64,000 nucleotides of DNA, taken from NCBI GenBank assembly GCA_018394295.1, contig CP074573.1, positions 2,301,156-2,365,155 on the forward strand, written 5' to 3'. Positions 1 through 64,000 of the stretch are shown in pieces. The position numbers were made by a program, and so were the translations under genes. How positions within the stretch are numbered: position 1 is the stretch's first letter; every line of letters starts with the position of its first letter. This DNA comes from Mycoplasmatota bacterium (GTDB lineage Bacteria; Bacillota_I; Bacilli_A; Haloplasmatales; Haloplasmataceae). The notes beneath the pieces are model-generated. The model was not told the origin of the DNA. It searched no databases and saw only the letters and a list, made by a program, of their open reading frames with translations.

Positions 1-23
1 AAAGTATGCTTAAAAATAATCAT
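1..23 (-). CDS. N-terminus of next operon gene (partial, probable ABC permease)
   Basis: An ATG at 23 on the minus strand overlaps the TGA stop of the ABC ATPase gene (ATGA overlap) and reads MIIFKHT to the window edge. The tight coupling to an ATPase that lacks a permease of its own suggests the membrane partner of the transporter. Only seven codons are visible, so the product is inferred from position alone. Confidence 0.4.
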
Positions 24-960
24 AACTTATCATCTTCTTTCCCTTTTATAAATACATTTTGATAGATATTATCTAATGTTATTTTTTCTTCATTCAATGC
101 ATGAATCATTAATCCTAGGTCATAAATAATTTTTCCTATTTCTTTTTTAAACAAATCTACTTCTTTCGTATATACCTTTAATTTTTTTTCATCAATTTTT
201 GTTTCATCTATATAATTTAATTTATCTAAGGTCCTTTTTAATGAATGATTATTATCTGTTTCAATTTCAATAACCCCTTGATTAAATCGTCTTTTAATTT
301 CATCAATTTTCCCAGTTAACACGATGTTTCCTTTATCAATCAGTGACACTTCATCGACTACGAGTTCTAGTTCTGTTAATATATGAGAACTAATAAATAC
401 AGTCATGTTTTCTTCTTTTACTAATCTTTTTAAAATATTGATAATAAACATTCTTGTTTCAGGGTCTAAATTAGCGGTTGGTTCATCTAAAATTAGTATT
501 TCAGGTTTATGCATTAACGATTGTGCAATCGTTAATTTCTTTTTCATTCCTGATGAAAAAGCAGTTGGTTTTTTATACATAAACGGAATTAATTCAAATA
601 ATTTCAGTACATCATGTGCTCTTTTAATCGCATTCTCTAAGGTTAATCCTGATAATTGTCCCATATAAATTAGATACTCAATCGCATTTAAATCTTTATA
701 AAAGGTTGCTTTTTCAGGTACATAACCTATCATTTGTCTTGATTGCATGGTTCCTATTTCATGATTTCCAATCAGACCAGTTCCACTTGTAGGAATCATT
801 GCTCCTATTAACATTTTTATTGTCGTCGTTTTTCCCGCTCCATTTGGCCCAACAATCCCATGAATAGACCCCTTAGAAATCTTTAAATTTATTTGATCAA
901 CAGCGGTAAACTTACCAAAATGTTTCGCTAAACCTTTCGTTGTAATCTCATATTTTACCA

Positions 961-961
<1 letters not shown>
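20..961 (-). CDS. ABC transporter ATP-binding protein (ABC-2/CcmA type)
   Basis: This is the cytoplasmic ATPase of an ABC-2 type exporter. It has Walker A GPNGAGKTT (about residues 38-46), signature FSSGMKKKL (about 135-143), Walker B ILILDEP (about 155-161) and a switch-like SSHI. The roughly 90 residues after the nucleotide-binding fold form the extra C-terminal domain common in this class. Its ATG overlaps the stop of the upstream surface-protein gene (TAATG) and its own stop overlaps the next gene, so the proteins are probably made together. The substrate cannot be read from sequence. The FG-GAP-like protein encoded just before it may be a partner. Confidence 0.9.
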
Positions 962-6200
<5,239 letters not shown>

Positions 6201-6245
6201 TTATTTTTTTCATTGTTTCTATCTCTTATTATTAAAAATTTAAAA

Positions 6246-6265
6246 ACCTTGAATATATTCAAGGC
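6246..6265 (-). terminator. Rho-independent terminator after the 6270 gene
   Basis: CCTTGAAT/ATTCAAGG forms a hairpin, followed on the minus strand by a T-rich run. It ends the small membrane-protein gene and separates it from ligA. Confidence 0.7.
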
Positions 6266-6269
6266 TCTT

Positions 6270-6722
6270 TTAGGAGAGAGAATTTATAAAATAGCTCTTT
6301 GTTGATTCTTCACTTAAATAGCGATCTAAGAATAAAACAAACTCTTCGTAATTATAACTTGCTAAAGCGTATTGAACGGCTTTTTTTGCTTTTAGTTGAT
6401 ACTTAAGCTTTTTAAAATCATTTTTACACCAGACATATAAAATACCATAGATAATTGAGATAATTGAAACTAAACCATATTTATTAAGAATAGATTGGAA
6501 GTTAATTCTCTTCATGAATAGAATTATGATAGTAAAAGAAAAAATTGTCAATCGTGTTTGTTTTAAATATTTATAGATGGTAAAAATATTAGGTTCATGT
6601 AGTTCTTTGTAAGTATTTGAATCTTTAAAATTATGATTCTTTTCTCTTAAATAAACTACATCATGAATATAAATCAAAAGATTTATATCGATTATTAATG
6701 ATTTCATTTTTTCATTTTTCAT
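6270..6722 (-). CDS. Hypothetical small membrane protein
   Basis: The protein is about 150 residues, with two hydrophobic segments in the middle (TIFSFTIIILFM and GLVSIISIIYGILYVW) and charged ends. This suggests a hairpin membrane protein with both tails in the cytoplasm. The start is placed at the ATG at 6722; the frame is open five codons further to a TTG, but the G-rich SD-like stretch fits the ATG. I recognise no family. It is a single-gene unit with its own terminator, transcribed divergently from pepF. Confidence 0.55.
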   Translation of the reverse strand: MKNEKMKSLIIDINLLIYIHDVVYLREKNHNFKDSNTYKELHEPNIFTIYKYLKQTRLTIFSFTIIILFMKRINFQSILNKYGLVSIISIIYGILYVWCKNDFKKLKYQLKAKKAVQYALASYNYEEFVLFLDRYLSEESTKSYFINSLS

Positions 6723-6917
6723 CCTATTTCCCCCCAAATAAATATTCTCTTTTTGTAGAATAAATTAACGTCGTGACAGTTATTAATTATATTTGTTCTC
6801 TATTGTCACTGTCTGTCGAAGTTTATGAATATAAAGATATTTTATAACTTTTAAAACAAATAGCATATGATAATTGATGAATACTATTATTAGAATCTTT
6901 ATCTTAATTAGAGGATA

Positions 6918-6926
6918 TGCTATAAT
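6918..6926 (+). promoter_or_regulatory. Extended -10 promoter of pepF
   Basis: TGCTATAAT lies 28 bases upstream of the pepF ATG. It combines a consensus TATAAT with the TG extension. The -35 region 17 bases upstream is weak, as is usual for extended -10 promoters. Confidence 0.6.
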
Positions 6927-6953
6927 TGAATTATTAAATAATGGAGGTAAATT

Positions 6954-8738
6954 ATGGAATCAATTAAATATGATTTAAATGCCTTATACCCTAGTTTTTC
7001 AAGTAGTGAATTCCAAAATGACTTAAAGAAATTAGAAGAAGATTTAAAATCTTATAGCCAATACGTAGAAGAAAACTGTATGAGTTATGATGATTTTGAT
7101 AAAAAATTAGAAAAATTAATCAAAATGGATGAAGCATTCACTAAGCTTGTAGGAAGAATCTATCCTTTTATTTCATTAACAAGAAGTGCAGATACAACAA
7201 ATGAAGAAGCTAATAAATATTTAGCAAAAGTACAAATGATACTTGCTGAAGCTACTTTACCATTCACAAAATCTTCTAAGTTCATTGGAAAATATGAGTA
7301 TTTAGAGGAATTAATGGATAAGGAACCATTTATTAACTATCAATTTTACTTATCACAAATTAAAAAAGAAACAAAGCATTTATTAAGTGATGAACAAGAA
7401 GCAATCATCAGTAAAATGCGTCAAACAGGTTCTACTGCTTGGAGTCATCTTCAATCGTTACTTACTTCTAAACTTGAAGTAAGTGTAAAGTTAAAAGATG
7501 AAACAAAAATAATGACGATATCAGAAGTCGGTAATTTAATGCATAGTCCTGACGCTGATACAAGAAAAGCTGCTTATTTAGGTATACAAGATGCCTATCA
7601 AAAAATAGACGATAGTATCGCAATGAGTTTAAGTAGTATTAAAGGTGAAGTAAATTTCGTTTCTAAATTAAGAGGATACGAAACTGCATTAGACCAATCA
7701 CTTGACGTATCACGTACAAAAAAAGAAACTTTAGATGCGATGATAAGTGCTATGTATGAGTATTTACCATATTTCCATCAATATTTGAAAAGAAAAGCAA
7801 AACTTTTAGGACATGATGGTGGAATCCCTATCTATGATTTATACGCACCGCTTGGCGAAGTTCATAAATCTTATACAATAGAAGAAGCAAAAGATTTTAT
7901 TATTAAAAACTTCAAAACTTTTGATGATAAATTAGCGAATCTAGCAAAAAAAGCTTTTGAAAATAACTGGATTGATGTTTACCCAAGAAAAGGTAAAGTG
8001 GGCGGAGCTTTCTGTTCAAATGTTAGATCAATTAAAGAGAGTCGTGTTTTATCTAACTTTAACGGCAATTTAACTGATGTTATTACTTTAGCACATGAAT
8101 TAGGACATGCTTATCATGGAGAATGTATTTTTGAAAATAATATCTTAAATACTTCATATCCAATGCCAGTAGCAGAAACAGCATCAACTTTCTGTGAAAC
8201 AATTGTGATGAACGCAATCATTAATGCAAGTAATGATGAAGAAAAATTACCACTCATTGAAAGTGAACTTCAAGACCATACCGCAATTATTTGTGATATT
8301 TTATCTCGCTTTATTTTTGAAAAAGAAGTATTTGAAACTAGATTAGATCATCCACTAAATTCAAAAGAACTTCAAAATATCATGAGAAACGCTGTAAAAG
8401 AATCTTATGGAGATGGATTAAATCATGACTATGTTAATCCATTTGCTTGGTTAAATAAACCACATTACTATAGTGCTGGCTTATCATTCTATAATTGGCC
8501 ATATGCTTTTGGACTTCTATTTGCGAAAGGTTTATATGCACAATACTTAAAAGACAATAAGACCTTTATTGATAACTATGATAATTTATTAAAAGCAACT
8601 GGAAAGATGAATGTTGAAGATGTTGCTAAACAAGTAAATATTGATGTAACAGACATTAATTTCTGGCGAAGTTCATTAGAAATTATTAAGAAGAATATTG
8701 AATTATTCTTAGAATTAACTGAAGAAAAAATAAAGTAA
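6954..8738 (+). CDS. pepF: Oligoendopeptidase F (M3B zinc metallopeptidase)
   Basis: This cytoplasmic endopeptidase cleaves short oligopeptides, typically after import. The 594-residue length is normal for PepF. The zinc site LAHELGHAYHGE (HExxH) is about two thirds of the way along, with the downstream third ligand region PVAETASTFCE, and the C-terminal AGLSFYNWPYAFGLLFAKGLY block is typical of the family. A good GGAGG site precedes the ATG. It is monocistronic. Its natural bidirectional terminator has been split by an IS inserted immediately downstream. Confidence 0.95.
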   Translation: MESIKYDLNALYPSFSSSEFQNDLKKLEEDLKSYSQYVEENCMSYDDFDKKLEKLIKMDEAFTKLVGRIYPFISLTRSADTTNEEANKYLAKVQMILAEATLPFTKSSKFIGKYEYLEELMDKEPFINYQFYLSQIKKETKHLLSDEQEAIISKMRQTGSTAWSHLQSLLTSKLEVSVKLKDETKIMTISEVGNLMHSPDADTRKAAYLGIQDAYQKIDDSIAMSLSSIKGEVNFVSKLRGYETALDQSLDVSRTKKETLDAMISAMYEYLPYFHQYLKRKAKLLGHDGGIPIYDLYAPLGEVHKSYTIEEAKDFIIKNFKTFDDKLANLAKKAFENNWIDVYPRKGKVGGAFCSNVRSIKESRVLSNFNGNLTDVITLAHELGHAYHGECIFENNILNTSYPMPVAETASTFCETIVMNAIINASNDEEKLPLIESELQDHTAIICDILSRFIFEKEVFETRLDHPLNSKELQNIMRNAVKESYGDGLNHDYVNPFAWLNKPHYYSAGLSFYNWPYAFGLLFAKGLYAQYLKDNKTFIDNYDNLLKATGKMNVEDVAKQVNIDVTDINFWRSSLEIIKKNIELFLELTEEKIK

Positions 8739-8756
8739 TCTTTATTTAAAGTTTAG

Positions 8757-8770
8757 AAAAAAAGTATCAC
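8757..8770 (+). terminator. Left half of a bidirectional terminator split by an IS
   Basis: An A-run followed by GTATCAC is the left arm of a hairpin whose right arm, GTGATAC plus a T-run, lies at 10237-10250. A 1.45 kb IS separates the two arms, so the compact terminator between pepF and the convergent 10250 gene no longer exists as one unit. Confidence 0.6.
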
Positions 8771-8780
8771 CAAATTAAAC

Positions 8781-10226
8781 TGTACCCTATGTCAAGGACA
8801 TATTGAAAAAAAGAATATATTATATTATGCTGCTTTAAGCTGATTCCTGAATTCAATAGGAGTCAGCTTATTTAGTTTCCACTGATATCTTTGGTGATTG
8901 TAATAGTACATATAATCATCTATTTTTAGTTCTACATCTTTTAATGTTTTACATTCTGAAAAGTCTATATAGTCTTTCATATGGCCAAAGAACGATTCTA
9001 TAGGTGCATTATCCCAACAGTTACCTCTACGAGACATTGATTGAAGTAAGTTTCTTGACCTCACTTCTTTTGAGAATTTAGGACTTGTATAATGACTTCC
9101 TTGGTCCGAATGTATAATGGCATTTTCGGGTAAGTTTATATTGTCTAATTCTTTAACTGTATCCAATACAAAGTCAATTTTAAGATTATTTGATACCTTA
9201 TAAGCAACTAATTCTTTCGTACTACCATCTAATATGGTAGATAAATATGCGAATCTATTATTATACCTTATATACGTAATATCAGTCAGTAACACCTTAT
9301 ATGGAGACTGCTGATCAAAGTTTCTATTTAAATGATTCTTGTGTACTCTATGGTTTTGATCTGCTTTTAACATCTGCTTATAAGGATCCTGTCTACGTAT
9401 TTTACATACTAGACCATATTTACTCATAATTCTTCTAATGGACTTCAAATTCATGTTTTCCTTTAAATGCATCTTAATTTGTTTAGCACCATACTTTTTC
9501 TTTCCAACCTCAAATACTTCCTTGATGAGTTTAAATCTTTTCTTATCATTTTGTTCCTTTTTCATTCTATTCTTCTTTGATTTTTCTGAATGGTAGTTAT
9601 AGTAACCACTTCTTGATACTTCTGCCACACTACATAAATAATCTTGTATTCCTGGTCTTCTAGATTTATGGATGACTTTTTTGATCATCTCAAATTTATC
9701 ACTTTTTCTTATTTCTTTCCCATTCCTCCTTTCGCTTTCGTCGAGCTTTTTTAACATATCATTTTCCATTTCTATTAAAGCAATTTTAGCCTTTAATTTC
9801 TCAATCTCTTGTTCTTCGGTTTGAATTTCATGCTTATATCTTCCTCGATTATCTTTACGGGAATCATCAAGTGAAACAACGCCTCCGTCATTATAAAGTC
9901 TCTTCCATCTAGTTGCACATTGTTCTATTCGTTTCATCCCTATAATATCAACATCAAAACCATGTTCAATAAATATTTGACGTGGTAATTTTCCGCCTCT
10001 ATATTCATGCATAAAGTCAATCTTGAATTCAAGGGTATAAGTAATAGATTTACTTGACACACGCTTAACATTTGGATTATTTTTTATTAGTTCAATTTCT
10101 GTTTCATTAAATACATTAATGCTCATATCCTCTTCTCCTTAATACACACTAAAATTATTATAACATACAAAAATACCCTATAGAGGGAACACTTTCTTTT
10201 TCAAAGTGTCCACACTATAGGGTATA
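8781..10226 (-). mobile_element. IS3-family (IS150-like) insertion sequence
   Basis: The ends are imperfect inverted repeats: TGTACCCTATGTCAAGGACA on the left and, read inward from the right, TATACCCTATAGTGTGGACA. They share TACCCTAT and GGACA. The element is about 1446 bp and holds one intact transposase. Exact ends and target duplication are unclear (flanks TTAAAC and TTTTAAAA). Confidence 0.8.
8825..10126 (-). CDS. IS3-family transposase, single-frame OrfAB
   Basis: The 433-residue DDE transposase combines an N-terminal helix-turn-helix region and coiled coil (about residues 1-130) with an integrase core. The catalytic triad is visible as Asp in TDITYI, Asp in HSDQGSHY and Glu in ESFFGHMK. 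Most IS3 members need a -1 frameshift to join OrfA and OrfB, but here both lie in one open frame. The ATG follows a good AGAGGAT site. It looks intact and could be active. Confidence 0.92.
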   Translation of the reverse strand: MSINVFNETEIELIKNNPNVKRVSSKSITYTLEFKIDFMHEYRGGKLPRQIFIEHGFDVDIIGMKRIEQCATRWKRLYNDGGVVSLDDSRKDNRGRYKHEIQTEEQEIEKLKAKIALIEMENDMLKKLDESERRNGKEIRKSDKFEMIKKVIHKSRRPGIQDYLCSVAEVSRSGYYNYHSEKSKKNRMKKEQNDKKRFKLIKEVFEVGKKKYGAKQIKMHLKENMNLKSIRRIMSKYGLVCKIRRQDPYKQMLKADQNHRVHKNHLNRNFDQQSPYKVLLTDITYIRYNNRFAYLSTILDGSTKELVAYKVSNNLKIDFVLDTVKELDNINLPENAIIHSDQGSHYTSPKFSKEVRSRNLLQSMSRRGNCWDNAPIESFFGHMKDYIDFSECKTLKDVELKIDDYMYYYNHQRYQWKLNKLTPIEFRNQLKAA

Positions 10227-10236
10227 TTTTAAAATT

Positions 10237-10250
10237 GTGATACTTTTTTT
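10237..10250 (-). terminator. Right half of the IS-split terminator
   Basis: GTGATAC and a T-run are the partner of the arm at 8764-8770. On the minus strand this sequence originally served the 10250-11110 gene; now its hairpin partner is 1.4 kb away. Confidence 0.55.
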
Positions 10251-11110
10251 TACATATTATCATATACAAAATCTTTTAAATAACTATTTTTTAAATCATA
10301 TAAGGCAACTTTATTAATATCTATCCTATCAGCTGTTACAAGTCCTGTTTTTAAAAAATTAACACTATTTGCATATTCAACGGTATGGTCATCATAATAT
10401 TTTCGATCTAACTCATAAATATCTGTTAATACTTCTAAACCATAGATTCCTTGATAAGTAGATCCGTAAGCAGAAAATTCAATTTGAGTTTCTTTTAATT
10501 CTTCTTTTAGAATATCATTAAATAATAGTGGAAACAAACCCAGTGGCCAATCATGAACATTAATCACATCAACGGTTTGATCAAGCTTTTTAATCGTTTG
10601 AATGGATGCTTTCGCTAAAAAAGCAAAACGTTCTGCATCATCTGGATAACCATATACTTCACTACGATTAAAATAATCACTATCAACCAAATAATAATCA
10701 CTATGTTCATAAGTTGTTTTATAAACTTTACCTATTTTATTTTGATGATTAACACTTATATTAAGTTCAAGAACACCATCTAATAATTGACTATCAAAAT
10801 GATATTTAGGCATAATAACAATTGTTTTATTTCCCTTTAATTGATTAAATTTTATTTTATTCTGTACCATATCCCCTAATCCTTTTGAGATAAAAGGGGA
10901 ACATTCCATCGCTATTAAAACAATCGTTTTTGATTCTTTTTTTATTTCTTTTACTTTTTTTTCAAAATCTATTGTATCTAATTCATCTATCAATTTTTCA
11001 GGAACCAGTGATAAATGATTTTTAACATGTTTAAATCCTAACTCATGTAATTTTTTAACCACATCTTTACTTTTAATATTTCTATTTCTAGCGTATTCAT
11101 ATATTTTCAA
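10250..11110 (-). CDS. IF2-N-like domain fused to a glycogen/starch synthase N-terminal (GT5) domain
   Basis: Residues 1-45 (KIYEYARNRNIKSKDVVKKL ... VKNHLS) look like the IF2_N domain found at the front of translation initiation factor 2. The remainder resembles the N-terminal Rossmann half of GT5 glycogen synthases: VLIAMECSPF, SKGLGDMV in place of KTGGLGDV, then INVHDWPLGLFPLL and YQGIYG. The second GT-B half, which normally binds ADP-glucose, is absent, and the KTGGL lysine region is altered, so catalysis is doubtful. The start is probably the TTG at 11110, correctly spaced from AGAGG; a GTG at 11119 is too close. It sits near mutarotase and phosphohexomutase genes. Confidence 0.65.
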   Translation of the reverse strand: MKIYEYARNRNIKSKDVVKKLHELGFKHVKNHLSLVPEKLIDELDTIDFEKKVKEIKKESKTIVLIAMECSPFISKGLGDMVQNKIKFNQLKGNKTIVIMPKYHFDSQLLDGVLELNISVNHQNKIGKVYKTTYEHSDYYLVDSDYFNRSEVYGYPDDAERFAFLAKASIQTIKKLDQTVDVINVHDWPLGLFPLLFNDILKEELKETQIEFSAYGSTYQGIYGLEVLTDIYELDRKYYDDHTVEYANSVNFLKTGLVTADRIDINKVALYDLKNSYLKDFVYDNM

Positions 11111-11131
11111 ATTAAACACCTCTATTAAATA

Positions 11132-11160
11132 ATAAATGACAGTAACACACTGTCATTTAT
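11132..11160 (-). terminator. Hairpin terminator of the 11176 gene
   Basis: ATAAATGACAGT pairs perfectly with ACTGTCATTTAT around a five-base loop, directly after the 11176 gene on the minus strand. Confidence 0.7.
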
Positions 11161-11175
11161 ATCTATGTATCTCAC

Positions 11176-11916
11176 TTATTTAAAAAACTCAATGCTCATA
11201 AATTGATTCTGTTTTTTTCCACAAGCAACAATTCCAATTCCAGAATACAACCTTGCAACATTCTTTTTATTGATAAAGAACTCTTTATTAAAGTATTTCC
11301 CAAAACTCAAATAAATATCACGGTTTAAAGCGTCTAAATTAAATCCAATTCCATTATCTTTAAATTTGAGTTTTAGTAAAGTTTCATTATCTTTGTTTAA
11401 GAAATGTCTAAAGTAGGAAATGTCTTCCTTAAAATCAATGGTTTTTGAACCAATTTCTAATTGATGTTTTAAGATAGATTCCTTCAAATTACCTGATAGG
11501 TTAAAAAATATTACATGACTTAAATTAATAGGAAAATTGGTATCATACTCAATTAATATCATATTATTCAGCAATGAATACTTTACAATAATATAGTCAT
11601 CATTATTGCGATATGTAAATATTAACGTATTATCTTCAAATGTACATTCAAAGTAATAATTTAAACCACAAGGCTCTAAATGAGTAAATTTCTCAGTGTC
11701 AATCAAACATCCAAGATGATATGGATTTAGTTTATAATCTTTATAATCATAATACCTTAGGATGATGTTTTCTAATTTATCATTTTTATTTGGTACAATC
11801 ATCTTAGTAATCGTTGCACCGATATTAATAACACTTAAACTATACTTGCCATTTTTAATTGTATATTCATTGACTGGTTTGTTATTGAAATTATAAATAT
11901 ATCTAACTTCAAGCAT
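11176..11916 (-). CDS. Divergent aldose-1-epimerase (galactose mutarotase)-like protein
   Basis: The 246-residue protein keeps N-terminal mutarotase hallmarks: INIGATITKMIVPNKNDKLENIIL, a YDYKDYKLNPYHLGCLI segment in place of the usual Y...P...G..IGR, and beta-strand-rich sequence after it. It is about 90 residues shorter than typical GalM. I do not see the usual catalytic histidine pair and glutamate clearly, so it may be a non-catalytic or altered member. It lies between an M24 peptidase gene and the GT5-like gene on the same strand. Confidence 0.55.
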   Translation of the reverse strand: MLEVRYIYNFNNKPVNEYTIKNGKYSLSVINIGATITKMIVPNKNDKLENIILRYYDYKDYKLNPYHLGCLIDTEKFTHLEPCGLNYYFECTFEDNTLIFTYRNNDDYIIVKYSLLNNMILIEYDTNFPINLSHVIFFNLSGNLKESILKHQLEIGSKTIDFKEDISYFRHFLNKDNETLLKLKFKDNGIGFNLDALNRDIYLSFGKYFNKEFFINKKNVARLYSGIGIVACGKKQNQFMSIEFFK

Positions 11917-11939
11917 TTATATCACATCATTATATAACA

Positions 11940-13184
11940 TTAACTATTCATAAGCCTTTCAATATCTTCTACACTTTTAATAATGTCCTTTGATAAGTTT
12001 TCATATCCATCTTCAGTTACTAGAACATCATCTTCAATTCTAATGCCAATACCTTCTTCAGCGATATATAAACCTGGTTCAACGGTTAATACCATACCTG
12101 GTTCAAATTTTCGTTCCAAAAAGTCTCTTCTTCCAACATCATGTACATCAAGTCCTAAGAAATGACCCACACCATGATAATAGTATTTTCCTACATCTTT
12201 TTTATCTTTAATTAATCCTAACTTAATACATTCTTCTGCCAACATGTTTTTTGCTGTATCTAAGAAATCTTTATAAATTAAACCTGGTTTAATGATCTTA
12301 ATGATTGCTTCATTGACTCTTAAGACACTTTCATAGACTTCTTTTTGACGAGGAGTAAATTTTCCATTAACAGGAATAGTACGTGTAATATCAGAACAGT
12401 AATGCTCGAATTCAGCCCCTAAATCAAATAAGACTAAATTCCCATCTTCTAAAATATGATCATTTTCTTCATAATGCAAAATGGTCGCATTTTTACCATT
12501 TGCCATAATGGTTTTAAATGAGCAGCTATCAGCCATATGATATTTTATTTCGAAATCAAAATAAGCCTCTAATTGTTTTTCATAAATACCACTTCTAGAA
12601 TTTTTCATAATGGCTTCTATTCCGTGTTTTGTTATCTCAATTGCTTTCTTTATATATTGAATTTCTTCTTTTTCTTTAATTGTTCGAAGATCATGAATGA
12701 TATAATTAGCATTTGATATTTTAAAATGTGGATAATGTTTATTTATATGTTCAGAAAATGATAGACCATTTAAGAAGGTGTTTTCATGGTATTCAGTATC
12801 CAAATAAATATTTTCAAAATATCCAGAACCTGTAATTTGTTCGAACAAGGTTGGAAATGACTCAATAAAACTAATATTTTGAATCCCTGATACCTCTTTT
12901 GCTTCTTCAACACGCATTCTAATCCCTGTCCATTTTTCAATATCTGGATTTGGTTTTGTGATGAATAATTGCGTATTGGTTTTACCTTTATATTTTCTGA
13001 TAAGTAAAATAAATTCTTCACGTTTTATACCTGTAACATAATAAAAATTACGATTAGGTGTAAATTGATAAGCTTGGTCAGCACTTCTATGAGGTGCTTT
13101 ACCTGCAAATAAAACAAGTAATGAATTATCTTTCATTTGAGAAAGTAATTTATCTCGGTTTTTAATAACTAAATTTCTATCCAT
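11940..13184 (-). CDS. pepP: Xaa-Pro aminopeptidase (M24B)
   Basis: A cytoplasmic metallopeptidase that removes an N-terminal residue before proline. The AMP_N domain (about residues 1-130) is followed by the pita-bread catalytic domain. Metal ligands can be read in LFDLGAEF and CSDITRTIP (two Asp), GVGHFLGLDVHD (His), LTVEPGLYI (Glu) and GIRIEDDVLV (Glu). The 414-residue length is normal for AMP_N-containing family members. It lies 10 bases after the phosphohexomutase gene and is probably cotranscribed with it. Confidence 0.9.
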   Translation of the reverse strand: MDRNLVIKNRDKLLSQMKDNSLLVLFAGKAPHRSADQAYQFTPNRNFYYVTGIKREEFILLIRKYKGKTNTQLFITKPNPDIEKWTGIRMRVEEAKEVSGIQNISFIESFPTLFEQITGSGYFENIYLDTEYHENTFLNGLSFSEHINKHYPHFKISNANYIIHDLRTIKEKEEIQYIKKAIEITKHGIEAIMKNSRSGIYEKQLEAYFDFEIKYHMADSCSFKTIMANGKNATILHYEENDHILEDGNLVLFDLGAEFEHYCSDITRTIPVNGKFTPRQKEVYESVLRVNEAIIKIIKPGLIYKDFLDTAKNMLAEECIKLGLIKDKKDVGKYYYHGVGHFLGLDVHDVGRRDFLERKFEPGMVLTVEPGLYIAEEGIGIRIEDDVLVTEDGYENLSKDIIKSVEDIERLMNS

Positions 13185-13194
13185 AACATACTCC

Positions 13195-14907
13195 TTAACT
13201 TAATTTTTCAATTCGATCTAAAACATACTGTTTAATCTGATTATTTTTGTTTTCACTTTCTTGTTTGTCCTCACTTGTGACACCAACATAGATTTTAAGT
13301 TTTGGTTCAGTCCCAGATGGTCTTAAAACAAACCAAGAACCATCTTCTAAAGTAAATTTAATCACATTTGATTTAGGTAAAGTAAGTAATGAAATACCAT
13401 TTGTATCATATCGTTTTCCTTCTAAATAGTCTTCTACTACAATAACTTTTTGACCAGATACATTTTCAGGTCTATTTTGTCTAAAATCAGTTAATATTTG
13501 TTTAATTTTCTCTTGACCTTCGATTCCTTTTAAAGAAATATTAACTAGAGATTCTATATAATAACCATATTCTTCATACAATTCTAATAATACATCATAT
13601 AAAGTTTTATTTTGTTGTTTATAATAATTTGCAGCTTCACAACACATTAATACTGACTGTATAGAATCCTTATCACGGACAAAATCAGCGATTAAATAGC
13701 CATAAGATTCTTCGTATCCAAAGACAAATGTTTTATCTGTATTCTCAATTTCTTTTGCTTTTTCACCAATGAATTTAAATCCAGTTAATGTAGACTCAAC
13801 TTCTAGACCATATTTTTTAGCTATTTCAGCACCAAAACTAGAAGTTACAATCGTATTAAAAACAACACCTTTATTTGGTAATGTACCCTGTTGTTTTCGT
13901 TGAGATAATATATAACTTAGTAAAATAGCACCTGTTTGATTACCAGTCAATAATATATACTCATTTTGATGATTCTTAACAGCTAATCCAACGCGGTCAG
14001 CATCTGGGTCTGTTGCGATTAAAATATCAGCATCCACCAATTCACCTTGTTCAATTGCTAGTTGAAAGGCATCTCCGTCTTCAGGATTAGGAAATTTTAC
14101 TGTAGAAAAGTTAGGATCTGGTACACATTGACTTTTGACAGGATAAACTTGTGAATATCCACATTCTGATAAAACTCGTTGAGCTGGAATATTTGCCGTC
14201 CCATGGAGTGGAGTAAAGACAATTTTAATATTCGATTTATCCATATCCTTATTAAGTTGAATTCCTTTTACTTTCTCAATATAAGCATCATCAACCGCTT
14301 TCCCTATAGTAACAATTAGCCCTTTGTTTCTTAGGTCTTTTTCTTCCTCGATGTGAATTGAAAAAATATTTTGAATGTTATTGACATTTTTTATGACTTC
14401 ATCAGCTAAATGAGGAACCAATTGACATCCATTCTCATCATATATTTTATAACCATTATATTGTGGTGGATTATGACTTGCAGTCACAACAATTCCACCA
14501 ATGGCGTTTAAATGGCGTACCGCAAAAGATAATTCTGGGGTTGGTCGTATGCCATCAAATAAATAAGTTTTAATACCATAAGTGGCCATCACTTTTGCAC
14601 TTTCAATCGCAAATTCACTTGAAAAATGTCGATTATCATAGGCAATTACAATTCCACGGTCTTGACTGTTTGGAAAATGATTTGATAAATATTGGGCAAA
14701 TCCAACATTTGCTTTTCTAATAGTATATATGTTCATTCGATTTGTACCAGGGCCAACTTCACCGCGCATGCCACCTGTTCCAAATTGTAAATCTGTATAA
14801 AATGCCTCTTCTAATGCTTGACTAGTCATTTGAGATAATTGTTTTCGCAAATTATTTTCTAGATTTGGATAATCTATCCAATGATTGTATTGTTTCTTCC
14901 AGTTCAT
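13195..14907 (-). CDS. pgcA: Phosphoglucomutase/phosphomannomutase (alpha-D-phosphohexomutase)
   Basis: The enzyme interconverts hexose-1- and hexose-6-phosphates. All four family loops are visible: phosphoserine loop TASHNPPQYNGYK, metal loop DPDADRVG, sugar loop GYEESYGYL and phosphate loop RPSGTEPKLKIYV. The 570-residue size matches Bacillota PgcA-type enzymes. GGAGG precedes the ATG. It can feed glucose-1-phosphate to the galE/UDP-glucose pathway and, in principle, to glycogen metabolism. The symbol is assigned by similarity of architecture. Confidence 0.92.
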   Translation of the reverse strand: MNWKKQYNHWIDYPNLENNLRKQLSQMTSQALEEAFYTDLQFGTGGMRGEVGPGTNRMNIYTIRKANVGFAQYLSNHFPNSQDRGIVIAYDNRHFSSEFAIESAKVMATYGIKTYLFDGIRPTPELSFAVRHLNAIGGIVVTASHNPPQYNGYKIYDENGCQLVPHLADEVIKNVNNIQNIFSIHIEEEKDLRNKGLIVTIGKAVDDAYIEKVKGIQLNKDMDKSNIKIVFTPLHGTANIPAQRVLSECGYSQVYPVKSQCVPDPNFSTVKFPNPEDGDAFQLAIEQGELVDADILIATDPDADRVGLAVKNHQNEYILLTGNQTGAILLSYILSQRKQQGTLPNKGVVFNTIVTSSFGAEIAKKYGLEVESTLTGFKFIGEKAKEIENTDKTFVFGYEESYGYLIADFVRDKDSIQSVLMCCEAANYYKQQNKTLYDVLLELYEEYGYYIESLVNISLKGIEGQEKIKQILTDFRQNRPENVSGQKVIVVEDYLEGKRYDTNGISLLTLPKSNVIKFTLEDGSWFVLRPSGTEPKLKIYVGVTSEDKQESENKNNQIKQYVLDRIEKLS

Positions 14908-14990
14908 TTATTTCCTCCAAAAAATAATATATAAATATAGTATACCATATCTTAGTTATTTTTACATAATAGCCTTATAAATATTTAAAA

Positions 14991-15032
14991 AAGTGACTTA
15001 AGCTAATCATAGTAAATTACCTTAAATCACTT
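14991..15032 (-). terminator. Terminator after acpP
   Basis: AAGTGACTTAAG and CTTAAATCACTT pair as a long hairpin with one mismatch. On the minus strand a T-run follows, separating acpP from the phosphohexomutase gene. Confidence 0.7.
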
Positions 15033-15046
15033 CATGTAATTCATTT

Positions 15047-15274
15047 TTACTTCACTTTTTCGATAAAATCGACAATATCTTTTACTGTTTTAATATTCAT
15101 TAAAATATCATCCCCTACTTCAATATCAAATGCATCTTCAACTGACATGATAATTTCAACAGCATCTAATGAATCAGCCCCAAAATCTTCTTGTAGATTT
15201 GAATCTAATTTAACCTTATCTACATCTAAACTAAGTTTCTCAGCTACAATAGCCTGTACTTGTTCAAAAATCAT
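15047..15274 (-). CDS. acpP: Acyl carrier protein
   Basis: A 75-residue acidic carrier with the phosphopantetheine serine in GADSLDAVEII (DSL motif). It carries acyl intermediates for fatty acid or lipid synthesis. The start is the ATG at 15274 (MIFEQVQ), eight bases after GGAGG; an ATG five codons upstream would put that site inside the gene. It is monocistronic with its own terminator. Confidence 0.95.
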   Translation of the reverse strand: MIFEQVQAIVAEKLSLDVDKVKLDSNLQEDFGADSLDAVEIIMSVEDAFDIEVGDDILMNIKTVKDIVDFIEKVK

Positions 15275-15393
15275 AATTATTTCCTCCATATTGTTTATTT
15301 CATTCTTTATTATAAACGATATTTGAAAATATGCAAATATTTTTATTAATTATTCTTTAATTTCATTAATATAATGAAGTAAGAGGTGATTAT

Positions 15394-16212
15394 ATGCTTG
15401 GCTTAATTTCTTCACCAATTGCCAAATTAGGGAATAAAGCTCATAAATCTAGTGAGAGATTAGATGAAGTTTTATATGGTTCTTCTGTTGAAATACTAAA
15501 TGAAGAAAACTCCTATTTCTATATTAAATCTTTCTATCATTATAAAGGTTATGTTAAAAAAGAGGATGTTACTCTTATTAAACGACCAATTAACCATATC
15601 CATGAATATAATGGAATCTTAGTTAAGCACTTTGTTGATATTTTAGATCAACCAAACGTTAAAAGTTTACCCATTATAAGTTTACCTAGAGGTTCATATA
15701 TTAAGATTATTCCTGAAGATATAGAAAATGGATTTCAAGCAGTAGAACTAATCAATAAGCAAAAAGGATACATAAAAAAGGATTGTTTTAGATACCGTAA
15801 TATATTAAATCGAATTCAAAATGAGGATATCTTAAGAAAAAATCTCGTTAGCAATGCGATGATGTATTTAGGAAGTCAATATCGTTGGGGTGGGAAAACA
15901 ATCTTAGGGATTGATTGTAGTGGTTTATGTCATATGAGTTATTTATTAACAGAGATGCATATATGTCGAGATGCCATTTTAAATAATGAATTAATAAACC
16001 AATACCATATGAGAAGAATAAACAAAGAAGATTTAAAAATGGGAGATTTAATTTATACCCCAGGACATATCATGATGTATATTGGTAATGAACAATACAT
16101 TCATTCATCATCTATCACATCAGGTGTTACCATCAACTCTCTTCAAGAAGATAATTCTAATTATATCTCTAAATATGCACAGAATATCACTGATTGTGTA
16201 ACCCTATTTTAA
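15394..16212 (+). CDS. NlpC/P60 peptidase with SH3-like domains
   Basis: The first 140 residues form SH3-like repeats. The C-terminal NlpC/P60 domain has the catalytic Cys in GIDCSGLCHMSYLL, His in PGHIMMYIG and a polar third residue in the following QYIHSS segment. The layout matches cytoplasmic gamma-D-glutamyl-L-diamino acid endopeptidases (YkfC type) that degrade cell-wall muropeptides. No signal peptide is seen, consistent with recycling of imported peptides. An AGAGGTGAT site precedes the ATG. It shares a bidirectional terminator with the convergent HtrA gene. Confidence 0.88.
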   Translation: MLGLISSPIAKLGNKAHKSSERLDEVLYGSSVEILNEENSYFYIKSFYHYKGYVKKEDVTLIKRPINHIHEYNGILVKHFVDILDQPNVKSLPIISLPRGSYIKIIPEDIENGFQAVELINKQKGYIKKDCFRYRNILNRIQNEDILRKNLVSNAMMYLGSQYRWGGKTILGIDCSGLCHMSYLLTEMHICRDAILNNELINQYHMRRINKEDLKMGDLIYTPGHIMMYIGNEQYIHSSSITSGVTINSLQEDNSNYISKYAQNITDCVTLF

Positions 16213-16213
16213 A

Positions 16214-16238
16214 AAGAGAGGAAATAATTTCCTCTCTT
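16214..16238. terminator. Bidirectional terminator
   Basis: AAGAGAGGAAA and TTTCCTCTCTT form a perfect 11-bp stem with a three-base loop between the convergent NlpC/P60 and HtrA genes; its right arm overlaps the HtrA stop codon. Confidence 0.8.
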
Positions 16239-17442
16239 ATACATTTGGTCTTTGTTTTAATGTAAGGGTAATTGGTATAGAATCTCCATTACGATAAACA
16301 GTTAATGTAACTTGGTCGCCAACTTTAGCGTTAGCTAGTTGTAATCTTAAATCATCAAATGTGATGATCTCAACATCATTATACTTAAGAATAATATCTC
16401 CTTCTTGTAAGCCACTATTAGAAGCACTTGAGTTATCAACAATCGAACTAACCAGTACGCCAGTAGTAATTCCCTCTGGAAGCTCAACTATTTCCCCTAC
16501 ATATACTCCTGCTTCTATATTATTATTATTTTGAATTATATTCGCTACACCACTACCAATGATTCCTAACGATGGTCTTTCAACTTCACCATTTAATTCA
16601 AGTTGATTAATAATATATTTCACAGTATTAGATGGAATCGCAAATCCTATATTACTTACTGTATTCTCCACAATTTTCATATTATTAATACCTATTAATT
16701 TACCAGATATATCAAATAATCCACCACCACTATTTCCTGGGCTAATAGCTGCATCGTGTTGAATAAGCGTTGCATACCAATCAATAACATGATCTTCATC
16801 ATAATCAATCGCCATATCTCTTGATAACCCTGAGACAATTCCAGAAGTTACAGAACCATAATATTCATAACCTAATGGATTTCCAATCGCTATTGCAAAT
16901 TGTCCGATTTGAAGTTCATCAGAATCAGCAATTTCTACCACAGGAAAACTAACTGATGAAGTAAATTTTATAACTGCTAAATCTGTTATCGCATCAGCAC
17001 CTATTAATTCTGCATCGATATACGTATTATCAGCTAAAACAACACTTAATTTGTCAGCATCTTTAACAACATGCTCATTTGTGATCATATAATATTCATT
17101 CTTATCTAAAGTGTGTTTATAAATAACTCCAGAGCCACTTGAAGCTTCATTATATACATCTTCAGTTAATTTAAAATTTGATACGCCTAAAACAGCTCTA
17201 GCATTTGCTTTAACGGAATTAATAATCATAATTTCAGTTTCAGTTAAGTGTTGTGAATATTCATTTTGTATTTCTTGTCTTAACTCATCCATAATTTGTT
17301 GTTTAATGTTATTAAGGTCTTCTTCACTTAATTGAGCCAAATTATCTGTTGTTGTCGTGTTAGAAGATACCTCAGTTTCAATAGGTATTGAACATCCTGT
17401 TAAAATTAAAGCTATTGTGATAACTAAAAATAATTTCTTCAT
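16237..17442 (-). CDS. HtrA/DegP-like serine protease (lipoprotein)
   Basis: A surface quality-control protease. The N-terminus has a lipobox-type signal (ITIALILTGCS), so it is probably anchored by a lipidated Cys. A trypsin-like domain follows with His in TNEHVV, Asp in ITDLAVIKF and Ser in SPGNSGGGLFD. The C-terminal 100 residues form one PDZ domain (GVLVSSIVDNSSASNSGLQ, GDIILKYN). The 401-residue length fits single-PDZ HtrA proteins. A strong GGAGG lies upstream. The next 365 bases contain an IS-end remnant. Confidence 0.93.
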   Translation of the reverse strand: MKKLFLVITIALILTGCSIPIETEVSSNTTTTDNLAQLSEEDLNNIKQQIMDELRQEIQNEYSQHLTETEIMIINSVKANARAVLGVSNFKLTEDVYNEASSGSGVIYKHTLDKNEYYMITNEHVVKDADKLSVVLADNTYIDAELIGADAITDLAVIKFTSSVSFPVVEIADSDELQIGQFAIAIGNPLGYEYYGSVTSGIVSGLSRDMAIDYDEDHVIDWYATLIQHDAAISPGNSGGGLFDISGKLIGINNMKIVENTVSNIGFAIPSNTVKYIINQLELNGEVERPSLGIIGSGVANIIQNNNNIEAGVYVGEIVELPEGITTGVLVSSIVDNSSASNSGLQEGDIILKYNDVEIITFDDLRLQLANAKVGDQVTLTVYRNGDSIPITLTLKQRPNV

Positions 17443-17634
17443 ATTATATCCTCCTTCGAAGACTCACATCTTATTTTATTGTATCTTTCTCACATAAACA
17501 TTTACACTATACTATCATGTTATAAACATAATATATTCATATTATACTACAATTATGTTTTAAGTAAAATAATCTTGTTATTATTTTTCTTAATTGAAAC
17601 ATCAATCCTATCTGTTATTTAAGTCTATTACTTT
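17443..17634. other. AT-rich intergenic region upstream of htrA
   Basis: No gene is supported here. It presumably holds the htrA promoter and ends at the IS remnant that starts at 17635. Confidence 0.4.
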
Positions 17635-17807
17635 CGCTTAATGTTAAGGTAGTTGTCGCATATTTTTAATTGTTTTATAAGATTTTGTTTCTTCTCTTTC
17701 CAATATTGATGATTTTATTGAGTTTAACCAATGGGTAAACTGGACAATATATGAATGTTTTTAATATCGACTGCACATAAAAATAATCGGAATAATAATA
17801 CCATAAA

Positions 17808-18368
17808 TTATTTTTTACTGGGTATTGTGGGTATAAATTTTAATATTTGATTCTTTACAGATATAACATCAACTAATAAATCTACAATTGAATTTAGTTT
17901 ATAATCATGAGGTGATAAAATCATAACATGTTTATTAATATCTTGGCATTCGAAAGGAAGTGATAAAACATTTTTAAATGTAGAAACAACTTCTCCATTT
18001 CCTATACCAATAATAAATAACTTACTGGCAAAATGGTTATAATATTTTTCATCCTTCATCCAATAGCACTGACTTCTTTCATTAACTTTAAAGTATAATG
18101 ATGAAGGGTTACCACAATACATAGGTACTAACCAAATCAAATAATCAAATTCTTTGGTGATCTCAAATAAGGAAAATAAATCGTCCTTAATAAATGGACA
18201 TACATTTTCCATGCACTCATATTCACAACCACTACATTCATGAATGATTAAATCTCTAACATTAATAGTTGAAACATTTTCATTAGAATAATGGTCTCTT
18301 ATAAGATTCATTAACGAAGAACAATTTCCTTTATTTCTTCCACTAAATGATACTACTTGAACCTTCAT
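17808..18368 (-). CDS. Flavodoxin-like NAD(P)H:FMN oxidoreductase family protein
   Basis: The N-terminus VVSFSGRNKGNCSSLMNLI fits the phosphate-binding loop of FMN-dependent reductases (WrbA/iron-sulfur flavoprotein type). A Cys-rich stretch follows (HECSGCEYECMENVCPF), and LIWLVPMYCGNPSS matches the flavin-ring loop. The Cys cluster suggests a redox centre. I chose the ATG at 18368; GTG/TTG codons just upstream are alternatives. The gene lies between two ends of one IS family and points the same way as the missing transposase, so it may have arrived as cargo or filled a decayed element. Confidence 0.75.
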   Translation of the reverse strand: MKVQVVSFSGRNKGNCSSLMNLIRDHYSNENVSTINVRDLIIHECSGCEYECMENVCPFIKDDLFSLFEITKEFDYLIWLVPMYCGNPSSLYFKVNERSQCYWMKDEKYYNHFASKLFIIGIGNGEVVSTFKNVLSLPFECQDINKHVMILSPHDYKLNSIVDLLVDVISVKNQILKFIPTIPSKK

Positions 18369-18380
18369 TATAAGCACCAA

Positions 18381-18811
18381 CTTTCTTCACTATATTTATA
18401 CTCCCTAAAAAATATAAAATGTATCATACAATATTTCTTAGACATATTAATTATATCATATGATATTACATTTATTATATTTTTTTATTCAATAAATCCA
18501 TTCAATGTTCTATAACCACTCAAAAAATTCTAGCTAAATGTGACGACACGCTAACATTAGATAAATTTTGATCGAAGGATTTCTTTCTTTATTTAATTCA
18601 TCTATGCAGTTTTACATTTGTATAACCTCCCCGGTTTTACAGATGTAAAATACACTTTGTTTTAGGTCTATTGTGATACAGATCACCTTATAGCACTATA
18701 CTTATAATAAAAGACTAACTTATGGTATTATCCTTATTTTGATTAAATCTTAAATCATGACGACACACTACAACAGGTAAACCTGTAATATTTAGATGTG
18801 ATCTTAATGTA
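18381..18811. other. Non-coding stretch upstream of the flavodoxin gene with a dyad
   Basis: No convincing gene is seen. An interrupted dyad, TTTTACATTTGTA with TACAGATGTAAAA (12 of 13 paired, near 18610-18652), flanks a short GC-rich loop, CCTCCCCGG. It could be an operator or a folded leader. I find no residue of the IS transposase here. Confidence 0.4.
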
Positions 18812-18851
18812 GAAGCATTAATAATATATTCTTCTGCATTATTAATGCTTC
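18812..18851 (-). repeat. Perfect 14-bp hairpin adjoining the IS left end
   Basis: GAAGCATTAATAAT pairs perfectly with ATTATTAATGCTTC around 12 bases. In the related IS at 61.9 kb an unrelated perfect palindrome sits at the same place just inside the left end, so the structure rather than the sequence is kept. Confidence 0.7.
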
Positions 18852-18943
18852 ACTATACCTACTATACTATTCTTAGAGCTCCATGACATCTATTCTAACA
18901 GAAGGCTTTGCTATATAAGAAGAAATAAAAGAAAACATAAAAA

Positions 18944-18975
18944 AAGGATTCAAATAATCATTTGTTTGAATCCTT
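18944..18975 (-). terminator. Terminator of the ligase-Ku operon
   Basis: AAGGATTCAAA pairs with TTTGAATCCTT and overlaps the ligase stop codon; a T-run follows on the minus strand. Confidence 0.75.
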
Positions 18976-19915
18976 ATACTTGGCATTCAATAGATGCTTT
19001 GTCATCTCTTAATCCTTTAAATACAGGTTGTCTTAATGAATTTGTATGTGTTCGCATCATATATTTAACAATACATACTAATTCTGGTTTTATCCAAATT
19101 TCATTTTGTTTACTTTTATCCATTTCAAAAGGACAATTACTAGGATTTTTAATCGCAAATTTTAATATTATTTTAGCATCTTCTTTAGATATTCCTAGCG
19201 CTACATGACCTTGATAAATTAAGTTATCCCCTCGATAAGCACCTAAAACAACACTTTTAATTCCACCTGTGTTTTCATCTTTAACATATCCACAAATCAC
19301 AAAATCTTCATCAAACATTTTTTTCACTTTAACCCAGTCAGTTGATCTTTTACCATAATAATATAAACTTGTTTTTTTCTTAGCTACGATCCCTTCAAGG
19401 TTCTGTTTTTCCACTAGGTGATAAAAATCAATTCCTTTTTCTTCAATAAATCTAGAAATAACTATTTTTTCATTTTCTTGTACGACTTCTTTCAAAAGTT
19501 TTTTTCTTTCTATTAAAGGTTTTTCAATAATTTCATGGTCTTCAAAATAAATAATATCATATACGACAAAGTGAACTGGTTTACTTTTACTTGCTAATTC
19601 AATTTTGAATGCATTAGTCATTAAACTTCTTCTTTGTATATCAAAAAAATCAGGAACACCATTAACTACTACGATTAATTCACCATCTAGTATACATCTC
19701 TTTGAAACTTGTTTATGAATATCTATTAATTCAGGATACAGAGAAGTAACATTTTTATTGCGTTTATTACGTATATCTGTTTTGTCATTTAAATAAGCTA
19801 AACAACGGATTCCATCAAGCTTTAATTCATATATATAATCAATTGAATCAAATGGTTCACCATCTGTTAGAAGCATTGGTCTTGCTAATCTACAGTCAAA
19901 AACGTTGTCTGTCAT
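18974..19915 (-). CDS. ligD: ATP-dependent DNA ligase (LigD ligase domain) of NHEJ
   Basis: A stand-alone ligase of 313 residues. The adenylated Lys is in YELKLDGIRCL (KxDG, near residue 33), followed by LDGELIVV, FVVYDIIYF, EGIVAKKKTSLYYYG and the C-terminal OB fold. LigD's polymerase and phosphoesterase domains are absent, so this is the minimal ligase form. Its ATG overlaps the Ku stop (ATGA), so the two are translationally coupled. Together they join double-strand breaks without a template. Confidence 0.93.
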   Translation of the reverse strand: MTDNVFDCRLARPMLLTDGEPFDSIDYIYELKLDGIRCLAYLNDKTDIRNKRNKNVTSLYPELIDIHKQVSKRCILDGELIVVVNGVPDFFDIQRRSLMTNAFKIELASKSKPVHFVVYDIIYFEDHEIIEKPLIERKKLLKEVVQENEKIVISRFIEEKGIDFYHLVEKQNLEGIVAKKKTSLYYYGKRSTDWVKVKKMFDEDFVICGYVKDENTGGIKSVVLGAYRGDNLIYQGHVALGISKEDAKIILKFAIKNPSNCPFEMDKSKQNEIWIKPELVCIVKYMMRTHTNSLRQPVFKGLRDDKASIECQV

Positions 19916-20679
19916 ACCCTTGTTTGCGTTGTCTGTTTTATACTTTCTTGTAAAGCATCCATTAGGTTAATGATGTTTTTCTCTTCTTTTTCTTTCGGTA
20001 CAGATATTTCCTTACCTTCTATTTTTTGCTCAATGGCTACTTTTAATTTTTCTAAATATTCATCATGATACTTTTCTGGACTAAATGGTTCTACCATTTG
20101 CATAATTAACTGCTTTGCTAAGTCAACTTCCGCTTGATTTAAATCAATATTTATATAGGGAACTTGAATACTATTAATCTCCTGAACAAAATATAATGTA
20201 TTTAGAATCATTTTATCATGAGCAACACGCAAAGCAACTAATGTTTCCTTTGTCCCAAAGACGACCTTAGCAATTCCAACTTTATTGGTTTCAGATAGTG
20301 CCTTTTTCAATAATTCATAGGCTTTCTCTCCACCATTTGGTACAATAAAATAAGCTTTCTCATAAAAAACTGGGTCAATTTCACTTATATCCACAAATTG
20401 TAAAATATGAATATTCTTATCTTTTGGTGTCTTTATTTTTTCTAAATCATCATTTGTGAAGATAACATATTTGTCATCTTCATAATTATATCCTTTAACA
20501 ATATCATTACTTTTAACTTCTTTGTCACAATAATCACAAACTTTCTTATAATGGATTCGCATGTGGCAATCTTTATGAAGCATATTAAAACCAATACTTT
20601 CTTTTCGTGTAGCGACATATAAACTCACAGGAATATAAATTAATCCAAATGATATTGAACCTTTCCAACTAACACCCAT
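19912..20679 (-). CDS. ku: Ku DNA end-binding protein
   Basis: Bacterial Ku forms a homodimeric ring on broken DNA ends and recruits the ligase encoded next to it. The family start SWKGSISFGLIYIPVSLY is present, followed by the Cys-containing KVCDYCDKEV segment, DPVFYEKAYFIVPNGG and a lysine-rich C-terminal tail. The ATG at 20679 (MGVSWKG) has AGGTGA at good spacing; an upstream in-frame ATG lacks this. A dyad TTACAG-N10-CTGTAA lies upstream at 20703-20724. Confidence 0.95.
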   Translation of the reverse strand: MGVSWKGSISFGLIYIPVSLYVATRKESIGFNMLHKDCHMRIHYKKVCDYCDKEVKSNDIVKGYNYEDDKYVIFTNDDLEKIKTPKDKNIHILQFVDISEIDPVFYEKAYFIVPNGGEKAYELLKKALSETNKVGIAKVVFGTKETLVALRVAHDKMILNTLYFVQEINSIQVPYINIDLNQAEVDLAKQLIMQMVEPFSPEKYHDEYLEKLKVAIEQKIEGKEISVPKEKEEKNIINLMDALQESIKQTTQTRV

Positions 20680-20702
20680 TTTAATCACCTCGTATAATGT
20701 AA

Positions 20703-20724
20703 TTACAGTCATAATTTGCTGTAA
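20703..20724. promoter_or_regulatory. Dyad upstream of ku
   Basis: TTACAG, ten bases, CTGTAA: a symmetric site 24 bases upstream of the ku start codon. It could be an operator. The GTTACAGC half recurs at 20781 and 20848 in the IS110 leader, so part of it could belong to the IS. Confidence 0.35.
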
Positions 20725-20780
20725 CTACATTTTTTATATTATAATTATATTTAATAACTAGTAGACTATTTTCTGTCACC

Positions 20781-20867
20781 TTACAGCTTATAAGACTGTT
20801 TTAGTGAGTTTATAGCTACAGCTTTATTTAATATGTTAATTAGTTAGTTACAGCGAATAGACTGTTT
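20781..20867 (+). ncRNA. Possible IS110 bridge-RNA region (5' leader repeats)
   Basis: IS110 elements are known to express a bridge RNA from the non-coding end next to the recombinase. Here the long leader has two near-identical units, TTACAGCTTATAAGACTGTTT at 20781 and TTACAGCGAATAGACTGTTT at 20848, with a partial CTACAGC between them at 20816. Their spacing would suit a two-loop RNA. This is inference; no structure was computed. Confidence 0.35.
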
Positions 20868-20948
20868 ATCAATAGCGAGGTTACATTTATAAAGTTTGTA
20901 GTGACACGCTACTAGTAATAGCTATTTATATGGGAGGATTTATATATC

Positions 20949-22130
20949 ATGATTTATGTAGGTATTGATGTTGCTTCGAAAAAACATGATTGCTTTATTA
21001 CTGATCACAACGGAGTAGTTCCCTGTGATGTATTTACGATTACTAATGATATTGAGGGTTTTAAAAAACTCTCTAAAGTTATTAATGACTTTAAAGAGTT
21101 AGTTAATGATAATTATGTGCGTATAGGATTAGAGTCTACAGGGCATTATTCTAAGAACATACTGAATTATCTTTTTGACCAACAATTTGATGTTTACTTA
21201 TTTAATCCACTTTTAACCAGTATGGCTAAGAAAGCTTCATCTGTTCGTAAAACTAAAACAGATAAAACCGATGCAAAAGCCATCTGTAAATTTCTACAAG
21301 GAAATTGGAAAGACTTCCAACCCTATACAAGAAAATTATACCATGCCGAAGAACTAAAGTCATTAACACGTCACAGAATTAGATTAACTAAAGAGATTTC
21401 TCAAACTAAAATTCAATTATCTAATCTAATTGACTATGCTTTTCCAGAATATAAAACTGTATTTAGTAACTTATATATAAATTGTTCATTAGAATTATTA
21501 AAAACCTACTCTATTCCTTCTGTAATCAAAAACACACGTATAGATGCGTTATCTAATCTTCTTAAGCATTCTAAGGGCCATCACTATTTAACCACTGCGA
21601 AATTAATTAAACAATTAGCGAAAGAATCTATTGGCGATGATGCTTCATATTATGCTTTTGAAATCCGATTAATTGTTGAGAAAATTCAGTTTTTAAATTC
21701 ACAACTAGATCAATACGATAACTACATAAAAGAAATAATGGATAAACACTTTTCTATAATTCTTTCTATTCCTGGCGTTGGATATACAACAGGAGCAATA
21801 TTAATTGCCGGTATTGGCGATATTTCATTATTTTCTAGTGAAGATAAACTAGTTGCTTTTATTGGTGCTGAACCATCTATTTATCAATCTGGTGAATTTG
21901 AATCTAGTAATTCGAAAATGTCAAAACGAGGCTCAAAATACATGCGTTATGCAATACATCATGTATCTAATAGAATCATTCATTCAGATGAAAAATTCTC
22001 TAAATATTATCAAAAAAAGATTAATGAAGGTAAACACCATTTTGTTGCATTAAGCCATGTAGGAAAGAAAGTTATAAGAACCATATATTCTATATTGAAA
22101 TATAATACAGCTTATGTAACTAATCATTAA
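20949..22130 (+). CDS. IS110-family transposase (DEDD recombinase)
   Basis: A 393-residue recombinase of the IS110 type. The RuvC-like domain shows GIDVASKKHD, RIGLESTGHY and KTDKTDAKAI, giving the D-E-D-D residues. The C-terminal Tnp domain has SIPGVGYTTGAILIAGIGD and the serine region SSNSKMSKRGSKYMR. It appears intact. The GGGAGG site is somewhat far (about 11 bases) from the ATG. A roughly 230-base non-coding leader separates it from ku, and a terminator lies just downstream. Confidence 0.93.
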   Translation: MIYVGIDVASKKHDCFITDHNGVVPCDVFTITNDIEGFKKLSKVINDFKELVNDNYVRIGLESTGHYSKNILNYLFDQQFDVYLFNPLLTSMAKKASSVRKTKTDKTDAKAICKFLQGNWKDFQPYTRKLYHAEELKSLTRHRIRLTKEISQTKIQLSNLIDYAFPEYKTVFSNLYINCSLELLKTYSIPSVIKNTRIDALSNLLKHSKGHHYLTTAKLIKQLAKESIGDDASYYAFEIRLIVEKIQFLNSQLDQYDNYIKEIMDKHFSIILSIPGVGYTTGAILIAGIGDISLFSSEDKLVAFIGAEPSIYQSGEFESSNSKMSKRGSKYMRYAIHHVSNRIIHSDEKFSKYYQKKINEGKHHFVALSHVGKKVIRTIYSILKYNTAYVTNH

Positions 22131-22154
22131 CATATTAAATTATCAAAGATCTAA

Positions 22155-22181
22155 AACTCAAAGTTCCTTGAGTTCTTTTTA
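22155..22181 (+). terminator. Terminator after the IS110 transposase
   Basis: AACTCAA and TTGAGTT form the stem, followed by CTTTTTAG. Confidence 0.65.
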
Positions 22182-22300
22182 GCATACTTATTTATTTAGA
22201 AAATATTTTTTAAAATTTTTATTAAAAAACACTTGCATTCTAAATAGTTAGCTCACTTTTATTGTTTGATAAATAAAGGTGAATATGATTTTTTTTGACG

Positions 22301-22465
22301 TCAAATTTTACCATCAAGAGTTTTAACAGTTTTCTCTTTATTACCCATTATTTCTTTATGAATTAAAAAGAGTGGGGATTTAAAATTAAATCCTCTTATA
22401 TTATCATATCTATTTTCTTTAAACAGATCTTCTAAAGATTTTCCTAATACCTTCTTATCACTCAT
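22301..22465 (-). CDS. Small hypothetical protein (54 aa)
   Basis: An ATG-started frame encodes MSDKKVLGKSLEDLFKENRY ... ending VKTLDGKI. It is hydrophilic with no membrane segment, preceded by GAAAGAGTGAT as a weak ribosome site. The continuous frame and plausible start support a gene, but I recognise no family and it may be a fragment left near the IS110 insertion. Confidence 0.45.
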   Translation of the reverse strand: MSDKKVLGKSLEDLFKENRYDNIRGFNFKSPLFLIHKEIMGNKEKTVKTLDGKI

Positions 22466-22747
22466 GTTATCACTCTTTCATTAGTTACTTCTTATATACT
22501 ATACAATCTATCTTGTTGTTTTTCACATTAATTTGTAGTAAAGCAAAAAAATTATATAAAAAAAAGAAAAAACCATATAAAATGGATTTTTCTAAATTAA
22601 GATATTGTATTTGTTCATCATTATATTAACCAATTAAGTCTATTCTATTCACTAACTAATAACATAAATGTTTTAAATGCCATAGTCCCTTTATATATTT
22701 TTAATCACACCAAATTGTTCTAAAATATTATTCCTGATGTTTTTATA
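22466..22747. other. AT-rich spacer between small ORF and galE
   Basis: About 280 bases of very AT-rich sequence with A-runs and no supported gene. Confidence 0.3.
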
Positions 22748-23737
22748 CTAGTTTTTAAACCCTTTTGGATTGTTTTGATGCCATTTCCAAGCACTCTCTA
22801 TAATTGCTTCTACACTTTTATAAACTATTTCCCAGCCTAAACATTCTTTGGCCTTTTTATTTGAAGCAACTAACTTAGCAGGATCACCTGAACGTCTACT
22901 TTCAATTCTAGCAGGAATTTTATGACCAGTTACATTTCGTGCTGCTTCTATTATTTCCTTAACTGAAAAACCTTCACCATTTCCTAGATTAAATATATCA
23001 CTAGCAGAACCTGCCAATAATTTTTCTAAAGCTAGAATATGTGCTCTACTTAAATCACTAACGTGAATATAATCTCTTATACATGTTCCATCAGGTGTAT
23101 CATAATCTTCACCAAAAATACTGATATAGTCTCGTTTACCTAAAGGTACCTGTAACACAAGTGGAATCAAGTGCGTTTCAGGATGATGATCCTCTCCTAT
23201 TTCTCCTGTATAATAAGCGCCAGCGACATTAAAATAACGTAGTGATATATATTTAATATGATGTGCTACATCAAACCACTTAAACATTTTTTCCATTGTC
23301 AGTTTGGTTTCACCATAAGTATTTGTAGGAGTTGTTTTATCAGTTTCTAAAATGGGAATATTTTCTGGTTCTCCGTAAACTGCTGCAGTTGATGAAAAGA
23401 CAATTTTATCAATCTTCATCTCTTTCATCACATCAAGTAGTGTTAAAGTACCTACTACATTATTATCATAATATTTATAAGGATCTGTCATACTTTCACC
23501 TACTATAGAATTTGCGGCGAAATGAATGACAGCATCAATATTTTCTTTTTTAAAAACTTGGTTTAAGAATTGTTTATCTCGAATGTCTCCCTTATAAAAC
23601 TTAGCATCTTCATGAACTGCATCCATATGACCTGTTTGTAAATTATCTACAATAACTACATCATAACCACTATTAATCAATTCATAAACACAATGTGACC
23701 CAATATAACCTGCACCACCACACACTAAAATTGACAT
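22748..23737 (-). CDS. galE: UDP-glucose 4-epimerase
   Basis: An SDR enzyme interconverting UDP-glucose and UDP-galactose. The NAD loop GGAGYIGSH is at the N-terminus, the catalytic Ser/Thr region is FSSTAAVYG and the Tyr/Lys pair is in YGETKLTME. The C-terminal GTCIRDYIHVSDL and FNLGNGEGFSV blocks are typical. The 329-residue length is normal. GGAGG precedes the ATG. The gene stands alone, upstream of another carbohydrate gene. Confidence 0.96.
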   Translation of the reverse strand: MSILVCGGAGYIGSHCVYELINSGYDVVIVDNLQTGHMDAVHEDAKFYKGDIRDKQFLNQVFKKENIDAVIHFAANSIVGESMTDPYKYYDNNVVGTLTLLDVMKEMKIDKIVFSSTAAVYGEPENIPILETDKTTPTNTYGETKLTMEKMFKWFDVAHHIKYISLRYFNVAGAYYTGEIGEDHHPETHLIPLVLQVPLGKRDYISIFGEDYDTPDGTCIRDYIHVSDLSRAHILALEKLLAGSASDIFNLGNGEGFSVKEIIEAARNVTGHKIPARIESRRSGDPAKLVASNKKAKECLGWEIVYKSVEAIIESAWKWHQNNPKGFKN

Positions 23738-23866
23738 ATTAATACCTCCTCTAATTGAATAACTTTTTTACGCTATGAAAAATAAGAACAATATAACGAA
23801 CCTCATCAAAATTATAGCATATTATTTTAGTAAAATATATTAATTATCCCAAAGAAACCTAATAAA

Positions 23867-23893
23867 AAACCATCGTTTATAAAACAATGGTTT
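23867..23893 (-). terminator. Terminator after the mutarotase gene
   Basis: AACCATCGTTT and AAACAATGGTT pair around TATA with one mismatch; T-rich sequence follows on the minus strand. Confidence 0.65.
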
Positions 23894-23901
23894 TCTTATA
23901 T

Positions 23902-24774
23902 CTATTTAATTTCTATCGTATACTTTGAAACAAACTTGTCATCTGGGATAACAGATTGAATATAGGCCTTATCACTAATTTCTCTTGGACCTCCTACATA
24001 ATCTGCTATACCATACCAAGGCTCAATACAAATATATGGACATTTATCCTCTTTTTTTCTAGTCCATAAACCTAGTAGTGGGAAATTATGACAGGTCAAT
24101 TTAACTTCTTCATCATTAATATTATTTTTCAAAGTGACTTTGTCAATATTTTCAAATATTAATGTATTATCTTCAAACATCGCATTTCTTAAATTCAGTT
24201 TATCTTGATTTTCCATTACTAAGGTTTCTTCATTTGTGATAAGATTGACTTCTTTATCTACTACTTTAGATTTTAATGTTTTTTCTTTTTCAAAATCTAA
24301 ATAGTAATCTTCAATCCCTTTCTCTGATAAATTAGTATTAAATGCAGGATGAGCTCCTATAGAAAAATACATTAATTCACTTGAATTATTATACACTTTG
24401 AACTTTGTTGTTAATTTATTTTCTTCTAATCGATAAGATACAGTTAATTTAAAGTTATATGGATAGAATAACATTGTTTGTTCATTTGCTTTTAATTTAA
24501 ACTTAACATAATCTCCTCTTTTTTCAACAACTTCAAAATTCATATCTCGAGCGAAACCATGTTGCGTTAAATGATAATCTTTTCCTTTAACATAATAGGT
24601 ATTATTGGCTAGTTTTCCTACAATCGGAAATAAAATAGGACTTCGACGATTCCAATAAGTCTCATCTCCTTGCCATAAATATTCCCTATTATTTCTTTTA
24701 TTATAGATACTTTGTACTTCTGCTCCGTGTTCTGAAATTGATATTTTCAAAACATCGTTTTCTAATGTGTGCAT
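23902..24774 (-). CDS. Aldose 1-epimerase family protein (LacX-like)
   Basis: A 290-residue mutarotase-fold protein. It has ISEHGAEVQSIYNKRNNREYLWQG at the N-terminus, a catalytic-type His in FSIGAHPAFN and CIEPWYGIAD near the C-terminus, features typical of the LacX/YeaD-like branch. It may interconvert anomers of a hexose or hexose phosphate. GGAGG lies upstream. It is transcribed alone between galE and trmL. Confidence 0.85.
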   Translation of the reverse strand: MHTLENDVLKISISEHGAEVQSIYNKRNNREYLWQGDETYWNRRSPILFPIVGKLANNTYYVKGKDYHLTQHGFARDMNFEVVEKRGDYVKFKLKANEQTMLFYPYNFKLTVSYRLEENKLTTKFKVYNNSSELMYFSIGAHPAFNTNLSEKGIEDYYLDFEKEKTLKSKVVDKEVNLITNEETLVMENQDKLNLRNAMFEDNTLIFENIDKVTLKNNINDEEVKLTCHNFPLLGLWTRKKEDKCPYICIEPWYGIADYVGGPREISDKAYIQSVIPDDKFVSKYTIEIK

Positions 24775-24807
24775 GGCTAATACCTCCCTATAATAATATT
24801 TATATAA

Positions 24808-24830
24808 AACATTGTATTACCAATGTTTTA
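24808..24830 (-). terminator. Terminator after trmL
   Basis: AACATTG and CAATGTT form a stem with a six-base loop; TTTTATAT follows on the minus strand. Confidence 0.6.
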
Positions 24831-25337
24831 ATCAAAAATAAAATTTTCACCTTTGATCTTTTCTACTCTAGATAGACCAAAATAGTCTTGTTGACGCAAC
24901 ACCTCGTAAACCATTATTGCGACAGTATTTGATAAATTAAGTGATCGAATATTACTGGCCATTGGTAATCGATAACATGTATCCAAATAATCTTTCAAAA
25001 TCATTTTAGGAATCCCTGTTGATTCACGACCAAATATTAAATATATATTTTCATTAACATCACTAAAATCATGATTACTTGGTGGTTTTTTGCCATATCT
25101 AGTTAGAAAGACATATACACCTTTATTTTTGGTTTTAAATTCTTCCCAATCTATATAGATAGTATAATCAACGTTATCAATATTACTTGCTGATGAACGT
25201 TTAATATACTTTTCATCCATTCTAAATCCCAAAGGTTCAATTAAATGTAGTTTAGCGTTTGTTGCTGCACAAGTTCTCATGATATTGCCTGTATTTTGTG
25301 GAATTTCGGGACTATATAATACAACATGAATGGGCAT
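24828..25337 (-). CDS. trmL: tRNA (cytidine/uridine-34 2'-O)-methyltransferase TrmL
   Basis: A small SPOUT methyltransferase that methylates the wobble ribose of tRNA-Leu. The trefoil-knot motifs are clear: PEIPQNTGNIMRTCAAT, LIFGRESTGIP and the C-terminal RSLNLSNTVAIMVYE. The 169-residue length is standard. It starts one base after the queG stop, so both are likely cotranscribed as a tRNA-modification pair. Confidence 0.93.
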   Translation of the reverse strand: MPIHVVLYSPEIPQNTGNIMRTCAATNAKLHLIEPLGFRMDEKYIKRSSASNIDNVDYTIYIDWEEFKTKNKGVYVFLTRYGKKPPSNHDFSDVNENIYLIFGRESTGIPKMILKDYLDTCYRLPMASNIRSLNLSNTVAIMVYEVLRQQDYFGLSRVEKIKGENFIFD

Positions 25338-25338
25338 G

Positions 25339-26352
25339 TTATTCCTCTCCTTTATTTAATATATCTTTAGCATAGTCTATCGCTTGCTTCAAATAATTAT
25401 TTTGATTAACATTTATATGATCTATATTTTTTAAATCTTCTTTATTTTTAGAATTAGCTGAAACTAAAATTGCATTTCTTAATAGAACATTTTTACCCCT
25501 AAAACTAGCAGATAAAGTTTTATATTCCTCATTGAACCTTCGATTAGATAAATTCTCTAAATCCTTCACCTGAATAATTTCTCTACCAGATGGTTTGAAT
25601 TCTGATAAAACCGGAAGGTCAACATTACTATTATATACGCAAGAGATTTGGCAAAAATCACATCCAAAGCTAAACTTCGTGAATTTCTTCAAAAATTTTA
25701 TCGGAATTTCTGTTTTACTTTGAGTTAAATAAGACATACAACGTTTAGCATTTATGAATCGATCCTCACTAATGGCTTGTGTTGGACATGCTTTCAAACA
25801 GCGATTGCAGTTTTTACAAATGTCCTCATATACTGGCTTATTATATTCATAATCATTTAATTCTAAATCGGTTAATATTAAACTGATAAAGAAGTAAGAC
25901 CCATACTTTGGATTAATTAACAAAGTATTTTTTCCGTAGTTTCCTAATCCAGCCAAATAAGCAATATGGCGTTCATGTAATGGATGATTATCAGTTAAAA
26001 CAACCCATTTTTTAGTATCTATCATTTGTTTAATTTCATTTAATTTATCTTTAATTACAAGATGATAATCAATTCCCCAAGAACTACGTGATACCACATG
26101 ACTTTGATTCTCTATCTCTTTTGCATGCGATTGATAAGGAAAAATCACAACTATAATTGTTTTTACATCTTTATCTATTAAATAAGGATTGATTCTTTTA
26201 TCTATATTATTTTCTAATAATTGTAAATCATGATTGATTTCTTGATATTTCTCTAAATTCTCTTTTAATTCATCAAAAATACGTGCCTTAACAAAACCAA
26301 CTTGACAAGGAAATCTATTTTCAATCATTTCTTTTAGGTCAATTGCTTTCAT
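25339..26352 (-). CDS. queG: Epoxyqueuosine reductase
   Basis: Catalyses the last step of queuosine synthesis in tRNA using cobalamin and iron-sulfur clusters. Two [4Fe-4S] motifs are visible: CKNCNRCLKACPTQAI and a CDFCQISC motif later. HIAYLAGLGNYGKNTLLINPKYGSYFF is the conserved family core. The C-terminus is short. I prefer the ATG at 26352 with AAGGTGA upstream; a GTG three codons earlier is possible. Confidence 0.93.
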   Translation of the reverse strand: MKAIDLKEMIENRFPCQVGFVKARIFDELKENLEKYQEINHDLQLLENNIDKRINPYLIDKDVKTIIVVIFPYQSHAKEIENQSHVVSRSSWGIDYHLVIKDKLNEIKQMIDTKKWVVLTDNHPLHERHIAYLAGLGNYGKNTLLINPKYGSYFFISLILTDLELNDYEYNKPVYEDICKNCNRCLKACPTQAISEDRFINAKRCMSYLTQSKTEIPIKFLKKFTKFSFGCDFCQISCVYNSNVDLPVLSEFKPSGREIIQVKDLENLSNRRFNEEYKTLSASFRGKNVLLRNAILVSANSKNKEDLKNIDHINVNQNNYLKQAIDYAKDILNKGEE

Positions 26353-26400
26353 GATGCTCACCTTATCTTTATTTTAACACTAGAGAAAACAAATGAAAAG

Positions 26401-26423
26401 TAAAAAACGACCGAAAAAGGCCG
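26401..26423 (-). terminator. Terminator after yerC
   Basis: GCGGCC pairs with GGTCGT through GU wobbles around a T-rich loop and is followed by TTTTTT on the minus strand. Confidence 0.55.
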
Positions 26424-26723
26424 CTAATTATCAATGCTCATAGAAAAGTTATACTTATTAAACATTTTATTATAACCTTTCCCATTTTTAAGACATTTAC
26501 TCACACGTGTGATTGTTGTAGAACTCATTCCTGTCTTTTCTTCGATTTGGTTAAAAGAAAGACCATTTTTTAACATTTGAGCAACCTTAAAACGCTGAAA
26601 AATTGCTTCTAATTCTTTAAGCGTACATACATCTAGTAATAATTGTTCAATATCTTCTTCACCTTGAATAAGATTGAAGATATTAACGATTGTTTTTAAA
26701 TGTTCTGCTGAAATATCATTCAT
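26424..26723 (-). CDS. yerC: YerC/TrpR-like DNA-binding protein
   Basis: About 99 residues matching the YerC/YecD subgroup of TrpR-fold proteins: DVCTLKELEAIFQRFKVAQM, then the helix-turn-helix LSFNQIEEKTGMSSTTITRV. The target is not predictable from this sequence. The start chosen is the ATG at 26723 with GAGGTG at proper spacing. It has its own terminator. Confidence 0.85.
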   Translation of the reverse strand: MNDISAEHLKTIVNIFNLIQGEEDIEQLLLDVCTLKELEAIFQRFKVAQMLKNGLSFNQIEEKTGMSSTTITRVSKCLKNGKGYNKMFNKYNFSMSIDN

Positions 26724-26829
26724 AACAAACACCTCATTCCATGTCTATGCTTCATATGTGATATTTATTTTTTATGTTCTATGGACTATAATTATACACA
26801 AGTTATTTACTTTTGTAAAGCGTTTTTAT

Positions 26830-27564
26830 TTAATCCGAGATAAACTTAACATTATCAGCAAATAATTTATTTCTTATCATTACATTTGTAAAGGTATGTG
26901 TACCATTCTGATAGATATGAAGTTTGCAATTTTGATAAATCTCTTTATATTTTTCGCTTATAATCAATGGAACAGCTGTATCATTTGATCCATGATGAAT
27001 CGATACAGGTTTTTTAAACTGATCAATACCTGTCCATAAATCTTTTTCTTTAATATCATCAATAAAGAGAGAACTGAGTTCAATTCCACCTAAATCACAA
27101 TTTCCATTTTCTGAAGTAGAGAAATGTGAATTTTCTATAATTTCACGGATGTTTCCAGCAGGAGCCCACAGAATTAATTTATCAATCTCAGATGCTCTTT
27201 CTTTAGCAACTTGAGTAGCTACTGCTCCACCCATACTTAAACCCATCACAATGATTTTCCTAACAAAAGGGAAAGTTTTCGCTAGGGTTAAAATCGCTTT
27301 AGCTTCTTCTACTTCTTTAGAAAACGTCATATATTTAAAGTCATGATCACTTTCACCACTACCTAAAAAATCAAATCTTAAGCTAGCAATATTATTATCA
27401 CACAAGTAACGAGAAAATTGTGTAAATAAAAAAGCATTCTCTCCTTTGTGTCCAGTAAATCCATGATACATAACAACAAGAGGCATTTTACCATTAATAT
27501 CTGGTTGATGTAAATAACCTCGTAATATTCCTTCATTTGTTTTTAATTCTTTATAAATTTGCAT
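26830..27564 (-). CDS. Alpha/beta-fold hydrolase (serine esterase/lipase-like)
   Basis: A 244-residue hydrolase. The oxyanion region is VVMYHGFTGHKG, the nucleophile Ser is in GLSMGGAVA, the acid Asp in HHGSNDTAVP and the His in YQNGTHTF. The layout matches cytoplasmic esterases related to cinnamoyl esterases and BAAT-type hydrolases. The substrate is unknown. It lies 15 bases after ntdP and is probably cotranscribed. Confidence 0.85.
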   Translation of the reverse strand: MQIYKELKTNEGILRGYLHQPDINGKMPLVVMYHGFTGHKGENAFLFTQFSRYLCDNNIASLRFDFLGSGESDHDFKYMTFSKEVEEAKAILTLAKTFPFVRKIIVMGLSMGGAVATQVAKERASEIDKLILWAPAGNIREIIENSHFSTSENGNCDLGGIELSSLFIDDIKEKDLWTGIDQFKKPVSIHHGSNDTAVPLIISEKYKEIYQNCKLHIYQNGTHTFTNVMIRNKLFADNVKFISD

Positions 27565-27578
27565 AACTGCTTCCTTTA

Positions 27579-28121
27579 CTATTTAACTACTTGTTTATAA
27601 TTTTTTATATAATTACGATACCAATGGTCAACAAATCCAGGGGCAAAGGGACCTTCATGATTTTTAATAAATTCCAATAAAATTCTCATTTCACTTTCAA
27701 TTATTTTTTCAATATCTTCGGGATATTGCATCTTCTTACGATGTTTATCATATTCATCTTTATCTAGAATACGATAATTATAATTAGGAAAAACTTTAAC
27801 ATCTAGGTCATAATCAATATATTTAATCGCACCTTCTTCAAATAAATAGGGAGAGCAAATATTACAGTAATAATAAATACCATCTTTCCTTAACATCCCT
27901 ATCACATTAAACCAATGGTCTTTGAAGAAGTAACAAATAGCAGGTTCTCTAGTATACCAGTACCGCCCATCGGACTCAGTGACCTTAGTACGATTATTAG
28001 CAGCAATTAAATAATTTTCTGTATGGTCTACAATAACCGCCTCTTTCCAAGCTCGATGAATTTTTCCATTATGTTTGTAGCTATGTATTTGAACAACATC
28101 GCCTATCTTTGAGGTATTCAT
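27579..28121 (-). CDS. ntdP: Nucleoside tri-/diphosphate phosphatase NtdP (DUF402, UPF0374)
   Basis: The sequence follows the B. subtilis NtdP/YgaC pattern throughout: GDVVQIHSYKHNGKIHRAWK, TREPAICYFF, WFNVIGMLR and YIDYDLDVKVFPN, with EGPFAPGFVDHWY near the end. The family hydrolyses nucleoside tri- and diphosphates with a divalent metal. Two adjacent ATGs exist; I prefer the second (28121) for spacing from AGAAG. The frame is open upstream without a good site. Confidence 0.92.
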   Translation of the reverse strand: MNTSKIGDVVQIHSYKHNGKIHRAWKEAVIVDHTENYLIAANNRTKVTESDGRYWYTREPAICYFFKDHWFNVIGMLRKDGIYYYCNICSPYLFEEGAIKYIDYDLDVKVFPNYNYRILDKDEYDKHRKKMQYPEDIEKIIESEMRILLEFIKNHEGPFAPGFVDHWYRNYIKNYKQVVK

Positions 28122-28202
28122 CATATCACTTCTTTCTTGATAGTTTTTTATACAATTCATGTATTCATTATATAATTTTTTGTCAAAAATGAAAATAGAT
28201 AA

Positions 28203-28523
28203 TCAAAATATATCATTAAATATCTTCATAAATTTTTGATATAAAAATGTGACCGAATGAAAAGCGTAAAATTGTTCAACTAATTTTCCTTCTTTAAAAA
28301 GTAAAAAACAAGGAATGCTTGTGATATGATAATCTTCAATTATGTTTGGATAATGGTTAACATTAAGTTGATAAATCAATAAATGCTTCATTGTTTTAGA
28401 AACAATATCTAACATGATTTTAGCACTTTCACATGTCCCACACATGTTTGTATAAACTAACACGACACAATTATCATGACGTTTTAATGCTTGATTTAAA
28501 TCATCTTGTGTAATATCATTCAT
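28203..28523 (-). CDS. Thioredoxin-like protein (CGTC active site)
   Basis: A 106-residue thioredoxin-fold protein with VLVYTNMCGTCESAK (CxxC), followed by the cis-Pro strand SIPCFLLFKEGKLVEQF. It resembles YtpP-type thioredoxin-like proteins. Its start overlaps the end of the ArsC-like gene (ATGAATGA), so it is coupled to another thiol-redox protein. Confidence 0.85.
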   Translation of the reverse strand: MNDITQDDLNQALKRHDNCVVLVYTNMCGTCESAKIMLDIVSKTMKHLLIYQLNVNHYPNIIEDYHITSIPCFLLFKEGKLVEQFYAFHSVTFLYQKFMKIFNDIF

Positions 28524-28872
28524 TCATTAGCGCTCCATATTCATCTTCTTTAAAGCCAATATAAACTTTATAATCAGTCACTAGAATAGGACGTTTAATA
28601 AGCATCCCATTTGTTGAAAGAAGGTCATAACATTCATCTATTGTCATGTCTTTAATTTTGTCCTTTAATTTTAATTCTTTATATACATTTCCACTAGTAT
28701 TAAACAATTTTCTAATATCTTTCCCACTTCTTTGATGAAAGTTTTTTATATCACTATTTGTAAACTTTGCACTTTTAATATCAATTATTTCATAGGGAAT
28801 GTTTCTTTCATCTAGATACTTTTGTGCTTTTTTACAAGTACTACATTTTGTATAACAGTAAAATTGATTCAT
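28516..28872 (-). CDS. ArsC/Spx-family thiol reductase-like protein
   Basis: The 118-residue protein has the CxxC motif in YTKCSTCKKAQKYLDE and the later ILVTDYKVYIGFKED segment of the ArsC/Spx fold, where RPI precedes it. Spx-type regulators and arsenate-reductase-like enzymes share this architecture, and sequence alone does not separate them; the length fits the YusI-like branch. GGAGG lies just before the ATG. It is coupled to the downstream thioredoxin-like gene. Confidence 0.85.
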   Translation of the reverse strand: MNQFYCYTKCSTCKKAQKYLDERNIPYEIIDIKSAKFTNSDIKNFHQRSGKDIRKLFNTSGNVYKELKLKDKIKDMTIDECYDLLSTNGMLIKRPILVTDYKVYIGFKEDEYGALMNE

Positions 28873-28964
28873 AAATCCTCCTTGAATTTTATCGATTTAT
28901 TATTATTATAACAACTTATTGTTATAAATAGTTAAAATATGCAAAAATATCCATATAGAAAAAA

Positions 28965-28987
28965 AGGACTGATGCCAATTCAGTTCT
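28965..28987 (-). terminator. Terminator of the TtcA-like gene
   Basis: AGGACTGA pairs with TCAGTTCT; a long T-run follows on the minus strand. Confidence 0.75.
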
Positions 28988-28991
28988 TATT

Positions 28992-29735
28992 TTACTCTTT
29001 ATCTTCTTTCCATAATATGACTCGCTCAGGGTGTAAAAGCATATTTTGAAAGTTTAATTTCGCTGAAGGAAATTTTTTATATAAATCGTGATTCAACCAA
29101 TTTTTAATCTCTTCTCTTGCAGTTAGTTTATCTTTTGGACAAGTACTCGTTATTATAGGTAAATGATGCTTCAATGCAGCCTTTTTTATTGCTTTTTCTG
29201 TACATAATATAAGCGGTCTAATAAACGTTACACCAGATTCATCTAAATACATCTTCGGTTTAAAAGAGGCTATATACCCATTATAAATAGCGTTCATCCA
29301 TAAAGTCTCTATCCCATCATCATAATGATGTGCCATAGATACTTTATTACAATTTAATTTTTTAGCTTCGTTATTTAAAATCCCTTTTTTCAATTTAGAA
29401 CATAAAGAACATTTTATTCGATCGTTTTTATCAAGATTTCGTTTTAATATTTCATAAACTTGTGTTTTAACTAAATGATACTCAATCCCTTTATCACTGC
29501 AAAAATCAACAACTCGATCAAAATTCATATCAGGAAATCCTAATTGTAGTGTTATTCCTACTACTTCAAAATCTATATCAGCAAATTTTTGATATAAACT
29601 CAAAGCATACAACAAGATCATACTATCCTTGCCACCACTAACACCAACTGCAATTCGATCACCTGGTTCTATTAAATTAAATTTTTTATTCGCCTCAACA
29701 ATTGAACCTAATATACTACGCATAATATCACTCAT
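28992..29735 (-). CDS. TtcA/TilS-family PP-loop protein (tRNA 2-thiolation-like)
   Basis: The P-loop-like ATP motif VGVSGGKDSMILLY, then RIKCSLCSKLKKGIL (CxxC) and SMAHHYDDGIETLWMNAIY, with a third Cys in IITSTCPKD, match the TtcA branch of PP-loop ATPases. The three Cys could hold a [4Fe-4S] cluster used for tRNA cytidine-32 thiolation. It is a single gene, upstream of tRNA-Arg on the opposite strand. Confidence 0.88.
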   Translation of the reverse strand: MSDIMRSILGSIVEANKKFNLIEPGDRIAVGVSGGKDSMILLYALSLYQKFADIDFEVVGITLQLGFPDMNFDRVVDFCSDKGIEYHLVKTQVYEILKRNLDKNDRIKCSLCSKLKKGILNNEAKKLNCNKVSMAHHYDDGIETLWMNAIYNGYIASFKPKMYLDESGVTFIRPLILCTEKAIKKAALKHHLPIITSTCPKDKLTAREEIKNWLNHDLYKKFPSAKLNFQNMLLHPERVILWKEDKE

Positions 29736-29822
29736 TTCTTTTCTGATTATATACTAAAAAGAATATTCTTACAATAAAATAATTGTTTATTTATTTTTCA
29801 ATTTAGTATATAATAATAGCAT

Positions 29823-29898
29823 GCGCCTGTAGCTCAAAGGATAGAGCATCAGATTCCGGTTCTGAGGGTTGTAGGTTCGAGTCCTATCAGGCGCGCCA
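29823..29898 (+). tRNA. tRNA-Arg(CCG)
   Basis: A complete cloverleaf with encoded CCA. Acceptor stem GCGCCTG/CAGGCGC, D arm, anticodon stem TCAGA/TCTGA with loop TTCCGGT (anticodon CCG) and T arm GTAGGTTCGAGTCCTAT. The discriminator base is G. Confidence 0.97.
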
Positions 29899-29931
29899 AT
29901 AGTAAAATAACTAGTGCTTCTAGAGTCCTTG

Positions 29932-29957
29932 AAACGGTTTATTTTAACCGTTTTTTT
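29932..29957 (+). terminator. Terminator after tRNA-Arg
   Basis: AACGGTT and AACCGTT form a stem around a six-base loop, followed by TTTTT. Confidence 0.75.
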
Positions 29958-30095
29958 ATATTAATTGTTAATTTTATTAACTTATAATTTAACTTTTAGT
30001 AACTTAATTTCATTTTTTAATTATGGTATACTTGTTTTTAGATGAAAAATCTATGAAAAGAACAACTATAACAACCATAAATGGTGGAGGGTAAA

Positions 30096-30694
30096 ATGGA
30101 AATCAAAAAAGTATTTAAAAATCGTAGATCAGTTAGAAAATTTAAAAATATAGAAGTCAGTAATGAAATCATAAATGATATACTAGAATCAGCAACTACT
30201 GCACCGTGTACAGATTCATGCAATTACTATTTTGGTGTAATTACTGATAAAAGTGTTAAAGAAAAATAGCGAAGGAAACAGTTTATGCAGAATGGGATGC
30301 GGAAGCACCAGTAATATTTGAATGTTGTGCAAATATATCGTTTGATTTTAAAAATAAGAGTGCTGAAAGTTATACACATAAAGGGATTAAGTCAAGATAT
30401 GGACAAGATATAACTGATTTTCTTATTAAACTAGATGATAGAAAGAAAGTGAAAACATTGATGCAGTCATCTCCTACCTATATTGCTGCTCAACATATTA
30501 TATTAAGCGCAGTATCACATGGGCTTAAAGGTTGTCTAGTAGACTTTTTTAATTTAGAAAATATTAATAGGGTATTATATTTGCCTGATTATTTAACTGT
30601 TGAATTTATTGTACCAGTTGGATACCCAAATGAAAAAGGAAACCCAGTTAATGTTAATGATAGAAATAATGTCTTTTATAATCATTGGAAATAA
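30096..30694 (+). pseudogene. Nitroreductase-family protein, frameshifted
   Basis: The first 58 codons (MEIKKVFKNRRSVRKFKN ... ATTAPCTDSCNYYFGVI) are a nitroreductase N-terminus. They run into a stop in KEK. The next frame (shift of -1) continues at once with IAKETVYAEWDAEAPVIFE and ends VEFIVPVGYPNEKGNPV. One missing A in the AAAAA run near 30262 explains the break. GGAGG precedes the ATG. The product would be an FMN oxidoreductase of about 200 residues if repaired. Confidence 0.8.
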
Positions 30695-30755
30695 TATTTA
30701 AGGCTTACATAGTAACCATTATTATTATATCCAACAAATAATCATAATAAAAAAT

Positions 30756-30787
30756 AAAGCTTACCAATTAAAAATGGTAAGCTTTTT
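30756..30787. terminator. Bidirectional terminator
   Basis: AAAGCTTACCA and TGGTAAGCTTT form a perfect 11-bp stem between the convergent nitroreductase pseudogene and phosphotransferase gene. Confidence 0.8.
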
Positions 30788-30795
30788 GTTAATAG

Positions 30796-31782
30796 TTATT
30801 TATTTTTAATATCATTAAATAATTCTACATAATCAATATCAATAAAAGGAATATCATTGAGTATACGATATTCAGTAGACTCAATATATGCTTTCTGCCA
30901 CGGATGAAATGTTTTTTTAGGATTACTTCTATAGACTGAACTTAATAAAATAAATTCACGTAGTCTAAAGAATAGTGGTAATTTATCAATCCATTCCACT
31001 AAAATTATATTTTCTTCAAGATATCCTTTCATAAATTGTTTAAACAATTCTATATTTGGTTCTTTATCCATATTCGCTGGGTCTCCACCAAGAAGGTAAT
31101 AAAATAAATAAACAGCAATATCGTAGATGAACCAGTGATACTCAGCTTCATCAAAATCAATAATTGTTAATTGATCTTCATTATAAATAATATTCGCAAA
31201 ATTATAATCTCCATGAACAAGACCAAAGACATCATTTGATTGCTGAAGTTCATTTAAAGAAGCTATTAAATCTTCCATTTTCTCTAAAATATCTTGATTT
31301 GGGATTACTTTATAAGCATCTTTTAAGTATTGATTTTCACTCCAATTTTCTCTTTGTTTATCATTCTTCATTGTCTTTGATATACGATGAATTTTACCTA
31401 ATTGTTTACCTGCCATATAGTAGGTACTATCATTAGTTTTAAACTCAGTCCAAGTAAGTCCATTAGCTTTATCAAAGACGACTACAAGATATTCATTATG
31501 ATCTGTTTTAAATCTTTCAATTAAATCACAATGAGGAAGTTTTATCCCTCGTACAACTGGTACATGATTCTCAACAAGCATCTCTAAAAATAATAATTCT
31601 GCTTCAATTTCTTTAACACTTCTGTGATTTACATCTGTAATTCTCATAACATACGAAACATTATCTTTCTTAAACTCATAGACAAAATTTTGGTAACCTC
31701 CCAATGCATTTAACGAATTGTTATCCACTTGATATCTAATAATTAACTTGCTTTTTAGTTGTTCAATTATATTCTTATTCAT
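30796..31782 (-). CDS. APH-family small-molecule phosphotransferase
   Basis: A kinase-fold protein of the aminoglycoside/choline phosphotransferase family. The catalytic loop is VHGDYNFANIIY and the metal motif IIDFDEAEYHW. The N-terminal lobe has YQNFVYEFKKDNVSYVMRI. Such enzymes phosphorylate homoserine, sugars, choline or drugs. The neighbourhood does not decide the substrate, so resistance should not be assumed. It is a single gene with a G-rich ribosome site. Confidence 0.85.
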   Translation of the reverse strand: MNKNIIEQLKSKLIIRYQVDNNSLNALGGYQNFVYEFKKDNVSYVMRITDVNHRSVKEIEAELLFLEMLVENHVPVVRGIKLPHCDLIERFKTDHNEYLVVVFDKANGLTWTEFKTNDSTYYMAGKQLGKIHRISKTMKNDKQRENWSENQYLKDAYKVIPNQDILEKMEDLIASLNELQQSNDVFGLVHGDYNFANIIYNEDQLTIIDFDEAEYHWFIYDIAVYLFYYLLGGDPANMDKEPNIELFKQFMKGYLEENIILVEWIDKLPLFFRLREFILLSSVYRSNPKKTFHPWQKAYIESTEYRILNDIPFIDIDYVELFNDIKNK

Positions 31783-31854
31783 GTTCCCCCCCTAAAACTA
31801 ATAATATAATTTATTATACCATAATAAATCACCTATTTTTTTCAAAAAAAACAA

Positions 31855-31885
31855 AAAATGCATTCCAGATGATTTAGGAAAGCAT
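31855..31885 (-). terminator. Terminator after nagB
   Basis: AAATGCATTCC and GGAAAGCATTT pair with one bulge or mismatch; T-run on the minus strand. Confidence 0.7.
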
Positions 31886-31915
31886 TTTATATATATAAAA
31901 CTATTCAGTTTCATA

Positions 31916-32638
31916 TCACAATTTAGAAGCAGCCTCTTCATCTACATAAACAGTAACATTATCATGCATTTGAAGCGCTGAGGCAGGACAACTAGAATCA
32001 AGTGGTCCTTTTACCATTTGATAAACAGCATCCGCTTTATTCTTACCTGATGCCACTAAGATAATCTTATTAGAATTTAATATATTTTGAATTCCCATCG
32101 TAACAGCATGTTTAGGGACTTCTTCAATTGATGCAAAAAATCTTGCATTATCACTTCTTGTTTTCTCATCTAATTTTACATAATGGGTTGTAGATTGAAA
32201 TGAAGTTCCTGGTTCATTAAACCCTATGTGCCCATTACTACCAATTCCTAATATTTGAATATCAATTTGATTCTCTTCTAACATACGATTATATGAATCA
32301 CATTCAGAATCAATATCAGAAATAGAACCATTAGGAATATGAATATTTTCTTGCTTAATATCGATATGTTTAAATAAATGTTTCATCATAAAATGATAAT
32401 AGCTTTGTGAATGATCTTGATTAATACCATAATATTCATCTAAATTGAAAGTTTTAATATTTTGGTATGATGTATGATGGTTTTGATAATCTTTAATCAT
32501 CTCATCATAAATCCCAATAGGAGAACTCCCTGTTGCTAGGCCGATAATAGAATTTGAATCTTCTTTTACTTGATTAATCACAGCTTCAGCTGCTGCTTTA
32601 CTTAATGTTTCATAATTTTTAAATACTTTTACTTCCAC
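31916..32638 (-). CDS. nagB: Glucosamine-6-phosphate deaminase
   Basis: Converts glucosamine-6-phosphate to fructose-6-phosphate and ammonia. Characteristic segments are IGLATGSSPIGIYDEM, TFNLDEYYGI, ILGIGSNGHIGFNEPGT and VTMGIQNIL. The 240-residue length is normal for Gram-positive NagB. It starts with GTG three bases after the nagA stop, with AGGAG upstream, so the pair is one operon for using N-acetylglucosamine. Confidence 0.96.
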   Translation of the reverse strand: MEVKVFKNYETLSKAAAEAVINQVKEDSNSIIGLATGSSPIGIYDEMIKDYQNHHTSYQNIKTFNLDEYYGINQDHSQSYYHFMMKHLFKHIDIKQENIHIPNGSISDIDSECDSYNRMLEENQIDIQILGIGSNGHIGFNEPGTSFQSTTHYVKLDEKTRSDNARFFASIEEVPKHAVTMGIQNILNSNKIILVASGKNKADAVYQMVKGPLDSSCPASALQMHDNVTVYVDEEAASKL

Positions 32639-32640
32639 AA

Positions 32641-33792
32641 TTATACTCCTTTTTGATAAACTATTTTTCCTTTAACAATTGTCATCAAAATATCTAAATC
32701 TTTATCTAATATAACTAAATCAGCATCTTTACCAACTTCAATGCTTCCTTTTTTATCGTAAATATTTAATTTCTTAGCAGGATTTGTTGATGCCATTAAT
32801 ACTGCATCTTCTAAACTAATTCCTAAAAATTTTATTGAATTCTTTACCGCATCAATCATTTTTAACACACTACCAGCTAGCGTCTTATCAATTAGTCTTG
32901 CTTCATTATTTTCAACAAATACTTTTTGACCACCTAATTCATATTCACCATCTTCTAATCCTTTAGCACGCATTGAATCAGTAATTAAAGTTATATTTTC
33001 TTTACCCTTATTATTATAAAGTAATTCTACTGCTTTAGGATGTACATGTATTCCATCTACAATCACTTCAGCGTTTAATTTTTGATGTAAAAAACTTCCT
33101 CCAACAACACCAATTTCACGGTGGTGAATACCTGTCATCGCATTAAAACAGTGGGTTACAGAACAAGCTCCTTCTTCAATCGCTTGAACTGTTTCTAAGT
33201 AATTAGCTTTTGTATGTCCAATTGAAGCAATAATATTATTTTCTTTACAAAAACGTATTAAGTCATAGCCCCCTTCTGCTTCAGGTGCTATTGTTACGAT
33301 TTTGATATGATTACCACTCGCTTCTTGATATTTTTTAAATTGAGCGATACTAGGATTGACAATATATTCTTTAGGTTGAGCTCCACATGCTTTTTCATTA
33401 ATAAATGGACCTTCAAGATGAACCCCTAAAACTTCAGCTCCACTAGAATCTTTAAGTTTCATATACTCATTAACATTTTGAAGCGCATCAGTAACTACAG
33501 TTTCTTTTTGTGTCATTGTCGTTGCTAAGAAACTAGTTGTCCCCTCTTTTACCAAGGTAGTAGACATGTTACGTAAACTATCAATACTACTATCCATTAC
33601 ATCAGATCCATTAGCTCCATGTATATGTTCATCAATAAATCCAGGAACAACAATAACATCCTCATTAAAACAAATTCCCTCAATCGCTTGACTAGAACTA
33701 ATACGTTTAATCTTCCCATCTTCAATTTCTATATTGCCATTCAAATATCCTTGAGGTGTTAATAATTTCACATTTTTTATTCCTTTTAGCAT
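32641..33792 (-). CDS. nagA: N-acetylglucosamine-6-phosphate deacetylase
   Basis: An amidohydrolase that removes acetate from GlcNAc-6-P. Metal ligands and active-site segments are PGFIDEHIHGANG, HLEGPFINEKACGAQ, IGHTKANY, THCFNAMTGIHHRE and LITDSMRAKG. The 383-residue length is typical. GGAGGG lies before the ATG. A promoter whose -35 overlaps a GntR-type dyad is just upstream, fitting control by NagR encoded next door. Confidence 0.96.
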   Translation of the reverse strand: MLKGIKNVKLLTPQGYLNGNIEIEDGKIKRISSSQAIEGICFNEDVIVVPGFIDEHIHGANGSDVMDSSIDSLRNMSTTLVKEGTTSFLATTMTQKETVVTDALQNVNEYMKLKDSSGAEVLGVHLEGPFINEKACGAQPKEYIVNPSIAQFKKYQEASGNHIKIVTIAPEAEGGYDLIRFCKENNIIASIGHTKANYLETVQAIEEGACSVTHCFNAMTGIHHREIGVVGGSFLHQKLNAEVIVDGIHVHPKAVELLYNNKGKENITLITDSMRAKGLEDGEYELGGQKVFVENNEARLIDKTLAGSVLKMIDAVKNSIKFLGISLEDAVLMASTNPAKKLNIYDKKGSIEVGKDADLVILDKDLDILMTIVKGKIVYQKGV

Positions 33793-33824
33793 CCTATTCC
33801 CTCCTATCTAATTTATCTAATCCT

Positions 33825-33855
33825 ATTATATACTATTCAACTTATCTATACAAGT
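33825..33855 (-). promoter_or_regulatory. nagAB promoter with overlapping NagR-type operator
   Basis: On the minus strand the near-palindrome ACTTGTATAGATAAGT (33840-33855) contains a -35 TTGTAT, and TATAAT follows after exactly 17 bases (33825-33830). HutC-subfamily GntR proteins typically bind ACTTGTATATACAAGT-like sites, so occupancy would block RNA polymerase. A second half-site-rich stretch (GATTAGACAAGT) lies just upstream. Confidence 0.65.
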
Positions 33856-33873
33856 GATTAGACAAGTAAAAAT

Positions 33874-33897
33874 AAAAAAACTACCCAAAAGGTAGTC
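33874..33897 (-). terminator. Terminator after nagR
   Basis: ACTACC and GGTAGT form a stem with a T-run on the minus strand, immediately after the nagR stop. Confidence 0.7.
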
Positions 33898-34607
33898 TAT
33901 CTTACTGCATGTTGTATAAATCGATATTGGTCTGCTCGATAATAAGACTTTACATATTCAAAAGGTCGTCCATTATCTAAAAAAGAATTTAATGAGATAT
34001 GTAAAACTGGTGCAGTTTTAGATATTCCTAAATAATCAGCGATTTCATTTGTTGCTAGCCTTGCTTCAATTGTTTGAATACTGTAATTAATTTTTAAATG
34101 TAGTTCTTCTTCTATATACTGATAAAAGGATCCATCCATGATATCTTCATTAATTACCTTAAACAAACGATAGGGTACATACAATTGTTCAAATAATACA
34201 GGAATATCATCACCATAACGTATTCTTTCAACTAAATACACTAATTCATCTTTATTCAAAAATAATTTAGCACTCACTTCTTCATCTGCTGGTATTAAAT
34301 CTATAGATATAATTTTATTGGTTACCTTACGGTTCATTTGATTCATTTCCTCTGTAAAACTGATTAACCCTTGAATCTTTTTATCAATCTTTACTGAATT
34401 AACAAATGTACCTTTCCCTTTATGCTTATACACATAACCTTCATTAACTAAATCATTCAATGCTTGTCTAACCGTCATCCTTGAAACATTATATTTTTCT
34501 TTTAATTCATTTTCACTCGGAATCATATCCCCTTGTTGTAATAAACCATTTTTTATTTGATGTTTAATATCATTTTCAATCACTTGATATATCGGTATAT
34601 TCTTCAT
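33897..34607 (-). CDS. nagR: GntR-family (HutC/UTRA) regulator, NagR-like
   Basis: The N-terminal winged helix has the GntR pattern IPSENELKEKYNVSRMTVRQALNDLVNEGYV, and the UTRA effector domain fills residues 90-236 (SAKLFLNKDELVYLVERIR ... FEYVKSYYRADQYRF). In relatives, amino-sugar phosphates release the protein from DNA. It is next to nagAB, with the operator between them, so it very likely represses that operon. It has its own terminator. Confidence 0.9.
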   Translation of the reverse strand: MKNIPIYQVIENDIKHQIKNGLLQQGDMIPSENELKEKYNVSRMTVRQALNDLVNEGYVYKHKGKGTFVNSVKIDKKIQGLISFTEEMNQMNRKVTNKIISIDLIPADEEVSAKLFLNKDELVYLVERIRYGDDIPVLFEQLYVPYRLFKVINEDIMDGSFYQYIEEELHLKINYSIQTIEARLATNEIADYLGISKTAPVLHISLNSFLDNGRPFEYVKSYYRADQYRFIQHAVR

Positions 34608-34685
34608 ATTATAACCTCTCTAATCTTAGAACTATTAATCTTCTCATACTTGTAATATTACCATATCAACATCCAATAAGTAAAG

Positions 34686-34704
34686 ACTTCCTAATATTGG
34701 AAGT
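34686..34704. promoter_or_regulatory. Palindrome upstream of nagR
   Basis: ACTTCC, seven bases, GGAAGT lies about 80 bases upstream of nagR and 19 bases past the end of the DUF421 gene. Without a T-run it is a weak terminator and could be an operator. It is not the same as the nagA site. Confidence 0.35.
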
Positions 34705-34722
34705 GATTAATACAAGACTTAA

Positions 34723-35412
34723 TCAATTTTTAATATCTACAAATAAACTTCCATCAGGTTGTAATTCTGCATAAAACACATCTTCTACTTTATCTATTCC
34801 ATGATTGTGAAGTTGTTCATATAACCAATCATAAGATAAATTCAGTTCTTTCATATTTTTTCTAACAATAAAACCAGAAATAATTATTTGAGTAGGCATA
34901 TATAATTGTGGTTCAGGTATAATATCTATATCTTTTTTAATTAAGGCTTGTTTATCTGGTTTTTTTAGAATAGTCAATTCACCATTCGGTTCAACAATCG
35001 CATAGTCAATATCCATGATTGAAAACACATCTTTTTCTCTCATTAAAGTCAGTAAATTATCCATATCTAGTCTTAATTTTTTTAAAGTCTTATGTTGTAG
35101 TTCACCCTTTTTTATCACAATAGATGGTTCTCCATCCAAAAAAACACGTGCTTTAGGAAACTTTATGACAAGTACATCAACCACATAAGTTAATAAACAC
35201 CACCAAATTAATGATGATATCGTTTGAACAAAATCTTCACCTTCTAATGTAACAATATTCGCCGCAATAGACCCAATCGTTATCCCAGTAATATAATTAA
35301 AAAAAGTTAATTGAGACATTTGTTTTTTTCCCAAGGATCTTGTAAGTAATAAGAGGACTAAAAAAGATAATGTTGTACTTAAGAGTGCCTGTATCAAATA
35401 ATTTCCATTCAT
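34723..35412 (-). CDS. DUF421 membrane protein (YetF/YdfS-like)
   Basis: Three N-terminal hydrophobic segments (LIQALLSTTLSFLVLLLLTR, FFNYITGITIGSIAANIV, SLIWWCLLTYVVDVLVI) precede a soluble domain. The DUF421 hallmarks are LGKKQMSQLTFFNYITGI, LDGEPSIVIKKGEL and LRLDMDNLLTLMREK. The family is common in Bacillota and includes spore proteins, but its biochemical role is not settled. It is transcribed away from the tRNA-Leu gene. Confidence 0.88.
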   Translation of the reverse strand: MNGNYLIQALLSTTLSFLVLLLLTRSLGKKQMSQLTFFNYITGITIGSIAANIVTLEGEDFVQTISSLIWWCLLTYVVDVLVIKFPKARVFLDGEPSIVIKKGELQHKTLKKLRLDMDNLLTLMREKDVFSIMDIDYAIVEPNGELTILKKPDKQALIKKDIDIIPEPQLYMPTQIIISGFIVRKNMKELNLSYDWLYEQLHNHGIDKVEDVFYAELQPDGSLFVDIKN

Positions 35413-35519
35413 GTTATCACCTTCAATTTATTTTTTACACACTTTTCCAATATATTCATCAAAAAAAAATGTAAAACCTGTTTACATTTTTTAAATCAAA
35501 GTGTATAATGTAAAAGCAT

Positions 35520-35606
35520 GCCAGCGTGGCGGAATTGGTAGACGCAGTGGACTCAAAATCCACCGGAGTCAAATCCTTACGGGTTCGAGTCCCGTCGCTG
35601 GTACCA
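35520..35606 (+). tRNA. tRNA-Leu(CAA), prophage integration site
   Basis: A complete class II tRNA with long variable arm and encoded CCA. Acceptor stem GCCAGCG/CGCTGGT (G-U at the first pair), anticodon stem GTGGA/TCCAC with loop CTCAAAA, anticodon CAA. Its last 55 bases recur exactly at 50123-50177, so the gene remains whole after integration of the element. Confidence 0.97.
35552..35606 (+). repeat. attL: left copy of the 55-bp att repeat
   Basis: The 3' part of tRNA-Leu from the anticodon loop to CCA. It is identical to 50123-50177; the bases just outside differ on both sides. Confidence 0.93.
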
Positions 35607-35631
35607 TGATTTTAAGACTACCTCAACACAC

Positions 35632-35646
35632 GTCCGTTTAACGGAC
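35632..35646. repeat. Perfect 15-bp palindrome beside attL
   Basis: GTCCGTTTAACGGAC lies 26 bases inside the element from attL. No T-run follows. It could help fold the tRNA transcript end or bind the regulator or integrase. Confidence 0.45.
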
Positions 35647-35727
35647 ATCATAAGTAAATTATATACTATGATTTCTTATAAATCAACTATAATTTACAAA
35701 AAATTTAATTGAGGGAGGTATTTTTAA

Positions 35728-35934
35728 ATGAGACTAAAACAAATACGAAAAAAATTAAATTTAAAACAAGAAGATATTGCAAAAATTATTAATTTAAAAC
35801 GCAATAACATATCAAGAATAGAAAATGGAATACAAACATTAAATAATGAACAAATAGTTGAAATATGTAAAACATTAAAAATATCAGCAGATTATCTTTT
35901 AGGATTAGTTGATGAAAACACAGAAAATGAATAA
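35728..35934 (+). CDS. XRE-family helix-turn-helix regulator of the prophage
   Basis: A 68-residue Cro/CI-type protein consisting almost only of the HTH domain (LKQIRKKLNLKQEDIAKIIN ... NNISRIENGIQT) and ending ISADYLLGLVDENTENE. GGGAGG lies upstream. It is divergent in direction from the main gene block and sits beside attL, where lysogeny regulators are expected. Related sequence occurs at 50301 and as a broken fragment at 63.84 kb. Confidence 0.88.
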   Translation: MRLKQIRKKLNLKQEDIAKIINLKRNNISRIENGIQTLNNEQIVEICKTLKISADYLLGLVDENTENE

Positions 35935-35942
35935 CACAACTT

Positions 35943-35967
35943 AGAAAGTCATCACGAATGACTTTTT
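35943..35967 (+). terminator. Terminator after the HTH gene
   Basis: AAGTCAT and ATGACTT form a short stem followed by a long T-run. Confidence 0.75.
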
Positions 35968-35999
35968 TTTATTTACAAAAGAAAGGAGGATAATTAAAT

Positions 36000-36422
36000 A
36001 TGAAATTCAAAAAATTAACAACTAAAATTGATTTAAACGAATTAAGAAAATGTCAATTAAACTTAACTAAAATTTATAAACCTGATCTTTATTATTATTC
36101 ATATAAATACGAAACTACTATAGACAACATACTTAATATACGTAGTCATATTTTAAATGCTAATCAATTTAATTTAATATTACTAATAATCAATAATAAT
36201 GATCAAGATATATTTAATAAAGACATTAGCCTATTAACCTATGAACGCCCTTATCAATTAGAACATATAGAAAAAATAGATGAAGATATTTATTATTGCA
36301 ATATTTTTTTAGACGAGATAAACTATATAGAAAATAAACTTAATCCAGATCAAATAGAAATAATAAAAAGAACTGACATGAAAATAGATAAAGAAAACAC
36401 ATCAAAAGTTATTCCATGGTAA
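36000..36422 (+). CDS. Hypothetical prophage protein (140 aa)
   Basis: AAAGGAGGATAA precedes the ATG, and a strong terminator follows, so this is a real single-gene unit. The protein is hydrophilic, rich in Asn, Asp, Ile and Tyr, without signal or membrane segments. I recognise no family. Its position next to the regulator suggests an accessory or regulatory role rather than structure. Confidence 0.65.
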   Translation: MKFKKLTTKIDLNELRKCQLNLTKIYKPDLYYYSYKYETTIDNILNIRSHILNANQFNLILLIINNNDQDIFNKDISLLTYERPYQLEHIEKIDEDIYYCNIFLDEINYIENKLNPDQIEIIKRTDMKIDKENTSKVIPW

Positions 36423-36423
36423 A

Positions 36424-36457
36424 CTAAAGGTAGAGACTAAACTCTACCTTTTTTTTT
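36424..36457 (+). terminator. Terminator after the 36000 gene
   Basis: GGTAGAG and CTCTACC form a stem followed by at least eight T. Confidence 0.8.
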
Positions 36458-36514
36458 ATATTACTGTTAATAATTAAAATTACTAAAATAATCATTCTTA
36501 ATTTAATAAATTTT

Positions 36515-37864
36515 TTATTTCTTTATCATCAGGTAACTGACACTATATCCCCAAAAAACTTTTTTTATAATATGATTTATTTCATTATCATTAAATTTAC
36601 ATCTAGATAAAAACATAGCATAAGTCAAATACTCTAATATTTTAATATCAAATATTTGAAATTGATCAAATTGTGTATCATAATTTTCATGAACAATATC
36701 ATTTCTTATATCACATACTTTTTTAGCATAAGAAAATAAATCATCATAATCTAAATACTTATACTCTAAAGTACCCTCTATACATTTTTTATATTTTTGT
36801 AAACTATTTATAATTTTTTCAATAGTTTTAACTCTTTTACCAATATTTCCAATTACACTTTTAGCATCTAATAAACATTTCTTCTCATTTTCATTAAAAT
36901 AGTCACAATTGATTTCATTAATCTTATTTAATAAAATTTTTTTTATACCTTTCAAACTAGAATCTTTATGGTTTTTTGTATTATCATATATTTTATTGTA
37001 TTCACTTTCAAATGCAGAAAAAATTAAAAAATATCTTATGACGTCAATATCAAATAAGTCATCATATTTATTAGGCAAATGTTTTACATAAAAACATTTA
37101 TCATCTACAAGAGTTTGAAAGATATCAGAAATATGATTATTTGTTAGTAAAAAACTAGCATTATATGAAGAACTAGAAATTACATCATTACTTTCTATAT
37201 TTGCATACAAATATCCTATTTTATTTTTTTCATTATCATCAATTCCTTTTAAAATTATTTTATTAAAACTAACATTTTTTCTATATGACATCATTTGTAA
37301 AAATTTTAATACAATGTCAAAAATTTGAAATGATATATCTAAATTACTAATTTTATTTAATTGAAAATTTAAAATAGTATTTAGTTTTAAATCACTTCTT
37401 ATACCATCTTTCAAAATATTTCCAACACTTATACTTGATTTGATTCTAATATCTTCAAGATAAAAATTAAAATCCAAAATATCTATTGACTTATATAATA
37501 AATCTTGATTTTGTATACCTTTCCTTTTATTAAACCAAAAATAATCAATTGGACTAATGTAATCAGTTAAATAATTTGACTCAAAACTAATTTCTTTGAA
37601 ATTTTTAATACCATATGATCTAATATAGTATTTTAAAATAAATTCAATATCATTATTACAGTAGTGAGAATATTTTACATTAGCATAAATAATTTCTGAA
37701 GTTACTTCTTCGATAATTGTTATATTAAAATTATACTTAAAAATATACTGTCGCATATATTTTCTATCCGTTTCATTGTCTATACTTACGGTGATTCTAA
37801 ATTTATCAAATACAATATGTGATGTTATATTAAATTTATCTTCAAAATTAATTTTAGCTTTCAT
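36515..37864 (-). CDS. HEPN-domain protein resembling ApeA anti-phage proteins
   Basis: The 449-residue protein has a beta-rich N-terminal half of unknown fold and an alpha-helical C-terminal region. In the latter, CDIRNDIVHEN carries the R-N-x3-H motif of HEPN ribonucleases. The helix starting FLIFSAFESEY and the following long helices fit the ApeA family layout (N-terminal domain plus HEPN). ApeA members act in anti-phage defence, probably by RNA cleavage. It is the last gene of the minus-strand block, nearest attL, a usual place for cargo. The family call rests on motif and layout only. Confidence 0.6.
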   Translation of the reverse strand: MKAKINFEDKFNITSHIVFDKFRITVSIDNETDRKYMRQYIFKYNFNITIIEEVTSEIIYANVKYSHYCNNDIEFILKYYIRSYGIKNFKEISFESNYLTDYISPIDYFWFNKRKGIQNQDLLYKSIDILDFNFYLEDIRIKSSISVGNILKDGIRSDLKLNTILNFQLNKISNLDISFQIFDIVLKFLQMMSYRKNVSFNKIILKGIDDNEKNKIGYLYANIESNDVISSSSYNASFLLTNNHISDIFQTLVDDKCFYVKHLPNKYDDLFDIDVIRYFLIFSAFESEYNKIYDNTKNHKDSSLKGIKKILLNKINEINCDYFNENEKKCLLDAKSVIGNIGKRVKTIEKIINSLQKYKKCIEGTLEYKYLDYDDLFSYAKKVCDIRNDIVHENYDTQFDQFQIFDIKILEYLTYAMFLSRCKFNDNEINHIIKKVFWGYSVSYLMIKK

Positions 37865-37971
37865 ATTTCACCTCAATATAATATATTATTTATCAAAATT
37901 AACATTTTAAAAAATGAATAACTTTTCAGATTAACATAATTACAATTATAAGAAGATAACAAAATAGTTTC

Positions 37972-38118
37972 TTAATCTTGTTCAATTAAAGAATTATATA
38001 TCAATTCAATAAAATGTTCTGGTTTTAAAGGAACTATTGAATTATCAATTTTAGATTTTTCAACAACATCAAACCATTTTTCAATTGCATCTTGTATTAA
38101 GTCACATTTTTCACACAT
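37972..38118 (-). CDS. Small hypothetical prophage protein (48 aa)
   Basis: AAGGAGATAATTTT precedes an ATG encoding MCEKCDLIQDAIEKWFDVVE and ending LIYNSLIEQD. The N-terminal CEKC is a possible metal half-site. The gene is acidic and hydrophilic. Its excellent ribosome site supports it; function is unknown. Confidence 0.6.
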   Translation of the reverse strand: MCEKCDLIQDAIEKWFDVVEKSKIDNSIVPLKPEHFIELIYNSLIEQD

Positions 38119-38137
38119 AAAATTATCTCCTTAAGTT

Positions 38138-38755
38138 TTATTTATTATCTTCTTTTAATTTTAATAATAAATCAGTTTTCTTTAATATCATTGGAAATGA
38201 AGGTATCAAAAGAGAAACAATATAATCATCAAATAAATTTACATTTTTCATAATTGCAAATATTACCATATAACAAAAACATACAATATATAACATTGTA
38301 AATATTATATAATAAAAATAAGCACAATAATTTTTGTCATATTTTTCCTGATACTTTTCCTTAGTTTTTAAACAATAGAAATGAAAAGTAAATAAAATTA
38401 ACATTACATATAAATTAATTATATATAACTCTTGTATATATAATCTAAATATTCCATAAAAAATAACAAAGCATAGTACTGTAAGAAACAGCCTTAAGAT
38501 AATATGTTTTTGTATATTAGTAGTAATTTTTTTTGCACACATATAAATTAAGTTATACATTTTATTGTAATAATTAAGTATTAGAAGTGCTATATATAAA
38601 AATATTATAAGTAATAAAAGCGCAGTTAAATATTTTAAATCATCACCAACTAAATTATTGATATCTTTTACGAAAAACAACCAAAAAAAGAATAAGTATA
38701 TTATAGAATGCTTTGATAATATTTTGTTATACCATTTATTTTTATTCTTAAACAT
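38138..38755 (-). CDS. Multi-pass membrane protein of the prophage
   Basis: The protein is about 205 residues with about five hydrophobic segments, for example IIYLFFFWLFF, YLTALLLLIIFLYIALLIL, LTVLCFVIFYGIFRLYI, LYVMLILFTFHFYCL and YIIFTMLYIVCFCYMVIFAI. Its charged C-terminus ends LLLKLKEDNK. It lies between the integrase and the HEPN gene, so it may be a partner of the defence gene or a superinfection-exclusion protein. The start is the ATG at 38755 (a TTG five codons up is possible). No family is recognised. Confidence 0.6.
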   Translation of the reverse strand: MFKNKNKWYNKILSKHSIIYLFFFWLFFVKDINNLVGDDLKYLTALLLLIIFLYIALLILNYYNKMYNLIYMCAKKITTNIQKHIILRLFLTVLCFVIFYGIFRLYIQELYIINLYVMLILFTFHFYCLKTKEKYQEKYDKNYCAYFYYIIFTMLYIVCFCYMVIFAIMKNVNLFDDYIVSLLIPSFPMILKKTDLLLKLKEDNK

Positions 38756-38912
38756 AAACTCTTCCCCCAACCTACTTGAAATAATAATCGAAATACTATA
38801 ATTAATAATAATATATATTATAATTTTTAGATTAATTAAATTATAACACGAAAACTAGGCTTTTCACCTAGTTTTTTTTAACTAATATCAAATTATTTCA
38901 ACAAAAATTTTA

Positions 38913-39788
38913 TTATGAATATAAATTATGACTATGTTTCTCGTAATCATTTTTCAAATGCTTAAAAGACATATGAAGATATATTTCTGTAGTTTTTAAT
39001 GATGTATGTCCTAATAACTGTTGCAAAGATACCAATGAACCACCACTTTCAAGAAATAATGTCGCAAATGTATGACGTAACATATGAGGATGAAATTTTT
39101 CAATTTTACAATATTCTTTAATTCGATTAAATAAACTCCTAATATTATCATAATTATAATACTTATAAGTTCTATAATTCCATAATAAATATTTACGTTC
39201 AGGTAATAATGATATATATTTTATCATTAATTCTTTAGTTAAATGAGTAAAAAATACAATTCTTTCTTGTTTAGTTTTTGTCTTAGTTAATAAAATCATA
39301 TTATTATCAAAATCAATATTATTAATTTCAATATTTAATAATTCATTATTTCTTACTCCAGTATCCAATAATAAAAATATAATTAATTTTTCAGATAATT
39401 CTACTGGATTATCATCATTAAATCTTAACATAAAAGTAATAATTTTTCTTAAATCACTTTCTTTTACTAAATCAAATCGTTTTTTATCTTCTTTTAATTT
39501 TTCTAAATTAAATAAATAATCATTATTAATATTATTAAAATAAAATACTCTTTTTAATAGATTAATTTTTTTATTTAATGTAATATTTTTACAATTATTA
39601 TGATTCTTAAAATATAAAATCATTTGATTTATAGCCAAATCATCAATATCTTCAATTAATACAACTCCTTTCATCTTAAAATAATTCAACATCGGTTTTA
39701 AATGTTTACATTCATATTTATAAGTATTAATACTTTTTACTAATTCTGAATGTAATAAATAATTTGTTACTGCATTTTCTAATAACAT
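38913..39788 (-). CDS. int: Tyrosine recombinase (integrase)
   Basis: XerC/D-like, 291 residues. The N-terminal SAM-like DNA-binding domain (residues 1-95) is followed by the catalytic domain: Arg in LLDTGVRNNELL, Lys in LTKTKTKQERIV, HPHMLRHTFATLF (His and Arg), LGHTSLKTTEIYLHM (His and nucleophile Tyr). It should join attP to the tRNA-Leu attB. Unusually it is not adjacent to an att site but lies 3.3 kb inside, between rep and the membrane-protein gene. Confidence 0.92.
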   Translation of the reverse strand: MLLENAVTNYLLHSELVKSINTYKYECKHLKPMLNYFKMKGVVLIEDIDDLAINQMILYFKNHNNCKNITLNKKINLLKRVFYFNNINNDYLFNLEKLKEDKKRFDLVKESDLRKIITFMLRFNDDNPVELSEKLIIFLLLDTGVRNNELLNIEINNIDFDNNMILLTKTKTKQERIVFFTHLTKELMIKYISLLPERKYLLWNYRTYKYYNYDNIRSLFNRIKEYCKIEKFHPHMLRHTFATLFLESGGSLVSLQQLLGHTSLKTTEIYLHMSFKHLKNDYEKHSHNLYS

Positions 39789-39805
39789 ATACTTTCATCC
39801 TTTCA

Positions 39806-39832
39806 TAAAAATAAAAGGTAGTGCAAACTACC
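39806..39832 (-). terminator. Terminator after rep
   Basis: GGTAGT and ACTACC around a four-base loop, with TTTTATTTTT after it on the minus strand. It separates the replication genes from the integrase. Confidence 0.7.
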
Positions 39833-39889
39833 CTTCATAATTATAAAATACATTGTAGTCCATAATACTGCAGCTGCACAATGAACATC

Positions 39890-41257
39890 TTAGTTATTTT
39901 CATGTAAACTAAAAACTATTTTATCCGTTTGAGATTGATTAAAAACATTTTGATAAGTTGTATAATAAATTTCATTGTATTCTTCTGTAAAATCTTCATT
40001 TATTTTAACTTCAGGCTTAATTAAATTTTGAGAATTATAATATCTTTGTTTATTTAATCTATCTAAATACTCTGTTTCAGATAAATTTTTTATTGATTTC
40101 ATTAAATAACCTGCAAGATATGTAATAACTCTATCCTTATCCTTAATTTCTTCAATATCTGATTTTCCATATTTCCATATTTTAATACCTTTTCCATATC
40201 TTCTTTCATTTATTTCATAATCATAATCTAACCAAGACGGAATTTCATATAAAAACTCACTAGGTAATTCATTCATTAATAAATGAAAATGAATATTACC
40301 AATAGTTTGATATTCTGGAACACCTAAATAATATAAATCTAACCCCTTTTTTTTCATTTTCTTTTTCAAATTATCTTTAAAAGAAGTGAATTTTTTAATA
40401 CATTCTTCATAATCTTTAGGATCCTTTACATATATAAATTTTAAATTACAATCACTTGTATCACGAGTATCATTATAATGTAAATGTAAATCCTTTTGTT
40501 CATACTCAGCGAATGTTAGAGTAACAAACATTTTAAATTTATCTAAATTACAGCGAGCATAATCAATAATATATTCATAAGATCTACTACAAGAACGTCT
40601 AATTTTATCAACTGTTGGAGTCGGAATTGATTCATCTAATAATAAATATTTCAAAATTGTTTCGTCACTTAAATCTGTTTTATCTTCATTAAGTAATGAT
40701 TCATCATGATTAAATGCATATTCTAACAATCGTTTATATTTTCCATAATAACCTATTTTTATATTTTCACCTAAAACTACATTATTTTCAAAAACATCTT
40801 CTTTCAATGAAGTTAAGTCTTCTGATAATAAATCATATTTTTCATTATTAACTGCATAGTCATATAATCGATTATAACGTTCCTCAATATATTCTAAATA
40901 ATCATGATTATATAAACGATTATATAAACGATTGAAAAGAATATCATCTATATTTCTTATAAAATAACGTGCTTGTGAAGTTAATTGATTATACCAATTG
41001 ATTGTGCCAACTTCTAAAGTTTTAAATTCACGATATAATGTGTTATTGTCATATTGATATATTGGTTTATCATATTGAATTAATTCTACAAAATTATCAC
41101 CAAGCATACGTTTTTTAGATTTAATCTTTATTCTAAACATTTGAACAACAGCACTTTTATAATTTGACGTCCAAATCTCATTTTTAAAAAATTTAAAATG
41201 TTTAGGTAGATTTACAATATCTTTAGATGTAGTAGTTAAACTTTCATGAAGCAACAT
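39890..41257 (-). CDS. rep: Rolling-circle replication initiator (HUH endonuclease)
   Basis: The 455-residue protein has the three Rep motifs in order: motif I MFVTLTFAEYEQ, motif II GNIHFHLLMNELP (HxH metal site, the HUH signature) and motif III RVITYLAGYLMKSI with the nicking tyrosine(s). The motifs occupy the middle of the protein, about residues 225-400. Such enzymes nick the double-strand origin and start rolling-circle replication of filamentous phages and small plasmids. It lies directly after the methyltransferase gene. Confidence 0.85.
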   Translation of the reverse strand: MLLHESLTTTSKDIVNLPKHFKFFKNEIWTSNYKSAVVQMFRIKIKSKKRMLGDNFVELIQYDKPIYQYDNNTLYREFKTLEVGTINWYNQLTSQARYFIRNIDDILFNRLYNRLYNHDYLEYIEERYNRLYDYAVNNEKYDLLSEDLTSLKEDVFENNVVLGENIKIGYYGKYKRLLEYAFNHDESLLNEDKTDLSDETILKYLLLDESIPTPTVDKIRRSCSRSYEYIIDYARCNLDKFKMFVTLTFAEYEQKDLHLHYNDTRDTSDCNLKFIYVKDPKDYEECIKKFTSFKDNLKKKMKKKGLDLYYLGVPEYQTIGNIHFHLLMNELPSEFLYEIPSWLDYDYEINERRYGKGIKIWKYGKSDIEEIKDKDRVITYLAGYLMKSIKNLSETEYLDRLNKQRYYNSQNLIKPEVKINEDFTEEYNEIYYTTYQNVFNQSQTDKIVFSLHENN

Positions 41258-41380
41258 ACTTACACCTCTTTTTTATTCAAATTAATGCATTGATTTTTAT
41301 TTTAACGATAATATGTCCTTATTGACAAGTAATATAAAATACACTATAAAGTTTAATTTGTCAAGAATTATTTTTAAAAA

Positions 41381-42469
41381 CTATATAAATTCATACATAG
41401 ATAATTGATATGTAGATCGATCTATAAATAATTTATAAAATAATTTCTCTAAAACTGAAACCGGAATACTATTACCAGCTAATTTATATAATTGATCTCT
41501 TTTAAAACCATTTTTAACTAACACTTCATAATCTTTATCATCAAAACCTTGAAGTCTTAAACATTCTAAAGGTGTTAAGTACCTCAATCTATAATCATCA
41601 TCAACAACAGTTAAATTATTATTACATGTTATTGTTTGACAATATTGTTTACCAACTCGTCCACGTCTAGTTTTTGAATTACTATAAGCTAAATTAATAC
41701 AATCACCAGGATAAGCATAATCATATCCTTTTTTAGTTGCTTGATACACCTTTATAAGTCCTGGGTTATTCCAACGTTGCATTTTAGTTGTAATAGAATA
41801 ACAAAAATTATCTATAATTTTCACCTTACCAATTTCAACAGCTTTTAACATAGAAGGACAAATATTATAATAGTATTCATCAACATCAGTTTCTAAATAA
41901 TCAGATAACCTTTTTTCTAATTTCATTATTAATGGAAATTCATAAGGAAAATTAACATCATTTCTAATAGATACACAATAAACCCTTTTACGATTTTGAG
42001 GTAAATTATAATCTAAAGAATTTAAAACTTGATAATAAGATGTATATCCAAATTGAATTAATTTATTTAAATATTTACGAAAATTGTATAAGTTATTAGA
42101 TCTAATTGCTTGAGGTACATTTTCCCATATAATATATTTTGGTTTAACTTTTTCAATTATTTTAACAGAATACCACATTAAACTTGAACGAGTTCCTGTA
42201 TTTTCTTCTCCACCTTTATGTTTGCCAGCAATACTAAAATCCTGGCAAGGTGAACCATGAACAATTAAATCATAATAACCTAAATCTAAAATATTAACCT
42301 TTGTTATATCACCTAAATTTTTATCCCTTGATTCATTATGTATTAAAGAATATGCTTTGCTTGGAATAGGATCACATTCACAATAATTAACTAATTCAAA
42401 ATCTATATCTATATTACTTAAAGCTTTTTCAAAAGCACCAATACCACTAAATAAAGACAATACTTTCAT
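41381..42469 (-). CDS. C5-cytosine DNA methyltransferase
   Basis: All main motifs are present in 362 residues: I LFSGIGAFEKAL, IV GSPCQDFSIAGKH (catalytic PCQ), VI IWENVPQA, VIII-like LPQNRKRVYCVSI, then the target-recognition region and X LAGNSIPVSVLEKLF. No restriction endonuclease gene is adjacent, so it is an orphan enzyme that probably protects phage DNA from host restriction or marks replication. The recognition site cannot be read from sequence. Confidence 0.92.
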   Translation of the reverse strand: MKVLSLFSGIGAFEKALSNIDIDFELVNYCECDPIPSKAYSLIHNESRDKNLGDITKVNILDLGYYDLIVHGSPCQDFSIAGKHKGGEENTGTRSSLMWYSVKIIEKVKPKYIIWENVPQAIRSNNLYNFRKYLNKLIQFGYTSYYQVLNSLDYNLPQNRKRVYCVSIRNDVNFPYEFPLIMKLEKRLSDYLETDVDEYYYNICPSMLKAVEIGKVKIIDNFCYSITTKMQRWNNPGLIKVYQATKKGYDYAYPGDCINLAYSNSKTRRGRVGKQYCQTITCNNNLTVVDDDYRLRYLTPLECLRLQGFDDKDYEVLVKNGFKRDQLYKLAGNSIPVSVLEKLFYKLFIDRSTYQLSMYEFI

Positions 42470-42487
42470 GTTATACCACCTCTAATA

Positions 42488-42712
42488 CTACCAATTAAAA
42501 TTATTTTCTTCCCCTGTAATATTTTCATCTGCTTCATCTTCAATAATTACTTCTTTAGATTTATCAAAATCATTAACAGCATTCATTCGATATAAATCGT
42601 TTTGATCTCGTTCATGATTAATAAACTTGAATAACTTTCTTATAATTAATAAATATGTAATTAACATTGATATTGTAATACCAACTAAAAAATATATTAT
42701 TTCTCTTATAAT
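42488..42712 (-). CDS. Small single-pass membrane protein with ATT start
   Basis: AGGAGG lies exactly eight bases before an ATT codon. A stop codon directly precedes that ATT, and the first in-frame ATG is 15 codons later and has no ribosome site. The 74-residue product has one N-terminal membrane segment (EIIYFLVGITISMLITYLLI), a basic patch (RKLFKF) and an acidic tail ending EENNFNW. Its position just before the Zot-type gene suggests a virion or assembly protein. No family is recognised. Confidence 0.55.
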   Translation of the reverse strand: MIREIIYFLVGITISMLITYLLIIRKLFKFINHERDQNDLYRMNAVNDFDKSKEVIIEDEADENITGEENNFNW

Positions 42713-42807
42713 TTAAAACACCTCCTAGATTGTAAAACAATAACGTTATAATTATATTGTTTATTGATATATCGCTTAAAAGGGCTTAAAATCGCTTTAA
42801 ATCGATA

Positions 42808-44091
42808 TTACTTAAAATAGCTTTTGTTTACTCTATTAAACATTAATGCTTGTTGCAAATCTTCAAAATGTACATCAGAATGTTTTATTAATTCACTTTC
42901 AATATAAGAATACTCATGAGTATTGAAGCAGCCAAAACAATATGCTAACGGAATAACAAAAGTATAATCATCATAATAATGTCTAGAATTTGTGTTCTCT
43001 TTGCCTACATCTTCCTCTTTTTGATAAATATTACAATTAAATTCACAGTAGGATTTTGAGAAAAGGAACTTTTGTAAAAATGTTAATTTATATTCAAGTT
43101 TTCGACCGAATACTTTACCTTTTAATTTAACATTAATAAATTGTTCACGTTCATCAACATCAATAATACCTTTTAATAAAGCTAAAATCATAAATCGATA
43201 TCTATTAAAACTATCAACAAATGATAATATTTTATTAATAAAATAATTAATCTTTTTAAAATTTCCAATAACATTTACTTTATTTACAATCTCTATATTT
43301 GTTTGGTACAATCTTCTATGCCTAGCTATTTCATCACTTGAATCTTGTTTAGATGTAATCATATAATTTTTTTCTCTATGCATATTACCATATTTACGCT
43401 TATATTCTTTAGCACCTGATTCATCTTTCATATCTTCATATTGATTAGCTGCACCTAATTCATCTGTTGCTTCATCTTGTAACTCAACAAAATTATCATA
43501 AATAGCATAATTTTTATTCCTATACGCTTCTTTTATTTTAGTCCAATCTAAATCATATTCTAAATTCATTTTATTCGTAATATGACTATAAACACGAGTT
43601 TTAGAATAAACATATTGATCTCGAATATAAATAACATAATAAGCTTCAACATAATTTTTTATTAGTTGTTTAACAGATTCAAAATTTAAAAAATTATATT
43701 TTAAATAATCGCCAAACAAATTATATTTTAAAAGTAATTTATCAGTTATTAAATCTAAATCATTTATATTTTCACGATAATAACAATCTGAAATCACTTT
43801 TTCAAATTCATTAAAATCAATAAAATAAAATTCATTTCTTACCTCTTTCATAATTTCATTATTATTACCCATTATAATTATTTGAAATACATGACTTAAC
43901 CCAGACAACAAGCTTGATTTACCCATTCTAATTTTACCGCAAATACTAATTAAATAACCCAACCTATATTTACAATATCCAACGCTAAAATTAAATAAAT
44001 TTTCATAATATTTTCTATATCTAAATAAAACTAAAATAGGCAAAACCATTAAAATATCAAATAAAATCAAAAGCCAAAAAATTAATAACAT
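42808..44091 (-). CDS. Zot/pI-like membrane ATPase (phage assembly/extrusion)
   Basis: The N-terminus has one long or two short hydrophobic segments (LLIFWLLILFDILMVLPILV), then a P-loop in CGKIRMGKSSLLSG. The segment FVELQDEATDELG fits Walker B, and YMITSKQDSSDEIARHRRLY matches the conserved region after it in Zot proteins. Filamentous phage pI/Zot ATPases drive virion assembly through the membrane. I place the start at the ATG at 44091, well spaced from AAAGAGGTGAT, rather than nine codons upstream. FtsK/HerA-type transfer ATPase is the alternative. Confidence 0.75.
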   Translation of the reverse strand: MLLIFWLLILFDILMVLPILVLFRYRKYYENLFNFSVGYCKYRLGYLISICGKIRMGKSSLLSGLSHVFQIIIMGNNNEIMKEVRNEFYFIDFNEFEKVISDCYYRENINDLDLITDKLLLKYNLFGDYLKYNFLNFESVKQLIKNYVEAYYVIYIRDQYVYSKTRVYSHITNKMNLEYDLDWTKIKEAYRNKNYAIYDNFVELQDEATDELGAANQYEDMKDESGAKEYKRKYGNMHREKNYMITSKQDSSDEIARHRRLYQTNIEIVNKVNVIGNFKKINYFINKILSFVDSFNRYRFMILALLKGIIDVDEREQFINVKLKGKVFGRKLEYKLTFLQKFLFSKSYCEFNCNIYQKEEDVGKENTNSRHYYDDYTFVIPLAYCFGCFNTHEYSYIESELIKHSDVHFEDLQQALMFNRVNKSYFK

Positions 44092-44123
44092 TAATAAATC
44101 ACCTCTTTCATAGATCATATATA

Positions 44124-45833
44124 TTACATTTTTCTAAACTTCTTATAATGATTATGTTTCTTTGATGATGAACTTACTATATTAAGTGGTAACAACAAAA
44201 TAGAGAAAACAACCTTAATTAATAAAGATACAGATTTTAAAATAACAGGTAATAAAGTTAATACAGGTGATAATACAGATAATAAAATAAGTAAAACAAT
44301 AATAATAACAATAACATCTAAATTATCAATTATAAAATTAACTACTGGATGATTAACAATATTATTAATCTTATTTTCTGTATTAAGCATGGCTTTTTGT
44401 ACATCTGATAACTCTTTAGTTGTATCATCAGCCAACGGAACATCAATTACTTCATCCGATACATATGCTACACCTTTATATGAATACCAAAATTTTAAAA
44501 CTACATAATCTTTAATAAAATAATCACTAGGTCTAATCATAGAACTAACTGCTTCTTGTATCCAACTATCACGTTTATACCATAATTCTGTTTGATTCAT
44601 GTCACCAAGAAATATCTTCCAATCATAATTTTCTTTATCACTATGTTCAATAGCATTAACTTGTCCTTTCTTTCCGAAAAGCCCACTAGTATACCAATCT
44701 AATAAACCATGTGAAATATCATAAGTTTCATCAGATTTAATTATTCTTTCATGAGTTTTTTCTGAGCCTTGTATCCAATTAGCATTTTCAAACATATCAA
44801 AAGCCCCAAACGTATAGTAATCTGTATAAGATACTTTCATCATATATATATCATCCATTGGAACATCAGTGTTAAAATGTATATATATTTCATATTTATT
44901 TCTTTTTTCACATTCATCTGATGTTATAGTAACTACATTAACTTTCTCGTATTCTTCATCATTAAGATTCCAAATTAAAGTACTACCATCTTTCAATGAA
45001 AACTCTAAAATATAATAATTTTGATTATTATATTCAGACCTAACCCACTTAGCGTAATTTATATCTTCTTGTTCAATATCAGATGGTAAATTTAAATTAT
45101 TCCAAATATATACATTACTTATAGCGTAAAATTGCAAATCATAAGATGTATCTGTTTTAATGACATTTAATCTACCATAATTTTCATAATTATCTTTTAA
45201 AACATTATCCAATTCAGTCACATTATGAATAACAGTATCATCCGATTTCATATAGATTTCTACTACTGGAATAAACATAGCATTTATAATTTTTCTGTTT
45301 ATTATATCAGTTGCTTGATAATATTCAGGTATAATTTTAATATTATGAATTTCCTTATTAGGATTGATATTAATAAATAAAAAATCATTGTTAAATTCAT
45401 CTATAATTAATCGTTCAGTCTTTCCATCATAATGATATAATAAATCTTTAATTGGATAATATTCATCATAAATAGATTCAAACATAAATTGAATATTTAC
45501 ACTAGATACCTCATTTATATCTAAATTATTATCAACCAATAACTGATTTAAGTTAAATTCAATGTCCCACGATATAGTCTTAGGTAAAAAAACTTTTCTA
45601 ATAGTTTCACCAAAATCATAATGTAAATTCATTATTTTAGCACCTGATGGTAAAGTTAAATATTTAGAATATTCTTCGCAATCAGAATAACATTCCAATA
45701 TACCACCATACATATCTTTGTTTTCGTCATAAGTTAATGGTTGAGTAAAAGCATATGTTTTAAGGTCTTGAATAATCAAGACCTCAAATATTATGACTAC
45801 TAGTGAAATAAAATAAAATATCCTCTTTTTCAC
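44124..45833 (-). CDS. Exported prophage protein with hydrophobic C-terminal region
   Basis: A GTG start with GAGGTGAT gives MKKRIFYFISLVVIIFEVLII, a signal or anchor segment. About 450 mostly beta-type extracellular residues follow, with many Asp, Tyr and Asn. The C-terminus has two hydrophobic stretches (VIVIIIVLLILLSVLSPVL and LLIKVVFSILLLPLNIV) and a basic tail, KKHNHYKKFRKM. The layout (large ectodomain, then C-terminal membrane region) fits a pIII- or pVI-like virion tip protein or a receptor-binding protein. It lies between the Ig-repeat gene and the Zot-type gene. Confidence 0.65.
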   Translation of the reverse strand: MKKRIFYFISLVVIIFEVLIIQDLKTYAFTQPLTYDENKDMYGGILECYSDCEEYSKYLTLPSGAKIMNLHYDFGETIRKVFLPKTISWDIEFNLNQLLVDNNLDINEVSSVNIQFMFESIYDEYYPIKDLLYHYDGKTERLIIDEFNNDFLFININPNKEIHNIKIIPEYYQATDIINRKIINAMFIPVVEIYMKSDDTVIHNVTELDNVLKDNYENYGRLNVIKTDTSYDLQFYAISNVYIWNNLNLPSDIEQEDINYAKWVRSEYNNQNYYILEFSLKDGSTLIWNLNDEEYEKVNVVTITSDECEKRNKYEIYIHFNTDVPMDDIYMMKVSYTDYYTFGAFDMFENANWIQGSEKTHERIIKSDETYDISHGLLDWYTSGLFGKKGQVNAIEHSDKENYDWKIFLGDMNQTELWYKRDSWIQEAVSSMIRPSDYFIKDYVVLKFWYSYKGVAYVSDEVIDVPLADDTTKELSDVQKAMLNTENKINNIVNHPVVNFIIDNLDVIVIIIVLLILLSVLSPVLTLLPVILKSVSLLIKVVFSILLLPLNIVSSSSKKHNHYKKFRKM

Positions 45834-45848
45834 TATATCACCTCATTA

Positions 45849-47453
45849 TTAAAGTAAATTAACTATCCAATTCCAAATAGTTTTAAATAACCAACATATC
45901 CATTCCCAAACCGAAATATACCATGCTTTTTTTACTGGCTCTTCAGGTGTAATAGTAACTGTATCATCTGATTCATCCTCTATTACATTTACTACAGTGC
46001 TAATAGTATCTTCACTACCATCAACAGATGTAACTTTATACGTAACTGCATACATTCCAATAGTAGTTTCATTACCTAAATATTCGTTACTCAAAGTCAT
46101 TACAGATGTTGTTGCAACTACTTCTATCTGATTAGTTGCAGTTAACAAATCAATAATATCTTGATTAGTTAACGTTACAGATTGAGCAACAGTAATAAAA
46201 TAATTATCAGTAAAAAATACTGGTGGAATATCATCCATTACTTCAATAGTAACAGTATGAGTTTGAACATTATTTGATAAATCTTTAACTTCAAAAATAA
46301 CAGTATAAGTTCCTTTAATATGACCTCTACCAGTATAATTATCTGTTTTTATTGTAATTGAATCTGTTATATTACCATCTTTATTGTCATTAGCAGTTAA
46401 CTGACTTTGAATATCAGAAATAGTCAATGTTTCACTACTATTTTTAACAATATTAAGAGGTCCAGTAAAAGTCGGTTTTACATCATCAATAACTTCAATA
46501 GTTACATCATATGTATCATAATTTCCCGAAGTATCAAAACATTCATATGTAACTGTATAAGTACCAACTATATTATAATTAGCAGTATAATTATCTGTCT
46601 TTAATGTAATAGGCAAATCAGAATCATAATTATCGTCAACTGATAAAGCATTTAATACAGTTGTATTAACATCCAATAAAGTAGTCATAGATTGAGTATA
46701 ATTATATGTACCATATATTTCAGGAGAAACAGCGTCACGAACTAATACAGAACAGTCTAAAGTACTTGTATTACCTGATGAATCAGTAACAGAAAAAATT
46801 ATATGCCAATCACCAACAGTATTTTTATTAGCAGTATAATTATCTGTAACAACAGTAATATTAGAAGATATATCACCATCTTCATTATCAAATGCTGATA
46901 AACGTGATTGAATTTCATCTACTGACTTAGGTGAATCTACATTAGTAATAAAAGCAGTTTCACCATTAATAACTGGCTTAGAATCTGTTTTAGTAAAATA
47001 TAAAGTCCATACTTGATTAGTATCTATTTCTTGTACATTACTAAAACTTTGAGCATATATTAATAATTCTGTTTGTGACTCTTCCTCTACCATAATAGGA
47101 TAAGTACCTACATCATCATATGTACCTAATTTTACTTCTCTTAAAAATGTCTTTCCTTGAGCATCATAAACAAGAAAATATAAATCTTTCAAACCTACAA
47201 TATCAGGTTTTATTACATTAATATCACTATATAAACCAAATAAATCTTGCTTATCTCCTGAATATAATTCAATGCCATCAAGATAAGTCGCTCCACCCAT
47301 ATCTTGGTCATCACCTAATTGTAAATATACTCTATCATCTTGTTCTATCCAGTGAGTATAATCAAAATCTTCAGCATTAACATTGATATTTGTAATAAAA
47401 GCAAAACTCATAAATATTGTTAATACAACTAAATAAGAAATAAATTTTTTCAA
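45849..47453 (-). CDS. Secreted Ig-like (DUF5011-type) repeat protein, candidate adsorption protein
   Basis: A signal peptide (MKKFISYLVVLTIFMSFAF) leads to a 150-residue N-terminal domain and four Ig-like repeats of about 75 residues each. Three share the pattern DN.DG.I...I.V.TDNYT ... G.Y.V.FEV.D.SGN, ending V.D...P.F; the fourth is diverged. The protein ends in a Trp-rich amphipathic stretch (AWYISVWEWICWLFKTIWNW). In phages such repeats commonly contact cell-surface glycans. Start taken as TTG at 47453, six bases after AGGTG; GTG at 47462 is the alternative. Confidence 0.72.
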   Translation of the reverse strand: MKKFISYLVVLTIFMSFAFITNINVNAEDFDYTHWIEQDDRVYLQLGDDQDMGGATYLDGIELYSGDKQDLFGLYSDINVIKPDIVGLKDLYFLVYDAQGKTFLREVKLGTYDDVGTYPIMVEEESQTELLIYAQSFSNVQEIDTNQVWTLYFTKTDSKPVINGETAFITNVDSPKSVDEIQSRLSAFDNEDGDISSNITVVTDNYTANKNTVGDWHIIFSVTDSSGNTSTLDCSVLVRDAVSPEIYGTYNYTQSMTTLLDVNTTVLNALSVDDNYDSDLPITLKTDNYTANYNIVGTYTVTYECFDTSGNYDTYDVTIEVIDDVKPTFTGPLNIVKNSSETLTISDIQSQLTANDNKDGNITDSITIKTDNYTGRGHIKGTYTVIFEVKDLSNNVQTHTVTIEVMDDIPPVFFTDNYFITVAQSVTLTNQDIIDLLTATNQIEVVATTSVMTLSNEYLGNETTIGMYAVTYKVTSVDGSEDTISTVVNVIEDESDDTVTITPEEPVKKAWYISVWEWICWLFKTIWNWIVNLL

Positions 47454-47462
47454 TATGTTCAC

Positions 47463-48032
47463 CTAACCTTCTAAAATTTTACGTATATCTTCCAATTCCA
47501 TATCGTGAACATCAATAACATTTAATTCAGTTTTTAATGATTTCATAGCTTGTTTTTTAGCTTCAACATCATCAAGTCTATTCTTTTTATTATCAAAAAA
47601 TAATTCATAATAAACTACTTTTTGAAAATCTTTATTTGTTTTAATAAAATGTTTTAAGTATTTATAAACATCTTCATTTTGTGCTAAGTACTTAACTTTA
47701 TTTTTTTTATCATTAATAACTAATTCATGTTCACCAATATAATTACTTCTAAAAAAATCATTCAACATTTTTGATTTTAAGTTTAGATAATACTTTCTCT
47801 TTTTATCAAAATTATAAATATCATCATAACTAATTTTATGATCTACTTTTATTTGAGTATTTTTTAAATGATTTTTATCTTTTTGTTTATTGTTTTCTTT
47901 ACTGTTTTGTAATTGATCTAAACGAAATTGAGCATATCCTCTTTGACGATTAGTTAATTTATCATCATTTTTTCGTTTAGAATAATAATTAATTTTATCT
48001 GAATCTGAATAATAATTATTTCTAACATTCAA
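47463..48032 (-). CDS. Basic hypothetical prophage protein with shared QR-YA motif
   Basis: About 189 lysine-rich residues without signal or membrane segments. Near the N-terminus it has KRKNDDKLTNRQRGYAQFR, which is clearly related to RMNDDSLTDGQRKYAKNR in the next gene upstream. The central part is highly charged (KENNKQKDKNHLKN). A DNA-binding or packaging role is possible. Start probably TTG at 48032, after AGGTGA; GTG at 48041 is also open. Its stop precedes the next gene's site. Confidence 0.6.
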   Translation of the reverse strand: MNVRNNYYSDSDKINYYSKRKNDDKLTNRQRGYAQFRLDQLQNSKENNKQKDKNHLKNTQIKVDHKISYDDIYNFDKKRKYYLNLKSKMLNDFFRSNYIGEHELVINDKKNKVKYLAQNEDVYKYLKHFIKTNKDFQKVVYYELFFDNKKNRLDDVEAKKQAMKSLKTELNVIDVHDMELEDIRKILEG

Positions 48033-48051
48033 ATAAATCACCTACAATAAA

Positions 48052-48381
48052 TTAATACTTTTTACTTTTATAATCAGGATTTTTAAATTTAAAAGCTCTA
48101 GAAATATTTTTTAATGCTTGAAGATAACCACGAGAACGAGAACGTTCTGCTTTAGTGTACTTCTTATTAGTTTTTGGATTGATTGAGTCTTTCTTAGCTC
48201 TCTTTGTGTGAAATTGTCTCTTTTCTTCTAAAGAATATGGAGCATAATCATTTCCCTCTAATATTTGATTGTAACGATTTTTAGCATACTTTCTTTGTCC
48301 ATCTGTTAAACTATCATCATTCATTCTTTCACCAAAATGCAAAAGTTTCTCTTCTTTTGTATATTCAACTTCTTTAGACAT
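48052..48381 (-). CDS. Small basic prophage protein with tandem QR-YA motif
   Basis: About 109 residues, very basic. It has RMNDDSLTDGQRKYAKNRYN and a second diverged copy, RAKKDSIN...KKYTKAERSRSRGYLQAL. The first copy matches the neighbouring gene product. The pattern R.NDD.LT..QR.YA..R looks like a short helical DNA- or protein-binding unit. Start placed at ATG 48381 after AGAAGAG; the frame is open to 48426. No known family recognised. Confidence 0.58.
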   Translation of the reverse strand: MSKEVEYTKEEKLLHFGERMNDDSLTDGQRKYAKNRYNQILEGNDYAPYSLEEKRQFHTKRAKKDSINPKTNKKYTKAERSRSRGYLQALKNISRAFKFKNPDYKSKKY

Positions 48382-48483
48382 ATTTTTCATCTCTTCTTTC
48401 TTTTTATTATTTATTTTTTTTATCAAATTTTTTTTAAAAAAATACTAACCAAAAAGAATTAAGGTTAGTATTCGTAATACTAA

Positions 48484-48639
48484 TTATTTAATTTGATTGA
48501 AAGTACCACATTTTTCACATTTAACAGATATTTCACCATGTGAAATAATTAAATCATTAGACTTTGCAATCATGTTATTACATTCACTACAATGATATAA
48601 TTTACATTCCTTAGCTTTAATATTTTTACCAGCTGCCAA
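48484..48639 (-). CDS. Com-like zinc-ribbon protein (51 aa)
   Basis: A TTG start after AAAGGTGATGA gives a protein with two CxxC pairs, HCSECNNMI and KCEKCGTFN, about 25 residues apart. This is a zinc ribbon like phage Mu Com, a translational regulator that binds mRNA. The start overlaps the end of the upstream gene by 14 bases, so the two are probably coupled. It was too short to be listed by most gene finders. Confidence 0.65.
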   Translation of the reverse strand: MAAGKNIKAKECKLYHCSECNNMIAKSNDLIISHGEISVKCEKCGTFNQIK

Positions 48640-49180
48640 TATCATCACCTTTTTCATCAACTTCTGAATCTTTAGTAACTGTAATAAATTTAATATCCTT
48701 GTTTTCTTTAGATACTAATATCGCTTCTGATTTACTAAAGTAATTAGTAAATATTTCATTTTCAGTTAAGAAAACATTATACTTTTTATAATTGATATTT
48801 TCTAGATCATTAATTACATGATAAGTTCTTACTGGTACATCATTAATGTATATTGTTTCAATATCTTTAAATTCTTCTTTTTTCATTTTATACTTCGTTG
48901 ATTTTAATTCATCTATTACATTGTAATATCTAGCAACATCATTTATTTTAATCCGACCATGAACATGACCACTAAATCTAACAAATAAATTATATGATGT
49001 TTGATTATATTTTTTATTAAATTTTTTAACTATTTTAACTTGAAATTTCTGTAATTTAGATATTTCTTCTTTAGTCATATCTCTAGAAAACTTTAATACA
49101 GATTCAGAAACATTATTTTTTACACCTTGTTTATTTTTGTTTTCACTTGCATTTACTTCATTATTAGTAGCTGTTGCCAC
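48626..49180 (-). CDS. Hypothetical prophage protein (184 aa)
   Basis: A GTG start directly follows AAGGAGTGATTTAA. The N-terminal 30 residues are disordered and Asn/Lys-rich; the rest is a compact alpha/beta sequence with VRFSGHVHGRIKINDVARYY and an acidic C-terminus (VDEKGDDIGSW). Basic core plus acidic tail is the usual plan of single-stranded-DNA-binding proteins, which filamentous phages need, but no specific homology is recognised. Confidence 0.6.
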   Translation of the reverse strand: MATATNNEVNASENKNKQGVKNNVSESVLKFSRDMTKEEISKLQKFQVKIVKKFNKKYNQTSYNLFVRFSGHVHGRIKINDVARYYNVIDELKSTKYKMKKEEFKDIETIYINDVPVRTYHVINDLENINYKKYNVFLTENEIFTNYFSKSEAILVSKENKDIKFITVTKDSEVDEKGDDIGSW

Positions 49181-49208
49181 TTAAATCACTCCTTCTATCG
49201 TATAGATT

Positions 49209-49394
49209 TTACGTAAATTTACGTTTATTTTTCATTTGATCACTTAAATAAATTAAATCTTTTAGTTCTACTAACTCAATACTTGTTAATCCTGTCTTAA
49301 TTGCACCAAATATAATATCTTTATTACTTGAATCAATAGAAATATACTTTGATAACTCGTTAATAATTAATTGACTTTTTTCAATCTTATTCAT
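49209..49394 (-). CDS. Small hypothetical prophage protein (61 aa)
   Basis: MNKIEKSQLIINELSKYISI ... DQMKNKRKFT, predicted mainly alpha-helical, without membrane segments. AAGGAAGAGG lies just upstream of the ATG. It is part of the dense run of small early genes. Function is unknown. Confidence 0.55.
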   Translation of the reverse strand: MNKIEKSQLIINELSKYISIDSSNKDIIFGAIKTGLTSIELVELKDLIYLSDQMKNKRKFT

Positions 49395-49409
49395 GCTTAT
49401 CCTCTTCCT

Positions 49410-49526
49410 TTAACGAGATAAAACATATTTTTGATACATACAATATATTTGTTTATCTGAATAACAGACCCATTTATACAATCTACCTTTCTTTTCTAAC
49501 TTAGCAATCATATTACTTCTAGTCAT
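49410..49526 (-). CDS. Small basic prophage protein (38 aa)
   Basis: AAAGGAGTTATAAAT precedes an ATG encoding MTRSNMIAKLEKKGRLYKWV and ending YVLSR. The ribosome site is as good as any in the element. The start MTRSNMIAKLEKKG resembles the beginning of a helix-turn-helix, so a small regulator is possible. Confidence 0.55.
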   Translation of the reverse strand: MTRSNMIAKLEKKGRLYKWVCYSDKQIYCMYQKYVLSR

Positions 49527-49628
49527 ATTTATAACTCCTTTCATTAAATTTAAAGGTATGATTATAAAAACAATTATTATGGTGGTTTACACCAAATCAT
49601 CCTACCAACTCCCTTAAATAAATATTAA

Positions 49629-49868
49629 TTACCAAATATTTAAATCACTTTCTACATCACAATGTACACAAAGTAATACTTGTAATTCTAAAAATCTTTT
49701 TTCAACTTCTTCTTTTGACTCAGACACTTCTGTTACAACATAAATATCATCTTCTTTTTTAGTTGGATGATGTAATCTAGAAAATCTCAAAACAATACAT
49801 TCATCTTCAATATCAATAGAAGAAATCACTTGAACATTAATTAATTGATTATTAAATTTAATAAACAT
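49629..49868 (-). CDS. Small hypothetical prophage protein (79 aa)
   Basis: MFIKFNNQLINVQVISSIDI ... ends CDVESDLNIW. It is beta-rich at the N-terminus, then charged helix, soluble. GGGGGGTG lies upstream of the ATG. No family recognised. Confidence 0.55.
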   Translation of the reverse strand: MFIKFNNQLINVQVISSIDIEDECIVLRFSRLHHPTKKEDDIYVVTEVSESKEEVEKRFLELQVLLCVHCDVESDLNIW

Positions 49869-49904
49869 ATTTTCACCCCCCTTTTGTTTTTTTTCAAAAT
49901 CTAA

Positions 49905-50015
49905 TTAACATAACTCCTCACAACTAAGGTAAATAAAAAACAATCCAATATTAGATTCATCTTTACGATCTAAAAATAACTTGAATTGTTTTGATGTAAT
50001 TTCTTTAATAGTCAT
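49905..50015 (-). CDS. Small prophage protein (36 aa), first gene of the block
   Basis: GGAG precedes the ATG; product MTIKEITSKQFKLFLDRKDE ... LSCEELC. It is the first open frame of the minus-strand block nearest attR. It is very short, so certainty is limited. Confidence 0.45.
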   Translation of the reverse strand: MTIKEITSKQFKLFLDRKDESNIGLFFIYLSCEELC

Positions 50016-50046
50016 TTCGTAAACAACTCCTTTAAATTTTAAATAA

Positions 50047-50122
50047 AAAAAACTACCCACTTCTTTTTAGTTGGTAGTTTAAAAAAAATATACAAAAATA
50101 CCAACTATTTATAGTTGGTAGT
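50047..50122. terminator. Two hairpins next to attR
   Basis: ACTACCC ... TTGGTAGT with flanking A/T runs (50052-50080) and ACCAACTA ... TAGTTGGT (about 50100-50119) lie between the first phage gene and attR. Both share the GGTAGT arm also used in the rep terminator. They could insulate the element or form part of a replication origin. Confidence 0.45.
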
Positions 50123-50177
50123 CTCAAAATCCACCGGAGTCAAATCCTTACGGGTTCGAGTCCCGTCGCTGGTACCA
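50123..50177 (+). repeat. attR: right copy of the 55-bp att repeat
   Basis: Exact copy of tRNA-Leu positions 35552-35606. Only the 3' part of the tRNA is present, so this is not a functional tRNA gene. Confidence 0.93.
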
Positions 50178-50217
50178 CTAAAGACCTCTCGAATAGTATG
50201 GAAATATGATAAATTAA

Positions 50218-50240
50218 TACTATTATATTATTAAATAGTA
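50218..50240. promoter_or_regulatory. Dyad upstream of the second HTH gene
   Basis: TACTATT and AATAGTA are arranged symmetrically about 60 bases before the gene, with another AATAGTA half-site at 50192. This suits autoregulation by the XRE protein. Confidence 0.35.
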
Positions 50241-50300
50241 ATTATTTCAAGGAAAATATTACTTTTTTTCCATATTTTTTTATTAAAAGGAGGTTGTGTT

Positions 50301-50627
50301 ATGATATTAAGACTAAAAGAAGCAAGAAAATCTAGAAACATTACACAAAAAGAATTATCTAGACTAACAAACATAGCACAAGACCAAATATCAAGATATG
50401 AGAACGGTCAAGATATGACCAGTAATAATCTAAAGATATTTTGTAAAGCATTAGATGTTAGTGCAGATTACTTACTAGGATTAATAGATGAAGATATAAA
50501 ATTGACAAAAAAAGAAACATTAAATTTAGCAAAAAATTTAGATAATGAACAAATCAAGGAAATTAGTGAAACATTACAAAAATCAGCTAATTATTTTCAA
50601 GAATTAATTAAACAGAATACAGAATAG
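50301..50627 (+). CDS. XRE-family regulator of a second element
   Basis: A 108-residue protein with an HTH (RNITQKELSRLTNIAQDQISRYENG) and then VSADYLLGLIDEDI, closely parallel to the prophage regulator at 35728, plus a 45-residue helical tail. AAAGGAGG precedes the ATG. It occupies the same position relative to attR as the first regulator has to attL, which suggests it was the left-end gene of another element inserted at the same tRNA. Confidence 0.85.
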   Translation: MILRLKEARKSRNITQKELSRLTNIAQDQISRYENGQDMTSNNLKIFCKALDVSADYLLGLIDEDIKLTKKETLNLAKNLDNEQIKEISETLQKSANYFQELIKQNTE

Positions 50628-50633
50628 CAGAAA

Positions 50634-50678
50634 GGCGAATAAAACATACAAGTTTATAAGTTTTATTCACCTTTTTTT
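50634..50678 (+). terminator. Terminator after the second HTH gene
   Basis: GGCGAATAAAAC and GTTTTATTCACC form a long stem followed by TTTTTTT. Confidence 0.75.
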
Positions 50679-50790
50679 TAATTATCTTATATGTAGTGAA
50701 ATAAAAGAAAAAATGAACTTTTTACAATCTATTTAAAATGAAAATGAATATTAGTAAATACAGTAAAAATAAAGAGTAGTATAATGAACT

Positions 50791-52264
50791 TATACCTGTC
50801 AAGTAGACAGAAACAAAAAAATTAATATATTAATATTTTATGCTGCTAGTAGATGGCTTCTGTATTGCGCAGGGGCCATCTTTTTTAATGTCCATTGATA
50901 ACGCTTATGATTATAATAATTCATATAATCATTTAATATAAACCTCAATGATTTAATATCAGTAGCATCATAATACTCACACTCGTCTTTAAAATGTCCA
51001 AAAAATGTCTCCATTTTTGCGTTATCTAGACAATTACCTTTACGTGACATAGATTGAATAATATTTAATTCCTTTAGTTTATTTACATACATTGAATTAG
51101 TATAATATAAACCCTGGTCTGAATGGATTAAGGTATTTTTTAGATTTTCATCTCCATATCTTTCAACAAGTTGATTAATTACATCTAACGATAAATCTAG
51201 ACTTAGATTTTGAGATACTTTCCAAGCTACAATTTCACGTGTACAAAGATCCTTAATTACAGATAAATAATATCGATAACCATTAAAAATTAAGTATGTG
51301 ATATCAGTCGCGAATACTGTACCAGGTTCATCAACATCAAAATTTCTATCTAATACATTTTCAAATGTATGATGATTTTTATATGAGTCTTTTAAATGTT
51401 TATAGGGATCTTTAATCCTTACTGTAGAACGTATACCATTCTTTTTCATTAAACGATAAACTTTTTTAGGGTTCATTACTACACCTAAATCATTTCTTAG
51501 ATGCATTGTAATTCTTTGATATCCAAATACTTTATTTTTTACCCACAAATCATTTATTAATTTAAAATCTGATTTGTCTTGTAACTCTCTTTGTCTTCTC
51601 TTGTTAGCAGATTTAATCCATTTATAATAACCAGATCTTGATACATTAAAATATTTACATAATGTTTGTATTGGTACATTAATTTTAGTTTTTAAATCAT
51701 CGATAAATTGAAATACTAATTGAGTTGGAACATATTTATTTTCTTTTATTTTCACTTTCCTTCCTTGCCATAATTGCTTTTTTAATGCTTCAATCTCCTG
51801 CCTTTGCGCTTCTATTATTTTCTCCTGTATTAATACTTTTTCATCAGCTGTTATTGCTTCTTTCTTTGGTCTTCCTGATTTACCATTTATATTACGACCT
51901 CTTGATTCATTAAAAAATGATTCTTTTCCCTTTTCTTCATATTGTTTAGTCCAGTTTGTTATGTAAGTATTACTTTTAGGTTCTTTATAGGGTAATCCAT
52001 GACTTTCAAATATTTCTCTTATAGATACTCCCTTTTTCTTTAACTCAACTGCTTTAATTTTAAATTCAGGTGCATATTGGATTGTCTTACCAACTTTCCT
52101 AACATAGGGATTCTTTTCTAATTCATCTCTATGTTTTTTTATATAATCTTTAATTCTTAATTTCTTCTTCATTAGTACATCTCCCTTAGTTATCTAAATT
52201 TATTATAAAATAAAATACCTACATAGCCAACACCTTTTTATTTAGTGTCTACTATATAGGTATA
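50791..52264 (-). mobile_element. IS3-family (IS150-like) insertion sequence
   Basis: Inverted ends TATACCTGTCAAGTAGACAG (50791-50810) and, read inward, TATACCTATATAGTAGACAC (ending 52264) share TATACCT and AGTAGACA. The length is 1474 bp, with one intact transposase gene inside. The target duplication is not clear. Confidence 0.8.
50838..52172 (-). CDS. IS3-family transposase, single-frame OrfAB
   Basis: 444 residues: N-terminal HTH region (YAPEFKIKAVELKKKGVSIREIF), a coiled coil near residues 115-145 and an integrase core with Asp in ATDITYLIF, Asp in HSDQGLYYT and Glu in METFFGHFKDE. It is related to but clearly distinct from the copy at 8.8 kb. OrfA and OrfB are again one frame. The ATG follows GGGAG. 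Apparently intact. Confidence 0.92.
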   Translation of the reverse strand: MKKKLRIKDYIKKHRDELEKNPYVRKVGKTIQYAPEFKIKAVELKKKGVSIREIFESHGLPYKEPKSNTYITNWTKQYEEKGKESFFNESRGRNINGKSGRPKKEAITADEKVLIQEKIIEAQRQEIEALKKQLWQGRKVKIKENKYVPTQLVFQFIDDLKTKINVPIQTLCKYFNVSRSGYYKWIKSANKRRQRELQDKSDFKLINDLWVKNKVFGYQRITMHLRNDLGVVMNPKKVYRLMKKNGIRSTVRIKDPYKHLKDSYKNHHTFENVLDRNFDVDEPGTVFATDITYLIFNGYRYYLSVIKDLCTREIVAWKVSQNLSLDLSLDVINQLVERYGDENLKNTLIHSDQGLYYTNSMYVNKLKELNIIQSMSRKGNCLDNAKMETFFGHFKDECEYYDATDIKSLRFILNDYMNYYNHKRYQWTLKKMAPAQYRSHLLAA

Positions 52265-52606
52265 ATATCATAAAAATGACTCTTTATTTATGAAAGAGGG
52301 GAAATAATATGAATTTGAAGAATTCTATAAGCAATATGATGTCTTTAAAAGATGGGAAATCAAAAAAAATAAGTTAAGAGAATAAGCTGATAAAATTAAA
52401 GATAAACAATATTTTTTGATTTTATAAATGCTTTTAACAAAAAAGAATTATATAAGAATGATGTAAATAATTGTGAAGTTGTAACATGGATTAATATAAT
52501 TACTATTATGAAAAAAATAAAAAAGAAATTGACTTTGCAAATCATTATTATGAATCAAATAAATAAAATTTTCATCTTTAAAAAACAATGATGTAACATT
52601 TAAAAA
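52265..52606 (+). pseudogene. Decayed coding sequence, unidentified
   Basis: After a good site (AGAGGGGAAATA) and ATG, the sequence reads as protein only if frames are changed: EFYKQYDVFKRWEIKKNKL, stop, ADKIKDKQYF, then FFDFINAFNKKELYKNDVNN. Lysine-rich, hydrophilic, no recognisable family. It is cut by the IS66 insertion and its original sequence continues at 56949. Confidence 0.45.
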
Positions 52607-52690
52607 GTAAGCGTACAATATAGCACACATTTAATTTATGAAAATAATATGAGATAATCCTCTTAGCTAATATGTTAGGAGGATTTTAAA

Positions 52691-53008
52691 ATGAATTATA
52701 ATAAGTTAAGATCTGAATGGAAAGAAAGAATTGAAGAATATCAAAAAAGTGGATTATCAAAATCAAAATGGTGTAAGGAAAATGGGTATAAATTACATCA
52801 ACTTCTATATTGGATTAAAAAGAATAATCAAAATGAAAAACAAGCACAAGAAATTAATTGGGTACCCATTCCTATTAATCATGAAATGGTTGAAATGAAT
52901 GAAGAAAAATGTATTACGATTAAAATAGGAAAATGCAATATAAAGGTTGAACCAGGGTTCAATGGGAATCATTTAAAAGATGTGGTAAAGGTGTTATCAG
53001 AATTATGA
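52691..53008 (+). CDS. tnpA: IS66 accessory protein TnpA
   Basis: A 105-residue protein with a HTH-like N-terminus (WKERIEEYQKSGLSKSKWCK, HQLLYWIKK) and the C-terminal ITIKIGKCNIKVEPGF strand typical of IS66 TnpA. It helps the IS66 transposase. Its stop overlaps the tnpB start (ATGA). Confidence 0.9.
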   Translation: MNYNKLRSEWKERIEEYQKSGLSKSKWCKENGYKLHQLLYWIKKNNQNEKQAQEINWVPIPINHEMVEMNEEKCITIKIGKCNIKVEPGFNGNHLKDVVKVLSEL

Positions 53009-53358
53009 TTAAACTCAAGGATGTAAAAACAGTTTATTTCGCGACAGGATATACTGATTTAAGAAAATCAATTGATGGACTATCTCTTATTGTAAAAAAA
53101 CAGTTTGATTTAGATCCATTTTCAAATAACTTATTTGTTTTCTGTAATAAAAGCAGACAAATTTTAAAAATTTTACATTGGGATTATAATGGTTTTTGGA
53201 TATATAAAAAACGATTAGAAAGTGGTAAATTTAATTGGCCTAAAAGTGAACAGGAGATTACAAGTTCGTCTTTAAAAGAATTTTATTGGTTTTTAGATGG
53301 TTATGAAATACGTAATGGAAAGGCCTTTAAAGAGGTTAAGCAAAGGGGGATTGTATAG
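53005..53358 (+). CDS. tnpB: IS66 accessory protein TnpB
   Basis: Classic IS66 OrfB signature: VYFATGYTDLRKSIDGLS, then FVFCNKSRQILKILHWDYNGFWIYKKRLESG and a closing DGYEIRN segment. 117 residues, normal length. Required for transposition in IS66 relatives. Translationally coupled to tnpA. Not related to the RNA-guided TnpB of IS200/IS605. Confidence 0.93.
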   Translation: MIKLKDVKTVYFATGYTDLRKSIDGLSLIVKKQFDLDPFSNNLFVFCNKSRQILKILHWDYNGFWIYKKRLESGKFNWPKSEQEITSSSLKEFYWFLDGYEIRNGKAFKEVKQRGIV

Positions 53359-53422
53359 TCCCTTTTCTTTATATAATTAGACTTTTTTCTCATTTTATGG
53401 TAAAATAAAGTATCAAAAAAAG

Positions 53423-54990
53423 GTGAGAAAAGCAATGAAAAAAGTAGACTTAAATAAACTAACTAAAGAAGAATTAATTGAATATATCTCATCACAAGAT
53501 TCTAAAATAGTAGAACTTCAAAATAAAGTGAAAAATTATGAAGAGTTCTTTAAATTATATCAACAAAAGCGTTTTGGATCTTCTAGCGAGAAAATTGATC
53601 CTAATCAACAAAGTCTAGAATTATTTAATGAAGCTGAAAAGGAATCAAATTTAAATCGCGAAGAACCTAAACTTGAAAAAATTACCTATACTAGAAATAA
53701 AAAAGGACGAAAAAAAGTACTGATTATTTAAAAACTCTTCCTGTTGAAGAAATACATTATTATCCTGAAGAAAAAGATTGTCCACAATGTGGTTTTCTAC
53801 TTCATGAAATGAGTACTGAAGAAAGAACTGAAATTGTAGTTATTCCGCCTAAAGTAAAAATCAAGAAACATATCCGTCATATAGTATCCTGTCGATTATG
53901 TGAGAAAAGTGAAATTAGAACGCCTATAATAAAAGCTAATATGCCTTATCCTGCAATACCAGGAAGCTTAGCTTCATCATCTTTAATTGCGTATATAATG
54001 GATCAAAAATATACAAATGGGTTACCTCTTTACAGACAAGAGAAACAATTTGAAAGATTGGGAATATTTTTACCGCGACAAAATCTTTCTAACTGGGTAA
54101 TTAAAGGTGCTGCTTGGTTGGAAATCTTATATAATCGTATGCATAAATTATTACTTCAAAAAGATATCCTACATGCAGATGAGACAACTACCCAAGTATT
54201 GAAGGAAAACGGGAGAGAAGCAAAATCAAAGTCCTACATGTGGCTTTATCGAACAGGTTCAGAGGGGAAAGCAATTGTTTTATATGATTATCAGACGACA
54301 AGAGCAGGTAAACATCCCGAAGAGTTTCTTGAAGGATTTAAAGGATATCTTCAGGTGGATGCATATACTGGATATCATAATATTCCTAATGTAATACTTG
54401 TTGGGTGCTGGGCACATGCGAGGAGAGGATTTGCCGAAATAGTAAAAGCTCTATCGAGTGATGATGTGTCCATTGCGAAAGAGGGATTAACTTTCTGTAA
54501 TCAGTTATACTCAATTGAGCATAAAATAATGGACTTAACACCTGAAGAAAAGTATGAAATAAGAAATAATGACAGTCGAGAGATTTTGGATGATTTTTTA
54601 GTATGGCTTAAAAATCAAGCAGAAGAAATTTTACCTAATTGTAAACTAGGTAAAGCTATTAAATATTGTCTCAATCAATGGGATAATCTTGGAAGATACC
54701 TACTTGATGGGAGATTAGAAATTGATAATAATAGAGCTGAAAGATCAATTAAACCTTTCGTGATTGGAAGAAAAAACTGGTTATTCTCTAATACTCCTAA
54801 AGGAGCAAAATCAAGTGCCATCATATATAGTGTTATTGAAACCGCGAAGGAGAATAATATAAAACCAATTGAATATCTAACCTATTTATTTGATAGATTA
54901 CCAAATGTAGATTTGAATGATGAACAAATTCTAGACACATTATTACCTTGGTCAGATGAACTCCCTAAAAATTGTAAATTGAACACATAA
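53423..54990 (+). CDS. tnpC: IS66 transposase TnpC, in two frames joined at an A7 run
   Basis: The first frame (53423-53739) gives the leader coiled coil and FGSSSEKIDPNQQSLELFNE. At CGA AAA AAA (A7, 53710-53716) a -1 step continues into STDYLKTLPVEEIHYYPEEK, then the zinc finger (CPQCG and CRLC) and the DDE domain (HADETTTQVL, QVDAYTGY, EIDNNRAERSIKPF) to 54990. The heptamer A AAA AAA is slippery, so this could be programmed frameshifting or a simple one-base loss. Confidence 0.8.
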
Positions 54991-55026
54991 AAAAATCCCT
55001 CATTTTAGTAAATGAGGGATTTTTTA
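54991..55026 (+). terminator. Terminator of the IS66 genes
   Basis: AAATCCCTCATTT and AAATGAGGGATTT form a perfect 13-bp stem followed by T. Confidence 0.8.
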
Positions 55027-55043
55027 TGTGTGTTATATTTGAC

Positions 55044-56934
55044 GGTTCTTTCCAAAGTTATTGGATTTATAGTAAAAATTAATAGTAGACTTTATTTGCC
55101 TACTTTACTTAAATCTATCATTTTAATGATTCCAATAATAATACTTTAGACCTCAGTAGATCAAATTTATTTCTGCCATACATAATCCTTTTTATAGATT
55201 TTAGTTTATTAACACTTCCTTCTGCTAAACCGTTATTATAACTATACTTTATGGCATTTTCTACGGCATCTTGGTCATTTTGTATACCATTAATGAAACT
55301 ATCAATTTCCTGAATTTCAGATTCTCTTGCCCGTTTAATCCATTTACTTAAACTGTCTTCTGTATCTTCAAGTAACAAAAGTCTGAATTCTTTTAGTCTT
55401 TCAAAGAGTACTTTTATGTCTGGATATTTTTTGAAAAATTCATTCAATTGATTCTCCGTGATCCCTTTTACCTTTTCAAGTGGTTTATATAATAATTTAT
55501 TGATCAAACGTTTGTCTAAAAATTCTGTAGGTTCTTTTGTAGATGAGGTGTCTTTAGCTAAACGCTTTTCTTTTGAGATAAAAAATCTCAATCCATCTAC
55601 AGTTCCTGTGTATCCTTTTTCCCTTATATGTTCTGTAATCTTCTTATATGTTATCCCATTAGCACGCATATCAATAACTTCATCTCTAAATGGCATTAGT
55701 TTACCATTTCGGCCTGTTCCATATTGTCCGTGCACAGGATTGAATTCACCTTTGAGATAAGTATCAATGCTTGTAGTGCTATATCCTGTTTTCTTTGATA
55801 TGTCTCTTTTTGTATACCCTTTATTCCATAATTCTAGCACCTTATTTCTTTTCTGTTCCACTTTCGAAATGGCGTTGATGTGCTCTTTTCCACGTACAGT
55901 TATTTTCTCTTTAGGTATATCTTCTTCCTTCATTTTTATATATTTAGCAACTGTTGTTGGTGAAACACCTAACTTATTTCCAATCGTATCATAGCTATTT
56001 CCTTCCTTTGCATATAAACGCCTGGCTTCAATAATTTTTTCTCTACGGCTTAAACCACAAAGATAATCATAACGTTTCTTTCCATCTTGTGATATGAGTG
56101 GTATTTCAATGCGACCTGTAATTATTCGTTTCATATACTTTGATATGGATTTCACTAAATTTTTAACTAAATGAAAACGATCACTTACCTGAGTGGCTTT
56201 AGGATGAGCGTCTGCAATAGCCGAGCGATAAGTTGTTGAGCCATCACGTGAGACGAGTTTAATATTTGGAAACGTAGTAAGCCATTCCGTAACTTTCATA
56301 CTATCTCTTGATTCTAATAAGTCTATAATACATTTAGTTTCAATATCTACCATAATTGTTCCATATGATTTTCTCTTTTTTATCGCAAAGTCATCTATAC
56401 AGACATATTTAACTTCACTCTTGTTTATGACTAGAGTTTTTTTTTAGGTAATTACAAATTGAGCTTTTCTTGATTTCAACGGTCGTATCTGAAAGGTATT
56501 TTGCCGCCGATATAGAACTTTGTGTCAAAGAAACTCGTATAATTTCATCAATTAATCTTTTCGTTTTCTTGCCTTTTTGATCAATAAAACCAAAGCTTTC
56601 TGAGAATGTATACTTCTTACAATTTGGATTTGTACAGAACATATTTTTATTATTTAGTGCAATAACAACTTTTTTCCCCTGTAATGGCAAGTCCTGAAAG
56701 CTTTTATTGTATCTAGAATGTACTTTTGTACTTTCCTCTCCGCATAGAGGACATGGGAGTGACTCCTTATTTGATTTTACATTAATGTATAAAGTATCAT
56801 CAATTAACTCATGTGATATGTAATCAAGACTTTCGTCAAGCATTTTAATTATTTCGTCCATAAGGTACCTCCACTTTTGATACCTTTATTATAACATATT
56901 TTTACATAAAATTCCAATAACTTTGGAAAGAACC
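55044..56934 (-). mobile_element. ISL3-family insertion sequence
   Basis: Ends GGTTCTTTCCAAAGTTATTG at 55044 and its exact complement at 56934 (22 bp perfect). Eight-base target duplication TATTTGAC at 55036-55043 and 56935-56942. It sits inside the right terminal repeat of the IS66 element. Confidence 0.93.
55118..56861 (-). pseudogene. ISL3-family transposase, frameshifted
   Basis: The N-terminal part (56415-56861) holds the zf-ISL3 zinc finger, CPLCGEEST and CTNPNCKKYTF. The C-terminal part (55118 to about 56410) has KYVCIDDFAIKKRKSYGTIM, DRFHLVKNLVKSISKYMKR, an inserted HTH region and GLAEGSVNKLKSIKRIMYGR. They are split at an A9 run (56437-56445) in a way that needs +1, not -1, so ordinary slippage does not restore it. 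The transposase is probably inactive. Confidence 0.85.
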
Positions 56935-56956
56935 TATTTGACACTTACTTTAAAAA

Positions 56957-57288
56957 GGAGAAAAGGGTGAAAAGAAATTGAACAAAAAAATACTCTTTTA
57001 AAATTTAAAAGAAGTAACAAGAAATTATTAGTAGTGGGTATGTGCCCTAAAGATTATAAATTTATCGATATCAGAAGTAAAAAACCATTTTTCGTAAAGG
57101 ATAATCCAATAAATAAAGATTATAAAATAGACAAATCAGTTATTTTTCATGAAAAAGATGAAATTAAAATAATGACATTTTATGATAATAATGACACTAT
57201 ACCAAAAATAATCAAAAATAAAAAAACTAATCTTAATATTAGTACCATTGATATATTAAATGAAAAAGTTACAAATATACAAAAGTGA
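56957..57288 (+). CDS. Hypothetical protein remnant beyond the IS66 insertion
   Basis: The frame is open from about 56971 (EIEQKNTLLKFKRSNKKLLV) through MCPKDYKFIDIRSKKPFFVK to VTNIQK. AAGGAG precedes it, but the only near start codons are ATT or a GTG at 57034. The site AAAAAGGAG is formed partly by the target duplication, so the IS66 insertion lies just upstream of this gene's ribosome site. No family recognised; it may be decaying. Confidence 0.4.
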
Positions 57289-57315
57289 AAATAATTAAAA
57301 GAGCCAATTTGATAT

Positions 57316-57374
57316 GATTCCCTTTCTGTAGTTAGTACAAATAATTTATTTGTACTAACTACAGAAAGGGAATC
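57316..57374. repeat. Perfect 59-bp palindrome (29+1+29)
   Basis: Left arm 57316-57344 begins GATTCCCTTTCTGTAG and is the exact complement of 57346-57374; one T lies at the centre. The right arm contains TGTACTAACTACAG, a plausible IS150-type end of the decayed IS that follows. It may be two abutting IS ends or a transcript-blocking hairpin. Confidence 0.85.
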
Positions 57375-58883
57375 TTTTCTTATGGGAAGAAAAGCTAAAT
57401 TTAGTAAAGAAATAAAGATAAAAGCAATTAAAGATTATCAAGAAGGAAATAGGACAAAGAAACAAATAGCAACTATTTTAGGGTGTAATGTATCATCAGT
57501 TAATAGATGGATTAATAGTTATAAATCGATGGGAGAAAAAGCATTTGATATTAAACCTACTAATAAAGTATATACGAAGAAATTAAAGCTAGCGGCAATA
57601 AATAATTATCTAAATGGAGTAGGTTCACTTAATAACATAATAAAAAAGTATAAAACTCATAGTATATCTACACTGATAAACTGGTTAATGATGTATAATG
57701 ATCATAAAGAAATTAAAGATTACAAATCTAAAGGGGATGTCTATATGGCCAAATCAAAAAAAAACAACTTATGAAGAAAGATTAGAGATTGTTAAACATT
57801 GTATAAAAAATGGGAAATCATATACGTTAACTGCTACTCACTATGGTATAGCTTAAATCCAAGTTTATAATTGGGTAAAAAAATACATTAAAGAAGGTAA
57901 TGAAGGACTAAAAGACCGTCGAGGAAGAAAAAAAGATGAATCTGAATTAACAGATATAGAAAAGTTAAAACGCGAAATACCTTGTAATGAAAGAATTAAA
58001 TGAAACAAAAGAATATCCAATACAAACAATGTGTGAAATCTTAGACTTAAACCGTAGTTCTGATTATAAATGGCTTAAGTGAAGAAACAGAAAAAGAAAG
58101 ATTAGATCAAGAGCTTTGTCAAATCATCTTAGAATATCATGATAAATTTAAAGGAATACTAGGTTACCGTAGAATGACTTTATGGATTAACCGATTAAAT
58201 CAAAGACATTATAATGTAAAACGAATAAGACGCCTTATGAGACTTATGGGAATATCAGCAAAGATTAGAAGAAAGAGAAAAGGATACATTAAATCAACAC
58301 CACAAATAACAGTTGAAAATGTCTTAAATACAGAATTTAAGGCTGAAGCACCAAATGATAAATGATTAACAGACGTTACAGAGTTTAAAGTGATTGGTAT
58401 GACTAAAAAACTTAATTTAAGTGGAATACTCGATTTATATGATGGTACGATTGTTTCTTATGCCATGGGAACATCGAATAACAATCCGTTAGTATTCGAG
58501 ACATTCGATAAAGCAATGGAAGCTAACCCAGGAGCCAAACCATTATTTCATAGTGATCGTGGATTTCAATACACGAGTAAAGTATTTAAAAGCAAGTTAG
58601 ATAAAGCTGAAGCAACTCATAGTATGTCTAGAGTAGGAAGATGTATTGACAATGGACCAACGGAAGGTTTTTGGGGTACATTAAAAGCTGAAATGTATTA
58701 TCTTAATGAATTTCATAGCATCGAAGAGTTAAAAAAAGCAATTGAAGAATACATAGATTTTTACAACAATAAAAGATTTCAAACAAGTTTAAAAGGCTTA
58801 ACTCCGGTGGAATATCGAAATCAAGCCTTAGCTTATAATAATATTTAATTTTTTTCACTGTCTACTTGACAGGGACCAGTACA
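57351..58883 (+). mobile_element. Decayed IS150-like insertion sequence
   Basis: Probable ends TGTACT at 57351 and AGTACA at 58883. The right end, CTGTCTACTTGACAGG, is shared with the IS at 50.8 kb (CCTGTCAAGTAGACAG). The transposase inside is broken in several places. Confidence 0.7.
57382..58848 (+). pseudogene. IS150-like transposase, multiply disrupted
   Basis: OrfA-like HTH regions (GRKAKFSKEIKIKAIKDYQE, then YEERLEIVKHCIKNGKSYTL) are followed by an in-frame stop in HYGIA*IQVYNW, a frameshift after KLKREI, another after NRSS, and a stop in PNDK*LTDVTEF. The last 150 codons keep HSDRGFQYTS and EGFWGTLKAEMYY of the DDE core. At least four lesions show that this copy is dead. Confidence 0.9.
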
Positions 58884-59038
58884 ATTGAGGCTCTCCTTTT
58901 TATATTATTTATAATTAAATATTTCATGTAAACGTCAACTTCACATTTTTAATTTTATTTCACCATATTAACTTTTTGTTTTTAGGTACTATTTTTATCC
59001 TAAAATAATAATACATTTATCTATTAACAAAATATGAT
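58884..59038. other. Spacer between dead IS and ABC operon
   Basis: No gene seen. TTTAGG and CCTAAA near 58981-59004 can pair and may end the ABC operon weakly. Confidence 0.3.
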
Positions 59039-59683
59039 TTATGAAATTTCTACCAAATGTCCTAAATCCATTTTAAAAACACGATCACATAAAGTTTCAA
59101 TATCCTCTTTTATATGACTTGCTAATAATATTGTGACTCCCTTATTTTTTAAATCTAACAAAATTTGGTGAAACCTTTTTACACTACTTTCATCTAAGCC
59201 ATTAAATGGTTCATCTAATATAATTAATTGAGGGTTATCCATTAATACTTGAGCTAATCCTAATTTTTGTTTCATCCCCATTGAATAATGTTTTACCTTC
59301 TTATTCCAAGCAGACTTCTCTAAACCAACTAATGCTAAAGTATCTTCGATATTTTTTTTATTAATTTGACCAGATAATAATGCTAAATACTCTAAATTTT
59401 TATAACCTGAATAAAATCCTAAAAAATTAGGAGATTCAATAATCGCTCTTGTTTTCTTTGGATAAGTTTGCTTATTTGTGATTTCTTCATCAAATACAGT
59501 AACAGTACCAGATGAAGGTAAATACAAACCACAAATTATTTTAAACAATACACTTTTTCCTGAACCGTTTCGCCCAACTATACCAATAATATCACCCTTA
59601 TTAACTTTAAAAGTTATATTACTTAAAACTAGTTCATCCTTAAAATATTTTATTATATCGTTTATTTTTAATGCATAACTCAT
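59039..59683 (-). CDS. ABC transporter ATP-binding protein (exporter of the secreted-protein operon)
   Basis: 214 residues, a minimal ATPase: Walker A GIVGRNGSGKSVLFK, signature HYSMGMKQKLGLAQ, Walker B LIILDEPFNGLDE, and ASHIKEDIETL. This short CcmA-like form is common in bacteriocin-immunity and small-peptide exporters. Its ATG overlaps the upstream permease stop (ATGA). Confidence 0.92.
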   Translation of the reverse strand: MSYALKINDIIKYFKDELVLSNITFKVNKGDIIGIVGRNGSGKSVLFKIICGLYLPSSGTVTVFDEEITNKQTYPKKTRAIIESPNFLGFYSGYKNLEYLALLSGQINKKNIEDTLALVGLEKSAWNKKVKHYSMGMKQKLGLAQVLMDNPQLIILDEPFNGLDESSVKRFHQILLDLKNKGVTILLASHIKEDIETLCDRVFKMDLGHLVEIS

Positions 59684-60495
59684 TCTATCACCTCTTTATT
59701 AATATCATTTTTATTAAATAAAATTATTGCTGTTAGTGAACAAATAATAATAGAAATAATATAAAATAAAAAATATATTTTATAATGATAATAAATTACA
59801 TTCATATGAGTAGGGATTAAAGCATTTAATACAATATTGTTTGATTCTTTAATAATACTTATTCCATTATCATTTTTTGATAAATTTAGTATGTATGGAT
59901 AACAAAATAAATAATTACCATATGATAAAATAAGAAAATTAATTAATGTGATAACACTTGCTATCCAATCATTTTTCAAAATTTGAACATTTATCATAAT
60001 TACAACAATTAATAAATAAAATAAAATTGAAAATAATAAGTTAACAAAAAAGATACTCCAATTTATAACTATATTTTGATACATTATAATAATTAATAAT
60101 TGATAAAAAGAAAAAAATAATAATATAGATAATAATAATATAAATACCTCCTTAAAATAATTTAATAACTTGTCTTTTCTTGATATTCTTAGAAAAAGAA
60201 ATGTACTATCCATTTCAAATGAATGATGAAAATAAGTTATGGTTAAGAATATAAAGTAAAGATATGTTGGAATCGAAAGTATAAATATATAATATATTGT
60301 ATACACCTTAGTTATTACACTAGGAATTAAAAAAATTGCTAAATTTTCAGAAAAAATATATTGTTCAATACTTATACCTTGTTTTAAATACAATAAAGAT
60401 ATATTAATTTTTATAGTTAAAATTATAATTAAATATAAAAAAGTAACTATAATAAACTTAGGAGTTTTTAGAAACGATATTAAATTATATCTCAT
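59680..60495 (-). CDS. ABC permease, second membrane subunit
   Basis: 271 residues with six or seven hydrophobic segments, for example FIIVTFLYLIIILTIKINI, YTIYYIFILSIPTYLYFIFL, LLLSILLFFSFYQLLIIIMY and FLFYIISIIICSLTAIILF. It starts within the end of the first permease gene and overlaps the ATPase gene, so the three are one transporter. No soluble domain is present. Confidence 0.82.
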   Translation of the reverse strand: MRYNLISFLKTPKFIIVTFLYLIIILTIKINISLLYLKQGISIEQYIFSENLAIFLIPSVITKVYTIYYIFILSIPTYLYFIFLTITYFHHSFEMDSTFLFLRISRKDKLLNYFKEVFILLLSILLFFSFYQLLIIIMYQNIVINWSIFFVNLLFSILFYLLIVVIMINVQILKNDWIASVITLINFLILSYGNYLFCYPYILNLSKNDNGISIIKESNNIVLNALIPTHMNVIYYHYKIYFLFYIISIIICSLTAIILFNKNDINKEVIE

Positions 60496-61378
60496 ACTTT
60501 TGTTTTCTCCAAAAAATCATAAATAAAATGAATAAAATTATAAATAAAGTAATTATAGATATTAAATATGGGATAAAATATATTTTTTCACTATTTGTAA
60601 ACAAACCTAGATATGGCATTAAAAAAATCTCACTTAATTGATCATATTTATCTTGTAACTTATTAAATAATTTTTCGATAATTAAATAAAATGATATAAG
60701 CAAGAACACAAAACCATTAGTATAAAGCATTAATAATGATTTTCTTTTAGCAATAAGTGAAAAGGTAATAACAGTTATAGCAAATAAAATACCAGCAATA
60801 AAAGGTTTTACAAGTTGATTAATTAATATATTTAAAATAGGATAATTATAGTCGTACATTAAATCAATTAAAGCTACTCTACAATTACCAAAATTATTAC
60901 AACCTGAATAATCTATTATACTAGGAAGTGTATATGTATAAGAAAAAGAATAAAAAGTTAAGAAAATTAATTGTGGTATAATAAATATAACTCCTATTAA
61001 AAATGAGTTAACTATTAATTTAGACATAATATATTCTTTTTTCGATATTCTCAAATATTGATATTTTATATAACCTTTTCTTTCATCTACGTATATACCC
61101 AAGGATGAATTACTTAAAATTATAAAAATAAGTATAATTAATATAATAAATGTTTGTGATGTATCAGAATAAAAACCACTCAAAACATTAAATATATTTA
61201 TAAAATTACCATGATTCGAAGAATTTAGAAATTGTTTAGATGACATTTCATAAACCTTCATTATTTCAATATTATTACTAATGGAATAAAAACCAAATAA
61301 TGTAATTAGAAAAATTATTACTATCCAACAATAATTAGAAAAAAAACATTTTATCTCCTTTATTAAAGTATATATCAT
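60485..61378 (-). CDS. ABC permease, first membrane subunit
   Basis: About 297 residues, six membrane segments (WIVIIFLITLFGFYSI, FIILIILIFIILSNSSLGIY, FLIGVIFIIPQLIFLTFY, PFIAGILFAITVITFSLIA and two C-terminal). The ABC-2 motif region LGIYVDERKGYIKYQYLRISKKEYI follows the second segment. The ATG at 61378 has GAGGTTGATAAC; a TTG seven codons upstream is less likely. Confidence 0.82.
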   Translation of the reverse strand: MIYTLIKEIKCFFSNYCWIVIIFLITLFGFYSISNNIEIMKVYEMSSKQFLNSSNHGNFINIFNVLSGFYSDTSQTFIILIILIFIILSNSSLGIYVDERKGYIKYQYLRISKKEYIMSKLIVNSFLIGVIFIIPQLIFLTFYSFSYTYTLPSIIDYSGCNNFGNCRVALIDLMYDYNYPILNILINQLVKPFIAGILFAITVITFSLIAKRKSLLMLYTNGFVFLLISFYLIIEKLFNKLQDKYDQLSEIFLMPYLGLFTNSEKIYFIPYLISIITLFIILFILFMIFWRKQKYEI

Positions 61379-61426
61379 GTTATCAACCTCTTTTCTCAAT
61401 CTATAGTCTAATTTCCCACCCTAATA

Positions 61427-61855
61427 TTAATATTGAATTTCTGATTTTATTGTATCAGTTGCCCCAAAAAGAGTAAAATAATAATTACCTACATAATAAG
61501 TATAACCATCAATTAAACCATCAACTGGTATTTCAGACCATCCATTATTAACCTTACCAGTATGATAAGTAGCTACTTTAGTACCATAATGACACTCATA
61601 AATATTTATGTCCATATTATGATCAGGATCATTAGTTCTTATTTTTATTGAACCACCACTAATTTTAAAAGATGGTGAAAAATACTCTACCTTGTCTTTT
61701 AAAGACTGAGATTCTCCTCTCCATGGTAATGAATTTGTTAGACATTCTGGTCTAGATACTTTTAATTTGGTTTGAGAAGTAGCAGCAGATGCATTAACAA
61801 ATCCAAATATAAAAACAAATATAAATACACTAAATAATGTAACGCATTTTTTCAT
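61427..61855 (-). CDS. Small secreted protein, first gene of an ABC operon
   Basis: A 142-residue precursor with a clear Sec signal (MKKCVTLFSVFIFVFIFGFVNASAA) and a predicted beta-rich mature part of about 117 residues (SGGSIKIRTNDPDHNMDINI, KVATYHTGKVNNGW, DGYTYYVGNYYFTLFG). One Cys pair is possible (PECLTN and IYECHYG). It is followed after 48 bases by two permeases and an ATPase. It could be a bacteriocin or toxin with dedicated immunity/export, or a surface factor. No family recognised. Confidence 0.7.
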   Translation of the reverse strand: MKKCVTLFSVFIFVFIFGFVNASAATSQTKLKVSRPECLTNSLPWRGESQSLKDKVEYFSPSFKISGGSIKIRTNDPDHNMDINIYECHYGTKVATYHTGKVNNGWSEIPVDGLIDGYTYYVGNYYFTLFGATDTIKSEIQY

Positions 61856-61977
61856 TTCTAATATATACCTCCACTTTCAATTTTCATAAACCCACCCTAG
61901 AAATAAACTTTAAACCATCCCTCTGTGTTAGAATAGTTGTCATGGAGCTCTAAAAATAGTATAGTAGACATAGTAAG

Positions 61978-62009
61978 TTATTTCAAGACAACTAGTTGTC
62001 TTGAAATAA
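61978..62009. repeat. Perfect 32-bp palindrome inside the IS left end
   Basis: TTATTTCAAGACAACT and its exact complement abut without a loop, 31 bases before the transposase start. It may block read-through transcription or translation into the transposase gene. Confidence 0.8.
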
Positions 62010-62040
62010 AATTTAAAAACTTAGTAAGGAGAACAACTTT

Positions 62041-62538
62041 ATGGCAAGATACTCAAAGGATTATAAGTTATCATTAATACAAAGAATGATGCCACCACAT
62101 AATGAATCAGTCAAAGAATTATCAAGAGAATCAGGAATACCAGAAATAACACTTTTTACTTGGAAAAAGAAAGCGAAAGAAAATGGAATCCCTGTTAACG
62201 AACAACCTTTAAAATCAGAAGAATGGAGTACACAAGATAAGTTTCATATTGTCTTAGAAACTGCAACATTAAGTGAAGTAGAATTATATAAGTATTGTAG
62301 AAATAAAGGACTATATGTTAATCAAGTTAAAGAATGGCGAGATGCATGTATGCAGGCTAATGGTGGTGTAGCTAAACAAGCAACAGAACTACAAAAGCAG
62401 TTAAGAGAAAAAAATCAAGAACTTAAGAAATTAAATAAAGAACTACAAAGAAAAGAATCAGCACTTGCAGAAGCAGCAGCCCTTCTTGTACTTAGAAAAA
62501 AGGCAAGTGCGATTTGGGGGGAAGACGAGGAAGATTAA
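62041..62538 (+). CDS. IS3-family OrfA
   Basis: 165 residues: two HTH-like regions (YKLSLIQRMMPPHNESVKEL and the later LSEVELYKYCRNKGLYV) and a C-terminal coiled coil (LREKNQELKKLNKELQRKES). AAGGAG precedes the ATG. Near its end the canonical slippery heptamer A AAA AAG (62496-62502) lies in frame, and a -1 step enters the next frame. Confidence 0.85.
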   Translation: MARYSKDYKLSLIQRMMPPHNESVKELSRESGIPEITLFTWKKKAKENGIPVNEQPLKSEEWSTQDKFHIVLETATLSEVELYKYCRNKGLYVNQVKEWRDACMQANGGVAKQATELQKQLREKNQELKKLNKELQRKESALAEAAALLVLRKKASAIWGEDEED

Positions 62539-62726
62539 TCAGTGCCACAGATCGCAAAAAAGCAATATCACTGATAAGAGAAGCTGTAGATAATGGAGCA
62601 AGACAAGAAAAAGCATGTGAAGAAATAGGAATTAGTTTACGAACACTTCAACGATGGAGAAGTGATTCATCACCAAATGAAGATCAAAGACCAATTAGTA
62701 AAAAAAAGTACCCAAAAATAGATTAA
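62514..62726 (+). CDS. IS3-family middle frame (OrfB N-terminal part)
   Basis: Frame -1 relative to OrfA. It encodes SATDRKKAISLIREAVDNGA and the HTH CEEIGISLRTLQRWRSDSS, the normal start of OrfB in this group. It has no good start of its own and is likely entered by frameshifting at 62496. A second A AAA AAG at 62702-62708 is in frame and -1 slippage there continues into the integrase core. Confidence 0.7.
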   Translation: MGGRRGRLISATDRKKAISLIREAVDNGARQEKACEEIGISLRTLQRWRSDSSPNEDQRPISKKKYPKID

Positions 62727-63601
62727 CTAAAAAAGAACGAGAAGAAATTTTAAAAGTCGTAAATCAGCCTGAATATAAAAACTTATCTCCTAATGAAATT
62801 GTGCCACTCCTAGCTGATAAAGGAATATATTTAGCATCTGAATCAACAATATATAGAATCTTAAGAGAAGAAAAACAACTAAAACATAGAGGAAATACTA
62901 AAAAGCCCCAAAATAGACCTATATCAACACATTATGCCACAGGTCCTAATCAAGTATGGATGTGGGATATTACTTATCTAAAGGGACCAATAAAAGGGAT
63001 ATATTATTATTTATATTTGATCCTAGATTTATTTAGTAGAAAAGTAGTAGGATGGGAAATATGGTCTGAACAATCTGCTCAACACGCTAGTGAACTAGTT
63101 AAAAGAGCAGTATTAGCAGAAAATATACTTTTACATAAAAAACCTTTAGTGCTTCATTCTGACAATGGAAGTCCGATGAAAGGAGCCACTCTTTTAGAGA
63201 CCCTTTATCAACTAGGTATTACTCCATCAAATAGTAGACCTAGAGTAAGTAATGATAATCCTTATGCGGAGTCTATATTTAAAACATTCAAATATTGTCC
63301 AGGTTACCCAGATAAGGGCTTTGAGACTATTAAACAAGCAAGAACTTGGTCATTACAGTTTATAAACTGGTATAACTATGAACATCTTCATAGTGGGATA
63401 AAATATTTAACTCCACATCAAAGGCATTCCGGTTTATCTAATAAAATATTAAAAAAGCGAATTAAAGTCTATGAACAAGCACAACTTAAACACCCAGAAA
63501 GATGGTCGAGAAACATAAGAAATTGGAGTGTGGAAAACATAGTTTGGTTAAACCCAGAAAAATCATCAATTTTGGAAAAAGAAGAAACAAAATCTTCTTA
63601 A
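62708..63601 (+). CDS. IS3-family OrfB integrase core
   Basis: After the second A-run the frame reads VPKNRLTKKEREEILKVVNQ, then LASESTIYRILRE and the DDE core: Asp in MWDITYLKG, Asp in LHSDNGSPMKG and Glu in PYAESIFKTFKYC, with GIKYLTPHQRHSG near the end. All catalytic residues are present. The ATG at 62801 lies inside the conserved region, so a full product needs the upstream frames. Confidence 0.85.
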   Translation, partial: VPKNRLTKKEREEILKVVNQPEYKNLSPNEIVPLLADKGIYLASESTIYRILREEKQLKHRGNTKKPQNRPISTHYATGPNQVWMWDITYLKGPIKGIYYYLYLILDLFSRKVVGWEIWSEQSAQHASELVKRAVLAENILLHKKPLVLHSDNGSPMKGATLLETLYQLGITPSNSRPRVSNDNPYAESIFKTFKYCPGYPDKGFETIKQARTWSLQFINWYNYEHLHSGIKYLTPHQRHSGLSNKILKKRIKVYEQAQLKHPERWSRNIRNWSVENIVWLNPEKSSILEKEETKSS

Positions 63602-63835
63602 AAAAATTAAAAATATGCGACAACTACCTTGACATTAAGCGCCATAATAATATTATACTTCTTATATCTGGAAAAATCTACTTGTATTGTTAAAAATTGT
63701 AAATATTTCAATTTTGGAATATTAAAAGGAAGTTATTTGATTAAAACAAATACATTTTTCTACTACTACTTTTTCATTCAGAACCAAAATTATAACCAAA
63801 AATATCTCACCTTTTAAATTTTTTTTATTTTTTAC
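63602..63835. other. AT-rich stretch between IS and regulator remnant
   Basis: IS right end to about 63641, then no supported gene. Short open frames here look like chance products of AT-rich sequence. Confidence 0.35.
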
Positions 63836-63955
63836 CAGCTATATATCAGCAATTACCTTTTAGAATTAGTAGATGAAAGTAACAAAAATGAATAATACAA
63901 CATAAAAAGTCATTACAAATTACTTTTTATTATTTTTGTTAAAAAGAAGGTTAGT
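63836..63955 (+). pseudogene. 3' remnant of a prophage HTH regulator gene
   Basis: The DNA aligns with the end of the 35728 regulator gene and its terminator. With one base restored it reads ISA-DYLLELVDESNKNE and stop, against ISADYLLGLVDENTENE. AAAAAGTCATTACAAATTAC matches the hairpin after the intact gene, and AAGAAGG matches the next ribosome site. So the left end of a third related element begins here. Confidence 0.75.
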
Positions 63956-64000
63956 TTAAAATTAAAATTCTTTTTAGATGAAATATAATATATACATTAC

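Follow-up and report, generated by a model that had tools for sequence, protein, structure and literature searches.

An intact flavodoxin-like gene between the paired ends of a decayed insertion sequence in a member of the Haloplasmataceae

How does a redox gene come to lie between the two ends of one insertion sequence (IS), in the place of a transposase? The question is raised by a short segment (17635-18905) of the window analyzed here, a stretch of 64,000 nucleotides from contig CP074573.1 (positions 2,301,156 to 2,365,155, forward strand; assembly GCA_018394295.1) of a Mycoplasmatota bacterium in the family Haloplasmataceae. An initial annotation proposed that this segment could be a non-autonomous, cargo-carrying derivative that is mobilized in trans. 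We have examined its borders, its interior, the same locus in relatives and the possibility of further copies.

Paired ends, a target duplication and the parent IS

The two ends of the IS at 61919-63641 both recur at the borders of segment 17635-18905; their relative orientation is correct, and the pair as a whole is inverted. The left end (18852-18905, minus strand, beginning CCTTCTGTTAGAATAGATGTCATGGAGCTC) matches over 49 bp at 92% identity (E ~1e-13) and has a 2-bp deletion close to its tip; the right end (17635-17731, minus strand; IS 1626-1723) matches over 98 bp at 91% (E ~1e-32). At these E-values, the similarity to the IS is not due to chance. The initial annotation had described the ends correctly: both are present in consistent orientation, about 1.27 kb apart, and the right end retains the last transposase codons, although frame and stop codon are lost. 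It had also suggested looking for a target duplication at the outer borders, and one is present. CTTT occupies 17631-17634 and again 18906-18909, exactly at both tips of the unit (AAAG in the orientation of the IS), and a 4-bp border match has a chance probability of ~0.01 at the local composition. Because this repeat sits precisely where six full copies of the IS have 4-bp duplications, it can be taken as essentially established that transposition brought in the two ends together and left a duplication of 4 bp.

The copy that served as reference for the ends (61919-63641, plus strand) is a full-length element of 1723 bp with orfA and orfB. Its transposase is of the IS3 type: orfB scores 179.8 bits against NF033516 (cut-off 160), with HTH_Tnp_1 in orfA and rve in orfB. 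The genome has five further full copies, which share 99-100% identity with it; the duplications of the six, 4 bp each, are CCAT (the reference), ATGT, ATAA, AATA, AAAT and ATGA. All six start with CCCTCTGTGTTAG and end with GACATTAAGCG; the CCCTCTG start and the TTAAGCG end lie directly inside the duplications in 6/6 copies and are not of the form TG...CA. Termini in the IS3 family are 5'-TG...CA-3'. Despite its IS3-type transposase, the parent element has CCC...GCG tips bordered by duplications of 4 bp, and a hairpin of variable sequence follows its left end.

In one full copy, orfA spans nt 99-617 and orfB begins at nt 578, one frame back; the copies differ from one another by homopolymer indels. 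In every one of the six, orfA or orfB has lost a single base from at least one homopolymer, and no copy is intact as assembled. These losses may be real decay, or they may be long-read or assembly error. The genome holds seven left ends (the six full copies and the 17635-18905 unit) and nine right ends, which include a 618-bp 3' stump and a scrap at position 296015 of contig C1. Truncation decay of this IS, as in the stump and the scrap, is common in the genome. At the latter site (3380-3540 of the extracted locus), a diverged right end and transposase tail run into the 3' end of an unrelated gene (427 aa), with a shared 7-mer, GTCTATG, at the junction. This junction suggests that joins of the illegitimate or end-joining type happen in this genome.

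Interior: an intact gene, non-coding DNA and transposase scraps

Inward from the left end, the unit consists of a hairpin, ~440 bp of unrelated non-coding DNA, the flavodoxin-like gene and two transposase scraps. The gene (17808-18380, minus strand) is intact and belongs to the NADPH-dependent FMN reductase family (PF03358, FMN_red; E = 9e-7). Its product has 187 aa if translation starts at the ATG at 18371, or 190 aa from the TTG at 18380, and carries a CxxCxxxCxxxxC motif. Likeness to known proteins consists of this family match and of a profile match to PDB 7d38 (Cd1), the nearest solved chain, over its first 99 positions; AlphaFold prediction without an alignment gave a mean pLDDT of 34. 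Unlike FMN_red and 7d38, the protein falls into a small Cys-rich subgroup of its own (CxxCxxxC, then DD), formed with five homologues from the same class, in which Cys45, Cys48, Cys52 and an Asp-Asp pair are invariant. The homologues within the class are 27-35% identical. The gene, an open frame, probably gives rise to an ordinary redox protein.

As the initial annotation noted, this gene stands where a transposase would be expected. The transposase is reduced to out-of-frame scraps of 57 and 98 bp: an internal fragment (17732-17788, minus strand; IS 1336-1392; 57 bp at 84%) and the codons at the right end. Between them, 233 bp of the IS are deleted, and the two lie in different frames. The internal fragment covers the region of the catalytic glutamate, which is here a glutamine; its translation is DYFYVQSILKTFIYCPVYP, compared with DNPYAESIFKTFKYCPGYP in the IS. 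By manual count, 12 of 14 substitutions in ~111 coding bases are non-synonymous, the catalytic E-to-Q change being one of them. Given the different frames, the missing stop codon and this mostly non-synonymous change, which includes the catalytic residue, the scraps carry the sequence signature of pseudogene decay. Partial deletion and death of the transposase in this unit are practically certain.

The hairpin (18812-18851, minus strand, 14-nt perfect arms) adjoins the left end on its inner side and shares its offset with hairpins in intact copies of the IS, both in this genome (IS nt 60-91) and in a relative (G006). Because the offset matches and the hairpin sequence differs, the resident IS and the source of the unit's left end are probably sister subtypes.

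The DNA upstream of the gene (18381-18811) is not IS-derived; it contains a number of short palindromes, and a TGTGTCGTCA motif recurs in it. Neither the ~440-bp region nor the motif has a second copy in the genome beyond one weak 50-bp match, which argues against either being another repeated element. Local alignment with shuffled controls detected no leftover IS sequence between the left end and the gene, tblastn detected no orfA between the ends, and Rfam gave only a sub-threshold match for 18381-18811. A 12-nt inverted match around the gene (17795-17816 and 18710-18731) was set aside, as it is estimated to lie within the chance level of AT-rich DNA and has no outer duplication.

The locus in relatives and the search for a second copy

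The unit lies between genes for an NHEJ ligase and HtrA. In two family-level relatives (G003 and G004), Ku, the NHEJ ligase and HtrA are neighbors, and the gap between ligase and HtrA is ~80-90 bp (<100), with neither IS nor flavodoxin-like gene. The initial annotation had named presence of the gene at this locus in relatives without the IS ends as the observation that would speak against it; G003 and G004 have neither. Because both lack the gene at this locus, it is an addition in the present lineage. In the congener (G001), the assembly is broken within the ligase-htrA interval, and the remaining 322 and 418 bp contain neither the IS nor the gene. Homologues of the cargo gene in G001, G004, G005, G006 and G013 are found at other loci and without these IS ends.

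The window holds other features of note. Adjoining ku, a 393-aa ORF (20949-22130) resembles an IS110-type transposase. At 35520-50177, a tRNA-Leu(CAA) has its 3' part repeated over 60 bp (97%) at a distance of 14.6 kb; between the two are a phage-type integrase, a G2P-like replication protein and a C-5 cytosine methylase, and the region is a probable integrated mobile element. At 57304-57386, two 41-nt arms (88%) separated by a single nucleotide form an inverted repeat.

The initial annotation had called for a search for further loci at which these ends enclose this gene; that search found none in the bacterium's own genome, seven relatives, the GTDB species genomes, plasmids and phages. No other pair of ends enclosing the gene was found in the own genome. 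No close relative of the protein was found in 84,980 species genomes (GTDB; reach, exact 8-residue words), or in plasmids and phages. The left-end motif itself occurs in a Haloplasma MAG, two Desulforamulus species and one Bacillota MAG. The three non-Haloplasma records run into the start of a transposase, and five copies in the Haloplasma MAG are interrupted by contig ends.

One locus in that genus offers a lead. On contig C5 of G001 (Haloplasma MAG B5_bin.1; minus strand, ~5050-5590), a gene for a 153-aa P-loop kinase begins ~75 bp after an IS left end, which also lacks 2 bp near its tip; this is roughly the distance of the orfA start from the left end in intact copies. No right end was found behind the kinase gene, and a 59% homologue in G004 is located at a contig end. 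For these two reasons we treat the case as a lead only. The YCII locus in the own genome was considered as an empty kinase site and discarded, as it is not syntenic. It seems unlikely that this IS lineage repeatedly swaps its transposase for unrelated genes, such as the flavodoxin-like gene and the kinase gene, to form cassettes mobilized in trans.

Capture in place or movement as a cassette

The reading we favor, at a probability of about 0.55, is capture in place, by which an old IS copy would have shed its interior and acquired foreign DNA that included the gene; the ends would be passive relics in a structure like that of a mobile insertion cassette (MIC), one that formed here and did not move as a unit. 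First, a relative of the resident IS would have inserted by transposition into the narrow NHEJ ligase-htrA interval and produced the CTTT duplication, a step well supported by the anatomy. The transposase would then have been destroyed by deletion, and ~1.0 kb of foreign DNA, comprising the flavodoxin-like gene and its own upstream region, would have replaced most of the 1.2-kb interior. This exchange after insertion could have proceeded by illegitimate or end-joining recombination, for example during end-joining repair. Capture in place agrees with paired ends inside a 4-bp duplication, decayed scraps, a unit in single copy and the frequent truncation of the IS, as well as with the empty ligase-htrA gap in G003 and G004 and with cargo homologues elsewhere that lack IS ends. 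It requires that capture occurred exactly between the ends of one of ~nine copies, which counts against it, as does the lower divergence of the termini. Relative to the live IS, the termini differ at 3/66 positions and the inner scraps at 20/138 (p = 0.036), a contrast that becomes 4/71 versus 14/111 (p = 0.20) when the regions are split otherwise. The ends could thus have been under selection after the death of the transposase, as in a mobilized cassette.

Alternatively, the gene may have been captured between IS ends at another site; a related IS would then have supplied the transposase in trans to insert the unit, itself transposase-free, at the present locus, with formation of the CTTT duplication. 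We consider such a true mobile insertion cassette possible, if less probable. Both ends in correct orientation, the duplication, an intact gene without a transposase and the lack of the gene at this locus in relatives are all as expected of one; the related IS is multi-copy, with six full copies at 99-100% identity, and the perhaps better kept termini are a weak point in its favor. Indeed, a cassette explains everything equally well save the missing second copy, the 2-bp deletion at the left tip and the irregular state of the right side, where leftover scraps and a 233-bp deletion look more like decay than like a clean cassette. There is one copy of the unit, with no further locus of ends and gene in any searched collection, and the homopolymer losses in 6/6 full copies leave no evident working transposase as assembled. 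The proposal of a cargo-carrying derivative thus holds for the cassette anatomy, the target duplication and the empty sites in G003 and G004, but no second locus supports it, and the putative movement of the unit is not the simplest reading. An accidental flanking of the gene by two unrelated degenerate IS fragments would suit the shortness and divergence of each, and truncated copies do occur elsewhere in the genome, but the correct orientation and the duplication at both exact tips (the latter alone at ~0.01 by chance) make it very improbable. Hardly credible is a gene native to the locus, with an IS inserted around or beside it. Its protein family is present in other genomes of the class, but those homologues, at 27-35% identity, sit at other loci, the ligase-HtrA gap in G003 and G004 is geneless, and one IS insertion cannot put its two ends around an existing gene.

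How the unit relates to known elements follows the same lines. It is like degenerate, internally deleted IS copies in its partial ends, its deleted and frameshifted transposase, its single copy and its divergence from live copies, and differs from them in that foreign DNA, an intact gene included, stands in place of the missing interior. Transporter IS (tIS) retain their transposase. These IS derivatives with passenger genes (PMC9330008) share with the unit a passenger between IS ends, whereas the unit has lost its transposase. MICs have been described as MIC231A1 and MIC231D in Bacillus cereus and as mic-qnrD (PMC3913671, a source that also cites mobilization of MIC231A1 in trans by the IS231A transposase). 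Like the unit, they have inverted ends of IS type and a passenger where the transposase would be, and a target duplication marks their borders. Unlike MIC231A1, the unit is single copy, transposase scraps remain, and its parent is of IS3 type rather than IS231 type. It has the ends, a 4-bp duplication of the parent's length, no transposase gene and an intact passenger, but no second locus was found to which ends and passenger had moved as a unit. We do not class it among established MICs: its structure agrees with theirs, but the second locus that would speak for mobility did not turn up.

Were the unit a working cassette, the IS known to have transposase-free, gene-carrying derivatives would come to include one whose transposase is of IS3 type, and gene capture would be shown for Haloplasma, a wall-less lineage that has been little studied. 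In its present state, it clearly exemplifies an intact foreign gene retained within a decayed IS copy, and it illustrates how such cassettes may begin.

Follow-up and report, generated by a model that had tools for sequence, protein, structure and literature searches.

A tRNA-Leu-integrated element of Haloplasma that combines plasmavirus L2-related membrane protein and integrase genes with a rolling-circle replication initiator

What kind of mobile element occupies the tRNA-Leu(CAA) gene of this wall-less Haloplasma host and, if it is a virus, what kind of virion would it make? An earlier note on the window (the whole 64,000-nucleotide stretch of contig CP074573.1 analyzed here) had described a filamentous-phage-like prophage, possibly of a new group in wall-poor Bacillota, bracketed by a repeat of the tRNA-Leu 3' end. 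Its borders proved exact: repeat search and ARAGORN confirm a 14,571-bp unit between perfect 55-bp direct repeats (35552-35606 and 50123-50177, spacing 14,571) that match the last 55 bases, the 3' end, of the tRNA gene at 35520-35606. A chance origin of the repeat is excluded, since no other exact direct repeat spaced 5-20 kb apart within 34001-52000 is longer than 18 bp. GC content in 2-kb windows is 19-26% within the element versus 25-31% on its left side. Two genomes (G001 and G003) carry the DUF421 gene (assigned by Pfam) and tRNA-Leu locus without the element, and the roughly 880-895 columns that align there are 76% identical; their right flank has no match to that of the window. A prophage with a tRNA att site, belonging to a new group in wall-poor Bacillota, is a description that our data support. 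Pfam and the ORF list also bear out the integrase, HUH Rep, exported Ig-repeat protein and many small genes claimed between the repeats (about a dozen ORFs are below 200 aa), as well as the methyltransferase (PF00145, 1e-64). The main ORFs are open, and the 20 ORFs scanned against Pfam and PHROGs gave no match to terminase, portal, relaxase or conjugation proteins. The features are as follows.

35520-35606, +: tRNA-Leu(CAA) (ARAGORN); left att copy at 35552-35606
35728-35934, +: probable repressor of the Cro/C1 HTH type, transcribed divergently from the main operon (PF01381, 2.9e-14; relative in locus L008)
36000-36422, +: 140-aa protein, no match above cut-off (Pfam, PHROGs, PADLOC)
36515-37864, -: possible HEPN protein, cargo or defense (weak; HEPN_Apea E 0.66, below cut-off)
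38138-38770, -: 210-aa protein, five predicted TM segments by hydropathy, cargo (S_4TM E 0.037 at best)
38913-39788, -: tyrosine integrase (PF00589, 5e-32; similar to L2 ORF5)
39890-41257, -: HUH rolling-circle replication initiator (PF23343, 4.6e-12; phrog_3584, 5.9e-17)
41381-42469, -: C5-cytosine DNA methyltransferase, cargo (PF00145, 1.1e-64; PADLOC type II MTase models)
42488-42712, -: 74-aa single-TM protein, acidic C-terminus; apparent ATT start behind AGGAGGTG
42808-44118, -: P-loop ATPase with N-terminal TM, putative genome-export or assembly motor (invariant motif residues)
44124-45833, -: exported membrane protein, two C-terminal TM segments (hydropathy), L2 ORF1 homologue (hhalign of families)
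45849-47462, -: exported Ig-repeat protein, putative spike or envelope protein (PF16403, 3.8e-11; L2 envelope protein, 3e-34)
47463-48041, -: basic 192-aa protein, pI 9.4, candidate genome-condensing protein (family with 48052-48426 and L008 6824)
48052-48426, -: basic 124-aa protein, pI 9.9, same family, same putative role
48484-48660, -: Com-like zinc ribbon (PF10122, 6.9e-6, above cut-off; phrog_6417, 2.9e-5)
48626-49180, -: 184-aa protein in the same place as a conserved family of the relatives (hhalign to that family 34.9%, E 4e-4)
49209-50060, -: four small ORFs (49209, 49410, 49629, 49905; ORF list), with relatives of 49629 in L008 and of 49410 in L053
50123-50177, +: right att copy, 55 bp, identical to 35552-35606

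Almost the whole integrase aligns with L2 ORF5 (31% identity over residues 1-285, 2.6e-35), and the element has both a Plasmaviridae-type integrase and tRNA integration. In the Rep, the HxH and YxxxY residues (H323, H325, Y380 and Y384) are invariant in four of four sequences, and the PF23343 match (4.6e-12) provides the rolling-circle Rep feature of Inoviridae/Tubulavirales, which also occurs outside filamentous phages; an alignment search with Rep found no match in viral_contigs. For the product of 48626-49180, which gave nothing above cut-off in Pfam and PHROGs searches, an ssDNA-binding role would be a guess from gene position. Related prophages measure 9.7-14.6 kb and lie in nine kinds of tRNA gene. 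Exact tandem copies of relatives are present in two genomes (G218 and G056), and one contig of the G072 assembly spans a circular junction, the excised circle of a relative. With its tRNA att repeats, tandem copies and circular junction, the group behaves as mobile DNA.

The ATPase, labeled Zot/pI-like in the earlier note, did not retain that assignment. Its profile is present in 37 of 395 genomes of the class, the element's own genome counted, and K67, D215-E216, Q258 and R268 are invariant in all seven sequences. It had no match in Pfam, only a chance-level one in PHROGs (E 0.16) and none better than E 0.42 in a PDB profile search, while a PF05707 (Zot) search returned zero matches in the element's whole genome. 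By hhalign it reached 7.5% and 5.8% against Zot sets, over the Walker A stretch only and below an ABC control (38.7% and 20.2%). Comparison with the L2 ORF3 family covered 14-24 Walker A columns only (64.4% or 30.0%, depending on direction), and values against two pleolipoviruses were at most 1.5%. Homology to Zot, L2 ORF3 or pleolipovirus VP8 was dropped after these profile-profile comparisons. Neither did the ATPase group with plasmids, with zero matches in 72,556 plasmid records. As a single-sequence query it found nothing in genome_contigs or viral_contigs; alignment searches recovered a same-genus locus only from the former and no match from the latter. An AlphaFold2 model built from two sequences had a pLDDT of 45.2 and a pTM of 0.27, and nothing was concluded from it.

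The envelope genes point more clearly to a known virus. The family of the 44124-45833 protein (C7) matches the L2 ORF1 family at 96.7% by hhalign (E 3.2e-10, 233 columns), compared with at most 0.3% for 40 column shuffles and at most 34% for nine other families, the highest being the Ig family over the first 40 columns of ORF1. Removal of the bridge sequences L047 and L108 leaves an E value of 3.8e-7, and with a C7 profile of the window and L008 alone the match drops to 59.7% (E 8.9e-5). Among 50,697 phage records searched at E 1e-3, the Ig protein matches only L2 (ORF13/ORF14 envelope protein, 3e-34), but host Ig proteins score as well or better, with up to 196 bits versus 144 for L2, and 12 of the 14 further strong Ig loci retrieved have no other gene of the set. 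Ig similarity is generic and not virus-specific, and was rejected as decisive evidence; the case therefore rests on ORF1/C7, the integrase, gene order and mixed loci. The order Ig - C7/ORF1 - ATPase - integrase is common to the window, L008, L2 and most L2-type loci. It is not fully conserved, because the ATPase precedes the Ig gene, beside Rep, in L010, L011 and L047. Two of these (L010 and L011) combine a window-type ATPase with L2-type ORF1 and ORF2, and L108 combines a C7 match (4e-10) with an L2-type ATPase.

On these comparisons, shared descent with L2 is shown for part of the predicted virion module (the ORF1-type membrane protein, beside the Ig protein) and for the integrase family. 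Judged by its putative virion gene set, the nearest sequenced virus is plasmavirus L2 (NC_001447), which is enveloped and probably buds; virions of this kind with circular dsDNA characterize its family, Plasmaviridae. In both, genes for an Ig protein (a putative envelope protein in the element), an ORF1-type two-TM protein, an ATPase and an integrase follow one another in one shared order; the two also have in common a size of about 12-15 kb, a mollicute-like host and tRNA integration, which is described for L2-related prophages (PMC12662186). They differ in that the element's ATPase is of another family, a HUH Rep replaces the theta-type origins of L2, cargo genes are present, and HMM searches of the window (1e-3) gave no homologue of L2 ORF2, ORF3, ORF4, ORF10, ORF11 or ORF12. 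Profile comparison of the small TM family with ORF2 gave 0.2%; relatives of this 74-aa protein adjoin the ATPase gene in L008, L010 and L011. Counter to the likeness, L2 has a dsDNA genome with bidirectional replication (PMC12662186), whereas the element's Rep implies rolling-circle replication.

We lean, with some confidence, towards reading the element as a temperate virus from a lineage related to plasmaviruses that is probably enveloped, buds and replicates by rolling circle; the virion form is inferred. We propose that its own tyrosine recombinase integrates the virus at the tRNA-Leu(CAA) 3' end. The excised circle would then undergo rolling-circle replication through the HUH Rep, small basic proteins might condense the genome, and the membrane ATPase could drive it out. 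Virions would bud as membrane vesicles without lysis, displaying the Ig protein as their spike and holding the two-TM protein in their membrane, and their genome is possibly single-stranded. Such a virus would work like a plasmavirus or pleolipovirus, with the replication mode of a filamentous phage.

The filamentous-phage label of the earlier note touches on a serious, though rather unlikely, alternative: a true member of Tubulavirales whose ATPase is a pI that has diverged strongly and bears an N-terminal TM, and whose Ig, two-TM and small TM proteins are pIII-like, pVI-like and coat, respectively, with virions extruded as filaments. Like M13, Pf1, B5 and the plectroviruses, the element has a rolling-circle Rep and no recognized lysis gene, and its layout 48626 - Ig - two-TM - ATPase recalls M13 V - III - VI - I. 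According to the accessible text of Roux 2019 (PMC6813254), an atypical pI carrying an N-terminal TM, which the element's membrane ATPase also has, occurs in about 30% of inovirus species, and some may be separate virus groups; inovirus coat proteins are short (30-90 aa) with one TM. Coat-like 60-74-aa proteins with basic tails occur in three relatives (L011, L013 and L047). Against this reading, neither HMM nor profile searches match the ATPase to Zot/pI beyond Walker A, the putative spike is an Ig protein, and a simple hydropathy and charge rule, which may miss genes and also picks out other small TM proteins, found no basic-tailed coat gene (no pVIII-like gene) in the element. The gene at 42488-42712, a small TM gene that has homologues, falls in the coat size range with one TM, but its tail is acidic. 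The element is also longer than the 5.5-10.6 kb range of Inoviridae in the accessible text of PMC8491893, though that of PMC10061712 records a 16 kb inovirus. A filamentous nature is thus not established. The two readings are nevertheless closer than taxonomy suggests, because L2 ORF3 and L2-type ATPases resemble pI/Zot by profile comparison and some L2-type relatives encode pVIII-like small proteins (L104, L106 and L113 pass the coat rule; those of L101 and L103 are pVIII-like by eye, yet fail it). An early Zot versus L2 ORF3 score of 95.7% used a Zot set holding the G178 protein, itself an ORF3-family member, and later Zot sets without it replaced that set. Given the likeness of L2 ORF3 to pI, plasmaviruses may share ancestry with filamentous phages.

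Rep families of this group occur on plasmids too, no coat gene was recognized and the left third is rich in cargo (methyltransferase, HEPN-like and five-TM proteins), all of which would suit an element that forms no virions itself, whether a decayed one, a satellite or an integrative plasmid carrying an exported adhesin. We consider this improbable given the open main ORFs, the identical att copies, the ATPase unmatched among plasmid records and the retention of the module alongside differing Reps in several genomes. Independent capture of host surface genes as spike and membrane proteins, with the L2 likeness a convergence, would explain the close relatives among host Ig proteins; it is very improbable in view of the controlled ORF1/C7 homology and the mixed loci.

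For the enveloped, budding virus that we favor, two further comparisons are informative. Archaeal Pleolipoviridae keep a stable spike - membrane protein - ATPase block while replication genes are swapped (accessible text of PMC10599561). The element shares this arrangement, and vesicle-like virions would be expected here, but comparisons of the ATPase (VP8) and of ORF6 and ORF7 (hhalign at most 0.5%) gave no similarity to the two pleolipoviruses tested. The mycoplasma virus L172 infects Acholeplasma laidlawii. The accessible text of 2014 and 2018 reviews (PMC4284463, PMC5867852) describes it as enveloped, with a 14-kb ssDNA genome, and as unsequenced; compared by description only, it shares with the element its size, the expectation of rolling-circle replication or ssDNA, and an envelope-type gene set. 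The element is a candidate genome type for L172, and the identity of L172 becomes directly testable. More tentatively, and with some doubt, the element might typify enveloped ssDNA bacterial viruses such as L172, with plasmavirus-type envelope genes, rolling-circle replication and membrane-vesicle virions. If true, this would, taken with the pI-like ATPase found in L2 and in L2 relatives, join Plasmaviridae to filamentous phages as one assemblage switching between extruded filaments and budding vesicles. L2 was nearly an orphan; its membrane protein, spike and integrase now have relatives, accompanied by new replication genes, in Haloplasma and elsewhere in the class. Together with an L2 ORF3 that resembles the filamentous-phage motor, these relatives offer sequence handles on the origin of capsid-less budding bacterial viruses.

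Among the cargo, the supposed HEPN protein (36515-37864) is a weaker case than had been put: its HEPN_Apea score of 10.8 bits (E 0.66) lies below the Pfam cut-off of 24.4 and PADLOC gave no match at E 0.01, while its sequence does contain R-N-D-I-V-H, which we take to resemble the HEPN Rx4H motif.

The element in the window is a real prophage in a tRNA-Leu(CAA) gene. The last 55 bases of this gene recur without mismatch 14,571 bp away, which bears out the perfect bracketing repeat described in the earlier note; the longest other exact direct repeat (34001-52000, 5-20 kb spacing) is 18 bp. GC is 19-26% within the element vs 25-31% on the left flank. The minus strand carries nearly all genes between the repeats; at the left end a Cro/C1-type gene points the other way. 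Pfam and PHROGs assign an HTH protein, a tyrosine integrase, an ORF2/G2P-family Rep, a C5-cytosine methyltransferase, an Ig-repeat protein and a Com-like zinc ribbon; matches of the ATPase and the 569-aa protein are all at chance level. The HEPN protein proposed earlier does have a Pfam match, but under threshold and with PADLOC silent. The genome comprises 3.29 Mb in two contigs; the host is regarded as a Haloplasma, a genus not known to have a cell wall.

Principal features (nearly all genes between the repeats on the minus strand)
35520-35606, tRNA-Leu(CAA) gene
38913-39788, integrase
39890-41257, HUH Rep
42808-44118, P-loop ATPase (window-type)
44124-45833, 569-aa protein with two TM segments (family C7)
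45849-47462, exported Ig-repeat protein, putative spike
50123-50177, copy of the tRNA-Leu 3' end

Several genes link the element to plasmavirus L2 (genome L085). A tblastn search of 50,697 phage records with the Ig protein returned L2 as the sole record at E 1e-3 (3e-34), and the L2 integrase aligned with that of the window over nearly its full length (2.6e-35). L2 ORF1 matched proteins adjoining Ig genes in two related loci, L010 (6e-10) and L011 (2e-6). A C7 profile of seven sequences scored 96.7% (E 3.2e-10, 233 columns) against an ORF1 profile of twelve, two rows of which are second copies. Leaving out L047 and L108, which bridge the two families, lowered the score to 92.9% (E 3.8e-7); a C7 profile of the window and locus L008 only gave 59.7% (E 8.9e-5). 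As controls, 40 column shuffles gave at most 0.3% and the reversed profile 0.7%, and nine other families reached at most 34% vs ORF1 (the Ig family, first 40 columns) and 3.7% vs C7.

A match to the Ig protein is not enough to identify the virus group, since host proteins outscore L2 (up to 196 bits vs 144) and 12 of 14 control loci carry no other gene of the set. These 14, none previously in our locus set, were among the stronger Ig loci from a search of 120 relatives, 43 of which matched at 1e-10. The remaining two, L125 and L126, carry further genes of the set, and both places had already been matched in the ATPase searches. L116, among the 12, is a 4-kb contig only; ordinary host neighbours were seen at the seven inspected. 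Loci L117-L124 and L127-L129 hold a host family of Ig surface proteins of about 520-610 aa, from which the viral spike may derive or to which it may be a sister.

The class was searched with the L2-type ATPase, ORF3 (13 of 390 genomes matched; stretches were taken from 11, leaving out the two weakest), and gene content was compared across 28 loci with HMMs that include members, which therefore score by construction. The 12 loci with this ATPase (L101, L103-L113; one element is present twice, as L104 and L105) all carry the integrase, 11 the Ig protein and eight an ORF1 match. L108 has a C7 match instead of ORF1, and the proteins at the ORF1 position in L109 and L113 match it by profile (90.9% and 97.5%). 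Among the 12 strong window-type loci (L012, L049 and L050 are truncated where their contigs end; L048 makes up an entire 16-kb contig), the Ig protein, the integrase and a rolling-circle Rep each occur in nine, and ORF1 or C7 in eight; four weaker loci, L051-L054, have fewer genes of the set in common. Besides a distant relative of the window ATPase, the L051 contig (G018:C1) carries an integrase and Ig genes. The order Ig, C7/ORF1, ATPase, integrase is found in the window, L008, L2, L101, L103, L104, L106, L107, L108, L110 and L111, and is kept in L048 and L050 as far as the contigs reach. Three loci (L010, L011, L047) depart from it: Ig and ORF1/C7 adjoin the integrase, but the ATPase precedes them, beside Rep. 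In L010 and L011 a window-type ATPase occurs together with ORF1 and ORF2 of L2 type.

The earlier note had called the element filamentous-phage-like, with a Zot/pI-like ATPase. Homology of the ATPase to Zot/pI lacks support: in hhalign, Zot/pI profiles score 7.5% (11 sequences) and 5.8% (15 sequences), over Walker A only, below an ABC protein control (38.7% and 20.2%). PF05707 (Zot) has hits in 14 of 247 class genomes, eight over the cut-off, and the window's genome is not among them. All 7 sequences compared keep K67 (Walker A), D215-E216 (Walker B), Q258 and R268, a pattern that on our motif reading fits an FtsK/HerA-type motor. As a single query the ATPase matches 7 of 120 genomes, its own included; a seven-row profile finds matches in 37 of 395 class genomes, 12 strongly (E <= 1.4e-55), seven of these (own included) being rows of the profile itself. 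It has no match in 50,697 phage records, 72,556 plasmid records or viral_contigs. Distant matches of the profile include several long ATPases of the same class with GxxGxGKD and ETE motifs (L028-L037). Acidic-aromatic C-terminal tails, which we take to be SSB-tip-like, are seen repeatedly in relatives, on Rep, the ATPase and further proteins (L008 11851-13098; ATPase alignment).

By family profile, L2 ORF3 (L085 2278-3216) resembles the filamentous-phage pI/Zot ATPase, a resemblance absent from the ICTV profile of L2. Its family (14 sequences) scores 96.1% (E 3.5e-9, 136 columns) against five Zot/pI proteins, and 96.0% without the G178 protein, which both PF05707 (over cut-off) and L2 ORF3 (2.3e-23) match. 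Against single proteins it scores 95.7% (L059, from the class), 89.3% (M13 pI), 14.5% (L060), 4.6% (B5) and 0.6% (Pf1), and 21% against the M13 and Pf1 pair; controls give 57% over 82 columns (DnaX) and 23% (ABC). ORF3 as a single sequence reaches 68.8%, and a Pfam scan does not call it. Some L2-type loci have a short pVIII-like protein upstream of the spike, with a signal-like N-terminus, a TM segment and a lysine tail (a rule picks out L104, L106 and L113; L101 and L103 were judged by eye); the same rule finds none in the window, L008, L010, L014, L045 or L048. L104 (4781) and L106 (15181) each show a single such preprotein, and L2 ORF12 (L085 8657-9130) looks like two pVIII-like units fused. 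The prophage of the earlier reading stands, but it is better placed beside plasmaviruses than among filamentous phages, and by the tests made it is a member of neither.

Five window-type loci have ends mapped to a tRNA gene and, together with L2-type loci, nine kinds of tRNA serve as att sites.

Integration sites of window-type and L2-type loci
Window-type: tRNA-Leu, 14,571 bp, 55-bp repeat
Window-type: tRNA-Phe, 12,133 bp, 52-bp repeat
Window-type: tRNA-Arg, 13,280 bp, 57-bp repeat
Window-type: tRNA-Gly, 11,825 bp, 25-bp repeat
Window-type: tRNA-Thr, 10,542 bp, 41-bp repeat
L2-type, G072: tRNA-Trp, 10,748 bp, 46-bp repeat
L2-type, L106: tRNA-Arg, 11,614 bp
L2-type, L108: tRNA-Lys, 9,801 bp, only a 21-bp repeat
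L2-type, L109: tRNA-Glu, 9,652 bp
L2-type, L113: tRNA-Val, 12,953 bp

G072 has another contig, of 9,492 bp, that matches the tRNA-Trp prophage at 99.9% in two pieces meeting at the att repeat, and so spans the circular junction. Exact tandems occur in two genomes (G056, 12,987-bp repeat at 12,941-bp spacing; G218, window-type, two copies, 10,583-bp repeat). For the window element no circle-like form was seen, its ATPase occurring once in its own genome. The replication gene is exchanged among window-type elements. The window, L048, L049 and L050 carry an HUH Rep; L008, L010, L011, L013, L047 and L053 carry Rep_trans, the last with two additional HUH-Rep fragments; and L014 and L045 have a relative of a replisome organiser. 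Classes rest on Pfam/PHROGs for L008, L010, L013, L014, L045, L047 and L048, and on clustering for other loci.

Observation covers integration, gene content and relationships; beyond these, the element probably works as follows. The recombinase would integrate and excise it at tRNA-Leu, and the HTH protein would repress. Replication would proceed by HUH nicking, as the Rep family suggests. Small basic proteins could condense the genome and the membrane ATPase export it, the Ig spike and the two-TM protein would sit in an envelope, and release would occur without lysis; the envelope and the budding are deduced from L2 (PMC12662186).

Among the matches listed from the open PMC literature, titles and abstract beginnings describe no such Haloplasma prophages and no ORF3-pI link; within the literature surveyed the group is undescribed. 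For H. contractile (AFNU00000000), PMC7761423 lists a single prophage region, not described in the excerpted part, which may be the present element or another; its table has 0 for Ca. Izemoplasma sp. HR1. Mycoplasma virus L172, in source excerpts enveloped, with 14 kb of ssDNA and without a sequence, is called not phylogenetically related to pleolipoviruses in an excerpt of PMC10599561.

A small TM gene (42488-42712) has an apparent ATT start behind AGGAGGTG; this rare start is likely, because the L008 homologue reaches upstream of the window's first ATG. Directly right of the att copy, a second HTH gene (50301-50627, PF01381) resembles those of the element and L008 and is possibly a remnant of another element at the same tRNA. 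Further right, 50838-63601 holds several transposase-like genes, one of them rve by Pfam.
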